From assembly GCF_964204645.1 (NCBI RefSeq), contig NC_134033.1:15626155-15690154 (forward strand): a DNA stretch of 64,000 nucleotides. The letters are read 5' to 3'. The notes below the pieces were generated by a model. It worked only from the letters and a program-made list of their open reading frames with translations. It was not told the origin of the DNA and made no database searches. Below are positions 1 to 64,000 of the stretch, one piece after another. Source of the DNA: Tubulanus polymorphus. Taxonomy: Eukaryota > Nemertea > Palaeonemertea > Tubulaniformes > Tubulanidae. How positions within the stretch are numbered: position 1 is the stretch's first letter; every line of letters begins with the position of its first letter. A program made the translations under genes and the position numbers.

Positions 1-545
1 TAGATCGGGGAATCTACGTCGTCAAAAATGAAACGAACGAACAAATGAAATAATTGATCGGTATTTCCCCTCCTCCAGATTTTTATCCTTTTCTGACCCT
101 GTTGATAACTAACTGCGTCGGAATGTTGCGATATGAAACGCCTGATTTTTGTGATACCCGATGAAAAGTTACTTTTAATCAAACAATTAAAATGGTTGAT
201 TGAAGAAGTTCATTTCAATTTTTGTGCGATTGTGCCATCTATCAAGTTTAAAAGTTGAGTCCTCCTTTTATTACCGAGATGACGTAATTTACTGAGATCA
301 ACCGAGATGACATGAAATATAACATATTTATTTATTCCTTATCGATTTTTAAACTTGAAATCATATCAGTAATAAATACCTGCTTGAATCATATTTTACA
401 TATTTTCATCTATCAGCGATAGTTTACCGAAAATAGGCTCGCGTAAGTCAAAACGGCCTCCGCGAGCGTATGCCGAATAAAAACTATCATCGATTAATGA
501 AAACACGAATCCCTTAATTTCAATAGTATCGTTGTTTCTCAATAG
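1..545. other. Upstream intron of the ITM2 gene (no exon seen)
   Basis: This stretch precedes the first recognisable ITM2 exon and ends in the AG acceptor at 544-545. An in-frame TAG at 543-545 shows that the reading frame cannot continue leftward, so it is intron and the initiating exon lies outside the window. I see no exon, RNA gene or clear repeat here. Confidence 0.6.
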
Positions 546-3414
546 GTGGCAGCAGCGACCGAGTCGGAATCGACAGACGAAGCTCACGATAATTTCGTGA
601 ATGTCTCGGTGAGACGATACGAGCGCCGACCTCAACGCACGACGAACGTCTGTATTTGTTTGGCCGCCTTGATCGTATTGATAATGGGTATCGTGGGAGG
701 TATATACCTCTATAGACACCTCACTCATAAGGTAAGTACCTCATCGTCTGAGATAGGCAGAGATCAAGGGGCAGATCGGGGTAAACTGATTACCTTTTGA
801 CAACAAAAAAATATCATTTATTTCGCGGGGCGTCTGACAAAAGTGTGCCTTAGTTTTATGCTATACAACATGCCCTTTTTAGATTTCTTGAATTTGATAT
901 TTAGCATAAGACATTTATTAAGTGCCCTTGAATAAACAGACCTAATTAGGCCTATAACTGAAGGTAGTTTCTACTCTTTAAGAAATTCATCTCTCAAAAT
1001 TCGAATAGTTTTTTTAGTTCACTTTCGATGAAACCACTATTTTTCATTCATGTCAATTGTTCGAATTTTGATGAAAACTCCAAAATTATAGATATCTGAG
1101 TTATAGTCAGATCTGATTAGAGAGTCGGTTGATTGAGTTTGTTTAAACAGTCGTTGATGAAAAATTGATTTTTGGCGAAACCCATTGCAAGAGGTACCGA
1201 GTACCGATCTGATTGGTGGTTGATATGTAAGTGGTATTTTACGCGGATGTTTCTCATTTATGGTTGATATTTAAGGGGTGTTTAATGCGGATGACTGTTC
1301 TGATTGGTGGTCGATATTTATGGGACGTGTCTCGTTTCTATTTCAGACGTATCGTGCTATTTGCGATCTGCGTTACATCGACGACATGATGGTCGGCGAC
1401 GAACCGCACGCCGGATTCCTGCGCGAACACGTCGAGATCGACGAGTCTCAGAAAGCTCTCTCGCGAATCGAGGTGCCGAAATTCGATGAGTGTTCCAGCG
1501 CCGTCATACTTCACGCATTCTCTGTCGTAAGTTTCACCCTATGACGTCATCGAAATTAAACGCCCGCGAACTACGAGGTATTCCACCGGATGGTGCTTGT
1601 AACTAATGTCTATTTCAACCTGACTTGAGAGCCTGACTAGCTCAGTCAGTTTTAGTAGTACATACCTGACAAAGGTCTCAATAGGACCAGAAAGGACGGG
1701 CAGTCGACCTAAATCATCATTTTTAAATCCATTTTAAAATGTATTGAAGGATATCCAAAAAGTCTGCATTGAGAGGGGTTCCTGAGAGAAAAGATCCCTC
1801 CATGATTTGAAAGTTTAACAATATGTTTCCATGCCTACGTACCAAACTTCAGTTGGTAGGCATAGAGACATATTGTTTAACTTTATTTAAGCTCAAATTT
1901 TTGTATTCATGACATCATTCATAGAATTTGAGAAATTTTGGATAGATATCAATTGTATCTCAGAGAAAAAATCAGGCATCGCCGCCACGTGGGTCCTCGC
2001 TCACAAGTGGAATCTTCGCAAGATTATTGAACTGCGTCGTCCCTCAGTCGACTCAGGATTCGTCATTTCCTTGTAATTGAAACTGCTGGTTGCGGGCGGA
2101 TATTGAAAGCGTTTCGTGTTTTTTTTTTTTAAACAGAATTTGACGGCTATCGTTGACAACGACAACAGACGATGTTTCGTTTTACCGCTCGACAGGAAAC
2201 ACGTGATCCCTCCCAGAGACTTCTGGGATATGCTCGTCAAATTGAGGGTACGTACTAAAAACGGTATAAAAAAAAATACACTTAAGGGTCATCGATGAAA
2301 GCATAGCTAGAATGGGTTAATTTTTTGCTCCCATCTCTCATGGATGGGAGCATAGTTTATAAATGACCAGTGGCTGGTCATATTGATAGTGAATTCATCT
2401 CTATTTTTAGGGACAACTTGTATTTCTAATTCAATCTACTAACCTCATTATGATCGTCCCACCTACAACAAGACTTTTTAGACTGGTGACTTAGACTCAA
2501 GTCTTTTTAGACTGGCTTCTGAGACTGAGTCTTTTTGGACAGGACTCTAAGGCTCGGTCTTTTTAGACTGGCTTCTAAGACTCAAGTCATTTTACACTGG
2601 CTTCTATCACTCTTTTTTTGATACTGATAATAAATTGTTTATATTTTCAGACTGGTTATTACGTTCCGAGTTCACGTGTGATCAGAGAACACTATCGTAT
2701 TATAAAGCCACCGATCCGTAATAAAGCCGTACTGGGACCGTACATCGCTCTTGACTGTGAATTCTACGATACTTACAGACTGAAGAAAATCAACTACGGA
2801 CGAGTTCGAATCGGTGAGTCGGTCTATTCGGTCTCTGGCTAGAGGGAGGGTAGCATCGATGAGTCTAATTGGTCTCTCGCTGGAGGGTGGGAAGCATCGA
2901 TGAGTCTAATCGGTCTCTGGCTAGAGGGTGGGAAGCATGGATGAGTCTAATCGGTCTCTTGCTAGAGGGTGGGAAGCATCGATGAGTCTAATCGGTCTCT
3001 GGCTAGAGGGTGGGAAGCATCGATGAGTCTAATCGGTCTCTCGCTAGAGGGTGGGAAGCATCGATGAGTCTAATCGGTCTCTCGCTCGAGGGAGGGAAGC
3101 ATCGCTGAGTCTAATATGTCTCAGAGGGGTAGACGTTTGTACGTTGGGAGGAAGAGAGGAGTCTGCTCTCGCCTCCTAGGGCAGCTTAGTCGAGCAGCGC
3201 GTGGTAAGGATTTTTCAAATGCCAATTGAAATCCCTGTTAAAACAACTAACTGTTGCCGTCATTCTTCCCACAGGTAAACATCACCACCACAAGCACAGC
3301 TCGCACCGCCATCGCCGCGACGCCGAACAACAATCAGACAAAGAATCGACGATCTCGTTCGGCGAATACGCCGGCCGCGGTCCGCTGACAAAGCTCGTCG
3401 TCCACCTGAAATAA
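546..3414 (+). CDS. ITM2: ITM2/Bri-family type II membrane protein with BRICHOS domain (5' partial)
   Basis: Five exons join in phase: 546-731, 1347-1526, 2137-2247, 2651-2813 and 3275-3414 (stop TAA). They code for about 258 residues; human ITM2B has 266, so only a short N-terminus is missing. Exon 1 gives a cytosolic basic stretch (RRYERRPQR) and one membrane segment (CICLAALIVLIMGIVGGIYLY). Exons 2-4 match the ITM2 lumenal and BRICHOS region, with hallmarks such as DLRYIDD, RCFVLPLDR, VIPPRDFWDMLVKLR and YYVPSSRVIREHY. The two BRICHOS cysteines are in RCFVLP and LDCEFYD. The last exon has a His-rich run and then RHRR-D, a furin-type site where ITM2B is also cut. The predicted released peptide of 31 residues has no cysteine, unlike the human Bri23 peptide. 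In the known family, BRICHOS acts as a chaperone domain in the secretory pathway and the C-terminal peptide is shed. Family assignment is firm; the subtype (A, B or C) cannot be told. Confidence 0.9.
2465..2615. repeat. Short degenerate tandem repeat, about 38-bp unit
   Basis: About four imperfect copies of a unit built on CTTTTTAGACTGGCTTCT followed by a variant of AAGACTCAAGT. They lie in the ITM2 intron just before the exon starting at 2651. The wording resembles the dispersed 'gaccagtctaag' repeats found elsewhere in the window. Confidence 0.6.
2825..3115. repeat. 41-bp minisatellite, about 7 copies
   Basis: Seven near-identical copies of a 41-bp unit containing CGGTCTCTGGCTAGAGGGTG and AGCATCGATGAGTCTAAT. 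The array starts within about 12 bases of the donor site at 2814 and fills most of the last ITM2 intron. Unit-to-unit differences are mostly single substitutions. Confidence 0.9.
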
Positions 3415-4124
3415 GAGATACCGAGAGATACTTTGACGCGCGAAATCGGGAGAATGATTAATTCCGATATTAATACGAATATAACTTGTGATCACGTCTA
3501 TTTCCAGGGTTTTCCCCGCGATTTTTTCATCGACGGCCGCAACGCGAATAGAAATCGAGGCAAATCTTTTTTTAACGAAATTTCAAAACAAATTTACGTA
3601 TCGTGGCCACCCGTGTCGGGTTGGGGAGATTTTTTTTTAGTTTTTTCGTTGGTGTTTAAAGTTATTTTATGATTTCACAAACCGATGATTTTGTTGTATA
3701 TATATATCTAAAGAAAAAAGTAAATTTGTTTCAGTAAAGTACGGCCGAATTTTAATGGCGAATCTAAATAGTTTTGAATACGGCGCAAAAGATGGAAATT
3801 TTTGTAGTGTACACGATGGAACCTCGAAGAAATTGTCAATGATTACATTGTAACCAGGATTTTTAAGTTTTCAATGTATTTCTCTCTCAAGTTCTCACTG
3901 TATTTCAATATCCAAGCAGCTGTCTGGTTTACCGCAATTACTAAGAGATTATGAAATTAGCGAAATCGCGATTTTTTTTGAATAGGGTCTCAAGTTGGCA
4001 GGACTACGTATGTATAGTAAACTCTTGATTATCCACCGCTGTTGAGATATGTTTTTTGTTAGGGGACAATCCAAGATGGCCGATGAATGAACAACTTGTT
4101 TATGAAGACAATGAACTGGATTTG

Positions 4125-4910
4125 TGTAACTAGGGCTCAGTTGTGCAGTCGTGTTTGACTATGGAACTAAGTTTGTCTTAGACTGGCCTTGACTGTAAAC
4201 CAAGACTGTGCAACTGTGGTCCCGCGGGTTTGAAATTTGGGCTGAAAACCGGAAGTTCGAGCGTACATGTTTGGGTCATACATTTTTATTACGTATGCAT
4301 TAGGGGGGAGGACTCAGTGCAATTATGTACTGTAATGCTTAATGGATATGAAAAAAATGGCCGCTTTGCGTACAGAGGGTGAGGGGGGGTTGAAAGAGTC
4401 AAATTTTATGCGTACGTTAAATTTAATGAATGAAACCTTATTGAATGGTCCCCTAAACAGGAAAGTTGCCAGCCAGCTCGAGATCGCATTCCACAGGTCA
4501 TGCTTGCGGCGGGTTGGTCATGTCTATCACTGATTCAAACTGATCGTGACTTTGTTTGATTGTCATATGCATAAAAACAACCAATCACAGCATGGCTTAT
4601 ATTATAGCCAGCATGCATTATCTCAGATGATCATTATTAGGCCTGCGGTCACTTGCTTATAGTCAACTTTCTTCTGGAACCATTCAAGCAATTTTGAAAA
4701 CCGAGCTCATTTCATTTCTATAGTCAATCTATTAACTTAAGACCAGTGTAAGCTCATTTTAGTTCATATAAACAACCTGACAACTTAAGACCAGTGTAAG
4801 CTCATTTTATTTCTGTAGTCAATCTATTAACTCAAGACCAGTTTAAGCTCATTCTGGTTCTCAACTTAAAGACCAGTCTAAGCTCATTTTAGTTCTGTAA
4901 CCTATCTAAC
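4125..4910. repeat. Cluster of 'gaccagtctaag' dispersed palindromic repeats
   Basis: 4131-4210 begins GGGCTCAGTTGTGCAGTCGTG and ends with a loose reverse complement (ACTGTGCAACTGTGGTCCC). At 4725-4890 the segment AACTTAAGACCAGTGTAAGC recurs at least three times with spacers derived from the same family. Relatives are at 13480-13736, 14864-15205, 21424-21552, 26898-27015 and 32090-32195. Confidence 0.65.
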
Positions 4911-6170
4911 GAAGGCCACCTTTGGGCTTGTATCGACTGTGTAACTGGCCCGTACAGTTTACAGACGGCAACTAAGCTTCTTTTGTAGGAACATTGTAAT
5001 AGAGTTAAATAAACAATTGCTGTAAAACTGCACCACGTAATTAGATGCCGGGTATGAAACTGAAAAAATGTTACATGTTCCTGTGATTTTGCTCTTGTCT
5101 ATTGAAATAGAGGTCCTACTTGACTTATTGCTTCTGTATTGATAAACATGTATCTATCTATCTATTGTATTGTGTAATCGTTACAGGATTTAAACCACAT
5201 TTTTATGGAAAGGTTTGATAGCATTCGGGCCTCCGATTGCCGTGATTAGTGATGTCATAGGAGGAGATGATTCCTGGAAGGTGTTACCAGTACTGGCAGG
5301 GTTTGTTGTAACGAGTCTGACGAAATTCTGAACAAGAAAACTAACTTGAATAAAGTTTATCGTTGGTTTTAACAGTGTCGAAAAATTATTACTACTTGTG
5401 AGAAAATTTAGGATAATTTTCCGGTTAAATCTTGAAAGAGCTGAAAAATAAGCCTACTTATTGTTTGGACGGGCATTTTCTACTGAAAAATTCTTTGCGC
5501 GAATTCGACTTAAGAAAAATCCTGTGAACTCATCTTTGGATTCCGGTAAAATGGCCGACTTTAGCTTCAGTCCTTCTGCTACAAACCCCGCCCGGTTCGA
5601 GTTCGTTTTTGGCCGACGATGAACAATTCGATTTTGATAATGCGGTCGATGGCGCCTGGCTCCCTGTTGGGTTATCCTTATCCGAGGGTATCGATAAGAT
5701 TTTTAAGGAGATTAGTTATGCTTGTAAAATGTCTTGCTGCAGTCAGTGTCTATCCCCCCCCCCTGCGTGGCTTACCTATTGTCAATTTATAATAGTAAGT
5801 TAGATATTGTATATATATACATAAATGTACAAAGTCTATGAAAACTTGAAAAAAATGATGCAAATTTTTCCAGTCGAAAATCGACCAATTTTGAGTTGAA
5901 GATAATGTCTTTGGTTTTGAAAAGGTAGGCCCAATCCCGATACATCGATACTGCAATAGACACTTTGTAATTTTATTGTGCGTGGAATTTTGTAATTATT
6001 GATCTTGACGAGGCGTTTAATGATTGAAGCACTACTGTATACATTGCATATTATTATTATTAATATTAATACTGGTTTATCAATAAATATTCATGTTAAA
6101 AATTGTATATGTAAAAAGCTGTTTTGAAGCTTCTTTAATGGTTTCATCTCTGGATCTACCATCGTCATCG

Positions 6171-6421
6171 TAGGATCTTTCAGCAGAGTTCAAGGGAATC
6201 AGAAGATATGACAAGCGCAGAGCATCTTTCAGCTGAGTTCAAGGGAATCAGAAGATATGACAAGCGCAGAGCATCTTTCAGCTGAGTTCAAGGGAATCAG
6301 AAGATATGACAAGCGCAGAGCATCTTTCAGCAGAGTTCAAGGGAAACAGAAGATATGACAAGCGCAGAGCATCTTTCAGCAGAGTTCAAGGGAATCAGAA
6401 GATATGACAAGCACAGAGCAC
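6171..6421. repeat. 49-bp minisatellite, 5 copies
   Basis: Five copies of a 49-bp unit with AGCATCTTTCAGCTGAGTTC and GGAATCAGAAGATATGACAA. Copies alternate between CAGCTGAG and CAGCAGAG. The array lies about 430 bases upstream of the proposed glycogenin start exon. Confidence 0.9.
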
Positions 6422-6846
6422 AACGGGGGTATTTCTATGAAAAAGAATTTCTTTAGTAAAATTCCTTTATTATATTAAGATGTTCGGACACAAGCTGAAT
6501 CTTCGGAGTGGAACCAATAATTTTCTGAATTTGGAAAGCGGGAATTTTTACCAAAACGCACCTGCTACAATAATTAAGAAAAGTAGACAACACATTACCA
6601 ACTTTATTTCTTTACCTAACAAATGAACCCAGTTGATCATTAAGAATTATTATATTTTTTCTAGCATAACACGACGAAAAAATTATATTCATAGGACTTT
6701 GTCAGGTCTTTGTGGCTGCGGGCCAGAAATAAGTACTTCATAATGAGTTATTGAGCGTTCAAATTAGGAATTAACCCGTTTTTTAATCCTGGAAAACAAA
6801 CGACCAGGCGGTGCTGCCACCTCTTGTCACTGTTCTCTCGGACAAA

Positions 6847-9108
6847 ATGGCTTCTAGGCAAGGTCAGTGATTTATCTAAAATTATCGCTTCTGATTTGAG
6901 TTTTAATTGACTTCCCGCGGTACGACACCCGTCAATTTTACACCGACCGACCGTCGATATCCAGTTCTATCATTGGCAGCAGTTCGGCAATTTCTACTTT
7001 CATATATTGCCGAGAAAACGAACGTAGAACATGGAAGACCGAGAGATATGTCAAGTCAGTCGAGTCTGTCTTACGAGAAATCAGAAAGTACTTCCATGTT
7101 CAATTGGCATTTTGATAGTTTTGGGGGTCTGTATGTCGTACTGAGTGGCTTAAATAAAACAAAGTGTACTGTCTAGTATAGGCCTAAATTTAGAAGAACA
7201 TTGGAGACTTGAGACTGGTTTCCTGAATCCTGGCTTGATTTTTTAGCAGCAACAAAAAATCAAAATGTCTTAATCTGCTTATCTCTGCTCTGTTGTTGAA
7301 ACTGATAATTATTACAGAACCAGTCTTAAGTAGGCCTACTACAATCAAACTGAAGTGTTTATTTGATATTTGACATTTTGATATCAGTGTTGTTATAGAC
7401 CTATCCTCCAAAAAACAGGACTGACTGACACTAAAACACAGCCCCCACAAGGTCATCATCGCGTAAAAAATGAGATTGACCAAAAAACCTGTTACAATAT
7501 TTCAGTTTTCAGTCTTTTCACGGTATATGCCAGGGGTCGTTATAGACTAACTGTATTGATTATTAATGGTTGTATTTTTTCTCCAGTCTAGCATGATCCG
7601 GTCTAGTCTAGTCTTTCCCGAACAGCTGTCGTTCTCAATAACAATCATTTCTCTCTTATTACAATTTATTGACTTTACAACAATTAAATAGAGCAGTTTT
7701 ATGTGGAATGGCTTAGGCCTATGTTATTAATTCTATCCTCGTCGATAAATCTTTGAATTAGGTCCAGTTTCGTTCAAATAGGGAGCCATTACCTACCTGG
7801 GGTTAGAGGTAAAAATACCCAATTCTTCAAAGTAGGTAAACCCCCCTCACTTTTGAATGCGCAAGTAGTACAATGTTATGGTCAATTTATTCATATCAGA
7901 TCTTTAATGACAAAGACATTATAACAAGTTAATACAGATTATACTAATTATACAGATTCATGCGGACGTATATTCAATGTATTCATATCTATCATGAGGA
8001 AGACAAGTTATTGTACAGTTTGAACTAAAAAATACTAGAAATTAACTTAAGGTTTTTACAGCTCAGATTTAGGCCTAGGCCTATTTATCACTAGATAAAA
8101 TGAGTTCATCGCACAGTTCAAATATATTACAGTGTAGACTGGGTATCCCCCAATTCAGGGCCTATACGCAGGGTCCGATCTAAGGAATGAAAGCCACTTG
8201 CCCGGGGGACAAGCATATCTGAAATTTCGCTTGCCCCCTCCAAAAGCTACTTGCCCTACACAGGCGGTCCGATTAATGGCACTATCATCCGTTGTATCGA
8301 GTTGGAAAAAAACTTTGTGACATAAAATTGCACTAGCCTGGGGGACAATTGATAATGATAACCTACTTGCCCTGATGAGAATATACTTGTCCCGGCAATC
8401 GGACAAGTGCTTAGATCGCACCCTGCCTATATGTAGGGATAAACCCGATAATCTGGACCCTGTTTGATATGTACTTTAAAACTTTATTGTCAAGGTATTA
8501 TGATGAATTAAACGACATGATTAAAGATTAATTATAATTAGGCTGTTGGGGTTTAATAGAGTGAAGGTTCAAGATTGATGCTACGATTGATTTATACTTG
8601 TCTTATAAAGGACTAGGCCTAATTGATATTTAAACGATCTTATCTTAGATACGGGGCGATAAAGATAATTAAAGCGTTTTTTACGCTACAACTATTTAAA
8701 CAGTATACAGCTCGTAGCCTAGGCGATAAATGCCAGAATTGAACGATGTTAATTTTTTACCTGGTACGCGCCCATTAGGTAAAAAATTAAGATAATTCGA
8801 TTCTGGCATTTATAGGCTACAAGTCGTGAAGATACGCGACGCAGGTTGGGAAACAAGGAAATAAAGGTGATTATTAGGACAGGCGTTTATTATAAAGTTT
8901 GCAGTAGGTATTGTAGGTTTATAGGTATATCAGTAATATAGCGACGTGGAGGCAGGTTTTCCATCATCTCTCACTGATATAAACCTGTGTGTGTGTAAAG
9001 AGTTGAACTCATACACGCTGTCAGAGTTTATTATTAGATAAATGTTGAATGGTTGGTTCGCGCCCGGCGGCTCGTGAGCTGTTTCTTTCTATTGCGCTTT
9101 CTCTCTGG

Positions 9109-9199
<91 letters not shown>

Positions 9200-12100
9200 A
9201 ATAACTTATCCATGACTTCATCAATCAACGGTGTTTTTTTTAAATCGTCGCTTCATTGTTGTTTGCAATTCGTCTTACTGAAAATTGCACGATTGTCTCG
9301 AGCGAAATATTGGTCTATAATTCGTTATAGTATAGCGCTATTAGGCGTATTTCAATTTGATCGGTATTTAATGACTTCGTCAAGAATTCCTTTGAAATTC
9401 CAGGCTATGTACTCAGTTCCAAAGTTGTATGAGGTTAATTTGATACTGAACCTAGTTCCAAAGTTGTATGAGGTTAATTTGATTCTGAACTTAGTTCCAC
9501 ATTTGTGTTAGTTTGATTTGACTCTGAACACAGGTCCACAGTTGTCCGGTTTTAATTCCTGACTCAGGGTCCAGTTCCACAGTTGTGTGGTTTTAACTTT
9601 TGACTCTGAACACAGTTCCACAGTTGTGTGTGTTCAATTTGACTCTGAACACAGTTCCACAGTTGTGTGTGTTCAATTTGACTCTGAACACAGTTCCACA
9701 GTTGTGTGTGTTCAATTTGACTCTGGATCCAGTTCTACAGTTGTGTGGATTTGATTTGACTCTGAACTCAGTTCCACAGTTGTGTGGGTTTAATTTGACT
9801 CTGGACCCAGTTCCAGAGTTGTGTGTGTTCAATTTGACTCTGAACCAAGTTCCACAGTTGTGTGGATTTGATTTGACTCCGGATCCAGTTCTACAGTTGT
9901 GTGGATTTGATTTGACTCTGAACTCAGTTCCACAGTTGTGTGGGTTTAATTTGACTCTGGACCCAGTTCCAGAGTTGTGTGTGTTCAATTTGACTCTGAA
10001 CCAAGTTCCACAGTTGTGTGGATTTGATTTGACTCCGGATCCAGTTCTACAGTTGTGTGGATTTGATTTGACTCTGAACTCAGTTCCACAGTTGTGTGGG
10101 TTTAATTTGACTCTGGACCCAATTCCAGAGATGTGTGTGTTCAATTTGACTCTGAACCCAGTTCCACAGTTGTGTGGATTTGATTTGACTCTGGATCCAG
10201 TTCCACAGTTGTGTGGATTTGATTTGACTCTGAACTCAGTTCCACAGTTGTGAGGGTTTAATTTGACTCGGGATCTAGGCCCAGGATTCAGTTCCACAAT
10301 TAGGAGTGGTATGCTAATAGATGCAGTGTCTACAGTATATATTACAATAAGCCTAAATCAAAACTGTTGTTTAGTAATAAACCGTGTTAATCTAATGTTG
10401 CGTATGTTACACAGATCAGCCGCATAATTCATGTCAATGCCTTACTTTTTCTATCGCCAATTACCCCATTAACTATTATTTACGGCTATTTTGTTTTTCT
10501 CTGCGACTTGACATGTTTTTTTTCCCCTTAATTCGCCGACGTTCTCAAGTTCTCTCTGTTCATTGTGAAATCAGATTAAAAATCAGCATGACTTTTGTCA
10601 TGTTTTCGGGGTATTGAGTTCACAGACTAAACCCGACCTATAAACATCCGTTCAATAATGCGTGGAAAACTGCACGGCTCATTTCCAGGATTTCTAGGCA
10701 TCCGGCTCGCTCAATGTCACCTTGAACGTAGTTCGCGCCTGGCTCGCCAGATGTCAGCGGCGTACGTGGTGTATGTGACTGTGGTCATGTAGGCTCTTTT
10801 TACAACCGCGTATTTCACAAACAAACAGGAAGGCAGGAAAGTGGCCGTAATTGAGGTATTTCGGCGACAATCTTGAATGGTAATGCGTCAGGAAATCCAT
10901 CCTCACGAAAGGACCGGCGCGGTGCTTTTTCAGAGTTCTGAAGAATGCTAGTTTTTTGTCGAGGTAGCATACACAAATGATGCCTCCTCCGCGGCTGATG
11001 AAGATTTTGTTAGGATTGTGGAAATCGCGGGGTTTTTTTCATCGTGATTGTCATTTAATTTCTAAATTAAGCAGAGATCTGCTCGGACTGGGGTGAGTTA
11101 AAATTTCTAGTTTATAATCAGGATTTTCCTATAAATTTTGTCGAATTTGGTTAAATTGTCTTCAACATTTTAAGAACGGATATTTTATCGAAAGGTGTTG
11201 ATTGAGAATTAATTTTAAAATCTTTTTTTTGAAGTTAACTAATCGCAAAAAAACATCTTTTTTAAACGGTCGTGAACATTTCCAGGGATCAAAGTTAGGA
11301 TTTTTCTCGTTGAAAAAGGATTAAGGAACGAAGGAACTATGAAAATATGAAGCTCGAGTTTTTTAGGAAGGAAAATGAAGAAAGTAGGAAGTGATCTAGG
11401 TTGGCATGTCTAGGTCGAGCCTAGGACTCTGTTCCCCCTTGGTTTCGATTTAGGGGGGATGGCGTACTAGGCTAGGTCTACGTGTCGTATTTGTTTTGAG
11501 AACGACAGCGTCGGTATTTAGACAGATGAGAATTGAATCAACTCTTCAGTTTGGGACTAGTGAGGAGCGTTAGAACAGCTCCCTTTCATCTTGCTTTATT
11601 AAACTAAAGTTGTTTTGGGTAAATTTGAAGAAATGCGTGGCAAGGATTAGCCATTAGCCTACGAATGAAAATTGTTCATTATGTATCCGGTTGTCTTAAA
11701 ATGATCAGATGCCAAGTATTAGGACCTAATACAGGGTCGCGCCACTGACCTGGAAAACTCAGGGAATCAGAAAACTCGGGTAGCCATTTTTGACAAATTT
11801 GGGTAAAATGTTAATGGTGGCCACTGACCTGGAAAAAAACCTGGAAAAATCTAAGAAAATATAGAAATAATCAGGGAAAACCCGGGCAAATTTTGCCGAG
11901 AACCTCAGGAAGAACTCGGGGAATTCAGATAATTCTATTGACCACGCGTGGAGAATGAATAGACAGTAACATAACTCGAACGTAAGGCTACAAATATCTC
12001 CATTCACACGCTGCTGGTTCACTCGGGGGAGGGGGATTTCGTTATTAAAAACATGTGATACTGGCGGAATTTGGAGAAATGAAAGTAGTAGTAGGGCCTG

Positions 12101-15100
12101 ATGCACCAATTCCCACTAATTCTCGGCCCCCCCTCCCTCAGTTTCTGTATCTACGGTGTCGGCAGTGTACGTGCAGTTCGCATGTAAGTCGCGTACGAAC
12201 CTCTCCCGCTTGTTTACTGTGTTAGCAGACGGGCTATTCCACTATCAATGTCAAGGTCATTCGATACATACTACTTTACTATTCTATTTCTGACTCATTC
12301 AAAAATTAATTGTCTCGCGCGGGCGCGCTCGTTTGACTAATCTATTTGATGTCCCAGGAATTCGTTATGATCTCGTAAACACTTTCATTACCAGCAGCTT
12401 CGGTGTCAAAAGGTCGGGCAGGTTTTTTTTTTTCAAATAGAAAGTAGGCTAGATCAGTGGAGGAAATCCATATAAAAGTTTGCTCTAGTTTTTCCCACAC
12501 GTAGCCTACATCATCTCCGGTGTAATGTCTATACCAGTTAATCGTCCGATTTAAACTGTTACCTCTCGAGTAAAACATTTTTTTTGGGGGGAGGGGTACA
12601 GGGGTGGTGTGCATAACCACCTCCTCCTAAAAACCTATAGAGTCGATCTATTCCGAAAACTGAAATTTAAGGGAAAATGAAAAATATTGAATTGATAGGC
12701 CTACCTTAAAAACGTTTAAATTCATAAGCTTCTCTGTATTTCTGAGTTGTGAGGAGCTTTCTTTCTGGGACGGTGCCCTTTAGATTATATGCTATACCCT
12801 ATTTTGGGGGTGCACCCCTCCCTGAATCAGACCCTTGACCCCCCTCCGCCCCCTGAGTTAAACAGTTATCTCTTTGAGTTGATCGAGTCTTATTTTAATA
12901 GCCACCAATTTAAGTCCCCCTTTCCTCCCATGATGTGTACGTGTGCTTGATGTAAGAGGTTTCAGTCCTGGTCGCAGATCAGTTTCTATAAAAAACAGTT
13001 ATAAATGATTGCTATTTGATAGAATGTTATATATTTGTTTTTCTGTTTGTTGACAGTTGACGACGAGGCGTTTGTGACGTTGGCGACTAACGATACGTAT
13101 TGTATCGGTGCGTTAGTACTCGCGAACTCTCTACGACTAACCAATACTCGTCGGAAACTTGTCGTCCTTATATCGAAGGAAGTCACGTCACCGGTCAGGT
13201 ACGTTTTAATACCACCGACATCCCTTTAAAAAAAAAATCATACCTTGTTTCTCTCGATCGGCTGGGCCACTTTGGTGAACTGTGATGAAATTTGTGATCA
13301 GTTCATTTCTAAAGCTCAGCAGAATTAATCTCCTCTATTATAGTAAAATTCTTGACTCAGTTCAATCGTTCTAGGTTACCTTTTGGGTCTCGAGATAAAA
13401 CATTGAAATTGAAAATGGAATTGTTGGAATAAATGCCTTTTCTATTCCGGGCCCCACTTTACAGACTAGTATTTACTTTAAACCAGGGGCTAACTCAATT
13501 TATTAATAAGACCGTCTAAGTTCTATCGCCAATCTAACAACTTAAGACCAGTCTTAAGATTTTTCGACTTAAGTTACGACTGCACAACCGGGTCCAGCGG
13601 CCAGTTGTATAGTCATGACTTAGACTTAAGACCAGTCTAAGACCAACTTATTTCTATAACCAATCTAACAACTTAAGACCAGTCTTAAGATTTAAGACCA
13701 CTTTTGGACTTAAGTCACGACTGTGCAACCGGGCCAAGGGTTTAAGGTTATACCAGACTATAAAACCGGGCCCTGGACTAGACATGATATATCTGATATT
13801 CTGATATTCCTAGATCCACCCCCTGTTCTATAGGCTAACTAACTGATAGTCACTCGTTACGAGTGTAACTTGCTCATTCAGATAAATGGTAATTCATTTC
13901 GTCCGCTGTTTTTGTTTCGTTTCAGGCAGCAGCTGTCGAACGTGTTTGATTTAGTAAAAGAAGTCGATATTTTAGACAGTCGTGATACGGTGAATCTAGC
14001 GTTGCTGACTCGTACGAATCTCGGCGTCACGTTTACCAAGTTACATTGTTGGAGATTAACGCAGTTCACTAAATGCGTATTCCTTGACGCCGATACTTTA
14101 GTGAGTACCTTTCTTTAATACGCTGCCCTTGTATAGGATGGCGTGGACTGCGAGATCTGGTTCCGCACTTCTGAGTTAAGATTTGACTCAATACTGGGGA
14201 GCTGGGGCCAGTTGCTCAAAAGTTGAAGTTAAAGATAACCGGGAGATAGATACCATAGTAACAATGAACTTTCAATTGTCATTATGTCAACAATCCACTG
14301 GTTAACTCTAACCAACCTTTGAGCAACTGGCCCCTGGATCCTGAGTTAACTCTAGCTCATCAAAACTGCAAACTCGATCCTGCAAAATTGGATCCTGTGT
14401 TTAGAATTAACTCAAACCCAATATTAGGGAACTGAATGCTGAGTTCAGAGTGTACTCAAACTCAATACCGGGGAGCTGGATCCCGAGTTCAGAATTAACT
14501 CTTAATTCACGACTCAAAGTCTGTTCATTTTCACCGAGTCAAATCTGAAATCACAAATGGCCATGCCTGAAACGGTTGGTGGGTTTCGACCGTTATTGAA
14601 ACACAGAACCTGATATCATCGTTTTCATTTATTTAAAGGTTTTACAAAATGTCGATGAACTGTTTGATCGAGAAGAACTATCGGCTGCTCCCGATGCCGG
14701 ATGGCCCGATTGTTTCAACAGCGGAGTGTTCGTATTTCGACCCTCAGAGGAGACATATCAAGCTTTACTACAATGCGCGCTGTCGCAAGGAAGTTTTGAC
14801 GGTGAGAAACTTCAAGTATTTTTTGTTTCATCGCGAAAATTGCTTCATAGTTTTTGGTACCAGGGCTCAGTGCCATAGTCGAGATATGATAAGTGCGCAT
14901 GTCTTAAGTTGTGAGAATGGAACTAGAATGATCTTAGACTGGTCTTAAATTGTTAGATTGATTATAGAACCAAAATGAGCTTATACTGCTTTTAAGTTGT
15001 TAGATTGGTTATAGAACCAAAATGAGCTTAGACCGGTCTCAAGTTGTTAAGTCTTAAGGCATGAGTATGGAAATAGCTCCTGGGGTCGGTTCCATGGTCG

Positions 15101-18100
15101 AAACTTAGGTTGCAAAGTGCTCTTCGAATCTTAAGTTTATTCTTAAGCAGTTAGATTGGCCATAAAACTAAGATGATCTTAAATTGGAACTCATGTAACT
15201 AGCCCCGGCAATGTAGAACGTACGACCCAGGTGATTTACGTTCGGTTGTTTATTTTTGCAGGTGGGGATCAAGGTCTATTGAATCTATTTTTCTCCGACT
15301 GGCCGGTGAAAGACATCAGTAAACATTTACCGTTCATTTATAACGTCGTGTCACAAGCATTTTACAGCTATCTTCCTGCATTCAAACAGTAAGTTAACCA
15401 TTTCATTCGACTCATTCGATTGGAGACAACTAGTTGCAAGGCAGTTTTCGGCGCATGAGAGGAACTGGCTGGATATGATCAGTTGCTTGAATGTGTCGAT
15501 GTGAGCGAGCTTACGATTGGTAAGCGTCGATCTCCAGTTCCAGCCAGTTGCCCATGTTCTACTTTTGAGCAACTGGTTGTACTCAATCGCAGTCATATCC
15601 GTCGATGTGCGCGCTCTGGATCTCGACGATCGACACGCGCCATGCAGTTGCTGCAACTGACCGGTTGTAACTAGATTTCGATGTGCGCGGGGTAATCGTT
15701 CGGTAGCAACTAGTTGTCTCCAATCGCAGTGTCGATGTGCGCTAGGCTTAACACAGTGTTTTTGAAGTGAAACTGTTGTCAGCAACAAAGCAACTACTCA
15801 ATTAAGTTACTTTGTAAAAGGTTTAATTCACCCAATTAAACATTGATTAAAAATAATGATACAAAACAATGATTGATTTTATGGTCGCTTATATGTCCTT
15901 CCCTTGGCAACTGTTCAGCCCTATTAGAATACCGGCATATGGAGAATACCTGTGATTACATTAAGCATTTTTGGCCTGGGCAAACCATTAATACCGATGC
16001 CATATCTCTACCGCTGTTCTGATTATTCCGTGTGGATCCTGTTGATGCAAAATTCTTGAATTCTTCGTTTCTTTGTTTTACAGATTTCGTGATAAGATCA
16101 AGATTTGTCATTTCATCGGCGCGGTGAAACCGTGGGCTCATTACTTCAACACGCGAACCGGCGAGGTCGAACCGCAACAAGGCAGCGGCCACGACAAAGA
16201 CTTCTTACAAATCTGGTGGATGATATTCATGACGCACGTTCAGCCGAATTTAGATCCGTCGACCGTGAGTACTGAAAAAAAGTTTTATCATCTTAACGGA
16301 TCGGTCAGATTGGTGCGAGAAATTGATGGCTGTTTGAAAAACTGGGGAAAAAATTTGAAAGTTTGTGAAAAATCATGAAAATATTCAGAAATGAGAAAAA
16401 AACATGTTAAAGGAATTTGAAAAATCCTGGGAACAGTTGCTGAAAAGTTGGTTGGAGTTAACTGGTGGGTTTAGCCGCCTGAGTGACAATTGAAAATCTG
16501 AGGGTTGACTTCAACCAACTTTTGAGCAACTGACTCCAGGGGCTGCAGTTGTTGAAAAGTTGTTTAGAGTTAACCAGTATATAGTTGACATAGTGACAAT
16601 TAAAAATACCTAATTATTATGATATTTTTGCGTCAGTTATCTTAAACCAACTTTTGAGCAACTGCAGCCCCTAATATCTCGTTGTCAACATTGTGGCGTT
16701 ATTCCCGAGTTCATCAATCTGACTGACCCTGTTAATTAAAAGAAAAAGTCGAGTGTAAGTCCTCGAAGTTCAAAACGACGCCTGAAGGAAAGAAACTCTT
16801 TCGCCGTCAGGATTGAAACCGTTGATTTTTATCCGTCGACAGGAACCGAAACTCAAATATAAATCGCTTTATTTCTTGTTGAAAAAAATTGTTTTAAAAA
16901 TGCGAATATCGATGGTATTTTTTTTCTTCTGATTTTTCGCTTTCTTTAGTTGGAGAACGTAATACAGGTAAATCATTCACCGTATTCAACGTATATGTCG
17001 TGTAATATATCGTAGGGGTCGTTCGTAAAGTACGTTTGCATCAATCGGGGTTCAAATATGGAAGTACGGCTGTTTCTTCATCAGGGTGGCGCCATTCACC
17101 TGGAAAACTTGAAAACTCGAGGGAATTTGATGAATTTCGCAGAAAAAATGAAAAAAATACAATCATCAATTTAAACAAGGTTCTTACAGGGTGGCGCCAC
17201 TGACCTGGAAAACTTGGGGAATTTGGATAACGTTATTGACCATGTGTTTCTTTATCAGTACATGATTCAATGAAAAAAGAATGGATTGTAACATTTTAAA
17301 CCTAAAAATTTCTCTAATTCACTCAGAGGGAGTTTTGTATAAATGGGCCAGTGACCACTCAGCGTAGTCTGTGCGACAATCTGAATCGTATTTGTTTCAA
17401 TATTTTCCTGCGTACTTCATGAGCGACTCCTGACCAGAATTACTCTTAAATTTAGTCGTAATCCAGATCTCACCGGTTTTTCGCCATTAAGTGTGTGTTG
17501 ATCACATCTGGATTAAGTCGGTATTTAACACTCCGTGAGTGGTGGGGCTCGGGAAAAGCTCTTCCAAAATTTCTTTCAAAATTTCACAAATATTCATCTA
17601 AATTCCCTGTGTTCCGGTGAAATCAAGAGTTCCTGAGTTACAGTATTTTCCCAAAAATGCTGATATGATCTGATGCGTACGTTTCCTAAAGAAAAAAAAT
17701 TCCAATTGTTACTGCAGTTTTCAGTGGTCGACAGCCCTGTGAAGTTGATTTCACTCGTAATTAAGCGGAAGAGCTTTTTCCGTGCGGTGTTTGATATAGA
17801 ATTAGACCTCATGTAGGATTCTCTTAATTGATTTCTAAATGATCTTTTTCAGTCCATTTTTAACGGGATCCAGTTCCACCGTTGTGAGTCAAATCTGAGT
17901 CAAACCTTGCTACATAAAGTCCCATCATCAAAAACAGACGCGTATAAGAACTGGTTGGTTGAATGGAACGACCTTGGCGACACCTCCGCTGTTCAGTAAC
18001 CCTCCCTCTCTCATCCGCTGACCACGCACCAGAATTGGTTTGCGTAAATCAGATCCAGATAACTCAGAACTGTGGAACTGGGTTCAGGGCTGAAACAAAA

Positions 18101-21100
18101 CCGAATTGAAAATCTAAAATTTCACATCCCTCGATTAATGTCTATAGTTCCCCATCTGATGTTCACACATTATTCAAAATGTATATAATAGCTCGGGGGA
18201 CATCCGTAATGGAGACGTAGCACTCGGTGTCGGGAATCAGAAGGAATCGAGACCGTTACGGATGTCCCCTTCGCTCCGTAGATTGTAGAGCCAGTACGCT
18301 AGGCTTTCATAGATCGTTCTCAGTGTTCTCCACAACAGGTTTTAGAGGGGCTGCCACCCCTTTCGTTTTTACATCCACTCCTCTGAAAATCAGCCACCCC
18401 TTATAAAAAGTCTGCTGCCTCTACTATAGTGGATGTCAATATTCTATCAAAGCTGATTATTATTAATTGTAAGATTATACCAAAATTAAGCTTAAGTGAA
18501 GTTTATGTTCTACACTTTTTGGGGTATTGAAAGCCTTGCTAATTCAGCAGCCACAATGTCATACAATGCAGCCCTCTGAGAATCAGCCGCCCCTTATCGA
18601 AATATATCTGCTGCCCCGACCAGAGTACATGTCAATATTCTATCAATGTTGTTAATTGCTTTGAAATATATTGAGCTAATGCGATAGATAGATTACGCGG
18701 AAATTGAGCTTAATTTTCTATATTTTTTTGGGGATCGAAAGCCTTGCTACTTGAGCAGCCGCGATGTCGTAGTGCAGCCCCTCTAAAACTCCAACGCACC
18801 GAGAACACTGATACCGTTTAGAATACATATCAATCTACGAAAATAGTTGGTAACGGAAAAAGAAATCGATTTATATAATTCGTTTGGAATCGAATGAATC
18901 GATATCGTTATTCTAAACTACGTAGTTAAATATTACGAATAGCCGTGTCTCAATTTACAGCGGAATTTATTAAGGAAAAATCCCGAAACTGATTAATTGT
19001 GGGTTCGTGAATTTTAATTCTAGGATCGGATATAAAATGAAAAATGCGGTCACCTATGTATATCCTACAGTCTGTATGAAAGTCAAACCTAAAATATCAT
19101 AAGTTAAATATGCTATAGTAGACTCCTGTACCTCTCTGTAATGATAATCGTCCATCCCATCACAGTCCACTGTATCTCTATTTCCCGACACCCCTTGAAA
19201 ATATTGAATACCTTTCGGTATCATTTCGAATAATTTACGTAGAGTAAATTTTCACTTTCACGTAGAACACTTTTGGATTTAGATTTTGTTTTTGTGGTGG
19301 TGGTGGTGGTAGGGCGCGTTAATTTCTGTACCTGCACCGATTTCACATACGTAGACAAATATCACCTTTTTCTAGAAAAAGTAATTCCTGGTTTGGTTTC
19401 GGGGTTCAGGTCTCGCACGTCTTTGAATAAATTTAGAAAAACGTTTCACTTTTCTTGCAGGTTTTCGCACACAATTTGTTTTTGAAATAAATCACAAATT
19501 TCTTTCGACGTTCGTCGACATTTTCAGATATTCTAGCGTGAAAACAATTTTCGAATGTAAATTCATTCTTGATTATCATTATCTCGTGGTAGTCGGCCAT
19601 ATTTTCCATTTTGTTGAATTCCATGCTCTCGGTGCCTAGGTTCACAAAAAGGATTAACTTTAACCCTTTAATCAATGCTGACTAATTGATAACTGAAAGT
19701 GCTTGAGATAATCAGAACATTTAAAGAAATTTCGACCACAGTGCGGTGTATGATGGGCAAACAACTGTCGTGTCTCTACCCTACAGTGCGGTGTATTGTT
19801 AGTTACTAATTCACTAGCTTTGACAGTGTTGCTGCCATCTTTCGATACAGATAAAAATTAATTATATCAATACGCCGCGATGCAGTGTACCAGCGAAGTC
19901 CATCACCAATTTATACTCCGCACTGCGGTGTAGATGTACTGAAAGGGTTATGAGTTAAACATTTTTGTGAAACTGACTCCTGGTCTGTCTTTTACGACCA
20001 ATTCCGTCGTCTCAAACTTGAAAGTGATTATAGTGGGTTTAACTTGACAGTTCGCAGCGCTCTCCTCGTAGAAAAAATCTCATTTCAGGCTACTTAAAAA
20101 AAAGCTAGATTTTTCTTGGTATTTAGACGGTAAAACAATGTTGTTAGACGCAAAGCTTGCGCTTTTACCGTCATCATCATCTACCCCTGGCAAACACTGT
20201 TAGAATATATATATATATTTATATGTGTTAAAATCATGTTGGAATCAAAATCATGACAATGTGCAGACGTATTCGAATTCCTTGTGGGTTGAAAAAAAAA
20301 GAAAACGAAATCATTAAAATCGCGCTTCTCAGACCTGTTACTCGGTGATGCAGTCAAACTCGCTTCAGTTGTTGTAATTATGTTGACGAGTTACGCTTAG
20401 TAAATTAAAATTTGAAATACACGTGTTTGGACTCAAAAATAAAGAGGACTTCAGTAATGCACCGACTTCCGAATGATGACTACGCACGAGTTTGACCGCA
20501 TAGGGCTTCACCGGATCTCGTGGGTCTTCGAGGATGTATTTTAACGAGATGATTAATAATTATTGCGTTGATTAGTTTTGATTGCATTTTATCGTCGTTT
20601 AATTGAATTGTTCGTTGCATGCTTGTTCACGTTGCGTTCATTAGGTTTTCCCTTCACTACTAACTCAAACAATACTTAAAAACCACTCATAATACAGCGG
20701 AACTTCGTTACAACGAACTCAGATACAACGACTCATCTGATATAACAAATATCGAATTTTGTCTAAAAATCTGATTAATTTCATACTGGATACAACAAAC
20801 TATCAGTTTTAACGAACTGATTTTCTGGCTTCGTGAAGTTCGCTGTAACGAGGTTCCACTGTACTACTACGTACTATTTTCAGGGTCCGATCTAATGAAT
20901 AAAAGCCACTTTTGCCCATCGGGCGAGCATATCTGCGATTTCATTTGCCCCCTCTCAAAAATCAACATGCCCTTCACAGGCAGTCCGAATAGTGACACAA
21001 TCATCCGTTGTATCGAGTGGGAAAAAGCTTCTGGACATAAAATTGCACTAATCCGTGGGACAAGTGATAATGATAACCTACTTGCATTAATGAAAATACA

Positions 21101-24100
21101 CTTGTCCCGGGTGATCGGACGAGTGCTTAGATCGGACCCCGCCTTCGAAAGTTCGATTATAAAAAATAGAATATGAATTTGCGGTACCGGAAAAAGATTC
21201 TCCTCTTTCCGATTAGACCTTACTTTATGTTTTGGTCATGATGTGCAGAATATTCAAGAACCATATCTTCACTTGGAATTGCCTTTTCTCTTTATTGCGC
21301 AATTGTTGCCATTTTCAGTTCAAATTGTCCTCTTTGTAAATACTCTTGAAATGCTGAAAAAATGTCGCTCTTGCTTTTAAATCGGCTACATATTTCATCC
21401 TACCTATCGAAATGTAGCTCTAGGGTCCAGTTGCGCGGTCTCATGTCAAAACATGGCCTTAAGACATGTCCGATTGACTATATAGAACCCAAATGGCTAT
21501 TTATTGGTCTTAGGCCGGTCCTAAATCAAAACCACGACTGCAACTGGGCCTCGAGTTTACTGTTATTCTATGAGTTCTATTTCTATTACGCAATTCGTCG
21601 AAATCCATGGATCAATTTACGATAAGATATATACATGTTTTGGACTGGTTCCTTTAGCTCCCCCTCTGTTTAAAAAAGATTTCAAGCATATTTGATGAAT
21701 GTTAAAACTAACAAATGTTACCTTACGATATTATCTATCCTTTGCCGCCTGGACCTGTTTGTTTGTTTGTTTATTTCCCCCACCTCTGTGTCTGTCTCTC
21801 TGCGAGCAAGTGTTTCCTATCTTTTTGGACATTTGTTGCGTTGCTAGCGCCATCTTTCTTTAATTACAGGAAGCTCCTAACACGCGGACTACCGCTGCGC
21901 CGCCTATTACTCATATGTTATATCCGTATTGTCTACCGGCGGTGGAGACGTTCTACGAACTGGTAGCGCCGCCCGGTGGTGAAAATAACAATCGCGAAAA
22001 CGACGACGAAAACGCCGCCGTCGCCGCAGAAAGACTAGAATTCTGGGAGAATCGCGAGTACGAGTTTTTCGAGAGTCACTACGTGGAGCCGCCGATGTCT
22101 CAGATCGATATCGACGAACCGCTGCCGGTCATCTTCGACCCGACGCGATTCGAGGACCTCTCGACGGCGAACGAGAAACGCGAACGAGAGGAGAGCAGAC
22201 GGCGCCGCGAGGAGGAGGAGGCAGAGCGAGAACGACGTCGCAAGGAGGAGGAGCAAGAGGAGAGAGAACGGCGTCGCGAGGAGGAGCGAAATAAACAACA
22301 GGACGGAGAAATAGGGAATGGCGATGAAAGGGTTAACGTCGACCGCGACAATAATAACGAAAATACGCAGAATCAAAAGCAGCCAGTATTAAACAATGAT
22401 CGATCAGTATTAACTACGAACGCTCAAAGTGACGTCGAATCGACCGACGACATTCCCGTTATTATCAGCTGCACGGTGGCGCCACCTGCCGCTGACCGCT
22501 ATAATTACTGCCCTTTTAATCGTAACTCGGATGAACCGTGCACGTGTAGTTATCGTAGCAACAACAATCACCGCGTTGTTGCCGAGGTATGTTGCTAAGT
22601 ATCACCCCGCTGCTGTTGCTGCTGCTGCTGCTGTTGTTGACGTTTGCTACGATTGTTGCCGCTTATACGCTTTGTTACCATAGCAACTGATTAGCGCATG
22701 CCGCTGCATTAACACTAACGATACGTTAATCATAAATTTTTCGCTCGTTTTGAAATTTTTCAAGATTTCGTCGTTTTTTCTTTTTTTTTTTCGAGCAATT
22801 TTTGGGCGAACCGTTTTTTATACTCGGGCATTTTTAAGGTCGTAGGAAAACGAATCACTGACGTTAGGTCGTCGTAGTTACTATTCTAGTAAGCGAGTAG
22901 TTTAATGGTAGGCGGCTTTCCGGCGTTTAGATCTCGAGGTTGTAATTTATAGAGTTTAAGGTCGAGGTCGTGAGCTGATCGGCGTGACCTCGACCTTGAA
23001 CTTGTCACTTATTTATCTTATATCGTTGTTTGTACGAATGAAAGCGGTCCTCGATTCATGGCTAATTTATTTCGACCGTTCTGGACAAAAGTTTTACGAA
23101 AAACAACATTTTATATAGCGGTATTCGGATATGACTGATTGCACTAGTTGTTGACTGATCGCACGAGAAATAACTAGTTAACCGACCGCACCGGTTCTAT
23201 GTATGCATGCGTCTTCATAATGATTAACCTCGATGATATTATCGCACTAATCATCGAAGCACTTGATTTTTTTAACTCAAATCACTGTTAAACAAAAAAT
23301 GCAATTAAAACTGATTTAGACGGGTTGATTAAGAGGTTTGTTAATGCGTTTGTTTGGGAGTTTTCTCGAGGCCTGATGAAAATCCCATATCTACGATTGA
23401 CAAACGTATTTATACGATCTATTCAAATTCTAAAAACAAATTTCATCTCGGTTTTTTCAATCATTAAATGATCGATGTTTAATCGATAGTTTTTGCCAGG
23501 GGGATGTGATTTTTCAGCTGATCGGAATTTTCTTTCAGCCTTTCATTGCAGACGTCGGAAATGTGATCTGAAAACTAGGCAAGCTCTCTACGGCAGACGT
23601 ACAAAATGGAAATTTCGACGAGTTTCATTTTCATCGACGCAGGGTTAATTTAATTTTCAGGTTCCCTACGACTCCTTGATTCCTTAAAAATCTTTCTAAA
23701 CCTTAGAAGTTCTTGAAACTGCTTCAATTTGAAAAAAATGTCTGAAACTCCTCCACTTTTGAGAAATAGGCAATTAGGAAATTTTATGTAATAGTTTGTA
23801 GACTACCCCTATATTGGTACAGTTGGGACTAGGATTTATCCAATTAGGCGGTTACTGAATTAGAAACTGAGTTTAGTGGTGTAAAGGATAAAAATCTGCT
23901 TACAAATCCACTGAAAAAATGGTTTACTGAGATAAACAGTACCGATTTAGGAGGAGTCAACAGTAATTGGGATAGTGATGCGGGCACTTCCTCAAAAACT
24001 CCTTAAGGTGTGACTGATCTGTACGGACCCTGAGTCTATAATCCAACCACTCATTATTGCCTCAACCCAGCAGTGCGATGTATGCTAATTGTTAGATTGT

Positions 24101-24941
24101 TTAAATCTGTATGGAAAGATGGCAGCACCAGTTGAACAATGTGAAAATTAGTAACTGACAATGCACTGCACCGCTGGGTAAATTCAATGTATCCCTTATA
24201 CATCGAACTGTAGTGATTGATCTATAGGGACCCTGATACATCGCACTGCGGGGTAAATACAATATAGTGGTATGTCCCTTATACACCGCATTGTAGCGAT
24301 TGATCTGTAGGGACCCTGATACACCGCACTGCAGGGTTAATGCAATATAGTGGTATGTCCCTTATACACCGCACTGCAGTGATTGATCGGTAGGGACCCT
24401 GATTCACCGCACTGCGGGGTAAATGCAATATAGGGGTAGTAATGTTCATTATACACCGCACTATAGTGATCGATCTGTAGGGACCCTGATTCATCGCACT
24501 GCGGGGTAAATGCAATATAGTGGTATGTCCCTTATACACCGACTGCACTGTAGCGATTGATCTGTAGGGACCCTGATTTTTTGCGTGTAAAAATCTTCCT
24601 CTCTTTTTACGTTCCGCTCTTTTTTCCAGCACGGTTTGATCGGACAGCTGGCGAGTCTGACCCTGGCGAGCGAGCACCGAGAACACGCCGAGAACCCGTA
24701 CGGCAACGAGCGCGAGTGGCAGTACGCGTGGGAACGCGGCCAGATCGACTACATGGGCTGCGACGCTTTCGACCACATTCAACGCAAAATACAAGAAACG
24801 CTGCACGCGACAAAGCAGACGGCGAAACCGGGCGGCGCCAAGAAACCGGCGAGCGGCGGCGCGAAACCGAAAACGACGACGACGCCTCCGCCGCCGAAAG
24901 CAAAATCACCTCCAAAACAGAAATCAGTTTCGAAAAGTTAA
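6847..24941 (+). CDS. GYG: Glycogenin (self-glucosylating glycogen primer, GT8) with long charged linker
   Basis: Nine exons join in frame to 616 aa: 6847-6862, 13057-13198, 13926-14100, 14639-14801, 15262-15388, 16084-16264, 16950-16967 (microexon), 21870-22586 and 24630-24941. Residues 7-268 are the GT8 catalytic domain: [20 protein letters not shown] at the start, the metal-binding DAD at 107-109, [11 protein letters not shown], and FDGGDQG. Tyr200 in AFYSYLPAF corresponds to the autoglucosylated Tyr195 of human GYG1. HFIGAVKPW follows. Residues 547-567 ([15 protein letters not shown] and what follows) match the C-terminal glycogen-synthase-binding motif. Glycogenin adds the first glucoses to itself and hands the primer to glycogen synthase in the cytosol. 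Oddities: the protein is much longer than human GYG1 (350 aa), with an Arg/Glu-rich probable single alpha-helix at about 376-415 and a 40-residue Lys/Pro/Ala tail after the normally terminal motif. The 16-nt first exon is chosen because its phase and the sequence MASRQV fit the family; the microexon is the least certain exon. Confidence 0.92.
8168..8426. mobile_element. MITE-like element with GCAGGGTCCGATCTAA terminal inverted repeats, copy 1
   Basis: A 259-bp element starting GCAGGGTCCGATCTAA and ending TTAGATCGCACCCTGC, its near-perfect inverse. A second copy at 20881-21142 matches along the whole length, with shared internal segments such as CATCCGTTGTATCGAGT and ACATAAAATTGCACTA. CTATA occurs on both flanks and may be a target-site duplication. 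No coding capacity; it sits in glycogenin intron 1. Confidence 0.8.
8707..8825. repeat. Foldback element with long inverted arms
   Basis: GTAGCCTAGGCGATAAATGC pairs with the right arm GCATTTATAGGCTAC, and TTAATTTTTTACCT pairs with AGGTAAAAAATTAA around a 14-base centre. The arms make up nearly the whole 119 bp, as in foldback MITEs. It lies in glycogenin intron 1. Confidence 0.7.
9112..9193. repeat. (AG)n microsatellite
   Basis: About 40 uninterrupted AG dinucleotides, ending AGATAGAG. Open frames across it (poly Leu-Ser on the minus strand) are artefacts of the repeat. Confidence 0.98.
9410..10280. repeat. 39-bp minisatellite with four-unit higher-order structure
   Basis: About 22 copies of a 39-bp unit whose core is CAGTTCCACAGTTGTGTG with variable flanks. 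From about 9720 rightward the units run in a fixed order of four types, giving a 156-bp higher-order repeat present about 3.5 times. Because 39 is a multiple of three, both strands stay open for over 210 codons; I do not consider these genes. The core equals the terminal sequence of the dispersed palindromic elements at 17865, 25222 and 30821. The array lies in glycogenin intron 1. Confidence 0.92.
10300..13056. other. Rest of glycogenin intron 1, non-coding
   Basis: No exon is supported between the minisatellite and the acceptor at 13055-13056. At 11725-11870 it carries a dispersed repeat with GCCACTGACCTGGAAAA, related to 17085-17215. A polypyrimidine stretch runs up to the exon 2 acceptor. 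Confidence 0.55.
13480..13736. repeat. Two adjacent 'gaccagtctaag' palindromic repeats
   Basis: Two tandem diverged copies in glycogenin intron 2. Each has internal CAATCTAACAACTTAAGACC and ends close to CACGACTGTGCAACCGGGCC; the second begins GCGGCCAGTTGTATAGTCAT. The ends are inverted relative to each other. Confidence 0.7.
14204..14334. repeat. Palindromic MITE-like element, CCAGTTGCTCAAAAGTTG family
   Basis: 131 bp, beginning GGGGCCAGTTGCTCAAAAG and ending CTTTGAGCAACTGGCCCC, its near-perfect inverse. Internal GAACTTTCAATTGTCA-like sequence recurs in the copies at 16429-16536 and 16539-16671. It lies in glycogenin intron 3. Confidence 0.85.
14864..15205. repeat. 'gaccagtctaag' family repeats in glycogenin intron 4
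   Basis: Two or three diverged copies with segments such as CTTAAGTTGTTAGATTGGTT and ACCAAAATGAGCTTAGACCG. The terminal motifs (GGGCTCAGTGCCATAGTC on the left, AACTAGCCCC on the right) agree with the family's GGGYYCAGTT-type ends. Confidence 0.6.
16429..16671. repeat. Two tandem copies of the CAGTTGCTCAAAAGTTG palindromic element
   Basis: Copy one (16429-16536) runs from GGGAACAGTTGCTGAAAAG to CTTTTGAGCAACTGACTCC. Copy two (16539-16671) runs from GGGGCTGCAGTTGTTGAAAA to TTTTGAGCAACTGCAGCCCC. Each is internally palindromic at its ends. They lie between glycogenin exon 6 and the proposed microexon. Confidence 0.85.
17085..17260. repeat. Dispersed repeat with GGTGGCGCCACTGACCTGG
   Basis: Two direct copies of a segment with GGGTGGCGCCA and ACCTGGAAAACTTG, related to 11725-11870. 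It is probably a fragment of a longer mobile element; its ends are not defined. Confidence 0.5.
17865..18086. repeat. Palindromic element, CCAGTTCCAC family
   Basis: Starts GGGATCCAGTTCCACCGTTG and ends AACTGTGGAACTGGGTTC, inverted copies of each other. The interior has TGAGTCAAATCTGAGTCAA, typical of the family. This copy carries about 100 bases of unrelated interior. Confidence 0.7.
18195..18269. repeat. Perfect 14-bp inverted repeat (hairpin)
   Basis: GGGGACATCCGTAA at the left pairs exactly with TTACGGATGTCCCC at the right, around about 46 bases. It lies in the glycogenin intron between the microexon and exon 8. I see no second copy in this window. Confidence 0.7.
18344..18795. repeat. 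Diverged 220-bp tandem duplication
   Basis: Two direct copies, about 18344-18565 and 18566-18795. Both contain AATCAGCC-CCCCTTAT, ATGTCAATATTCTATCAA, GAAAGCCTTGCTA and a closing ATGTCATA/GTCGTAGTGCAGCCC. Divergence is high, so this is an old duplication. Confidence 0.75.
19733..19935. repeat. MITE-like element with CAGTGCGGTGTA ends
   Basis: CAGTGCGGTGTAT occurs near the left end and CTCCGCACTGCGGTGTAGA at the right. The middle (TTAGTTACTAATTCAC ... TGCTGCCATCTTTCGATACA) matches 24090-24170 in inverted orientation. Both copies lie in glycogenin introns. Confidence 0.65.
20692..20865. mobile_element. MITE-like element with ACAGYGGAACYTCGTTACAA ends
   Basis: Begins TACAGCGGAACTTCGTTACA and ends TGTAACGAGGTTCCACTGTA, almost exact inverses. 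The interior is AT-rich with TATCAGTTTTAACGAACTGA. A relative at 25081-25359 carries another element inside it. Confidence 0.85.
20881..21142. mobile_element. MITE-like element with CAGGGTCCGATCTAA ends, copy 2
   Basis: Full-length relative of 8168-8426, starting CAGGGTCCGATCTAATGAAT and ending TTAGATCGGACCCCGC. It keeps a 93-codon open frame by chance; the other copy does not conserve that frame, so it is not a gene. Confidence 0.85.
21424..21552. repeat. Palindromic 'gaccagtctaag' family element
   Basis: Starts GGGTCCAGTTGCGCGGTCTC and ends ACCACGACTGCAACTGGGCC. The inverted ends and internal TTGGTCTTAGGCCGGTCC place it in the same family as 13480-13736. Confidence 0.75.
22600..22640. repeat. 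Short imperfect CTG/TTG repeat
   Basis: GCTGCTGTTGCTGCTGCTGC and continuation, just after the donor of glycogenin exon 8 (22587). It is intronic under the proposed gene model. Confidence 0.85.
24062..24585. repeat. 83-87-bp minisatellite next to a CAGTGCGRTGTA element
   Basis: 24062-24180 is a complete small element ending CTGCACCGCTGGG. To its right are five copies of an 83-87-bp unit (GATTGATCTGTAGGGACCCT, CACCGCACTGCGGGGTAAAT, ATAGTGGTATGTCCC). The unit contains the CCGCACTGC end motif of the element, so the array probably grew from it. It stops about 45 bases before the last glycogenin exon. Long minus-strand frames here are repeat artefacts. Confidence 0.85.
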
Positions 24942-25080
24942 TCGCTTAAAATTAGGTTAATCGTTGATTAATTAGTTACCAGAAATCAGAAGTTTCAGAA
25001 AGTCTCGGTCTCAAAGTTCTTAATTTTTTCGCGGCGAAATCAATCGTCATATGAAACGGCGCGAAAATATCCATCTATAA

Positions 25081-25359
25081 GTGGAACCTCGTTACGACGA
25101 TTTAGAACGATTTATCGGTTATTTTACAAACCTAGAATTTCGTCCCGAATCTAGGACGATATCGGTAATATGGCAAAAACGAACCATCAGTTATAACGAA
25201 CTGATTTTCCGGTGCTCCGCAGGGTCCAGTTCCACATTTCTGAGTTAATATTTAACTCTGAGTTAAATCGCTGAAAATGAACTAACTTTAGCTCAAGAGT
25301 TAAACCCTAACTCACAACTGTGGAACTGGGTCCAGCTCGTTGTAACGAGGTTCCGCTAT
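25081..25359. mobile_element. Nested elements: GTGGAACCTCGTTAC MITE interrupted by a CCAGTTCCAC element
   Basis: The outer element starts GTGGAACCTCGTTACGACGA and ends TTGTAACGAGGTTCCGC, like 20692-20865. At 25222-25333 it is interrupted by a complete palindromic element from GGGTCCAGTTCCACA to TGTGGAACTGGGTCC. Comparison with the uninterrupted copy places the insertion inside the right terminal arm. Confidence 0.85.
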
Positions 25360-26897
25360 ATTTCTCTTTTTTCTTCGTAAGAAATGAATATCGATATTTT
25401 TCGACCACCCATACGACGATTGTGGCTCAGTGATATTATAGGTGGCGCCATCGGTGTGTGAATATATAGGCATGAGTGTGATTTAGTTTGAAATCGGGAA
25501 TCGAATCCCCGAGATACGTAGCGAGTATTTAAATATTATTTATTTATCGTAAAAGTGCTTTTTTCTCTTCGTAGACTTCAGAGTGAAATTTTGCGTCGGA
25601 TGAAATGCGTAGATTTACGCAGGTTTTCGATTGAACGTATTCCGGTTCCGGGATTACGAGCTCTCGGTCAGGTTTAACAGATTACAAATATCTACCGGCC
25701 GCTTCTATCAGGTTTACAGATTACACTTTTCCGGAATAGGTAGAGCATTATCTGGTCGAAACGAACACACCAGGAGAGAATTCCGAAATCATTAGAGACA
25801 AATCGAAACCCGTCAAACTCCCTACCGGCCAATTCTATCACTGTTACAGCTAAAACTAACCCGGAATAGGTAGACGGTATTCTGGTCGAAACAAACGCGC
25901 CAAAAGAGAATTCCGGCATCGGAACCAATCGAAACCTGAGTTAGTTAGTTTTGATGAGTAGCAATTAGATTTAGGATGTTTGATTAATCGGTATAGCCTG
26001 TCGCAGGCCGCTTTAATAAAATAAACCCGAAACAAGAAACTTCGTTTCTTGTTTCGGCGCAAATGTCCACACTCACGAAACAAGTCAGAAAACGTTTCAT
26101 GTTTATATCTAGCTGTCTGCGTTAGGCTTACTTTATTAATTGACTTTCATTTCATTAGAAACCTGTATCATACTGTATATATAATATAGAAGAGTTGAAG
26201 AATATTTAACTAATATTCAAGAAAAGATTATCGGAAATCCGTATCTCTAACTATGATTGTTAATATATAGTTGAACTCTCGTGTTGCTAAGCAACCGAAC
26301 AATGGTAAACTGCTCGTTAGTTAGTCTCGTGAAAAGAAAAAAAAGTTATCGGAAATTTGTCGAATAATGAAAAAAATGTGTATTTTTGTACAAATACATG
26401 TTTGTACGTATATTGTCTGTCTGTGCGTCGTTGCCAGTTGTCTCCAGTAGGTGGCGTGCACTCTCTCTCTATCCCTCCTCTCATGGGGGAGTTATTACAT
26501 GCATGTTAGTTCAGAGTAAATGTAGCTGATCATTACGACAAATCATTCTCTATTTATTAAGATGTAGAAACGAGTTCGTTCAAAGTTATCCTCATTTTTA
26601 GGCGATTTCTGTTGTTTTCTACTGAATTAGGTTTCAATGTACAGCCTGGAGCCACCCCCTCAGCTTGGAGCCACTCAATTTAGATGTTCGCTATTGTAGT
26701 GTAAAATCTTGATCACTTTTTTAAAGGGTGCTCAGGGGCTGATCAGGGACATGTGAGACTTGTGCAAGTCCATCTAATATTTGTCAACAAACCAAAAATT
26801 AATGCATTTCAGTATAAGAGTAATATTGCCTTTTTGGACATCGCAGTGCCCTTTTGCTATGTGACAATTCCTTCAAAATTGGCCTCTGGAACTGCCC

Positions 26898-27015
26898 CTG
26901 GGGCTGTTTGCATAGTCATGGCTTAGACTTAAGACCAGTCTAAGACCAACTTAGTTCTAAAGTCAATCTAACCACTTTTGGACTTTTGGAGGTCACGACT
27001 ATGCAACTGGCTCCC
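26898..27015. repeat. Palindromic 'gaccagtctaag' family element
   Basis: Starts GGGGCTGTTTGCATAGTCAT and ends TCACGACTATGCAACTGGCTCC. The interior carries AGACTTAAGACCAGTCTAAG. This is one of the best-preserved copies in the window. Confidence 0.75.
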
Positions 27016-27583
27016 TGGTGCTAAAATGTCTATTGTCAGGGGTTTGTGGATGTAGTTCTAATGATTATGAAAAGTTCATTTTCCTAGTCTAGATCGTATG
27101 AATTGAATGAATGTCTCAAGACTTGCTGGTTCCAGGCTACACATTGATATAGTGCATTCATGAGTTATGAGTTTCTAGCAAGCCGTCTACAAAATACACT
27201 CGCCTTAGATTTGTAAATTCATTGAGAATTCACTCTTCCCAGAGTTTACGTATATATTTCCTTTGATCTTTCGCTTTTGATTTGTTTTAGATGAAAAATG
27301 GCTTATCGTATTTACAAATCATGTTCATAAATTCCGATAAAATCTTCCAGCTAAGCAATAGATGTCGGCCTCTATAAATCCCCTTATGACATCATCGTCA
27401 TCTACGCTAAAAACGTGCCATACTAATGACTACGCTCTAATATATTGTAAAAACGAATATCTCTATGTGCTCGATTGTTATCGGATTATAATAGTATCGA
27501 TGTTATATTGTTATTTCTCCACAAAAATGTGCTATTTATGAAAGTTGTTGATGAGTGCGTGCGAAGTTCCGGTTCCGTAGGCG

Positions 27584-27890
27584 GTGACGTGCGAGAGTCC
27601 TATTTTAAGCTGAAATGAACTGAGAACTGACTCCGCGGAGTCACGGTGACGCACGAGAGTCCTATTTCAGCCCGAAATGAACTGATAAATGACTCTGCGT
27701 CACGGTGATGCGCCTGAGTCATATTTCAGCCCGAAATGAACTGATAAATGACTGCATCGCGGTGACGCGCGTGAGCCATATTTCAGCCCGAAATGACCTG
27801 ATAAATGACTCTGCATCGCGGTGACGCGCGCGAGTCATATTTCAGCCCGAAATGAACTGATAAATGACTCCGCGCGGAGTCACCGACTGC
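27584..27890. repeat. 57-62-bp minisatellite, 5 copies
   Basis: Units start GTGACGCGCGAGAGTC, continue ATATTTCAGCCCGAAATGAA and CTGATAAATGACT, and differ by small indels. GACTCCGCGGAGTCA palindromes occur in the first and last units. Confidence 0.88.
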
Positions 27891-28194
27891 TTAGTTGGAA
27901 CTGGTTCCCGAAAGCGTCGGTTTCTTCATCTTAATCTAATGTTCAGTATCGAATATGTGTTTGACATTTTCTACGCTTTAAAATAATGCGGTTTACTCCA
28001 CGAGTCACGGGATTCTGGTAACATCTGTGTTTAATTCGCGAAAAAAATGGCAATTAATCGAAGCAATTTGAGTTTTATATTTTTGTACGAGTGTGTTTTA
28101 TGTCCTCGTGAAATTGTGTCATCAACTCCCAACTCGGCCGGGTCTGTCCAGTTTGAGACATTCACGCACTTTAATTATTTTAAGAGGTCAAACT

Positions 28195-28470
28195 GGGCCG
28201 TATTCGGTTTTCGTATCTAGTCGACTAGTGGTCGCAACTAATAACCGAATGCACTTAATTCGATAGTTCCGACTAACTGACATTCGGTTTCACTTGGTCC
28301 GACTATTGTCGACTAACTCCGATAACCGAAGTTCGTCCTGGGCCCAGTTTCACAAAAAAGTTAAACTCAAATATTTGGTGTAATCGCCATTGGTTACTTC
28401 ATGTTTTCAACGAGGACAACAATTCAAACTTAACCGATTTAAGCTTAAACTTTTTCGTGAAACCGGGCCC
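28195..28470. repeat. Two adjoining palindromic elements (TCGGTTTTCG family and GGGCCCAGTTTCAC family)
   Basis: 28195-28340 has GGGCCGTATTCGGTTTTCG on the left and ATAACCGAAGTTCG...GGGCC on the right, with CTAGTCGACTAGTGGTC inside; a relative is at 62948-63187. 28340-28470 runs from GGGCCCAGTTTCACAAAA to TTTTCGTGAAACCGGGCCC; a relative is at 60788-60909. The two meet at a shared GGGCC. Confidence 0.8.
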
Positions 28471-29008
28471 AGGTGGTAAATCCAATATTTGTAGAACCTG
28501 CGTTTGTAACAAAGCCAATTGTCAAGGAAATGTCTCGGATTATCAGAGTTACTGCCCCCACGATTCCTTTCTTAGGAGTCAATAAATTCTGGTCCCAGGA
28601 GATGGGAGGTAAGCGCAGAATATTGATCGATCGTCAATCGTTCGGTACTGTACTAATTGTGTATTACGTTGTTGAAACCTACGCTGGGAAGTGAGTGTGT
28701 GATTTCATTTATCATTTCGTTGATATCTGCAGCCTCGTAGCAGCGCTGTCAGGATGTTGATATTTCTGCTTCATAGCCCGTCTATCACAACACTCTTCTA
28801 TTTCTTGTTAAGTGTGTGACATCATTTTTCAAAGTCCTGTCTCGTCGAAGTTTTGAAAAGATGTCCGCCCGAATCTGTTAATCCGTAGCGCGCCATTCTC
28901 AATAAATATAAACTCGAAAAAAAAATTACAAAATTGTTTTTGTAAAAAAGGTGATTTTGTTCGTAGGGAGGTTTTGTATAAGGTCGAGGTCGTGTGGCCT
29001 ATAAATAC

Positions 29009-29126
29009 TGGATCCAATTTCATAGTTGTTTGTTAAGATTTGACTTTTTTGAAATAAATTAGGGGATAATTTTAAGTTGCCTTCGCAGTCAAGTTTTTGT
29101 TTACAATCTTGGACAAATTGGGTCCA
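29009..29126. repeat. Degenerate CCAGTTCCAC-family palindrome
   Basis: Left end GGATCCAATTTCATAGTTG, right end CTTGGACAAATTGGGTCC. It is more diverged than the other copies but keeps the inverted GGRTCCAATTT ends. Confidence 0.5.
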
Positions 29127-30506
29127 GAGAATTATTGTAATTTGTTGCAAGTGAAATGATTTTCTTTGATACGGAAACTACTTATATTTAAAAAAATACA
29201 ACCCCGTGTGGTAGAAATGATTAAATTCATTTAAAGCGAACAAGGTTTTGAAAACGCATGGAACTTGTAACTTGGACTGTTAGCAATAAAAATATGACGA
29301 TAAATTTTACGCTTCAGTAAAACGAAACATTTTGTTGTTCATCTTGTTTTGTCGTTCGGAGTGCCGGGAGTTTCGGATCATCTCAAACTAGTCCAAAAAT
29401 CCCCCGGCAGACATTTTTTGGCAATTAGTTTAGGGTAGCCACGCTTGGTGGCAGCACGTGATGGTACCCTAGCGGAAGTAGTTCGTCGCGTAAAACGTTG
29501 CGGGGGCCGGAGCGGGGCATAAATCTATCGGATCTCGATAAATCGAAGGTTTGATAACTTAGTTTCAGGTAGAAAGATAAGACCTAATCCTGAATTGCAA
29601 TAAACTGGTCACCAAATCGTCATCAAGCTGAATAATGTATTGTTCTTTATTCAGTTGCCTAGAATCAAATAAATATTTCAGGATCTGAAGAAGCGAAAGG
29701 CTACTTCCGATATATATTTTTGTAAGACAACAGGCGTCGGTTCAAATAGTTTAATCGCAAAAATAATAATTTCCGCCCACTGTCTTTGCGGAATTCATCC
29801 CGCCCACTGGTTTAGCGTAGCGGGTTCATTGCCGTAAATATACATGTATCAAAGCAACCATGTGCACAATTCCCCCCCCCCCCCTGGACAACACGGGATG
29901 CACAAAGTCTCTGACATTGAAGATAACCACAAAGTGCTGGGTGGTGAAAACTACATGCACAATGAAAGTTTAGCGGATTTAACAACATGCAAAACACACC
30001 ACCTTAAAAACTAAGCTGCATAATATGTAAATATGGCGAGAACAATTATGTCTATGAAACCAAACAATTAATAATTTTAACAAGGTGATCTTTCACCCAG
30101 CACTGGCAGTGGTTGTCTCCACCAGTGATCTCCGTCGCTCTACGATCCTAGTGAAACCAACTGTGGTACATCAGACACTAAGATTCTTAGTGAAGGTGAT
30201 CTACAAGGTAAGGAGGAAACTCATTTTACATCTTTGAAGACTAACCATCACCATAATTGCCCGGCGGAATGCACGTGACAAACTGAAACAATAATCTTCT
30301 CTGACAGAAACAAGCAGATCGTCTTGACACAAACAAATAGCCACATTTCGTTCCAACACACCTGCGTCGTGTAGGCTACACGAAAACTCAAGTAACCATA
30401 AATATCTGTTCGATTTGATGATCATCTGACAGTCAAATAGTTTAAAGTATTGTTTAGTGTGGGCTCATGTGGCAACAGTTGCAATCTACCCGACGCAGGT
30501 GTCCCT

Positions 30507-30514
30507 TATAAATA
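30507..30514 (+). promoter_or_regulatory. TATA box of the Gly/Tyr-rich protein gene
   Basis: TATAAATA lies about 30 bases before a likely transcription start (about 30538). A short non-coding exon follows, ending CAGCACAAAAAG at 30566 before GTAAGT. Its acceptor partner is at 31011-31014 (TTACAG), 11 bases before the start codon. A TATA box plus a short leader exon is common for strongly expressed secretory genes (inference). Confidence 0.65.
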
Positions 30515-30820
30515 CGCCTGCACGCCGTCAGAACCGTTACTCTTATCTTGTCTTCAGCACAAAAAGGTAAGTGGGGCATATAGAAGATGATTTCGGTAAT
30601 TTTGGGTAAATTCTGAGCTGTTATTTAGGCCTTAGTTGCGAATTACATTTGACTCCAGGCTCGAGGAGCCACTTTATGTTGTGAGAATGGCCCGAGTTGT
30701 TTTCGTTTTGGATCAAATTTAAAAAAAAACATCGGAACTGGAATTGAGCTTATCGACAGTTTATTTACTTTGACCCAAGGATCCAGTTCAAAATTCCGAG
30801 TAAAACCTTCTTACATACCA

Positions 30821-30950
30821 GGATCCAGTTCCACAGATGTGAGTTAGAATTAACTTTCGAGTTATATAATCCGTTTGATATTCTCAATGAGTTAACTCCG
30901 AGTCAAATCTTAGCGGTAGAACTGGATCCAGAACTGTGGAACTGGGTCCC
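30821..30950. repeat. Palindromic element, CCAGTTCCAC family, in a 5' UTR intron
   Basis: From GGATCCAGTTCCACAGATG to AACTGTGGAACTGGGTCCC, inverted at the ends. Internal GAGTTAACTCCGAGTCAAATC is typical of the family. It lies in the intron between the leader exon and the signal-peptide exon of the Gly/Tyr gene. Confidence 0.85.
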
Positions 30951-31025
30951 AGTCAGCAACTCCCAACTGCACAACTGCAAGAGCCTTATACAATATCCCA
31001 ACGTATCCTTACAGACGAATCGAAG

Positions 31026-32817
31026 ATGATGAAATTTGTGATTTTATCGGTAGCTTTAGTCGCATGCGTCAGCGGCATGGGTAAGTCGAGAGTTCAAGTT
31101 AGAATTTAAGTTCATTTCATGAGCATAATATATTTAAAAGAAAACATAGATACCAAGCACACAAATACAAAAGAGAAAGTTACATTACAATCATTACAAT
31201 CCGACTAAACAACCGTTTAGTAAAGTTCAAAATCAAGGTTACATCATGAGCGAAATACAGGGAAACTTCGTTAAAGTGCAAATCTTGTGGGCAAGATTGA
31301 AATTATCCAGCAGGCCTGTATTTAGAGGGGTCGGGGGTCCGAACGAACCCCTTCCCCCGCCCGTTCCCCCCAGATGCCGACCTCAAGAAAATTTGAGCAT
31401 CGATTTCAACACAATCACTCATCGGTAACACTTTTTAATTCGTTTTCATTCGAAATATGCACATGCTTCCGAACTTACTTGATTTTTATTGGAAAAAGAT
31501 TGTAGGAAAAAGAAGCAAAATCGCTTTACTACTGAAATCTTCTGCGCGACTACTTCCAGACACAACATTTGCGTGCTTGTGGATCCCATCTTACAAAAAG
31601 TTCCACTTTCGAGAAAAAAGTTCCACTTCCATGCAAACTTAAAATTCTTGTTGTAAACCAGCATTGATTCGAATGATTTCAGGATTCTGGCGCCCGGGAG
31701 GCGGATACAACGGATTTAACAACTACGGCAACAGTAACTACGGCAACGGCGCCTACGGTGGTTATGGAAACGGATATAATAAAGGATTCGGTAATATGGG
31801 TTATAACCAAGGCAACAACGCTTACGGAGCCAAAGGATACGGCGGCTACAATGGCGTGAACGCAAATCACGGTAAACAAAATATATTCCCGAATAAAAGA
31901 AAAAAAAAATCGAAAACGATTTTGTAGTATCATGCTCACTGATCGGATTAGATACTAGAATCAGAATTTTGGCCATGTACAAACTTTCTCATTTTGGGGC
32001 CTTTCAGTTGCTCAAGTGACACGATGAGTTAGATGAGTTAACCAGTGTGGTTGACATAGAGGCAATTTAAAGTTCATTGTCGAGACCAAAAGTGGTCTTA
32101 AACCTACTGGTCTTAAGTTGTTAGATTTGCTATAGAACTAAGTTTGTCTTAGACCGGTCTTAAGTCTAAGCCCTGTCTATGGAACCGGCCCAGGCCTCTT
32201 AACCAAGAAGTCGTGGGCGATGTAATACACATGCTATGAAGGGTTTGCGGCAGGGTTTGTGTTTGCGTTTGTGTTTGCGTGAGCTTCTCCAGCGGACGGC
32301 AATCATACCCGGGGCAAGCGAAGATGGGAAAAGTGCTAATTGTCTATTGCACGAAATTGTATCATAAAAGCTATACGTAATTCCAATTTCATTTTCTGTT
32401 TCTACAAAAGCTAGCGGAGCCGCTGGAGGAGTTAAGAGCTACGGATCGAAAGGCGGTTACGCTCAAAACGGCGGTTACAGCGGCTTGAACAAGTACAAGC
32501 AAAACCGAGGCCACTTGAAGGCCATCGATCAACGCTGGGACGACAACGCAGGTACCAAGGCTAGCAGCGCCTACGGGGGCGCCACGGGTTACGGGGCCAA
32601 CCAGGCCTACAAAGCCGGAGGCTCTAAATACGGAATGGGCGGTTACGGAGCTCAAAACGGACACGGAGGCTTCCAGAACGGCGCTGCTGGCGGATACAAG
32701 AACGGATTCGGAAACTTCGGTCATGGCAACGGTTTCAATAAAGGTTACGGTGGTTACGGTGGATTTGGTAACAGCGCTTATGGCAACCAAGGAAATAATT
32801 TCGGATATATGGGGTAG
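31026..32817 (+). CDS. Secreted Gly/Tyr/Asn-rich low-complexity protein
   Basis: Three coding exons, 31026-31080, 31683-31871 and 32411-32817, join in phase 1 to 216 aa. The first exon codes for MMKFVILSVALVACVSGMG, a typical signal peptide. The mature part is built of short YGGYGN, GYGAQNG and NGFGNFG motifs with almost no hydrophobic core. A more ordinary basic segment lies in the middle of the third exon (KYKQNRGHLKAIDQRWDDN). There is no cysteine after the signal peptide. Such composition is known from shell-matrix, cuticle, silk or adhesive proteins and from some Gly/Tyr-rich antimicrobial peptides; I cannot choose between these. The second ATG (31029) would also serve. A 3' UTR intron seems likely (GTAAGG at about 32827, TTTTCAG at about 33012), followed by AATAAA at 33080-33085. 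The gene model is well supported; the function is unknown. Confidence 0.85.
32090..32195. repeat. 'gaccagtctaag' family fragment
   Basis: Contains AGTGGTCTTAAACCTACTGG, TTAAGTTGTTAGATTTGC and ends TGGAACCGGCCCAGG. It lies in the second coding intron of the Gly/Tyr gene. Confidence 0.55.
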
Positions 32818-33079
32818 GCGAAATAAGGTAAGGCGAATTTAAGTCATAATGTTTCAGTATCATTTAGAGGTTGTAATTTTTTCTTATATTCGAGATATAA
32901 AATATAATATAATATATATATAATATTCGTATATTAAAAAATCTGATTTTTCGATGAATTTTGAGTGACGTTTTTAGAGACAAACGTCTAAATTTTAGTT
33001 TATTCTTTTCAGCTGATGACGTAACGAATTCGAAATGAAGTTCGATTGGTCGAGACTGATTCAACGATGAATAATAATC

Positions 33080-33085
33080 AATAAA
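33080..33085 (+). terminator. Poly(A) signal of the Gly/Tyr gene
   Basis: AATAAA, about 260 bases past the stop and about 70 bases past the probable 3' UTR acceptor. It is the first canonical signal downstream of the gene. Confidence 0.6.
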
Positions 33086-34872
33086 ACGTTTATATACTTG
33101 TAACACAAATCCCGTTGATTTTTTCAAATATATTTTCGTTGAGGCCGTGCGCTCCAGACGGGGACACAAGGAGCACGTGGTCCTGTTGCAATTTTCCCGC
33201 ACCCTATTGGAAATACCGGGGCAATATTTGCATGGGCACTATTTCCGGCCGCAACTGATATTAGCACAAGGTTTAGCTCATATTCTAATCCTGATATATG
33301 CACAGTCAATCCCCATACACCGCAAGTTCCCACCTAACGCCAGGTTTTCTCAATGATGTATATATGATGCAGTGGTAGACTGGTTACCGGTCTCTATCTT
33401 CAATAAGAACATTGAATGGGACAGGCAACCAGTCTAATGCAGTGGTAGAAACCTGTTCCAACTCATTCAGTGCATCTTCACCCGTCAAGGGATTCGAACC
33501 CACTACGCTAAAGCTGTTCCCCGAACCCCTTGACCTCACGAGTCGTTGGAGTCGTTACTAGCCGACCAGAATCCGGTCGTACCAATCACAGCGCTTGTAA
33601 CAAACTGTCAGTAGACTTCTGTTGGTTTTCCCGTTAAATTGACCAATCAGCAAACGTTTTACCGAACAAGGAAGTATTTCGCAAATCGATATATGACGCA
33701 GCAGCGCCAGTAATGAAATCACGCTTCGTGAGGCCAGGGGGCTGGTGGAAGCGAGTTCGGGAGTGATACCGGACCCCTGGCAAGCGAGGATGCATTCAGT
33801 AGAAATTGGCGCCAGCATCAACGGGCTTGAAGTTTAACCATAACAAGATAAGAAGGAAATGTGAAATGCGCTGTAGCCATATGATAGACCACAAATATCT
33901 TGAGGTACATTTTTCCACATAGTGGACACCGCTGCGTAAGAGACACGCCTCGGTAAGCGTCGTTTCGGTGCCAGTTTTGGAGGTAGCGCGTTGTTCCCCG
34001 CAATGTTTCTCTAAAATGGAATAAACGCTTCAACACTTAGTATACACAGTCAGCCCCTGATAATACCGCCCACATCGGTGCAGAACGATTTTGGCGGTAT
34101 AGAGAGTGCGGCTGTATATCGGGTGTGTTTAACTATGTATTTGTATAGAGATGTACATTGAGAAAACCTGGCAGTAGGCGAGGTGGCGGTAAATGGGAGG
34201 GTGGTATATCGGGGGTTGACTGCGTATTTTAATGGAATTTATTACCTATCTCTTACAATGATAAAAGGCAGAATTAGTAAACATATTTTGAGAGGTAAAA
34301 CGCACGGCAGATTCCCGGCACGAAACCCTGCTACACTATAGACCCGGTTTTGCCGCAACAAAACTTGCGGCAATCAGTTTTGCTCATTGTGTAATCACTG
34401 AGGCGAATTTCATGGATATTACGTTGTGTGTTTTGTAGAAAAAACTAGAAAAACCTTTCTCCATAATATAATACAGTTTTCCTTTGTTTGTCTTCGACTA
34501 TTGGACCCGATTCCATGATCTCTGGATTCTAACGGTCCCTGCCAATCCCATTCTTATTCTATTCACATGCCATGTTGTGTTTTTTTTACTATATCTATTA
34601 TGAAAATGCAAAAAATAGAATACAAAATATAGAATACAAATACAAATATATCTCTTGATCCCTTTCAAAAAGGCACATATAGACTCGATGTCCTTTTGAT
34701 AATCTGTAACATTTTCTTACATTTTACAGCTAATCAAGTGAAATAGAATGGAATAGGGCACCGTATGCCTAAGCGATTTTCATTTTTGACCAAAGAGGAG
34801 TGGGTTCGAATCCTCGGAATCCACCGCCTGTATCCGTATTCAGTTCATCTTGACGGCAATTCATCATGAACC
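33086..34872. other. Intergenic region with SINE-like and palindromic repeats
   Basis: No gene supported. 33300-33355 is a fragment of the palindromic element at 34048-34226, in inverted orientation. 33360-33560 looks like a SINE with a minus-strand B-box (GGGATTCGAACCC at 33489-33501). 33776-33793 carries CCTGGCAAGCGAGGATGC, shared with SLC22 introns. Another B-box-like GGGTTCGAATCC lies near 34803. Confidence 0.55.
34048..34226. repeat. Palindromic MITE-like element with CAGTCARCCCC ends
   Basis: Left end ACAGTCAGCCCCTGATAATA, right end TATATCGGGGGTTGACTG. TACCGCCC/GGGCGGTAT-type sequence lies just inside both ends. A partial inverted relative is at 33301-33352 (CAGTCAATCCCCATACACCG). Confidence 0.7.
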
Positions 34873-35931
34873 TCATTTATAACGAGCTTTACTCAAAATA
34901 TCAATAGATGACTTTCTGAATTTTTCGTTTGTCGCACAATATATAACAAAATTCACCGATGAATCAATAATAGAAAATGCCAATGTAATTTTTCTAAAAT
35001 AAATCCCGATACTTCCTACACCGAACCATCTTCGTTGGCGATCTATAACACCAAGACCTTCGCAAATAATAAACACTAAAACTACCGATAAAACCATCCT
35101 TAAAACCCTCCTTTCTCTTCTAGACGATTCATCGGTTACACCGAGCTTTGAACGCCGAGTGACCCACCGGTAAAATGTCGCCAAGATAAGAAATGAATTC
35201 GTCAAAACCAATAAACAAAGCGGGAACGTGACAGTGAGGTAAAAGAAAAAGAGCTGCTCAGAAACTCGGTAAATCAAGAACGAAATGATGACACGATGCT
35301 GGGTCCGTCCACGCCGTATAGTGATATACGGCCAATAATCTGGGCAGTTCCGAAATGCAAGATGTCTTCTGGGTAAAAATTGACCTATATGACCACAAAG
35401 CCCCACCAATGAAATGAACACTATAGCGCCCTTCGAGATCGACTTTCTGGGAATTCTACGAGATTTGATCGGGAACAATACGACGATTAACCGCTCTATA
35501 CTGAGCAGTACAGTGCACCAGTTACGTGTCATCTGAAAAATATAGAAAAACGGCAAAGAAATTGAAATAAAAATCCACCCGAAATTCCATTCGTTTATGC
35601 GAAATAGAATATCACCCAAAACGGCGTAAATATACACAGTTCTCAGCGGATAGAGTACGAATGTAGCGATCATGAAGAGAAGATCGGTTAAAGCGAGAAT
35701 TTTGATGAGAAAATAAACATCAGATTTAAATCGTTTTAGAACTAACAGCGTGAATGCGTTGAACGTTACACCCAGTACAGACGCCGGTAGATAAAATCCC
35801 AAATACATCAAAACGGTGAATTTCAGAGCTAATTTAACCGGACGAGTTTGGACTCTTTGACACCAGCTCAGCTGCAACGCCGGACCACTCCCATTCGTTG
35901 ACAAACTCGACATATTATCAAACATTTTCAC
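34873..35931 (-). CDS. Intronless class A (rhodopsin-like) GPCR, peptide-receptor type, atypical
   Basis: A single 352-aa frame with seven hydrophobic segments (roughly 41-65, 74-96, 118-152, 167-186, 227-252, 277-295 and 310-332). Class A anchors are present: Asn58 in TM1 (VTFNAFTLLVL), Asp83 in TM2 (LALTDLL), ERL at 146-148 in place of DRY, and NFVIY at 327-331 in place of NPxxY. NGS at residue 13 is an N-glycosylation site. The position 25 residues before the ERL arginine, normally Cys3.25, is Ile122, although a loop cysteine (Cys196) is present, so the usual TM3-ECL2 disulfide seems to be missing. The overall look is of the large invertebrate neuropeptide-receptor-like groups; the ligand is unknown. 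Met1 is chosen as the longest start; Met3 or Met7 are possible. There are no introns, in contrast to its neighbours, which fits a retrocopy origin or an ancestrally intronless family. Confidence 0.85.
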   Translation of the reverse strand: MKMFDNMSSLSTNGSGPALQLSWCQRVQTRPVKLALKFTVLMYLGFYLPASVLGVTFNAFTLLVLKRFKSDVYFLIKILALTDLLFMIATFVLYPLRTVYIYAVLGDILFRINEWNFGWIFISISLPFFYIFQMTRNWCTVLLSIERLIVVLFPIKSRRIPRKSISKGAIVFISLVGLCGHIGQFLPRRHLAFRNCPDYWPYITIRRGRTQHRVIISFLIYRVSEQLFFFYLTVTFPLCLLVLTNSFLILATFYRWVTRRSKLGVTDESSRRERRVLRMVLSVVLVFIICEGLGVIDRQRRWFGVGSIGIYFRKITLAFSIIDSSVNFVIYCATNEKFRKSSIDILSKARYK

Positions 35932-36424
35932 TCGCTATGAGAAGTCATTAAATCATACTGTTCTGTTGTCTGAATCTTTTATCGAATTTGTTACAATCTT
36001 GTTTACATTAGAGGCTGACGCTATGCAATTGTCCCCTCTCTCGAAGTTTCGACGATCCAATTTATGACAAAACTATGTGCTTGCACATGTTACATTCCTC
36101 TTTACAATATGAATGCAGTTCATCTCATAAACTATTGTGAAACATTTATACGAAATGCGTTTTACATCCGCTGAAATCTGAAATTGAATCTAATTCGCAT
36201 GTTTCATTCAATATATATCTCTACCAAGCCTTCAACCTAAATTTCTTCTAGGGTTCGAACGACCAGCAGTGTCTTTCATTTGTTACCATAAACTTATTTG
36301 TTTTATCATATGCTTTTTAAGTTCTTGATTTTATGTAAATGTATTAAACCTTTGTACAGCGCATCGATTATTATTTTAGTTATGCGCTATGTAAGAAACA
36401 AATTATTATTATTTTTATTATTAA

Positions 36425-36497
<73 letters not shown>

Positions 36498-36916
36498 GTT
36501 AATGCAAAGCGCACAGACGGCGCCAACCAGTTTCGAATTTTGTCTCTTACAATACAGAAGATGACATATCCTTTAGTCTTTAGATATATTATTATATATA
36601 ATTATAATATTACATACCCTTTTCATGTAAAATCGTGATAAGGTTACTGATAAAAAAATTAGGCACCCGGGTTCGAACATGGGATTGCAGTGGTCAAAGC
36701 CGCATTAGCTATACTTGCACAGTCCTCTGAGTATGTAGGGCCATCGAGCTAATGGCGATCAATGACCTGCAAGGCGGGTTGTTGACAGTCCGAGGGGTCT
36801 CGTCTTGGGGTTCATCTAATTTATAGATGACTTATCAGACAAGAAGATTTTCTATTACTCTCTGTTCAAGAGAAAGAATCTAAAACATTTCGGATGTAAA
36901 TTACGCCCCCTATTGA
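35932..36916. other. GPCR upstream region and intergenic DNA
   Basis: No gene supported. It contains the (TTA)n microsatellite at 36402-36497. A tRNA-like B-box fragment (GGGTTCGAAC near 36670) is probably a SINE remnant. Confidence 0.6.
36402..36497. repeat. (TTA)n microsatellite
   Basis: About 30 TTA/ATT triplets, slightly interrupted at the left end. The poly-Leu open frame across it is an artefact. Confidence 0.97.
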
Positions 36917-39711
36917 TCAATCCCTTTTATAGAAGGTCCAAGTTGAATTAAATTCGATGTGGGCCTTCAGGTACTGGTAACCATAGAGGCGACACCGTCC
37001 CTCTCGGTCCGAGTAGTTAACTGCGTAGCACACCGGTAGGTAGCGCTGCATGCATGCCGAAATACACCGGATATTCGGTCTCAATTGCAGTTCAACATCC
37101 GGCGCGTCTGGGAGATAAGCGTTTTTCTGTTTTACTACTCTGTATTTACGATGACCTGAAAAAAAGAGAAAACAGTTTGAAGCAATACACTTTTCAGAAG
37201 GGGTCAGCATGGCAGGGGTTCCAGGGAACATGGCCCTGTGAGGCCCGTAGCGTTAGCGGATTCGTTGTGAATTTGGTCGGGGGCATTTATGTTCAATGAA
37301 AAAGTATAAAGCCCACCTCCGTACTGTAATATAGGCCTATATACATGTAGTTAAGTTCGCAATAGCCAGTTTACCTTTCAGCGTGGATATATCTACCGAC
37401 AGAACGGCTTCAATACCGAAACAGCGCCGGATCTTTGTGTAATAGTAATTGAATTCGTAAATTCCGTTAATCGTGATATTAGCATCGGGCAGAGGACCTA
37501 CTGATTTGATCGAGTAAGGACATGCGCTGTTTGTGGCTCCTTCGTTTTTCAAAAAATCGTTGCTACATTGCAGCGTTTTCGACGTTTTCGAAACCGAATC
37601 GCAATGAGTCCCGATCAAATCTCCGGTTTTTACCGATATCCGCTGATCGGACGGGATGTTGAAAGTAGTCTGTCCGGCCGGGCCGTTCGACAGTCGATTT
37701 TTACCGATTAGCTTGAAATAATGACCGCCCTGATAGCGCCACACAGCGGCGAAAGTTTGAGGTGTCGTGTGGACGCTCTCCTCATCAGGACGGTTGAATT
37801 TCCAAGCGACGATTGTCCCGTCGCACGTGATCGGGTTTTCAAATTGTACAACGGTCGTGCACTGGTAACCACGATCCAGAACAGTCATCCCATCGTGGTT
37901 TCTCACTGTCAATGTGCAAAATTGTTCAGCATCACCTGAAAAAAACAATAGGCCTACAAAGTATGAAAGATCAAATTTTTATTGTGGTCTCAGCCTGTTG
38001 CCAGTAACTTATATTCGCGATTTCTTCACGCCGAAGCCTTCAGCTTAGCCCACATCTGACTGCGAGCCTTAGGAAAACGAATGGAAAACCCCCAAACAGT
38101 AGCCCAATTGAATTCCGGCTCCGGTTCATCACACTATACACTCGTTCCCAGATGATCCACAAAAATGACCTTGATCTTGCAATCTTGTCATCGTAAAGGA
38201 CACCCCGCGAAAATGTTGCAAAATGAGAGATTAGTCTCACAATGGAATTACATTCGATAACATTCCGTATATATTAAAGATATTAAAAATCAACGTTTCG
38301 CCTGTTTCGAACAGCGTCCGTCAGTCATCTCCATTACCCCTGGCGGAAGTGACGTCAACCCATTAAATCCCACCAATTATTCAAATTCTAACCCCCACTT
38401 CCGGTCGCCATCTTGAATGACGTCACTTCCGATCGCCATATTTGAGACGCCGCTTCCAGCCAGCGTCAAAATGACGCAATTGAGAGAAAGCCCAACGATA
38501 GAATTCTCTTCGATTTATTAAGAAAAGACACCGATTTGGCTGTTCATCTTATTGATCTTGCATCGATCTGTAATTGGCACATTAAAAATGTATAGTTTTT
38601 TGGACTTACTCTGGTATATCAAAAGTCACAGTTGGAAAAACATATGAAAACGAACGATTTTCGACGACTGTTAAAAGCTTCCACACATTTTTTTGCGCAT
38701 GGGTGTAATTCAAAACTGGATGTAAGTATTCAGGAGTTACCCTGAACGGGCGTATAGTTCGCCAGCAGTGAATTTCGGCATCGATTTTACGCGTAAAAGT
38801 ACTTGGCAGCCACTCCGACCCATTACGCAGGCAGAAACTCTACCTCCATTCTAGGTTTTTTTGGCTCCCACTTGAAGTCCGTCCCTACGTGATACAGATA
38901 CGCGGAAAACGGTGCAAAAATCATTGTATACATAATTATTTTCGATTTACAAAAACTCGTGTGATGAAATATTCAAGAGCCCGTTCTGTTGCTTCTTAAT
39001 TGGTTTAATTTATTTACGAAGCTACGAGTTTCGTACGGCGGTTTTGAACTGGAAACCGAGTCACTCTTGTTCATAAATCATTCCTATATATGAGAGTTTA
39101 TGCGGAAAAATTATACAACGGCCTTCGCATAAATTATAAATGACTTACACGGGAATTTTTTCAACGGTTTTCATCGAGTCCTCAATCGAATCGAGATCTT
39201 TTCGTAAATTATTGACGAAGCACTCTGAGGTGAAATTGGTACGAAATGCCACAAAGTTTCAAAGTTTATTTGCACCATATTTTACAAAGAAAATTGAGCA
39301 CAGATAATTCGGTCAATAGATATACATTAGAAGGTGGCCAAACGATGGCAAAAACCAGAAATAATTTCGCAGGAGTTTTTTGGAAGTACATTGACTTACA
39401 TAGATCTAATACAATTTAACTTTTAAGAAATACTCATGAATCGATACTGGAATCAGGGCCTATAGCTGTGAAACTGGATCCAGAACTGCAAAAGTGGACC
39501 CAGAATTGGGTTCTGATAAATTGAATTGGTGAATTGTATATCTAAAGGTAACAACGAGGGCCCTAATGATCTCTAGACGCAGGAAAAATCAACACAAACA
39601 AAAACGATACACCCGCTTATCCTTACCTTGTGGTCGAACAACTCTAATCAGCAAAATAATCCACACCAATAGATGGCGTTTCGGTGACCGACACAAAATG
39701 CTATAAAACAT
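36917..39711 (-). CDS. Secreted or type II anchored protein with novel Cys-containing domain and PAN/apple-like module, copy A
   Basis: Three exons on the minus strand, 39711-39627, 37935-37375 and 37155-36917, all joined in phase 1, give 294 aa. Residues 1-28 (MFYSILCRSPKRHLLVWIIL and what follows) form a basic stretch plus a short hydrophobic segment: a signal peptide or type II anchor. Residues 29-215, from one exon, form a domain with seven cysteines (C34, C54, C66, C140, C152, C167, C200) and motifs ITCDGTIVAWKF, FAAVWRYQG, KLIGKNRLSNG and VKTGDLIGTHCDS. It looks like a beta-sandwich, but I do not recognise the family. Residues 216-294, also from one exon, resemble a PAN/apple module (C246, C250, C258, C270; CYAVNYSDREGRCRLYGYQY), a fold used for protein or carbohydrate binding outside cells. 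NIT at 181 is a glycosylation site. Paralogues B and C share the exact exon lengths. Confidence 0.85.
38325..38480 (-). promoter_or_regulatory. Intron 1 CRE/ETS-like motif cluster, copy A
   Basis: Contains two perfect TGACGTCA sites (near 38349 and 38420), each beside GGAAGT or ACTTCCG (ETS-like core). Related clusters sit at the same place in copies B and C. It may be an enhancer or a repeat rich in these words; sequence alone does not decide. Confidence 0.4.
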
Positions 39712-40824
39712 TGTTAAACACAGCTTTCTTCACACAGAACTTCAGTACAAAAATGTAGACCTTTTAAGCGTGAAATATCGTTGTTCAACAACTTTAAATT
39801 CATTTAAAATATCCGAACAGTAGCTCAGCCCACCGTTTTAATGAAATAATGCGCTTAATGAGCGACTACTTTTGTCTCTTAGGCTACTGAGTCCAGCGTT
39901 CGTTGATTGTTCATCAAACCGCGGACTACAAAACGAAGGGACGCGAATCGGACGCGGCGTGCGATCAGAGGATCCGCCTGTCGACGCGTATTGGCTACGC
40001 TCAGATCGGAGACCCGAGTGTTGCAGATTTTAGCCAAATAGGTAGTCGACGCGCCACATTTGAAAATGTGCACAGACGTCACGCATAATAAATCAACGGA
40101 AAAAACACTTTACCTAATTTTATCATGTATATTTCTACGTAATTCTATCAAATAAAGTAATTTTTCTTCAGAGTTTTCCAAATTAAGCACATATCTTCGA
40201 AACACGCCGACCACTCAGCATCTGCTATGAATTTCGCAAACAGATATTCGCTCTCGAGTTTGGACGACTTTTTGAATGATCGTTTGATTTGGTAGACCAA
40301 TCCTACGACAGTAGTTGAGCCGTATGCAATAAAGCACGAAATGAGATTATATAACGTTATGACATCGTTTTAAATTCCATGATCAAAAACTGTCGTCCAT
40401 TTTTATCGGCATCGCTTCGTATCGTAATGAGAAAATGAGGCCCCATTAAATTGTTGGCAATTGATTCGGAATCGAATAAATAGAACCGGATGTCACTGAG
40501 CAGTCATTGAATCTAAACGATGCTATTTCGCTGCCGTTTCGTCGATTACAGAACGTTCAGCGACAGGTTCATCAGGTACATTTTTTTATTGCCAATAGGA
40601 TCCCTTAAAGCGTCTGATGTTACCTCAGAGTTCGGTATTCTAGGATCGTAGAGCGTCGTGGGGCGATGTGTGTGTACTATCACTAATGAAATGATAAGCG
40701 CTCTGATCAGCCTTCTATCTACTGGTTTCCTGGAGTATATCTAGGCTCTGTATCGATAATCATCGGTCTATTGGTATTATATTATATAAATATTACATAT
40801 TATGTAAACAACACCCCCTACCGA
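39712..40824. other. 5' flank of PAN copy A up to the 3' end of PAN copy B
   Basis: Apart from the SLC22 exon relic, no gene is seen. 40385-40670 is homologous to 43550-43745, the 5' flank of PAN copy B (shared AGAGTTCGGTAT and CTAGGATCGTAGAGC). This shows that the 5' flank was copied together with the gene. Confidence 0.6.
40717..40781 (+). pseudogene. Relic of an SLC22 last exon
   Basis: 65 bases match the start of exon 10 in the SLC22 copies (IYWFPGVYLGSVSIIIGLLVLY when read in frame), with only about five or six differences from the intact copies. After 40781 the similarity stops abruptly. The stop of PAN copy B is only about 45 bases further on, and no other SLC22 exon is found to the left. 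It is therefore the remains of a deleted SLC22 gene that lay tail to tail with PAN copy B, as copy S1 still does with PAN copy C. Confidence 0.85.
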
Positions 40825-43340
40825 TCAATCCCTTTTATAGAAGGTCCAAGTTGAATTAAATTCGATGTTTTTCGCCGAGTACTGGTAACCATAGAGACGA
40901 CACCGTCCCTCTCGGTCCGAGTAGTTAGCTGCGTAACACACCGGTAGGTGGCGCTCCATACATGCTGATATACATCGGATATCCGGTCTCAATTGCAGTT
41001 CAACGAACGGCGCGTCTGGTAGATAAGTGCTCTCCTGTTTCACTACGCTGTATTTACGATGACCTGAAAAAATAGAGAAAATGCAGTTTCATAAAGCGAT
41101 ATATACATTTTTTTGAGGGGCGTGATAAGGGTCCGAAACATGGCCTTTTAAGGTTCGGGCCCGATGATTATTAATACAGTTCGACAGGGGAGTATCCAGG
41201 AGTAGACTTTGACCGAAGCACAAAGCAGCATAGGGCATACAGTTGAAACCGGCGAACAAAGTATCCACAGTCAAAACAAGGTCTGGATAATCTAGAAATT
41301 CTTGAGCGCGATTATATACAAATTCTAGGCACTTAAGCGACATTGAAGAGGATTTATGCAGCTCAAAAGTTTAATGCGAAATTGCCCAGAAAGGTATTTC
41401 GAAAAGGGCAGGAGAGAATTGCGACGAGATCACGTGCTTCTTGTGCTTTCCTCTGGTCTGACTTTTCAGCTGGAAACCAGCTCACTGAAATAGTGCGAAG
41501 CCCATCATAAAACTATGTTATCCGCAGTAAGAGTTTACCTTTCAGCGTGGGAATATCTACCGACAGAACGGCTTCAATACCGAAACAGCGCTGGATCCTT
41601 GTGTAATAGTAATTCAATTTGTAAATTCCGTTAATCGTGATATTAGCATCGATCAGAGGATCGACTGATTTGATCGAGTAAGGACATGCGCTGTTTGTGA
41701 TACCTCCGTTTTTCAAAAAATTGTCGCTACATTGCAGCGTTTTCGACGTTTTCGAAACCGAATCGCAATGAGTCCCGATTAAATCTCCTGATTTTACCGG
41801 TATCTGCTGCTCGACCGGGATGTTGAAAGTTGTCTGTCCGGCCGAGCCGTTTGACAGACGATTTTTACCGATCAATTTGAAATCATTAGCGCCCTGATAG
41901 CGCCACACAGCGGCAAAAGTTTGAGGTGTCGTGTGGACGCTCTCCTCATCAATACGGTTGAATTTCCAAGCGACGATTGTCCCGTCACACGTGATCGGAT
42001 TTTCAAATTGTACAACGGTCGTGCACTGGTAACCACGATCCAGAACAGTCATCCCATCGTGGTTTCTCACTGTCAATGTGCAAAATTGTTCAGCATCACC
42101 TGAAAAAAAAATAACATAAAGTTGAAAGATCGTGGACCTGCGTACCTCTCGTAGCCAGTAATTTCCATTCGAGATTTTTTCATGTCAAGAGACCCTAAGT
42201 CTAACGAGGGTTCTAAGCCTAGGAAAACTGATTGAGAAAACTGATTGCCCCAAAACAGTAGCCATTTTGAAATCCCTGTCGGATCTTGCAGTTCATGGCA
42301 GGACAGACTCGATCCCAGATGATTTCGTAGACGCCCAATATAATGGTGGTAAATTAGTCTCACAATCGCATTTCATTCGATAGAATTCTGTAGATATTAA
42401 AAAGAAACCACAACGTTTCGACTGTTGACGTCAAACAGCGTTCGTCTCCAGTGCCCCTGGCGGAAGTGATGTCAACACGTTATATATATCCCACCAATGA
42501 TTTAAGATTTAGCCGTCACTATATGCCTATTAAAGGAAACTCGATGTAACCGTTCAAGCCACTTCCGGTCACCATTTTTGATGACGGCATTGATGACGTG
42601 ACTTCCAGTCATCATCTTGGGTGACGTTATTTCCGGTGACGCCACTTCCTGTTACTCGCTCACTCACTCAAACCCTCCAGGAATGGGATACCCTAACTAC
42701 TCCTAATAGTTATATTCAGTAATTATACACACATCGGAATATTTCGATTCTGTTGGGAAAAACATCAAATCCCATCTTCAGAAAAAATTTGGTGTCAATC
42801 TGATATAGTAATCCCACACTACATATAAAAAGAGCCCGTAATTATAGATATCCCCATAATTCTTAAGGGAGGTCGGATTTCTCTTTAAAATGGCAAAATC
42901 CACACCAGATTTTTCCACATATTGTCGACAATGAAAATAAAATAACTGCTTAAAATCCCAGGCTAGATATTGATGAACGAAGTTTGGAGTAGACTTTGAA
43001 TCCATGATCAAGTGAAAAAAGTATTTTCCATAATCGCAAAAGGATTCTTAATATGAAAATTTAACTGAAAACTGTAACCGGATCCAAAACTGCAGAAGTG
43101 GACCGATAACTGTGGAACTGGGTCCAGTGTGGAACTGGGTTCTGAAGAGTTGAATGGGTGAATTGTATATCTAAAGGTAAAAACGAAGCCTCTAATGATC
43201 TCAAGACGCGGGTAAAATCAACATTAACAAAAACGATACACCCGCTTATCCTTACCTTGAGGCCTAGCAACTCTTATCAGTAAAATAATCCACACCAATA
43301 GATGGCGTTTCGGTAACCGACGCAAAATGCTATAAAACAT
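40825..43340 (-). CDS. Secreted or type II anchored protein with novel Cys-containing domain and PAN/apple-like module, copy B
   Basis: Three exons on the minus strand, 43340-43256, 42099-41539 and 41063-40825, with lengths 85, 561 and 239 nt, identical to copies A and C; 294 aa. The leader reads MFYSILRRLPKRHLLVWIIL. The middle domain keeps ITCDGTIVAWKF, FAAVWRYQGA and GDLIGTHCDSVSKTSK. The C-terminal module keeps its four cysteines (CISACMERHLPVCYAANYSD). Substitutions are scattered and conservative and there are no stops, so the copy looks functional. It is flanked on its 3' side by the SLC22 relic and, beyond its 5' end, by SLC22 copy S1 in divergent orientation, 1.4 kb away across a minisatellite. 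The function is not known; an extracellular binding role is inferred from the PAN-like module only. Confidence 0.85.
42420..42665 (-). promoter_or_regulatory. Intron 1 CRE/ETS-like motif cluster, copy B
   Basis: Contains one perfect TGACGTCA (near 42427) and several decayed ones (GTGATGTCAAC, TTGATGACGTGACT, GGGTGACGTTATTTCC) among ACTTCCGG and CGGAAGT words. It is homologous in place and wording to the clusters in copies A and C. Confidence 0.35.
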
Positions 43341-44771
43341 TGTTAAACACAGTTTTCACTCTGGTTAAATCGTAGCGAATGTCAGTACATGAACGTGGAC
43401 GCTCAATAATGCTCCTAACAACTTCATTCATTAAAAATTTCCTAACAATAACAGCCTGTCGCCTTATACAATATGCGCTTAACGCCAATAAGTGAGCTTT
43501 TGTCTGTGCGGCTTCTGAGTCCATAGCGTTCGTCGATTATTCATCAAACTGCCGCCCATCTCTATCGGTATCGTTTCGTGTCATAATGAGATCATTAATT
43601 GGAATCGGAAGCCACTGAGAAATCATTGAAATTCGTCACTTACTGAACGTTAAGACGAAGGTTCATCGGGTGCGTTTTTGTACTGCCGCTCTGAAGTTAC
43701 CGCAGAGTTCGGTATCCTAGGATCGTAGAGCATCGTGGCATTGTCCTGACTGAAAGAGTCGCCTCTTACCCTCTAGGAGAAAACGTTTCATACCCATTCA
43801 TTCAGATTCATACCCATAAAGGGGACACCATCCAGACAGGAGGAGGATGGGTAGGAGACACTGTCCAGATTTAGGAAAGTGGTGCTTTGCGCATTAAGAG
43901 ACACCATCCAGTGTGGTAGAGTGGTCTCCTTCCCATTAGGAGAAACCGTCCAGACTGGAAGGGTGATCTCCTTCCCATTAGGAGACACCATCCAGACTGG
44001 GAGAGTGGTCTTCTACCCATTAGGAGACACCGTCCAGACTTGGAAAGTGGTCTCCTTCCCATTAGGAGATACCGTCCAGACTGGGAGAGTGACCTCCGAC
44101 CGATTAATGGGCACCGGCCAGACTGGGAGAGTGACCTCCGACCGATTAATGGGCACCGGCCAGTCTGGGAGAGTGATCTCCGACTCATTAGGAGACACCG
44201 TCCAGACCGGGAGATTGATCTCCGACTCATTAGGAGACACCGTCCAGACTGGGAGAGTGATCTCCGACTCATTAGGAGACACAGTCCAGAATGGGAGAGT
44301 GATCTCCGACCGATTAATGGGCACCGGCCAGACTGGGAGAGTGACCTCCGACCGATTAATGGGCACCGGCCAGACTGGGAGAGTGATCTTCGACCCATTA
44401 GGAGACACCGTCCAGACTGGGAGAGTGATCTCCGACTCATTATGAGATACCGTCCAGACTGGGAGATTGGTCTCCTACACATTCCAAAAATGTGACAAAA
44501 TAATCATTCACTTTTGAGTCCCTCCAGAGGTGTTGCAAGGTTTTAGAGTTTTGATGTGAACAAATATTCAAATGTAAAATGTATTATACAAAGCGAGTAT
44601 TGATTGATGTGCGTTTTAGGCTAATTACATATGAATATGTATATATGAATTAAAACGAATCTGTCTGTCAGGGTTAATTTTCACCCCATTAAACAATAAA
44701 CATTTCATACATGTACACATCAGGCGCGTGATCGTATTAGAGACGACACCTTTAGAATTCATCATTGAACA
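43341..44771. other. Divergent intergenic region between PAN copy B and SLC22 S1
   Basis: Head-to-head spacer of 1.43 kb. 43550-43745 is the duplicated 5' flank also seen near PAN copy A. 43800-44478 is a 42-bp minisatellite. Any shared promoter must lie at the two ends; I see no clear TATA box. Confidence 0.6.
43800..44478. repeat. 42-bp minisatellite, about 16 copies of two unit types
   Basis: Units of 42 bp centre on CCAGACTGGGAGAGTGATCT. One type has CATTAGGAGACACCGT, the other GATTAATGGGCACCGG. The types occur in blocks (pairs of the second type twice, near 44090-44180 and 44300-44390), showing block duplication. As 42 is a multiple of three, several frames on both strands stay open for up to 203 codons; these are not genes. 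Confidence 0.92.
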
Positions 44772-47700
44772 ATGACGACTCACAAGCTCGCGGATGCCGA
44801 AGGTACCGTAATTTATATCTCCGAAGTGGACAACGTTTTGAAAGCCGTATCGATTTTCGGTAAACGATGGTTGTACATGACTTACGTGATGTTGTTAGTT
44901 TCTTCTTCCCTCATGTCAGCCTGGCACATGTTCGCAATCGTGTTTATAGGTAAGTCTGTTCACTAGAGGGCATCCCCCTTCAGGTACAGCTCTTACGGCT
45001 CGGGCATGTCCTCCTCAAATATGTGTAAATTTTCAATTAACATGTAGTAATCAAAAAAACTTTCTGTAGCCATAATAAGATGAAAACCCACTATCTACAG
45101 ATTAAAAGAATTTAAAAACAAGAATTTATTTATTCAATCTAAAATATATATATAAGACACGACGTTTCGATCTCACCCTAGAGATCATCGTCAGGTGTGT
45201 CAATTCTTTTCTATATCCATGTTCACATATTTGAGAAAATAAATTCATTCATTCACTTTTGACCTCGACACAAATAATTCAGCTTCAAAAGCATTGATTA
45301 AGAGGACTTAGAAATGCATATCGTGTAGATGTATTATGATCGTTTGGATAGGATATTATTTTTCTGTAGTTAGATTAAGGTTAGAAGTTTTTGAAAATTT
45401 GTTTAAAGTTTTGCCGAAAAATACTGCAATAAATGCTCATGAAATTGAAAATAATATCAACAATTATTCAAATTCTGATGAAATTATGATTTGGGATTTT
45501 ATGAATTTTCTTGTATATACATATTTCGCAAATGAATTCCAACGTATCGTCGCAACAGGTGGACTGCCCGATGACTATCACTGTCGAGTGGGCGCCAATC
45601 AATCGATACCTCAGATTTATAAAGATGGTAAATGGACGAATGATAAATGTCGTATGTACAAGAATGAATCTAGTGGTGATAATCAGACGATACCGTGTAA
45701 TAATGGATGGGTTTATTATACCGATTACCAAAGCACCATCGTTACTGAGGTAATTAACATAATAACAATATTTTAACCCATTTTTTAATTCCCGTTATCC
45801 CTATACAATCTGTCACCATAAGGACCACGCGTTAAACTTATTTGAACAATTCAAGAATGATATCTTGATCAAATAGATTAATTGACGAAAAATTTGCCAT
45901 TGATTTCATCGTTTATATGGAGTTTGACCGTTGTGTCCAGTGACTAGAATCCACTCAATGTTGCATCATAGCTTACAATGGATATATCCAAAGTTTGATT
46001 ATAACGGATACTGCCAAACAAGTTGCATGTAGCCGTTGCATGCGTCAATATATCACCAAAACTGGATTAAGAAGCAACATTTTTTCACAATTTTTGATAC
46101 ATGTTTCTAGAATTTACTTCTGACTTTCTGATTGCAGTGGGATCTGGTCTGTGACAAGGACTATTTACCTCAATTAGCGCAGACTATTTTCGTCGTCGGT
46201 ACTTTGATCGGAGCCGGAAGTCTGTCGCCGTTAGCTGATTGGTTGGGGCGTAAAACGGTCCACATCGGTTCGCAGATTGGAATCGCAGTTTTTGGAATTG
46301 TAGTGATATTTTCACCTAATTACACAATGTTTGCCGTGATGAGATTTCTATCCGGAATTTGTCAACAGGTTTGAAATCTAAGATTTTAAAACCCATTATA
46401 TTCAAATTTCAATCGATATCATCGAAGCTATGCGTTCGACCAATCAAAACCCATTATATTCAAATTTCAATCGATATCATCGAAGCAAGAAAGGTATCAC
46501 TGCCTCTCTTGGTTTCCCAATCATCCAGCCATATTGCGTCTAACTATTAAACCTTGTCTGTAATCAAATACTATCTATATTGCATATGTACATGGCGAAT
46601 GATTATTATCACTATGGAAAGCGTCGATATTTAGTATGATTTTGTAGCTGATTTCATTGCAGGGAATCATATTGTCTGGATCAGTCATGATTTTTGAATT
46701 GTTCCATTCAAAAACTAGAGACGTCCTCAGTCTCGCGTTCACGGTCGCCTGGTCACTAACGCTCGTGTTGCTGGCTGCGTTCGCCTTCTTAGTTCGAGAT
46801 TGGAAGCATTTACAACTGCTGATTTCGATCCCGGGATTGTTAGCAATTTTCGGTATTTTTTGTTTTACCGAATCGATACCGTGGCTGATTGGCCGAGGAC
46901 GAATCGTCGAGGCCGAACAGATTCTACGGAAAGTCACGAAAGGTCCCGAAATCAAACTGTCGGTTCCGGGTGGCGAATGCTTCGAAGTTGAGGACGCAGT
47001 ATCGAATAGTAGAGGAGTAAAGGGCTGGAAAACTGAAATAACAAAACGGATGAAAACTTTGAAACGAAAATATCGCGAATCAAGACGGAATTCTCACGTA
47101 GTACGTAACTTCAATTGTGAAAACCCTAAAATAAGAATCGAAGATCGAAATATCTACGTCTTGGTTATTTTCGAAAAAATGACTTCAGTAATGATAGTTT
47201 ATTTTCATGTATGTTAAATTCATAGAGAATTCAGTAATTTTCAGGCGCCGCAGACTGATGAAAAGCGCGAAACCTTATTGGACGTGATGAAACATCCTCG
47301 TTTACGATGGTATTCATTAATTATGTGTCTAATGTGGTAAGTTCATCTAACGCCATTAACAAGAAAACTGGAAAGTTTATTGACGTCTCAGAGAAGAATA
47401 ACGCGTATTCATTACCTAATATTACCGACAATATGATATAATATCATGGATCAATAAATTAACTATGAATTTCAATATATCGACTATTGAATTGAATTGA
47501 CTAGCCTCAATATCGATGACGTAGTGCACATTCACGCAAAATTCATCGTGAGAAAACACGAAATTTCATTACATAGAATTAAGAGTCACGACATTTTTTT
47601 TAAAAACAGAATGAACGCCAAAATTCACAATCATAATCGAAACGCCAATATTGATGACGTAGTGCACATCGACTCAAAGAGAACCCTCTTGAATAGGGCA

Positions 47701-49880
47701 TACTAGCTCAAATGAATTTTTTATACTAGGCATATACACATAATTCTAACGGTTATGGCCAGTGTAAAAAGCGATACACGTCAGGCCAAAATTTATTCCA
47801 AAATCCTATATATGTTGAAGATAAGAAATCGAAGTTAAGCTGATTTCGGAATCGGCTGAAACGGCGAACGATTAGCTCCAAAATTGTACAAAAATGGTTT
47901 ATTCTATTTGATTCTGGTATTAGATGTTAAGTATTCTTTTGTGAAGTAAATGAGCCACTGAGAGCGAGGTATTGCATCAGCTAGTGAAACAACAGAAAAA
48001 CTATGAATTATACTAAGAATAGTAAATACGAGGTAACTATATAGTAAACAGGTGGTTGCGTCATCCACTCAGTTTACTTTATAAAGGGGATATTTTAGCG
48101 TTTTGGATGAACATCTGATACGGGGTTTAGCGAAGGTGGCATAAGCATATCTATAGAAGAAATATAGAAATTCGATACTTCCCCCTCAGTAGGTTCGAGA
48201 CACGACTTAAGATTCGGAATTTGTAAGCCGAAACATTGAGTTAGAAATGAACAAGATCGTAAGTTTACATCATTGGTCATAGTCGTCGATTCATCTGGCA
48301 AGATTACTTCTCTACCCGTAGCGCAGATTTGGCTCGACCACGACCGGACCCGGTCGTTTTCTAAATTTTAGTCTGCATAGAATAATGGCGGATAACCCGA
48401 TTGCAGCACAACAAGAAATTGTTTCTTTCTTACACGAAAACAATCAAATCCCACCTCGTATGCGTACATTGTCGGGTCTCTATCTTTAACAGGCTGAATT
48501 CATCGATTGCTTATTACGGAATTACTTTGAGCGCCACGTCTCTAGTCGGAAACAGATATCTGAATTTCGGTTTGGTCGCGCTCGCCGAAGCTCCGAATTT
48601 CATCTACACAAGCATCGCGTCGACGAAGTAAGATTTCTAGAAAATATAGATTTCTTCACAATCAAATTAAGAAAATAAGGCATGAATTTATTTATCGTTC
48701 CTCTTGTTTTTCTGTAGAATTGGTCGTCGTATTTCGTCATCTATTGTTCAAGTTGCTGGAGGAATTGCACTCATTATTGTACCTTTCATACCAAAAACTC
48801 TCTGTAGGTCAAATCTTGATAAGTGCATAGTCTAAAGAAATACAAAATTTTACTTAGAGTTTAGAAGTGTTTTACGTCCCAACTGCTAGTTAAACTAGTC
48901 ATAAGAGACGGCCAGGACTTTTCTTCTAGGTTGTTATGACTCACAACCTGAGTGAGTTAGCAGAGCTTAGTCCATGTGTGTGTCTCGACAGCCAACGCCA
49001 GAGGTGGATTCGAACTAGGGACCTCTCGGTTCCCAGTCCTCCACTCAACCAACTGAGCTAACTGCACAGGACAAAGATTTAGAACATAGTGTCATAGAGT
49101 TCAAAGCCATCTTGAGAATTCCATATTTCAAGCTAAAAAACGAACCATTTTCATGATTTCAATGGGAAATGCGAAAAAATCTGTGACCAAATATTTCGTA
49201 CCTGAAATCGATTCTTTTCGCGACCTGTTTTTCGACGTCATAGTATTTTTTCAGCAGACGGATCGAGTTTGGCGCCGTTAATCCTCACTGTTACAATGAT
49301 CGGAGTGTTTTTCATGTCATCCTCATTTGGTCTTGTATTTCTGTACGGCCAGGAAATCTATCCGACAAGTACCAGGTAAACTGAGGAACAAACTGATTCG
49401 CCCGATGGCGCCTCAAATATACGCGCGTAGCACGATTCGATGATGATTTCCTTTGAATCTGTTTTCCAGAAATAGTGGTATGGGTTTGTCCTCTGTGTGT
49501 GCTAGAATTGGAGGAATGTTGGCGCCGTTTGCGGGATATATGGTATGTAATATTTGCAAGACAAGTAATTTGAATTATTGAAAAACAAGTATTTTGTTAC
49601 TGGTTACTTTATTAGGCTTTTATTGCTGTTGTAGATGGCAAAGATTTACTGGTTTCCGGGAGTATTTCTAGGCTCTATATCTATAATCATCGGTCTACTG
49701 GTATTATACCTTCCTGAACCGCTTGGACGTCCAATACCGCAGAAAATCGCCGACATGGATTCCTGGACGCGTCAACGATATCGACCGCCAACAGACGACA
49801 ACATGGCCGACGAGCAACTTCCGGCGTTACTGGAAGTACATGAACAAGAAGAAGATGGTCGAAATAACTTCGTTATTTAG
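44772..49880 (+). CDS. SLC22-family transporter (organic ion transporter, MFS), copy S1
   Basis: Ten exons: 44772-44949, 45559-45749, 46138-46368, 46663-47100, 47245-47336, 48493-48627, 48718-48803, 49255-49375, 49470-49542 and 49635-49880. Phases all agree; 596 aa. Exon 1 gives the SLC22 N-terminus (DNVLKAVSIFGKRWLYMTYV and TM1 up to FIG). Exon 2 is the extracellular loop, with three N-glycosylation sites (N73, N95, N101) and cysteines at 68, 90 and 106. Exon 3 starts WDLVCD and has the MFS motif PLADWLGRK at about 154-162. Exon 4 holds TM5-6, ESIPWLIGRGR (270-280; usually ESPRWL in SLC22) and a long basic cytosolic loop. The last exons give GSSLAPLILT, EIYPTSTRNSGMGLSSVCAR and YLPEPLGRPIP. 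SLC22 proteins move organic cations, anions or zwitterions across the plasma membrane; the substrate cannot be read from sequence. Confidence 0.93.
45155..45210. repeat. Fragment of a dispersed repeat (CGACGTTTCGATCTCACC)
   Basis: CGACGTTTCGATCTCACCCT followed by AGAGATCATCGTCAGGTGTG. Similar 'acgtttcg' words start the intron 1 clusters of the PAN genes (38292 and 42412). Intronic in SLC22 S1. Confidence 0.4.
48880..49070 (-). repeat. tRNA-derived SINE (minus strand) in SLC22 S1 intron 7
   Basis: The minus strand has a tRNA-like A-box TAGCTCAGTTGG (49060-49049) and B-box GTTCGAATCC (49015-49006) with correct spacing. The acceptor arms do not pair, so it is not a working tRNA gene. The downstream part to about 48880 is probably the SINE body. 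Confidence 0.65.
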
Positions 49881-50150
49881 TTCAGTATTCTTATCTTTAT
49901 TCTAAAACCGATTTTTGATTTACACCTTTTAACTCAATTTATCTTATATTAAATTTATGACACCGTATAAACGTATATGCATACTGATAGAATATCTGGT
50001 TGTTTTATATATTTCTTTCACTGATTGACGGTGAATATCAGCACTTGCAGCCTGTTACACTTATCCCGCTAGATGGCGGATGTATCAATGCGACAAAGAT
50101 AAATATCAAAATATATTTTGGATTAACGTAAGTAACGCGCCCCCTATTGA

Positions 50151-52285
50151 TCAATCCCTTTTATAGAAGGTCCAAGTTGAATTAAATTCGATGTTTTTCG
50201 TCGAGTACTGGTAACCATAGAGACGACATCGTCCCTCTCGGTCCGAATAGTTAGCTGCGTAACATACCGGTAGGTAGCGCTGCATGCATGCCGATATACA
50301 CCGGATATCCGGTCTCAATGGCAGTTCAACATCCGGCGCGTCTGGTAGATAGGCGTTCTCCTGTTTCACTACGCTGTATTTACGACGACCTGGAACAAAC
50401 AGAGAAAATACAGTTTTAAAGCAACGCATTTTTTCAGGGGCATGAGAGCGTCCAAAAACATGGCATTTTCAGGTTCGTGGACGGTTAGCAGTGACGGTAG
50501 GGGTAGACTTTGACTGAAGCACAATGAAAAGGTCATACAGTTGGGTTAAAACGAAGAGTGAGCTTCGAGTAAAAACAGGGGTACTCTTGGAAATTTAGAA
50601 ATTCCAGTGCATTTCCAAACAATTTTTAGGCACTTGACTGAAAGGCACAAACAATTAAAGAGTTCGAATATAAAATTTTGCGTAGAACCCTGAAAAGAAT
50701 TGCCATCGTATTTAAGTTTATAACGGGCACGGGAGACCTGCGATGGGAGCTTGTGCTCTCGTCTGCATGCTCTGCCATTTCAGCCCATGAGAAACCTATA
50801 TCTATATTCGCAATAACCAGTTTACCTTTCAGCGTGGGAATATCTACCGACAGAACGGCTTCAATACCGAAACAGCGCCTCATCTTTTTCCAAGAGTAAT
50901 TGAATTTGTAAATTCCATTAATCGTGATATTAGCATCGGGAAGAGGACCTACTGATTTGATCGAGTAAGGACATGCGTTGTTTGTGGTCCCACCGATTTT
51001 CAAAAAATCGTCGCTACATTGCAGCGTTTTCGACGTTTTCGAAACCGAATCGCAATGAGTCCCGATTAAATCTCCTGATTTAACCGGTATCTGCTGTTCG
51101 ACCGGGATGTCGAAAGTTGTCTGTCCGGCCGAGCCGTTTGACAGACGATTTTTACCAATCAGTTTGAAATTATTACCGCCTTGATAGCGCCACACTGCGG
51201 CGAAAGTTTGAGGTGTCGTGTGGACGCTCTCCTCATCAGTACGGTTGAATTTCCAAGCGACGATTGTCCCGTCGCACGTGATCGGGTTTTCAAATTGTAC
51301 AACGGTCGTGCACTGGTAACTGCGATCCAGAACAGTCATTCCATCGTGGTTTCTCACTGTCGATGTGCAAAATTGTTCAGCATCACCTATAGAAAAAAAA
51401 CAGCACATAATATGAACGATCGTGCCCTCAGCCTGCTGCATCAGCGAGGTTTCTTCATGACCTAAGACCTTTATCTTAGTCCATACGCGAATTCGAGCCT
51501 AGGAGAACGAGCTGAAAGCCTCCAAATAGTGGCCCTAATGAGAGCCCCGGGTCTTCCGGACATGGCAGGACAGACGCGATCCCAGATGATTCTTAAAATG
51601 ACCTTGATCTCGCAATCTTGCCATCGTAACTGACGCCCCAAAATGGCGGCAATTACGTAGATATAACGGCAATTCCGTAGATATTAACGAATTGCAACGT
51701 CCTGGAGGAAGTGACGTCAACCCGTTATATAACGCAAATGATTCAAATTCTAACCCCTTCTTCCGGTCGCCAGCTCGAATGACGTCACTTCCGACCACCT
51801 TATTTGATGACGTCAGTGACACCCAGTGACGTCATTTCCTGTTTCTCACTCACTCACCCGAACCCACCGAGTCGGGTACCCTAAATAGTCCTCTTCAGGA
51901 TTACATCGGAATATTTCTATTCTATTGGGAATTACTTCAAATTCAATCTTCAGAAAAACAAATTGGCGTCAATCTGATAGCATATTGACCCCCACACTAC
52001 GAATAAAAAGAGTCCGTAATCATAGACATTTCCATAATTCGGACTGCGTTCAAAACTGTGGATCGAACTGGGTCTAGAGGAACTGGATTCAGAATATTTT
52101 GAACGTTAGCCCTAATGAGTTGAGTGAGCGAAGGCTCTGATGATCGCATGACGCAGGAAAAATCAACACAACCAAATACGAAATATCCGCTTATCCTTAC
52201 CTTGTGGCCTAGCAACTCTTATCAGTAAAATAATCCACACCAATAGATGGCGTTTCGGTAACCGACGCAAAATGCTATAAAACAT
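50151..52285 (-). CDS. Secreted or type II anchored protein with novel Cys-containing domain and PAN/apple-like module, copy C
   Basis: Three exons on the minus strand, 52285-52201, 51386-50826 and 50389-50151, again 85, 561 and 239 nt, giving 294 aa with all junctions in phase 1. The leader is nearly identical to copy B (MFYSILRRLPKRHLLVWIIL). All seven cysteines of the middle domain are kept. The acceptor of exon 2 reads CTATAG rather than the TTTCAG-type of A and B. The C-terminal module keeps CISACMQRYLPVCYAANYSD and CRLYGYQY. Its stop lies 270 bases from the stop of SLC22 S1 (tail to tail), and its start lies 763 bases from the start of SLC22 S2 (head to head). Function is unknown, as for A and B. 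Confidence 0.87.
51690..51860 (-). promoter_or_regulatory. Intron 1 CRE/ETS-like motif cluster, copy C
   Basis: Four perfect TGACGTCA palindromes (near 51712, 51779, 51814 and 51830) interspersed with GGAAGT, CTTCCGG and CACTTCCG. This is the richest of the three clusters, and CTCACTCACTCA follows, as in copy B. Confidence 0.45.
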
Positions 52286-53047
52286 TGTTAAACACAGTTT
52301 ACTGTCGGCAGACGAAATCGTTATGATTTTCACTTACATAAACGGCGACATTTTAACCGATTATTCTCCATTAACTTTATTCATTAAAATCCCCTAACAA
52401 TAGCAGCCTGTCGCATTCATACAATATGCGCTTAACGCCAATAAATGAGCTTTTGTCAAGCGCTCCTGGATTATTCGTCAAAATGCCGCTGATGTTGATT
52501 GGTATCGCTTATAGTTTCGCGATGAGAAAGTTAATTGACTCACAGTCGAGTAAATATAATCAGAAGCCTCTGAGCAATCATTGAAACCAATCGACGCCGT
52601 TTCGTTCCGTATGAAAGCGTCTCATAGAAATTGAGAAATTGTCGATAGATTTCAATTGAATCCGAAAGAAATCCGGCTCCGTTGACGATTGATTTTCAAT
52701 GAAGCATGGGTCGTTCAAGGATTTGTTATCGTTTCGTGCCCGGTGAAATGATGCCATTACAAAAAACGGTGATCCGATTCCGAAACATTTCAATCACATG
52801 AACGTACGAGTTACGCGTTGCATGAAATGCTTTTAGCGCGCTAATGAATCTAAACATGCAGATTAAATGTATTTAATGCGTTGAAGAGTGTTTCGTAACA
52901 AATGTATTCATCATTAGCATAACAACGTCATGCCTTTGTCAGCTAAGCTGGTTTTTATTTTCATCCTATTCAAATTAGATTATACTCTAAAATGTTATAT
53001 CCAGATGTGCGATCGCATAGTATAGACACCTTTCGTCGAATTCAGTT
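52286..53047. promoter_or_regulatory. Head-to-head spacer between PAN copy C and SLC22 S2, with conserved SLC22 5' block
   Basis: 763 bases separate two divergent start codons. The right 136 bases (52912-53047: CATTAGCATAACAAC, CCTTTGTCAGCT, TTTCATCCTATT, TTAGATTATA, GTTATATCCAGA) are conserved before S3 (57782-57901) and S4 (63576-63693). This marks it as the proximal promoter and 5' UTR of the transporter genes. No canonical TATA box is certain. Confidence 0.5.
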
Positions 53048-56000
53048 ATGGCGACTGACGGGTCCTCGGTTGGTGAAGGTACCGTTATTTATATCTCCGA
53101 GGTTGATAATGTTTTGAAAGCCGTATCGATGTACGGTAAACGATGGGTGTACACGACTTGTGCGATGTTGTCGGTTTCTACCTCAGTGACAGCTTGGCAT
53201 GTATTCGCAATCGTGTTTATTGGTAAGTTTATTCACCAAGGCCGCGGCATTTTATATCTAAATTGAGGATAGGAATGAAATTGAATATATCATCTAGACC
53301 GGACAGATTTTGTTTGCAATTGTTATTATTTTCGAATTTGCAAATGAATTACAACGTATCGTCGCAACAGGTGGACTTCCCGATGACTATCACTGTCGAG
53401 TGGGCGCCAATCAATCGATACCTCAGATTTATAAAGATGGTAAATGGACGAATGATAAATGTCGTATGTACAAGAATGAATCTAGTGGTGATAATCAGAC
53501 GATACCGTGTAATAATGGATGGGTTTATTATACCGATTATCAAAGCACCATCGTAACTGAGGTAGTGTAAACATTATCAGCGACCAGCAATCTCTCTTGC
53601 GCTTGGAATCTACAAATGCTTATTCTGTTGATTAGTTGAAGAAATATCACCAAATATTTATGTCCCACTAGATTTGCAGTGACCCGCAAAATGTCCATTT
53701 CTTTGCTTGGTTGGGAAACCTTTTGACACCACTGTACTAGTCTGGTCCGCTCGTTAAGACCCCGTTTCAATAATTCAACGGCTACTTGCAACTGGTTGAG
53801 CAATAGCCATTATTAAACCTTATTAAATCTTCTGTAGGCTGTTGCCTCGTTGAGTGCGGTCACTATATGGACGTCCTCGCTTGCCAGGGTTTTATTGCCT
53901 CCAGATCCTGGCAAGCGATGAAGCTATAGGTCAACTTCCACTGAACGCAGATGCAAACCTAATTTCAAATCCGAAGAAACGAATGAAATTATAGCTGTAT
54001 TTTTCTAGACGTTGAATGTTTCTGCTTGCAGTGGGATCTGGTGTGTGACAGGGACTATTTACCTCAAATGGCGCAGACTATTTTTGTCGTCGGTACTTTG
54101 GTCGGAGCCGGAAGTCTGTCGCCGTTAGCTGATTGGTTTGGACGCAAAGCGGTCCACATCGCTTCGCAGATAGGAATCGCAGTTTTTGGAATTGTAGTGA
54201 TATTCTCACCTAATTACACAGTATTTGCCGTGATGAGATTTCTATCCGGAATTTGTCAACAGGTTTGAATTGAATTCATGAATTATTGGATCCAGTTTAA
54301 CAGTTCTATGTGAAAATTTGACTCCTTGAGACAAAATATGAAGCTGTGTTATTTGTGTTCAATAATGGGCCATCAAAATTCCATCTGATAAACGATTCTT
54401 TCCTCTATTTGATAATGATTATATCTATTCCAGGGTATCGCACTGACCGGAAATGTTATGACTTTCGAATTGTTCGATAAAAATGTTAGATACCTATTCA
54501 TTCTTGCGTTAACGGTCGCCTGGTCATTAATGGTCGCGTCGCTCGCCGCGTTCGCCTTCTTAGTTCGAGATTGGAAGCATTTACAACTGCTGATCTCGAT
54601 TCCGGGATTATTAGCAATTTTCGGTATTTGTTGTCTTACCGAATCGATACCGTGGCTGATCGGCCGAGGTCGAATCGTCGAGGCCGAAGAGATTCTACGC
54701 AAAGTAACGAAAGGTCCCGAGATCAAACTGTCGGTTCGGGATTGCGGATTTCAGGAAGAAGTGACATCGAATATAAGAAGAGAAAAGACTTTGAAAACCG
54801 AAATAACGAAACGGATGAAAACTTTGAAACTAAAATGCTGCAAACCAAAACGGAAGTCTCACACAGTACGTAATTTTGTCTATCCAAATTCACACTTACG
54901 TGTCCCGTGTTGGTCACAAATTGAAGACGTTTCAGAACTAAAATTTTGAACATTTCATTGAAGCCTAGATGTAAACTAGCATCATTCCCGTTGATATAAA
55001 ATATCTTAGATGGATTTGATTATGCGTAGCAAATTCCTATAGATACCTATAGTCAACATACCTAGATTATATAATTGAGTTGAAGATATCTTTTTGTAGC
55101 GTGCGCCCCCTGCTGGCAGTGTGGATAAAAAGCGCGAAACTTTGTGGGACCAGTTGAAACATCCTCGTTTACGTTGGTATTCAATAATCATGTGTCTAAT
55201 GTGGTAAGTCCCTAGAACTCTTGCCGCTTTTAAGCTCCGCAGTGACCAAAGCTGCTCAGTGGGATAAGGCAAGATGTCGTTACATCGTGCCGAAAGACAA
55301 TCGGGTTCGAGTCCTGTTGGCTGCGTACATTGTGTCAACTTCAAAAGGAGTTGGTCCCGTCGTTAATCTAAATGAACAATCCTGTTTAGTTTCTGGAAAT
55401 GAAGATCCAAACGTTGTGAAATTGTTATTTTGGAAGATTATCTTGAACAGGTTGAATTCATCGATTGCTTATTACGGAATTACTTTGAGCGCCACGTCTC
55501 TAGTCGGAAACAGATATCTGAATTTCGGTTTGGTCGCGCTCGCCGAAGCTCCGACTTTCATCTACACAAGCATCGCGTCGACAAAGTAAGATTCCTAGAA
55601 AGTATGGATTTCTCTAAAATTGAATTGAATAAATACGCCATGAATTCTTTTATCCTTCATCTTATTTTCTTGTAGAATTGGTCGTCGTATTGCGTCATCT
55701 TTTGCCCAGGTCGCTGCAGGAATTGCGCTCATTACAGTGGTTTTCATTCCAAAATCATTGTGTAAGATTATATTTAACTCATTGACTAATTGAGCTTTAA
55801 GCTTTTATATTGTTCATAGTGCTCGGAATTGAAAATGGTCTAAAAAAATCATATAAACGGTTAAGTGGATTTTCAAATATTTTTTGATAGTGTCTCTGTT
55901 AACTCGACTGCGTTGTACATAGCCTGAGTGTCGGAAAGGAAAACATGGTCAATCGCTTCAGAAATTGCTAATTTTAATCCACTGCAGAACCGTTAAACAA

Positions 56001-56971
56001 CCTACTTTCGAGGTTCAGTTGTATGATACATGTATATAGTGCAAGTATATCATGTTTCGTAGCATAACTATAGGAACTCGAAACATCACAGTGAGATTTC
56101 ACAACACGGATTCTATTCTGGATACAGGGAGCAAACATCGAAAACGTCGTTAGGCCATTTTTCGATTGTGACGCCACTTTTAGAGGAACAAGCTAAAAAC
56201 AAGGATGTTTTATGGTTTCATAATAATACCGTCCCAACTTTCGAAAAAAAGATATTTTATTTAAGATACTTCTTCGTCCTAAGTTGATAATGATTTCATT
56301 TGAGATTTTTGACGAATGTTTTATACAAATCATCGAATATTTCTTTACACAAACAACGCTAAGAATATAGTTTTCTTTTTCATTGAAGCCAATGGAACGA
56401 GTTTAGCACCGTTAATCCTCACTTTAACAATGGTGGGGATGTATTTAATATCGTGTTCGTTTTCATTGGCATATCTGTACGGCAAGGAAATCTATCCGAC
56501 CAGTACCAGGTAAAACAATGCCAACTTCTTCAACCGTTAATGAATGTGTTTGGTGATTCGTTTTCCTTTTTTTTAGAAATAGTGGAATGGGTTTGTCTTC
56601 CGTTTGTGCTAGAGTTGGAGGAATGTTGGCGCCGTTTGCAGGATATATGGTCTGTAATATTGAAGAACAAGCCTTTGTCACTGATTGAGTTCAATTCGTT
56701 TATTAGGCTTTTATTGCTGTTGTAGGTAACTAAGATTTACTGGTTTCCGGGAGTATTTCTAGGCTCTATATCTATAATCATCGGTCTACTGGTATTATAC
56801 CTTCCTGAACCGCTTGGACGTCCAATACCGCAGAAAATCGCGGACATGGATTCCTGGACGCGTCAACGATATCGACCGCCAACAGACGACAACATGGCCG
56901 ACGAGCAACTTCCGGCGTTATTGAAAGAACGTGAACAAGAGGAAGATGGTCGAAATAACTCCGTTGTTTAG
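53048..56971 (+). CDS. SLC22-family transporter, copy S2
   Basis: Ten exons: 53048-53222, 53371-53561, 54032-54262, 54434-54865, 55100-55203, 55451-55585, 55676-55761, 56389-56509, 56577-56649 and 56726-56971, giving 597 aa with the same phases as S1. The N-terminus is MATDGSSVGEGTVIYISEVD. Exon 2 codes for the same loop as S1, with three glycosylation sites; exon 3 has PLADWFGRK; exon 4 has ESIPWLIGRGR. Exon 5 begins RAPPAGSVDKK, so its acceptor lies four codons earlier than in S1. Exon 9 ends before GTCTGT, a usable but non-consensus donor shared with S3. There are no internal stops, so it is likely functional. Past the exon 4 donor the frame stays open for 27 codons, conserved with S3. It is closer to S3 than to S1 in introns and flanks. 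Confidence 0.93.
53863..53930. repeat. Hairpin element CCTCGCTTGCCAGG in SLC22 S2 intron 2
   Basis: CTATATGGACGTCCTCGCTT and GCCAGG pair with CCTGGCAAGCGATGAAGCTATAG around ATTGCCTCCAGA. The same element is in S3 intron 2 (58506-58572). Single arms occur at 33776-33793 and 63368-63384. Confidence 0.7.
55245..55320 (+). repeat. tRNA-derived SINE-like sequence in SLC22 S2 intron 5
   Basis: A tRNA-like stretch with A-box-like GCTGCTCAGTGGGATAAGG and B-box GGGTTCGAGTCC (55303-55314). The paralogous position in S3 (59928-60003) carries the same element, while S1 lacks it, so it entered before the S2/S3 split. The terminal arms do not pair as in an active tRNA gene. Confidence 0.55.
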
Positions 56972-57901
56972 TCCTGGGTTTTATTCATTTCTGAAAAACC
57001 GATTTGTTGATTCAAATTATTAGTTCAATTTATTTTATTTCAAATGTATGACTCATATATACATATACCTATAATAGAAAATATATTTCATAAATTTCTT
57101 TCGCTGATTGATTGTGGAATTAGTAGTAACATAGTTTATATATCACTGATAGAGACACGATTCTGAGAGACTATGGAGCCCGTCCGGTTGTGACACGGTG
57201 AAAAATAAGTATATCTTTTTTTCGTTCGAACGAAATTTTTTGGTAGGAACGAAATCTGTTTCGTTCGAACGAAATGTTTTTTCGTGGGAACAAACTAGTC
57301 ATTTTGACAGAAAGAAATATATTTTTAATGATAGGCTATTCCCCTTCGAACTTTTCGTTCGAACGAAAGGATGATTTGGTTCCAACGAAAAACTTTTCGT
57401 TGCCACGAAAAGAGTATTTCGTTCCAACGAAAACCATTTCGTTCAAACGAGACATATTTCGTTCCCACGAAGGACATTTCGTTTGAACGAAAAGATTATT
57501 TCTTTCCCACGAAAACAATATACATCTTTTTTTACCATGTCACCTCCGGGGTTTCTTAAGAGCCATATCGATTAACGGTAAATGATGCTGCTTTCCCTAC
57601 AGCTTGTCATTTCACCAACAGCTTACGTATTGGACGTATCGCTGGGAAAGATTAGATGAAATTAGGTTAAATGATGATTAGAATACAAAAGCAATGACTT
57701 CCCGTCGTCAATGAATATAATCATGAGTAATGGTTTAAATGTATTTATATGAAGAGTATTTCGTAATGTATACGCATTTACCATTAGCATAACAACTGCC
57801 TTTGTCAGCTTGGGTTCTTTTTAAATTTTCATCCTATTTGAATTAGATTATATTCCAATAGGTTATATCCAGACAGTTGACGCCTTCCATCGAATTCAGT
57901 A
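56972..57901. other. SLC22 S2-S3 spacer with foldback element and S3 promoter
   Basis: No PAN gene is present here, unlike the S1-S2 spacer. 57165-57569 is the GTTCGAACGAAA foldback element. 57782-57901 is the conserved SLC22 5' block ending ATCGAATTCAGTA just before the ATG. Confidence 0.65.
57165..57569. repeat. Foldback element with many TTCGTTCGAACGAAA-type words, copy 1
   Basis: Outer ends GACTATGGAGCC...GTGACACGGTGAAAAA and TTTTTACCATGTCACC...TCCGGGGTTTCTTAAGAG are loosely inverted. The interior is an array of GTTCGAACGAAA, TTCGTGGGAACG and TTCGTTCCAACGAAA words. Copy 2 is at 62031-62919. Flanking sequence outside the ends is also homologous, so it travelled with the gene duplication. 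Confidence 0.7.
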
Positions 57902-60900
57902 ATGGCGACTGACGGGTCCTCGGTTGGTGAAGGTACCGTAATTTATATCTCCGAAGTGGACAACGTTTTGAAAGCCGTATCGATTTACGGGAAACGATGG
58001 TTGTACACGACTTACGCGATGTTGTCGGTTTCGACTTGCTCACTGACTGCTTTCCACATGTTCGCAATCGCTTTTATAGGTAAATTTATCCACTAAGGCC
58101 GCGCTATATATAAAAATTAGATTGAGGATAATAATAAAGTTGAATGTATCATCTAGATCGGATAGATTTTATTTGCGAATATTTCTTCCTCGAATTTTGT
58201 AATTCGCAAATGAATTTCAACGTATCGTCGCAACAGGTGGACTTCCCGATGACTATCACTGTCGAGTGGGCGCCAATCAATCGATACCTCAGATTTATAA
58301 AGATGGTAAATGGACGAATGATAAATGTCGTATGTACAAGAATGAATCTAGTGGTGATAATCAGACGATACCGTGTAATAATGGATGGGTTTATTATACC
58401 GATTATGAAAGCACCATCGTTACCGAGGTAGGGACATTATCAGTGATCAGTCTATTGCGTTTGAAATAAACAAATGTACACTTTTCTGCTTCGGCGGGTG
58501 TGATCACTATACGGTCATCCTCGCTTGCCAGTGTTTGATTGCCTCCAAAACCTGGCAAGCGAGGATGCTATAGTTCAACTCCAACAAACTTAGCTGCAAA
58601 ACTTAATTAATTCAAAATCCGAAGAAACGATGAAATTATAGCTCCATTTTTTCAGAAGTTTCTTACTTTCTGCTTGCAGTGGGATCTGGTGTGTGACAGG
58701 GACTATTTACCTCAAATGGCGCAGACTATTTTTTTCGTCGGTACTTTGGTCGGAGCCGGAAGTCTGTCGCCGTTAGCTGATTGGTTGGGACGTAAAACGG
58801 TCCACATCGGCTCACTGATTGGAATCGCAGTTTTTGGAATTGTAGTGATATTTTCACCCAATTATACAATGTTTGCCGTGATGAGATTTCTATCCGGAAT
58901 TTGTCAACAGGTTTGAATTTCATAAATTTCACGATCCAGTTAAACCCAGTTATAGGTTAAGATTTCACCCGACTAGAGCCAAATTGTGGAGCTGGTATCA
59001 TTTCTCCGTGTTTAACTATGGGTCATCTAAGTTCCTTCTGATAAATGATTCCGTTTTCAATTTGATTATGATTATATCTATTCTAGGGTATCGCACTGTC
59101 TGGGAATGTTATGGTTTTTGAAATGTTCCATAAAAAGAATAGATACCTATTCACTCTCGCGTTAACAATCGGCTGGTCATTAATGGTCGTGTTGCTTGCA
59201 GTGTTCGCCTTCTTAGTTCGAGATTGGAAGCATTTACAACTGCTGATCTCGATTCCGGGTTTATTAGCAATTTTCGGTATTTGTTGTCTTACCGAATCGA
59301 TACCGTGGCTGATCGGCCGAGGTCGAATCGTCGAGGCCGAACAGATTTTAAGGAAAGTAACGAAAGGTCCCGAGATCAAACTGTCGGTTCCGGGTGACGG
59401 ATTTCCAGAAGAAGTGACATCGAATATAAGAAGAAAAAAGAGTTTGAAAACTGAAATAACGAAACGGATGAAAACTTTGAGACGAAAATGTTGCGAATCA
59501 AAACGGAATTCTCACTCTGTACGTAATTTTGTCTATCCAAATTCACACTTACGTGTCCCGTGTTGGTCACAAATTAAAGAAGTCTCAGAACTAAAATTTT
59601 GAACATTTCATCGAATCCCAAGCATGCTATGCAACAAGCTAGCACCATTCCCGTTGATATAAAATATTTCAAATAGATTTAATTGTTCGAAGTCTATTCG
59701 TATACGCAGATTACTGTTGTCAACATACGTAGGTTTTAAATTAAGTACGTTGGATGATATCTATTTGCAGCGTGCGCCCCCTGCTGGCAGTGTGGATGAA
59801 AAGCGCGAAACTTTGTGGGACGTAATGAAACATCCTCGTTTACGTTGGTATTCAATAATCATGTGTCTAATGTGGTAAGCAACTAGAAATCTAACCGCTG
59901 TTCAGTTCGGCTGTCATTAAAGGAATGGCCTTTAGTAGCTCGATGGGATAAGGCACGATGTTGTTGCATCGTGCCGAATGACAATTGGGTTCGAGTCCTG
60001 ATGGCTGCTTACAGTTCGCGGACTGCAACGTCTGAAGAAGAAGGCGGTCCCGTCGTTAATCTAAATGAGCAATCCAATAGGAGGGATCGTAACATAAATT
60101 GTTACCTACATTTTGGGAGTCTATCTTCAACAGGTTGAATTCATCGATTGGTTATTACGGAATTACTTTGAGCGCCACGTCTCTAGTCGGAAACAGATAT
60201 CTGAATTTCAGTTTGGTCGTACTCGCCGAAGCTCCGAATTTCATCTATACAAGTACCATGTCGACAAAGTAGGCAGTGATGATTCTGTAAAAAGTAGAAT
60301 TCATTCCGAATCAAAATACAAACTAGTCATAGATTTGTTGATCGCCATTATTTATAGGGCTGGTCGTCGTATTGCTTCGTCTATTGCCCAGGTTGCTGGA
60401 GGAGTTGCGCTCATCATTGTGGCTTTCATACCAAAAACACTTAGTAAGTTTATATTCAACTCGTAAAGTTAATCTGAATGTGAGATGTAGAATAGCCGCG
60501 TTAACCATGCTGTTGGTACGGGTATTGCCTTATAAGTTAAATAGGGTTTTCTGTTGTCTGAAAGTTTAGCCAGGATAATTTTATCTTTGACGGTAGATTA
60601 TGTTTTGATATTTCAAATCGTAATTGATATTTATTTGCCAGGTCATTTTTAGCTAAGAACACATATATCTGTATATGTTTTATTTCAAACGAAATCAAGC
60701 GAACCTGTAGCCTGTCTCCACGTAAACTGCTCTGAAAGTGTTGGATCCTTATCAATCCCTGATTGATCAATCATTAATCTTGTATTTATTCACAAAAAAG
60801 TTAAACTCAAATTTTTGGTGTAATTGCCAATGGTTACTTCATGTTTTCAATGAGGACAACAATTCAAACTTAACCGTTTTAGGCTTAAACTTTTTCGTGA

Positions 60901-61632
60901 AACTGGGCCCTGATGATTATTTTGTGTGAAATTTTTGAGACGTATGTTCTATACAATTTATCGAATATTTATTTATATAAACAACGCGCCAAGTAATTTA
61001 GTTTCTTTTTTATTAAAGCGAATGGAACGAGTTTAGCACCGTTAATCCTCACTTTTACAATGATCGGGGTGTATTTCATAACGTGTTCGTTTTCATTGGG
61101 ACATCTGTACAGCACAGAAATCTATCCGACCAGTACCAGGTAAAACAATGCAAACTTCAAACAAAAATCAACCGTTCATGAAAACCGTTCGGAAAGGTTT
61201 CTTGTTTGGTGATTCGTCTTAAGTTCCTTCTTTCAGAAATAGTGGTTTAGGTTTGTCTTCCGTTTGTGCTAGAGTTGGAGGAATGTTGGCGCCGTTTGCG
61301 GGATATATGGTCTGTAATATTGAAGAACAAGCCTTTGTCACTGATGAATTGAGTTCAATTCGTTTATTAGGCTTTTATTGCTGTTGTAGATGACGAAGAT
61401 CTACTGGTTTCCGGGAGTATTTCTAGGCTCTGTATCTATAATCGTCGGTCTACTGGTATTATACCTTCCTGAACCGCTTGGACGTCCAATACCGCAGAAA
61501 ATCGCCGACATGGATTCCTGGACGCGTCAACGATATCGACCGCCAACAGACAACATGGCCGACGAGCAACTTCCGGCGTTATTGAAAGTACATGAACAAG
61601 AGGATGATGGTCGAAATAACTTCGTTGTTTAG
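57902..61632 (+). CDS. SLC22-family transporter, copy S3
   Basis: Ten exons: 57902-58079, 58237-58427, 58680-58910, 59087-59518, 59771-59874, 60134-60268, 60358-60443, 61019-61139, 61237-61309 and 61390-61632, giving 597 aa. It begins MATDGSSVGEGTVIYISEVD. Exon 2 is identical to S2 except for three bases near its end (one changes Gln to Glu). Exon 3 has PLADWLGRK; exon 8 reads GHLYSTEIYPTSTR where S1 has LYGQEIYPTSTR and S2 LYGKEIYPTSTR. The donor after exon 6 is GTAGGC, weaker than in S1 and S2, and the exon 7 acceptor is shifted in base content (AAGGCTGG rather than AAATTGG). Intron 7 has gained a GGGCCCAGTTTCAC palindromic element absent from S2. Frame and phases are intact, so it is likely functional. 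Confidence 0.92.
58506..58572. repeat. Hairpin element CCTCGCTTGCCAG in SLC22 S3 intron 2
   Basis: ACTATACGGTCATCCTCGCTTGCCAG pairs in part with CCTGGCAAGCGAGGATGCTATAG. Paralogous to the S2 copy at 53863-53930; the stem is better preserved here. Confidence 0.7.
59928..60003 (+). repeat. tRNA-derived SINE-like sequence in SLC22 S3 intron 5
   Basis: TAGCTCGATGGGATAAGGCA (A-box region) and GGGTTCGAGTCC (B-box). Same place and wording as 55245-55320 in S2. Confidence 0.55.
60788..60909. mobile_element. Palindromic GGGCCCAGTTTCAC-family element in SLC22 S3 intron 7
   Basis: Nearly full match to 28340-28470: CACAAAAAAGTTAAACTC, TTGCCAATGGTTACTTCATG, GAGGACAACAATTCAAAC and TTTTTCGTGAAACTGGGCCC. 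The left end lacks the GGGCCCAGTTT. S2 has nothing similar at this place, so it is a recent insertion or a loss in S2. Confidence 0.85.
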
Positions 61633-62030
61633 TCTTGGGTTTTATTCTTTACTCTCAAACCGATTTTTCAATTCACAACTATTAATTCAATTTAATATCT
61701 TATTTGAAATTTATGACTCAGATATACGTATACCGAAAGAATATCTTGTTGTTACGTTTATTTCTTTCGTTGATTGACGTTGAATATCCGCACTTGAAGA
61801 ACATAACCAACTTATCAGTTGAAACATCGGGCGTTGCGAACGTGTTTGATAATCAGTTCGTTCTCGTTATTTTATTATCATATCAATCGTTGTCCTCGTA
61901 TATCAGGCGTCTGCGACATTTGTAAACGCTCCGGAGAGATGTCTTACTATACGGTAAGATATATCGATCTGGAGTTTCTCAATCATTGGTTAGTAGTAAC
62001 GCAGTCTATATCACTGAAGTAGACAATTTT

Positions 62031-62919
62031 GAGAGACTACGGAGCCCCGTTGGTGACATGGTGAAAAAAAAAATTTCTGCGGGAATGAAATAATCTTTCC
62101 GTTCGAACGAAAAGTTCTTCGTGGGAACGAAAAGTTTTTCGTGGGAACGAAATCTTTTTTTATGGTTGATAATTTCCCCTGGCCTACTGTTCCCATGGAG
62201 TTAGTAACACAGATTATAAAAGAGATCCGAACCATTCGGCAGTCATCGACTGATTCCATGACTACTTAATATCAATTAATCCGTCATCTACGTTACTAAC
62301 CGTCATTGTTGATTATAACAGAATGTTTTCTGGATCCAACATTACGTATCTACTTGTGGATCTATCACGGATTTGGAATTATAGAACTGAGTCTTACATC
62401 TCAATAAAGTATTACCTCACGTGACCATAGCCCTTGACGTTCATGCATTCTGGTCGAAAACTGTAGCATTCCTCCTTGTGAGAATATCGCTCCCCCCAAA
62501 GGGGTATATTTCTGGGCTGGGTTGCAGTCTCAATGAGTCTAGGGGTTGTTATTCTGGGTCAATTTGTAGGGGGTTTATATTGTCTGAGGGGTAATTTTCC
62601 AAAAGGGGTTATTGTCTTTGGAAGGCATTTATAGGGACTATCGTCTGGAGGTAATAAGACCGAGTCGTGAGCGTTAGGTTAGGATTTGGATTAGATTCCA
62701 CAGTGTTCGAATAAAAAAACAATAATTTTCTCTTCACACGTTTTTCGTTTTCAAGGAATAGTTATTTTGTTCCGACGAGAAGATCATTTTGATGCCAACG
62801 AAAAACTGTTCGTTCCGACGAAAAGATTATTTCGTTCCCAGGAAAAATATTTCGTTCGAAAGAAAATCTATATTCATCTTTCAACCGTTCACCTCCGGGG
62901 CTCCTTAAGAGCCATATTG
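62031..62919. repeat. Foldback element with TTCGTTCGAACGAAA-type words, copy 2 (enlarged)
   Basis: Outer ends GAGACTACGGAGCCCCG and CACCTCCGGGGCTCCTTAAG, better matched inverses than in copy 1. The GTTCGAACGAAA words are split by about 560 bases of unrelated sequence (about 62165-62730), which suggests an insertion or a longer parental form. Confidence 0.65.
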
Positions 62920-62947
62920 AATAACGGTAAACGATGCCTTCCCGGCA

Positions 62948-63187
62948 GGGCCACCTTCGGTTTTCGGAGTTAGTCGACTATAGTCGAACTAAATGAAACC
63001 GAATGTCCGTTAGTCGGAACTATAGTCCGGAAATGGTCGACCACGCAATTGAGCACGGTCGCTACAGTTCTGACCTAGGTTCAAGATGCCCGACACTGTG
63101 AAATACGTTACGACCGAACTATAGTGTGTTCGGCTATTAGTTCCGACCACTAGTCGACTAGCTACGAAAACCGAACTTGGCCCAGGC
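62948..63187. repeat. Palindromic TCGGTTTTCG-family element
   Basis: Left end GGGCCACCTTCGGTTTTCGG, right end ACGAAAACCGAACTTGGCCC. Several GTCGACTA words lie inside. A shorter relative is at 28195-28340. Confidence 0.8.
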
Positions 63188-63575
63188 TGCCGTTTGATCA
63201 ACAGCTGTCCCGTTAGATGGCGAATGCGTCAGCTGGCCCAAATTTTAATTAAATTTGATCTAGATTTTTACCTTTCCATATCATTATTCACATAATTTTT
63301 TTTTTAAACTTAGATTGTGCATTATGGTTCACATATGGCACAATTTTCAATTCAGCGCTACCTGGTGGATCCTCGCTTGCCACGAGCAGAATCCCGATCC
63401 CATTACGACATCTAGAGCGGGATAGCTCGTACAGCATGGGTTCTCTAGTCTACGCTTCTATGATTGGCTATCGTTCTGTGCTCGGTTAAACGATACCAGG
63501 TCGCCAATGAATTCAAACACGAGTAATGGTTAATGTATTTATATGAAGAGTATTTGGTAATGTATACGCATTCAA

Positions 63576-63693
63576 CATTAGCATAACAACTGCCTTTGTC
63601 AGCTTGGATTTTTTAAATTTTCATCCTATTTGAATTAGATTATATTCTAATAGGTTATATCCTGACAGTTGACGCCTTTCATCGAGTTCAGTA
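63576..63693 (+). promoter_or_regulatory. Conserved SLC22 5' block before S4
   Basis: CATTAGCATAACAACTGCC, TTTGTCAGCTTGG, TTTTCATCCTATTTGAATTA, GGTTATATCC and CAGTTGACGCC match the blocks before S3 and (less well) S2. It is probably promoter plus 5' UTR. Confidence 0.5.
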
Positions 63694-63871
63694 ATGGCGA
63701 CTGACGGGTCCTCGGTTGGTGAAGGTACCGTAATTTATATCTCCGAAGTGGACAACGTTTTGAAAGCCGTATCGATTTACGGTAAACGATGGTTGTACAT
63801 GACTTACGCGATGTTGTCGGTTTCGACTTGCTCACTGACAGCTTGGCACATGTTCGCAATCGCTTTTATAG
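63694..63871 (+). CDS. SLC22-family transporter, copy S4 (first exon only; cut by window edge)
   Basis: The first exon reads MATDGSSVGEGTVIYISEVD and onward through DNVLKAVSIYGKRWLYMTYA to FIG. It ends at the GTAAAT donor at 63872, in phase 1, exactly as in S3, and is nearly identical to S3 exon 1. The sequence to 64000 is the start of intron 1 and matches S3 intron 1. The remaining nine exons should lie to the right of the window, so whether the gene is intact cannot be judged. Confidence 0.88.
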
Positions 63872-64000
63872 GTAAATTCATCCACCATGGCCGCGCTATA
63901 TATAAAGATTAGATTGAGGATAAAAATGAAGTTGAATGTATAATCTAGAGAAAATAGATTTTATTTGCGAATATTTCTTTCTCGAATTTTAAAATTCACA

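Follow-up and report, generated by a model that had tools for sequence, protein, structure and literature searches.

When genes for small secreted proteins alternate with genes for membrane transporters, do the two products belong together, or does the alternation record how the locus grew? This question is raised by a 64,000-nucleotide stretch of the 268-Mb Tubulanus polymorphus genome (C9:15626155-15690154), hereafter the window. The original prediction for this DNA described three PAN-module genes interleaved with SLC22 transporter genes and attributed the arrangement to duplication of a two-gene cassette, followed by duplication of the transporter only. It further proposed that the linked genes might work together or share regulation.

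Gene content of the window

Self-comparison and exon mapping with tblastn bore out the predicted order, strands and coordinates: from left to right, PAN-A, an SLC22 exon-10 fragment, PAN-B, S1, PAN-C, S2, S3 and S4. All three 294-aa PAN-module genes on the minus strand are intact, with three exons each and GT/AG ends. The SLC22 genes lie on the plus strand and do alternate with the PAN genes; complete copies have ten exons. Two elements need qualification. The SLC22 relic is present and correctly oriented but comprises 65 bp of exon 10, and S4, although present, has exon 1 alone inside the window and lacks exon 4. The features are as follows, in window coordinates unless prefixed with C9.

36917-39711, minus strand: PAN-A, 294 aa; coding exons 39625-39711, 37376-37936 and 36920-37156 plus stop, from tblastn exon mapping and splice ends
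36868-40661: homologous unit of PAN-A
40717-40781, plus strand: SLC22 relic, 65 bp, exon 10 only, 90-94% identity to the array's exon 10
40825-43340, minus strand: PAN-B, 3 exons, 294 aa; homologous unit 40802-43738
43892-44483, no strand: minisatellite, 14 copies of a 42-bp unit, occupying much of the PAN-B/S1 head-to-head interval
44772-49880, plus strand: S1, SLC22, 10 exons
45534-45749, plus strand: S1 exon 2, TM1-TM2 extracellular loop, homogenised tract
49635-49877, plus strand: S1 exon 10, last TM segment and C tail, homogenised tract
50151-52285, minus strand: PAN-C, 3 exons, 294 aa; homologous unit 50096-52610
52839-53047, plus strand: S2 5' flank, homologous to the 5' flanks of S3, S4 and S5 and not to that of S1
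53048-56971, plus strand: S2, SLC22, 10 exons
53346-53561, plus strand: S2 exon 2, homogenised tract
56726-56968, plus strand: S2 exon 10, homogenised tract
57704, 63500 and C9:15694866: starts of the homologous 5' flanks of S3, S4 and S5
57902-61632, plus strand: S3, SLC22, 10 exons, 607-aa model
58212-58427, plus strand: S3 exon 2, homogenised tract
61390-61629, plus strand: S3 exon 10, homogenised tract
63694-64000, plus strand: S4 exon 1; the gene runs on to C9:15692995, without exon 4

We compared the S3 model with solved structures using phmmer. The top 26 PDB matches were all SLC22 proteins (7e-60 to 6e-19), followed by GlcP at 1.5e-8; OCTN2, OAT1 and OCT3 led the nearest structures, with URAT1 also among the best. 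TIGR00898 (cation transport protein) was by far the best model (E 1e-97), yet its score of 328 bits fell below the cut-off of 550.75. That cut-off was made for NCBI automatic naming of prokaryote proteins, and we gave precedence to the PDB result. By sequence similarity, the array's transporter genes belong to the SLC22 family and would encode putative organic ion transporters. With TM positions taken from alignment to SLC22 structures, exon 2 corresponds to the large TM1-TM2 extracellular loop, which carries cysteines and N-x-S/T sites and ends in STIVTE-WDLVC. Head-to-tail SLC22 genes, a large TM1-TM2 loop and the STIVTEWDLVC motif are also found in vertebrate OCT/OAT/OCTN clusters. Unlike those clusters, the array described here has ten genes, shows homogenisation of two exons array-wide and contains, interspersed at one of its edges, a foreign gene for a secreted protein.

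The PAN-like proteins are likely secreted, since exon 1 opens with a hydrophobic signal-like segment and inspection by eye revealed no other obvious membrane segment. Their C-terminal exon 3 has four invariant cysteines and matches PAN_1 at 15.8 bits (exon alone) or 14.0 bits (whole protein), below the Pfam gathering cut-off of 21.4; its AlphaFold model was poor (pLDDT 44). For the main domain, the 187 aa of exon 2, we found no significant Pfam or PDB relative, and its AlphaFold model was also poor (pLDDT 29). The genes thus resemble those for secreted PAN/apple-domain proteins in their cysteine-bearing C-terminal exon and weak PAN_1 match, and differ from them in that this match is under the cut-off and the larger domain lacks a significant match. 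Genome searches with single-protein queries, including a consensus of the module built by hand, matched the 187-aa module at at least 29 places in at least 18 clusters. They returned no close copies of the PAN genes outside this locus, which holds all three that were found.

Origin of the interleaved arrangement

Tandem duplication at the locus is certain. The proposal that a unit of one minus-strand PAN gene and one plus-strand SLC22 gene was copied whole, and then retained because the two products cooperate or the two genes use a common promoter, finds agreement in the layout: two of the three PAN units have an intact SLC22 gene head to head, and next to one is an SLC22 fragment whose position and orientation are those expected. 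Because this fragment sits where such duplication predicts, some joint copying of PAN and SLC22 genes is likely. The ages of the copies disagree with the proposal, however. PAN-B and PAN-C differ at dS 0.14 (range among PAN genes, 0.14-0.19), whereas S1 and S2, which seem older, differ at dS 0.30 outside exons 2 and 10 and at 0.39-0.54 in exons 1, 5, 7, 8 and 9. A single cassette duplication therefore does not fit. The introns point the same way, being largely alignable among the PAN genes alone: about half of PAN intron 1 aligns at ~80%, and the introns of S1 and S2 mostly do not align. Gene conversion among the PAN genes may confound this dating by making them seem younger than the SLC22 genes.

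The flanks predicted to be shared are shared within each family, PAN with PAN and SLC22 with SLC22, but not across the supposed cassette. The PAN 5' flanks are mutually similar (up to 40661, 43738 and 52610). On the transporter side, we found no homology between the 5' flank of S1 and that of S2, whereas the S2 flank is common to S3-S5, which have no PAN gene. The tail-to-tail junctions also differ: ~180 bp of the S1 3' flank precede PAN-C, and the relic is cut within exon 10, ~20 bp before the PAN-B unit. A distance of 763 bp separates the start codons of PAN-C and S2, short enough to permit a shared promoter; comparison of the flanks detected no SLC22-side promoter block common to both head-to-head pairs.

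We then examined the DNA to the right of the window for further alternation. The SLC22 array extends ~37 kb beyond the window, to S10 at C9:~15727560, giving ten genes (S1-S10) in two subgroups, S1-S5 and S6-S10, and it continues without any further PAN gene. At C9:15746958, 19 kb to the right of the array, there is another exon-10 remnant; it is on the opposite strand and has no PAN gene nearby, so that a relic by itself says little in favour of a cassette. S4 shows 99.1% identity to S5 in its left part and 99.9% identity to S3 in its right part, with the join at 64887/64888 (window coordinates extended to the right). S4 is a recent unequal-crossover hybrid with an S5-like 5' half and an S3-like 3' half, and its structure documents recent unequal crossing-over at this locus.

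A functional or regulatory link between the two families was not supported. Eight of the ten SLC22 genes are without a PAN neighbour at the head, the two head-to-head pairs have no SLC22-side promoter block in common, and genome-wide linkage is within chance: between at least 17 other module clusters and at least 33 other SLC22 clusters, one pair lay 20 kb or less apart, against 0.10 expected (P about 0.10). The three adjacencies at this locus represent one local history and were counted once. We rejected as a second case of linkage a module gene beside an SLC22 array on C5, which is within chance and whose PAN-like part seems to lie at the opposite end of the module. Taken with the ages and flanks above, these results make it unlikely that a cassette was duplicated and retained for a joint function.

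Most likely, the PAN-like genes are passengers of duplication at the edge of the array and not obligatory partners of the transporters. The left edge of a growing SLC22 tandem array would have adjoined an unrelated gene encoding a small secreted protein, and unequal recombination at that edge would have copied this neighbour with, or between, SLC22 genes to produce the interleaving. Later duplications inside the array would have involved transporters only. The locus illustrates how adjacency and repeated orientation can come from array edge effects and be mistaken for a functional cassette.

Exon-restricted homogenisation in SLC22 arrays

Divergence among the ten SLC22 genes was distributed very unevenly across their exons. 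Over the 45 gene pairs, mean pS was 0.069 in exon 2 and 0.083 in exon 10, compared with 0.26-0.57 in the other eight exons. Protein changes in the 216-bp exon 2 were rare (mean pN 0.016), and exon 4 was at or near saturation between the subgroups (dS 2 or more). Trees gave a consistent picture: the branch between the subgroups measured 0.32 for exons 1 and 3-9 together and 0.76 for exon 4, but no more than about 0.02 for exon 2 or exon 10. In single cross-subgroup pairs, 2-5 of ~40 synonymous sites differed in exon 2 vs. 160-191 of ~300 elsewhere (Fisher p 4e-7 to 1e-11). The longest identical run in exon 2 was 162-184 nt, vs. at most 67 nt in 2,000 codon shuffles. The tract edges are abrupt and fall within the exon or at its border; several genes show a tract that begins a few codons into exon 2 and stops close to the splice donor. 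The paralogs are thus closer in these tracts than their flanking exons predict, synonymous sites included, and the pattern suggests that exons 2 and 10 were apparently homogenised through gene conversion. Among S6-S10, exon 8 was homogenised too, in most pairs tested.

Next, we looked at other SLC22 arrays of the genome. In a five-gene array at C5:2813278-2831701, pS was 0.06 in exon 2, 0.13 in exon 10 and 0.18-0.39 elsewhere, with the edges of the homogenised tracts again at exon borders. The exon 2 of this array shares just about 40% protein identity with that of the C9 array. In an SLC22 pair on C4, exon 4b was wholly identical, and the other exons differed at pS 0.36-0.60. A young SLC22 triple on C1 did not show the exon-2 effect. 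Exon 2 was therefore homogenised in two of the four arrays examined (C9 and C5, and not the C4 pair or the C1 triple). On sequence grounds, exon-restricted conversion appears to recur across the SLC22 arrays of this genome, and homogenisation of exon 2 is not universal among them.

Possible causes of the homogenisation

Recurrent short-tract conversion between loci could account for this pattern. It would operate where homology persists, in the exons, and halt at the diverged introns, leaving exons 2 and 10 near-identical in all members of the array and the remaining exons, exon 4 foremost, free to diverge. We assign a probability of roughly 0.7 to the whole account, that is, hitch-hiking of the PAN-like genes at the array edge together with short-tract conversion of exons 2 and 10.

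Very strong purifying selection on the nucleotides of the two exons, as expected of an RNA element, a splicing enhancer or regulatory DNA, might also keep them identical, and the coincidence of the tracts with exons and the rarity of protein changes in exon 2 would suit it. However, the exon 2 of the C5 array has just ~40% protein identity to that of C9, which indicates that there is no family-wide nucleotide constraint, and yet it is homogeneous within its own array. Synonymous sites are identical as well, and other arrays homogenise different exons, such as exon 4b on C4. We consider this explanation very unlikely. The sharp edges, together with the first few exon-2 residues that differ in S6, S7, S9 and S10, could instead be read as marks of a mobile or recently re-inserted exon that spread through the array. 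Yet a search of the genome at the DNA level places exon 2 at exactly ten sites, each of them in a gene of the C9 array, and none elsewhere; exon 10 behaves likewise, and C5 has a like pattern with a different sequence. Neither isolated copies of exon 2 nor terminal features of an element were found, and a mobile exon is scarcely credible here. Conversion mediated by cDNA was set aside, exons 1 and 3 adjoining exon 2 being less homogenised. Short-tract conversion between the genes remains our preferred mechanism.

Why exon 2 in particular would be kept common may relate to the loop that it encodes. Loop cysteines in vertebrate OCTs are needed for oligomerisation and membrane insertion, according to Keller 2011 and Brast 2012 as cited in PMC7959823. 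For TLR1/TLR6 it has been argued that conversion preserves the similarity of one region even as other domains drift apart, and the authors credit co-evolution with shared binding partners (PMC2077338). The role of the cysteines and the TLR1/TLR6 precedent together make selection for a common loop plausible, and the TM1-TM2 loop may plausibly be an assembly or trafficking interface kept common while the transport core diversifies. It is a more doubtful step to propose that conversion selectively preserves the loop array-wide so that functionally diverged transporters can co-assemble as mixed oligomers or share a partner, for which the secreted PAN-like protein could be a candidate; we regard this as quite unlikely.

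A tandem array, hitch-hiking and concerted evolution are ordinary in kind; the exon-restricted homogenisation is unusually clean and is replicated. In the literature searched, mainly open-access papers, we found no report of a PAN-SLC22 pair or of gene conversion in SLC22 arrays. The TLR1/TLR6 genes (PMC2077338), like the C9 array, are tandem paralogs with one region kept alike and others diverging, but there the tract spans 300 aa in two genes and orthologs were compared, whereas here single-exon tracts are found in ten genes and the comparison is among paralogs only. The GOT1 paralogs of Tigriopus californicus (PMC3728101) show a similar mosaic of high and low divergence from conversion, in a metabolic enzyme pair as opposed to a ten-gene transporter array. 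The two independent arrays on C9 and C5 would provide, within one genome, a clear natural example of conversion that targets one surface loop in a transporter family and leaves the transport core to diversify. Should the cause indeed be selection for a shared oligomerisation loop, mixed SLC22 oligomers would be implied.

Exon homogenisation in the SLC22 arrays

Across all ten genes of the C9 SLC22 tandem array (S1-S10), exon 2, which encodes the TM1-TM2 extracellular loop, and exon 10, which encodes the last TM segment and C tail, are nearly identical, and the remaining exons have diverged to saturation. The same exon pattern was replicated in the separate five-gene SLC22 array on C5. In the L065 SLC22 pair (C4:952501-962500), exon 4b shows 0 differences in 165 bp, versus pS of 0.36-0.60 in other exons.

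Window 45534-45749: exon 2 of S1
Window 53346-53561: exon 2 of S2
Window 58212-58427: exon 2 of S3
Rightward as far as C9:15721404: exon 2 counterparts in further array genes
C9:15746958-15747018, minus strand, 61 bp: isolated SLC22 exon-10 fragment, the second of its kind, ~19 kb right of the array and on the opposite strand

The S4 hybrid gene

S4 is a recent unequal-crossover hybrid (window 63500-64000, continuing to C9:15692995), whose S5-like and S3-like halves meet at 64887/64888 in window coordinates extended to the right. It has lost exon 4; as the borders of this exon appear to be phase-0, its frame could stay open despite the loss.

Neighbouring genes and repeats

The left neighbour of PAN-A, a 294-aa secreted-type gene at the array's edge, is a rhodopsin-family GPCR frame. 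A relative of the module encoded by PAN-gene exon 2 lies 19 kb from the C5 array, a distance within chance; its N-terminal part is signal-like and PAN-like, and a thrombospondin-C-like exon was recognised nearby by eye. The 39-bp minisatellite has open frames on both strands, and one 122-bp repeat copy falls within S3 intron 7.

Window 34873-35934, minus strand: GPCR frame, 353 uninterrupted codons (7tm_1, E 1.8e-10)
C5:2848198-2848952, minus strand: PAN-gene module relative
Window 9414-10269: 39-bp minisatellite, higher-order period 156 bp
Window 28349-28470 and 60789-60910: 122-bp dispersed repeat, copies 94% identical
Window 57216-57515 (S2/S3 intergenic) and 62762-62866 (S3/S4 intergenic): arrays of TTTCGTTCGAACGAAA-like palindromic units
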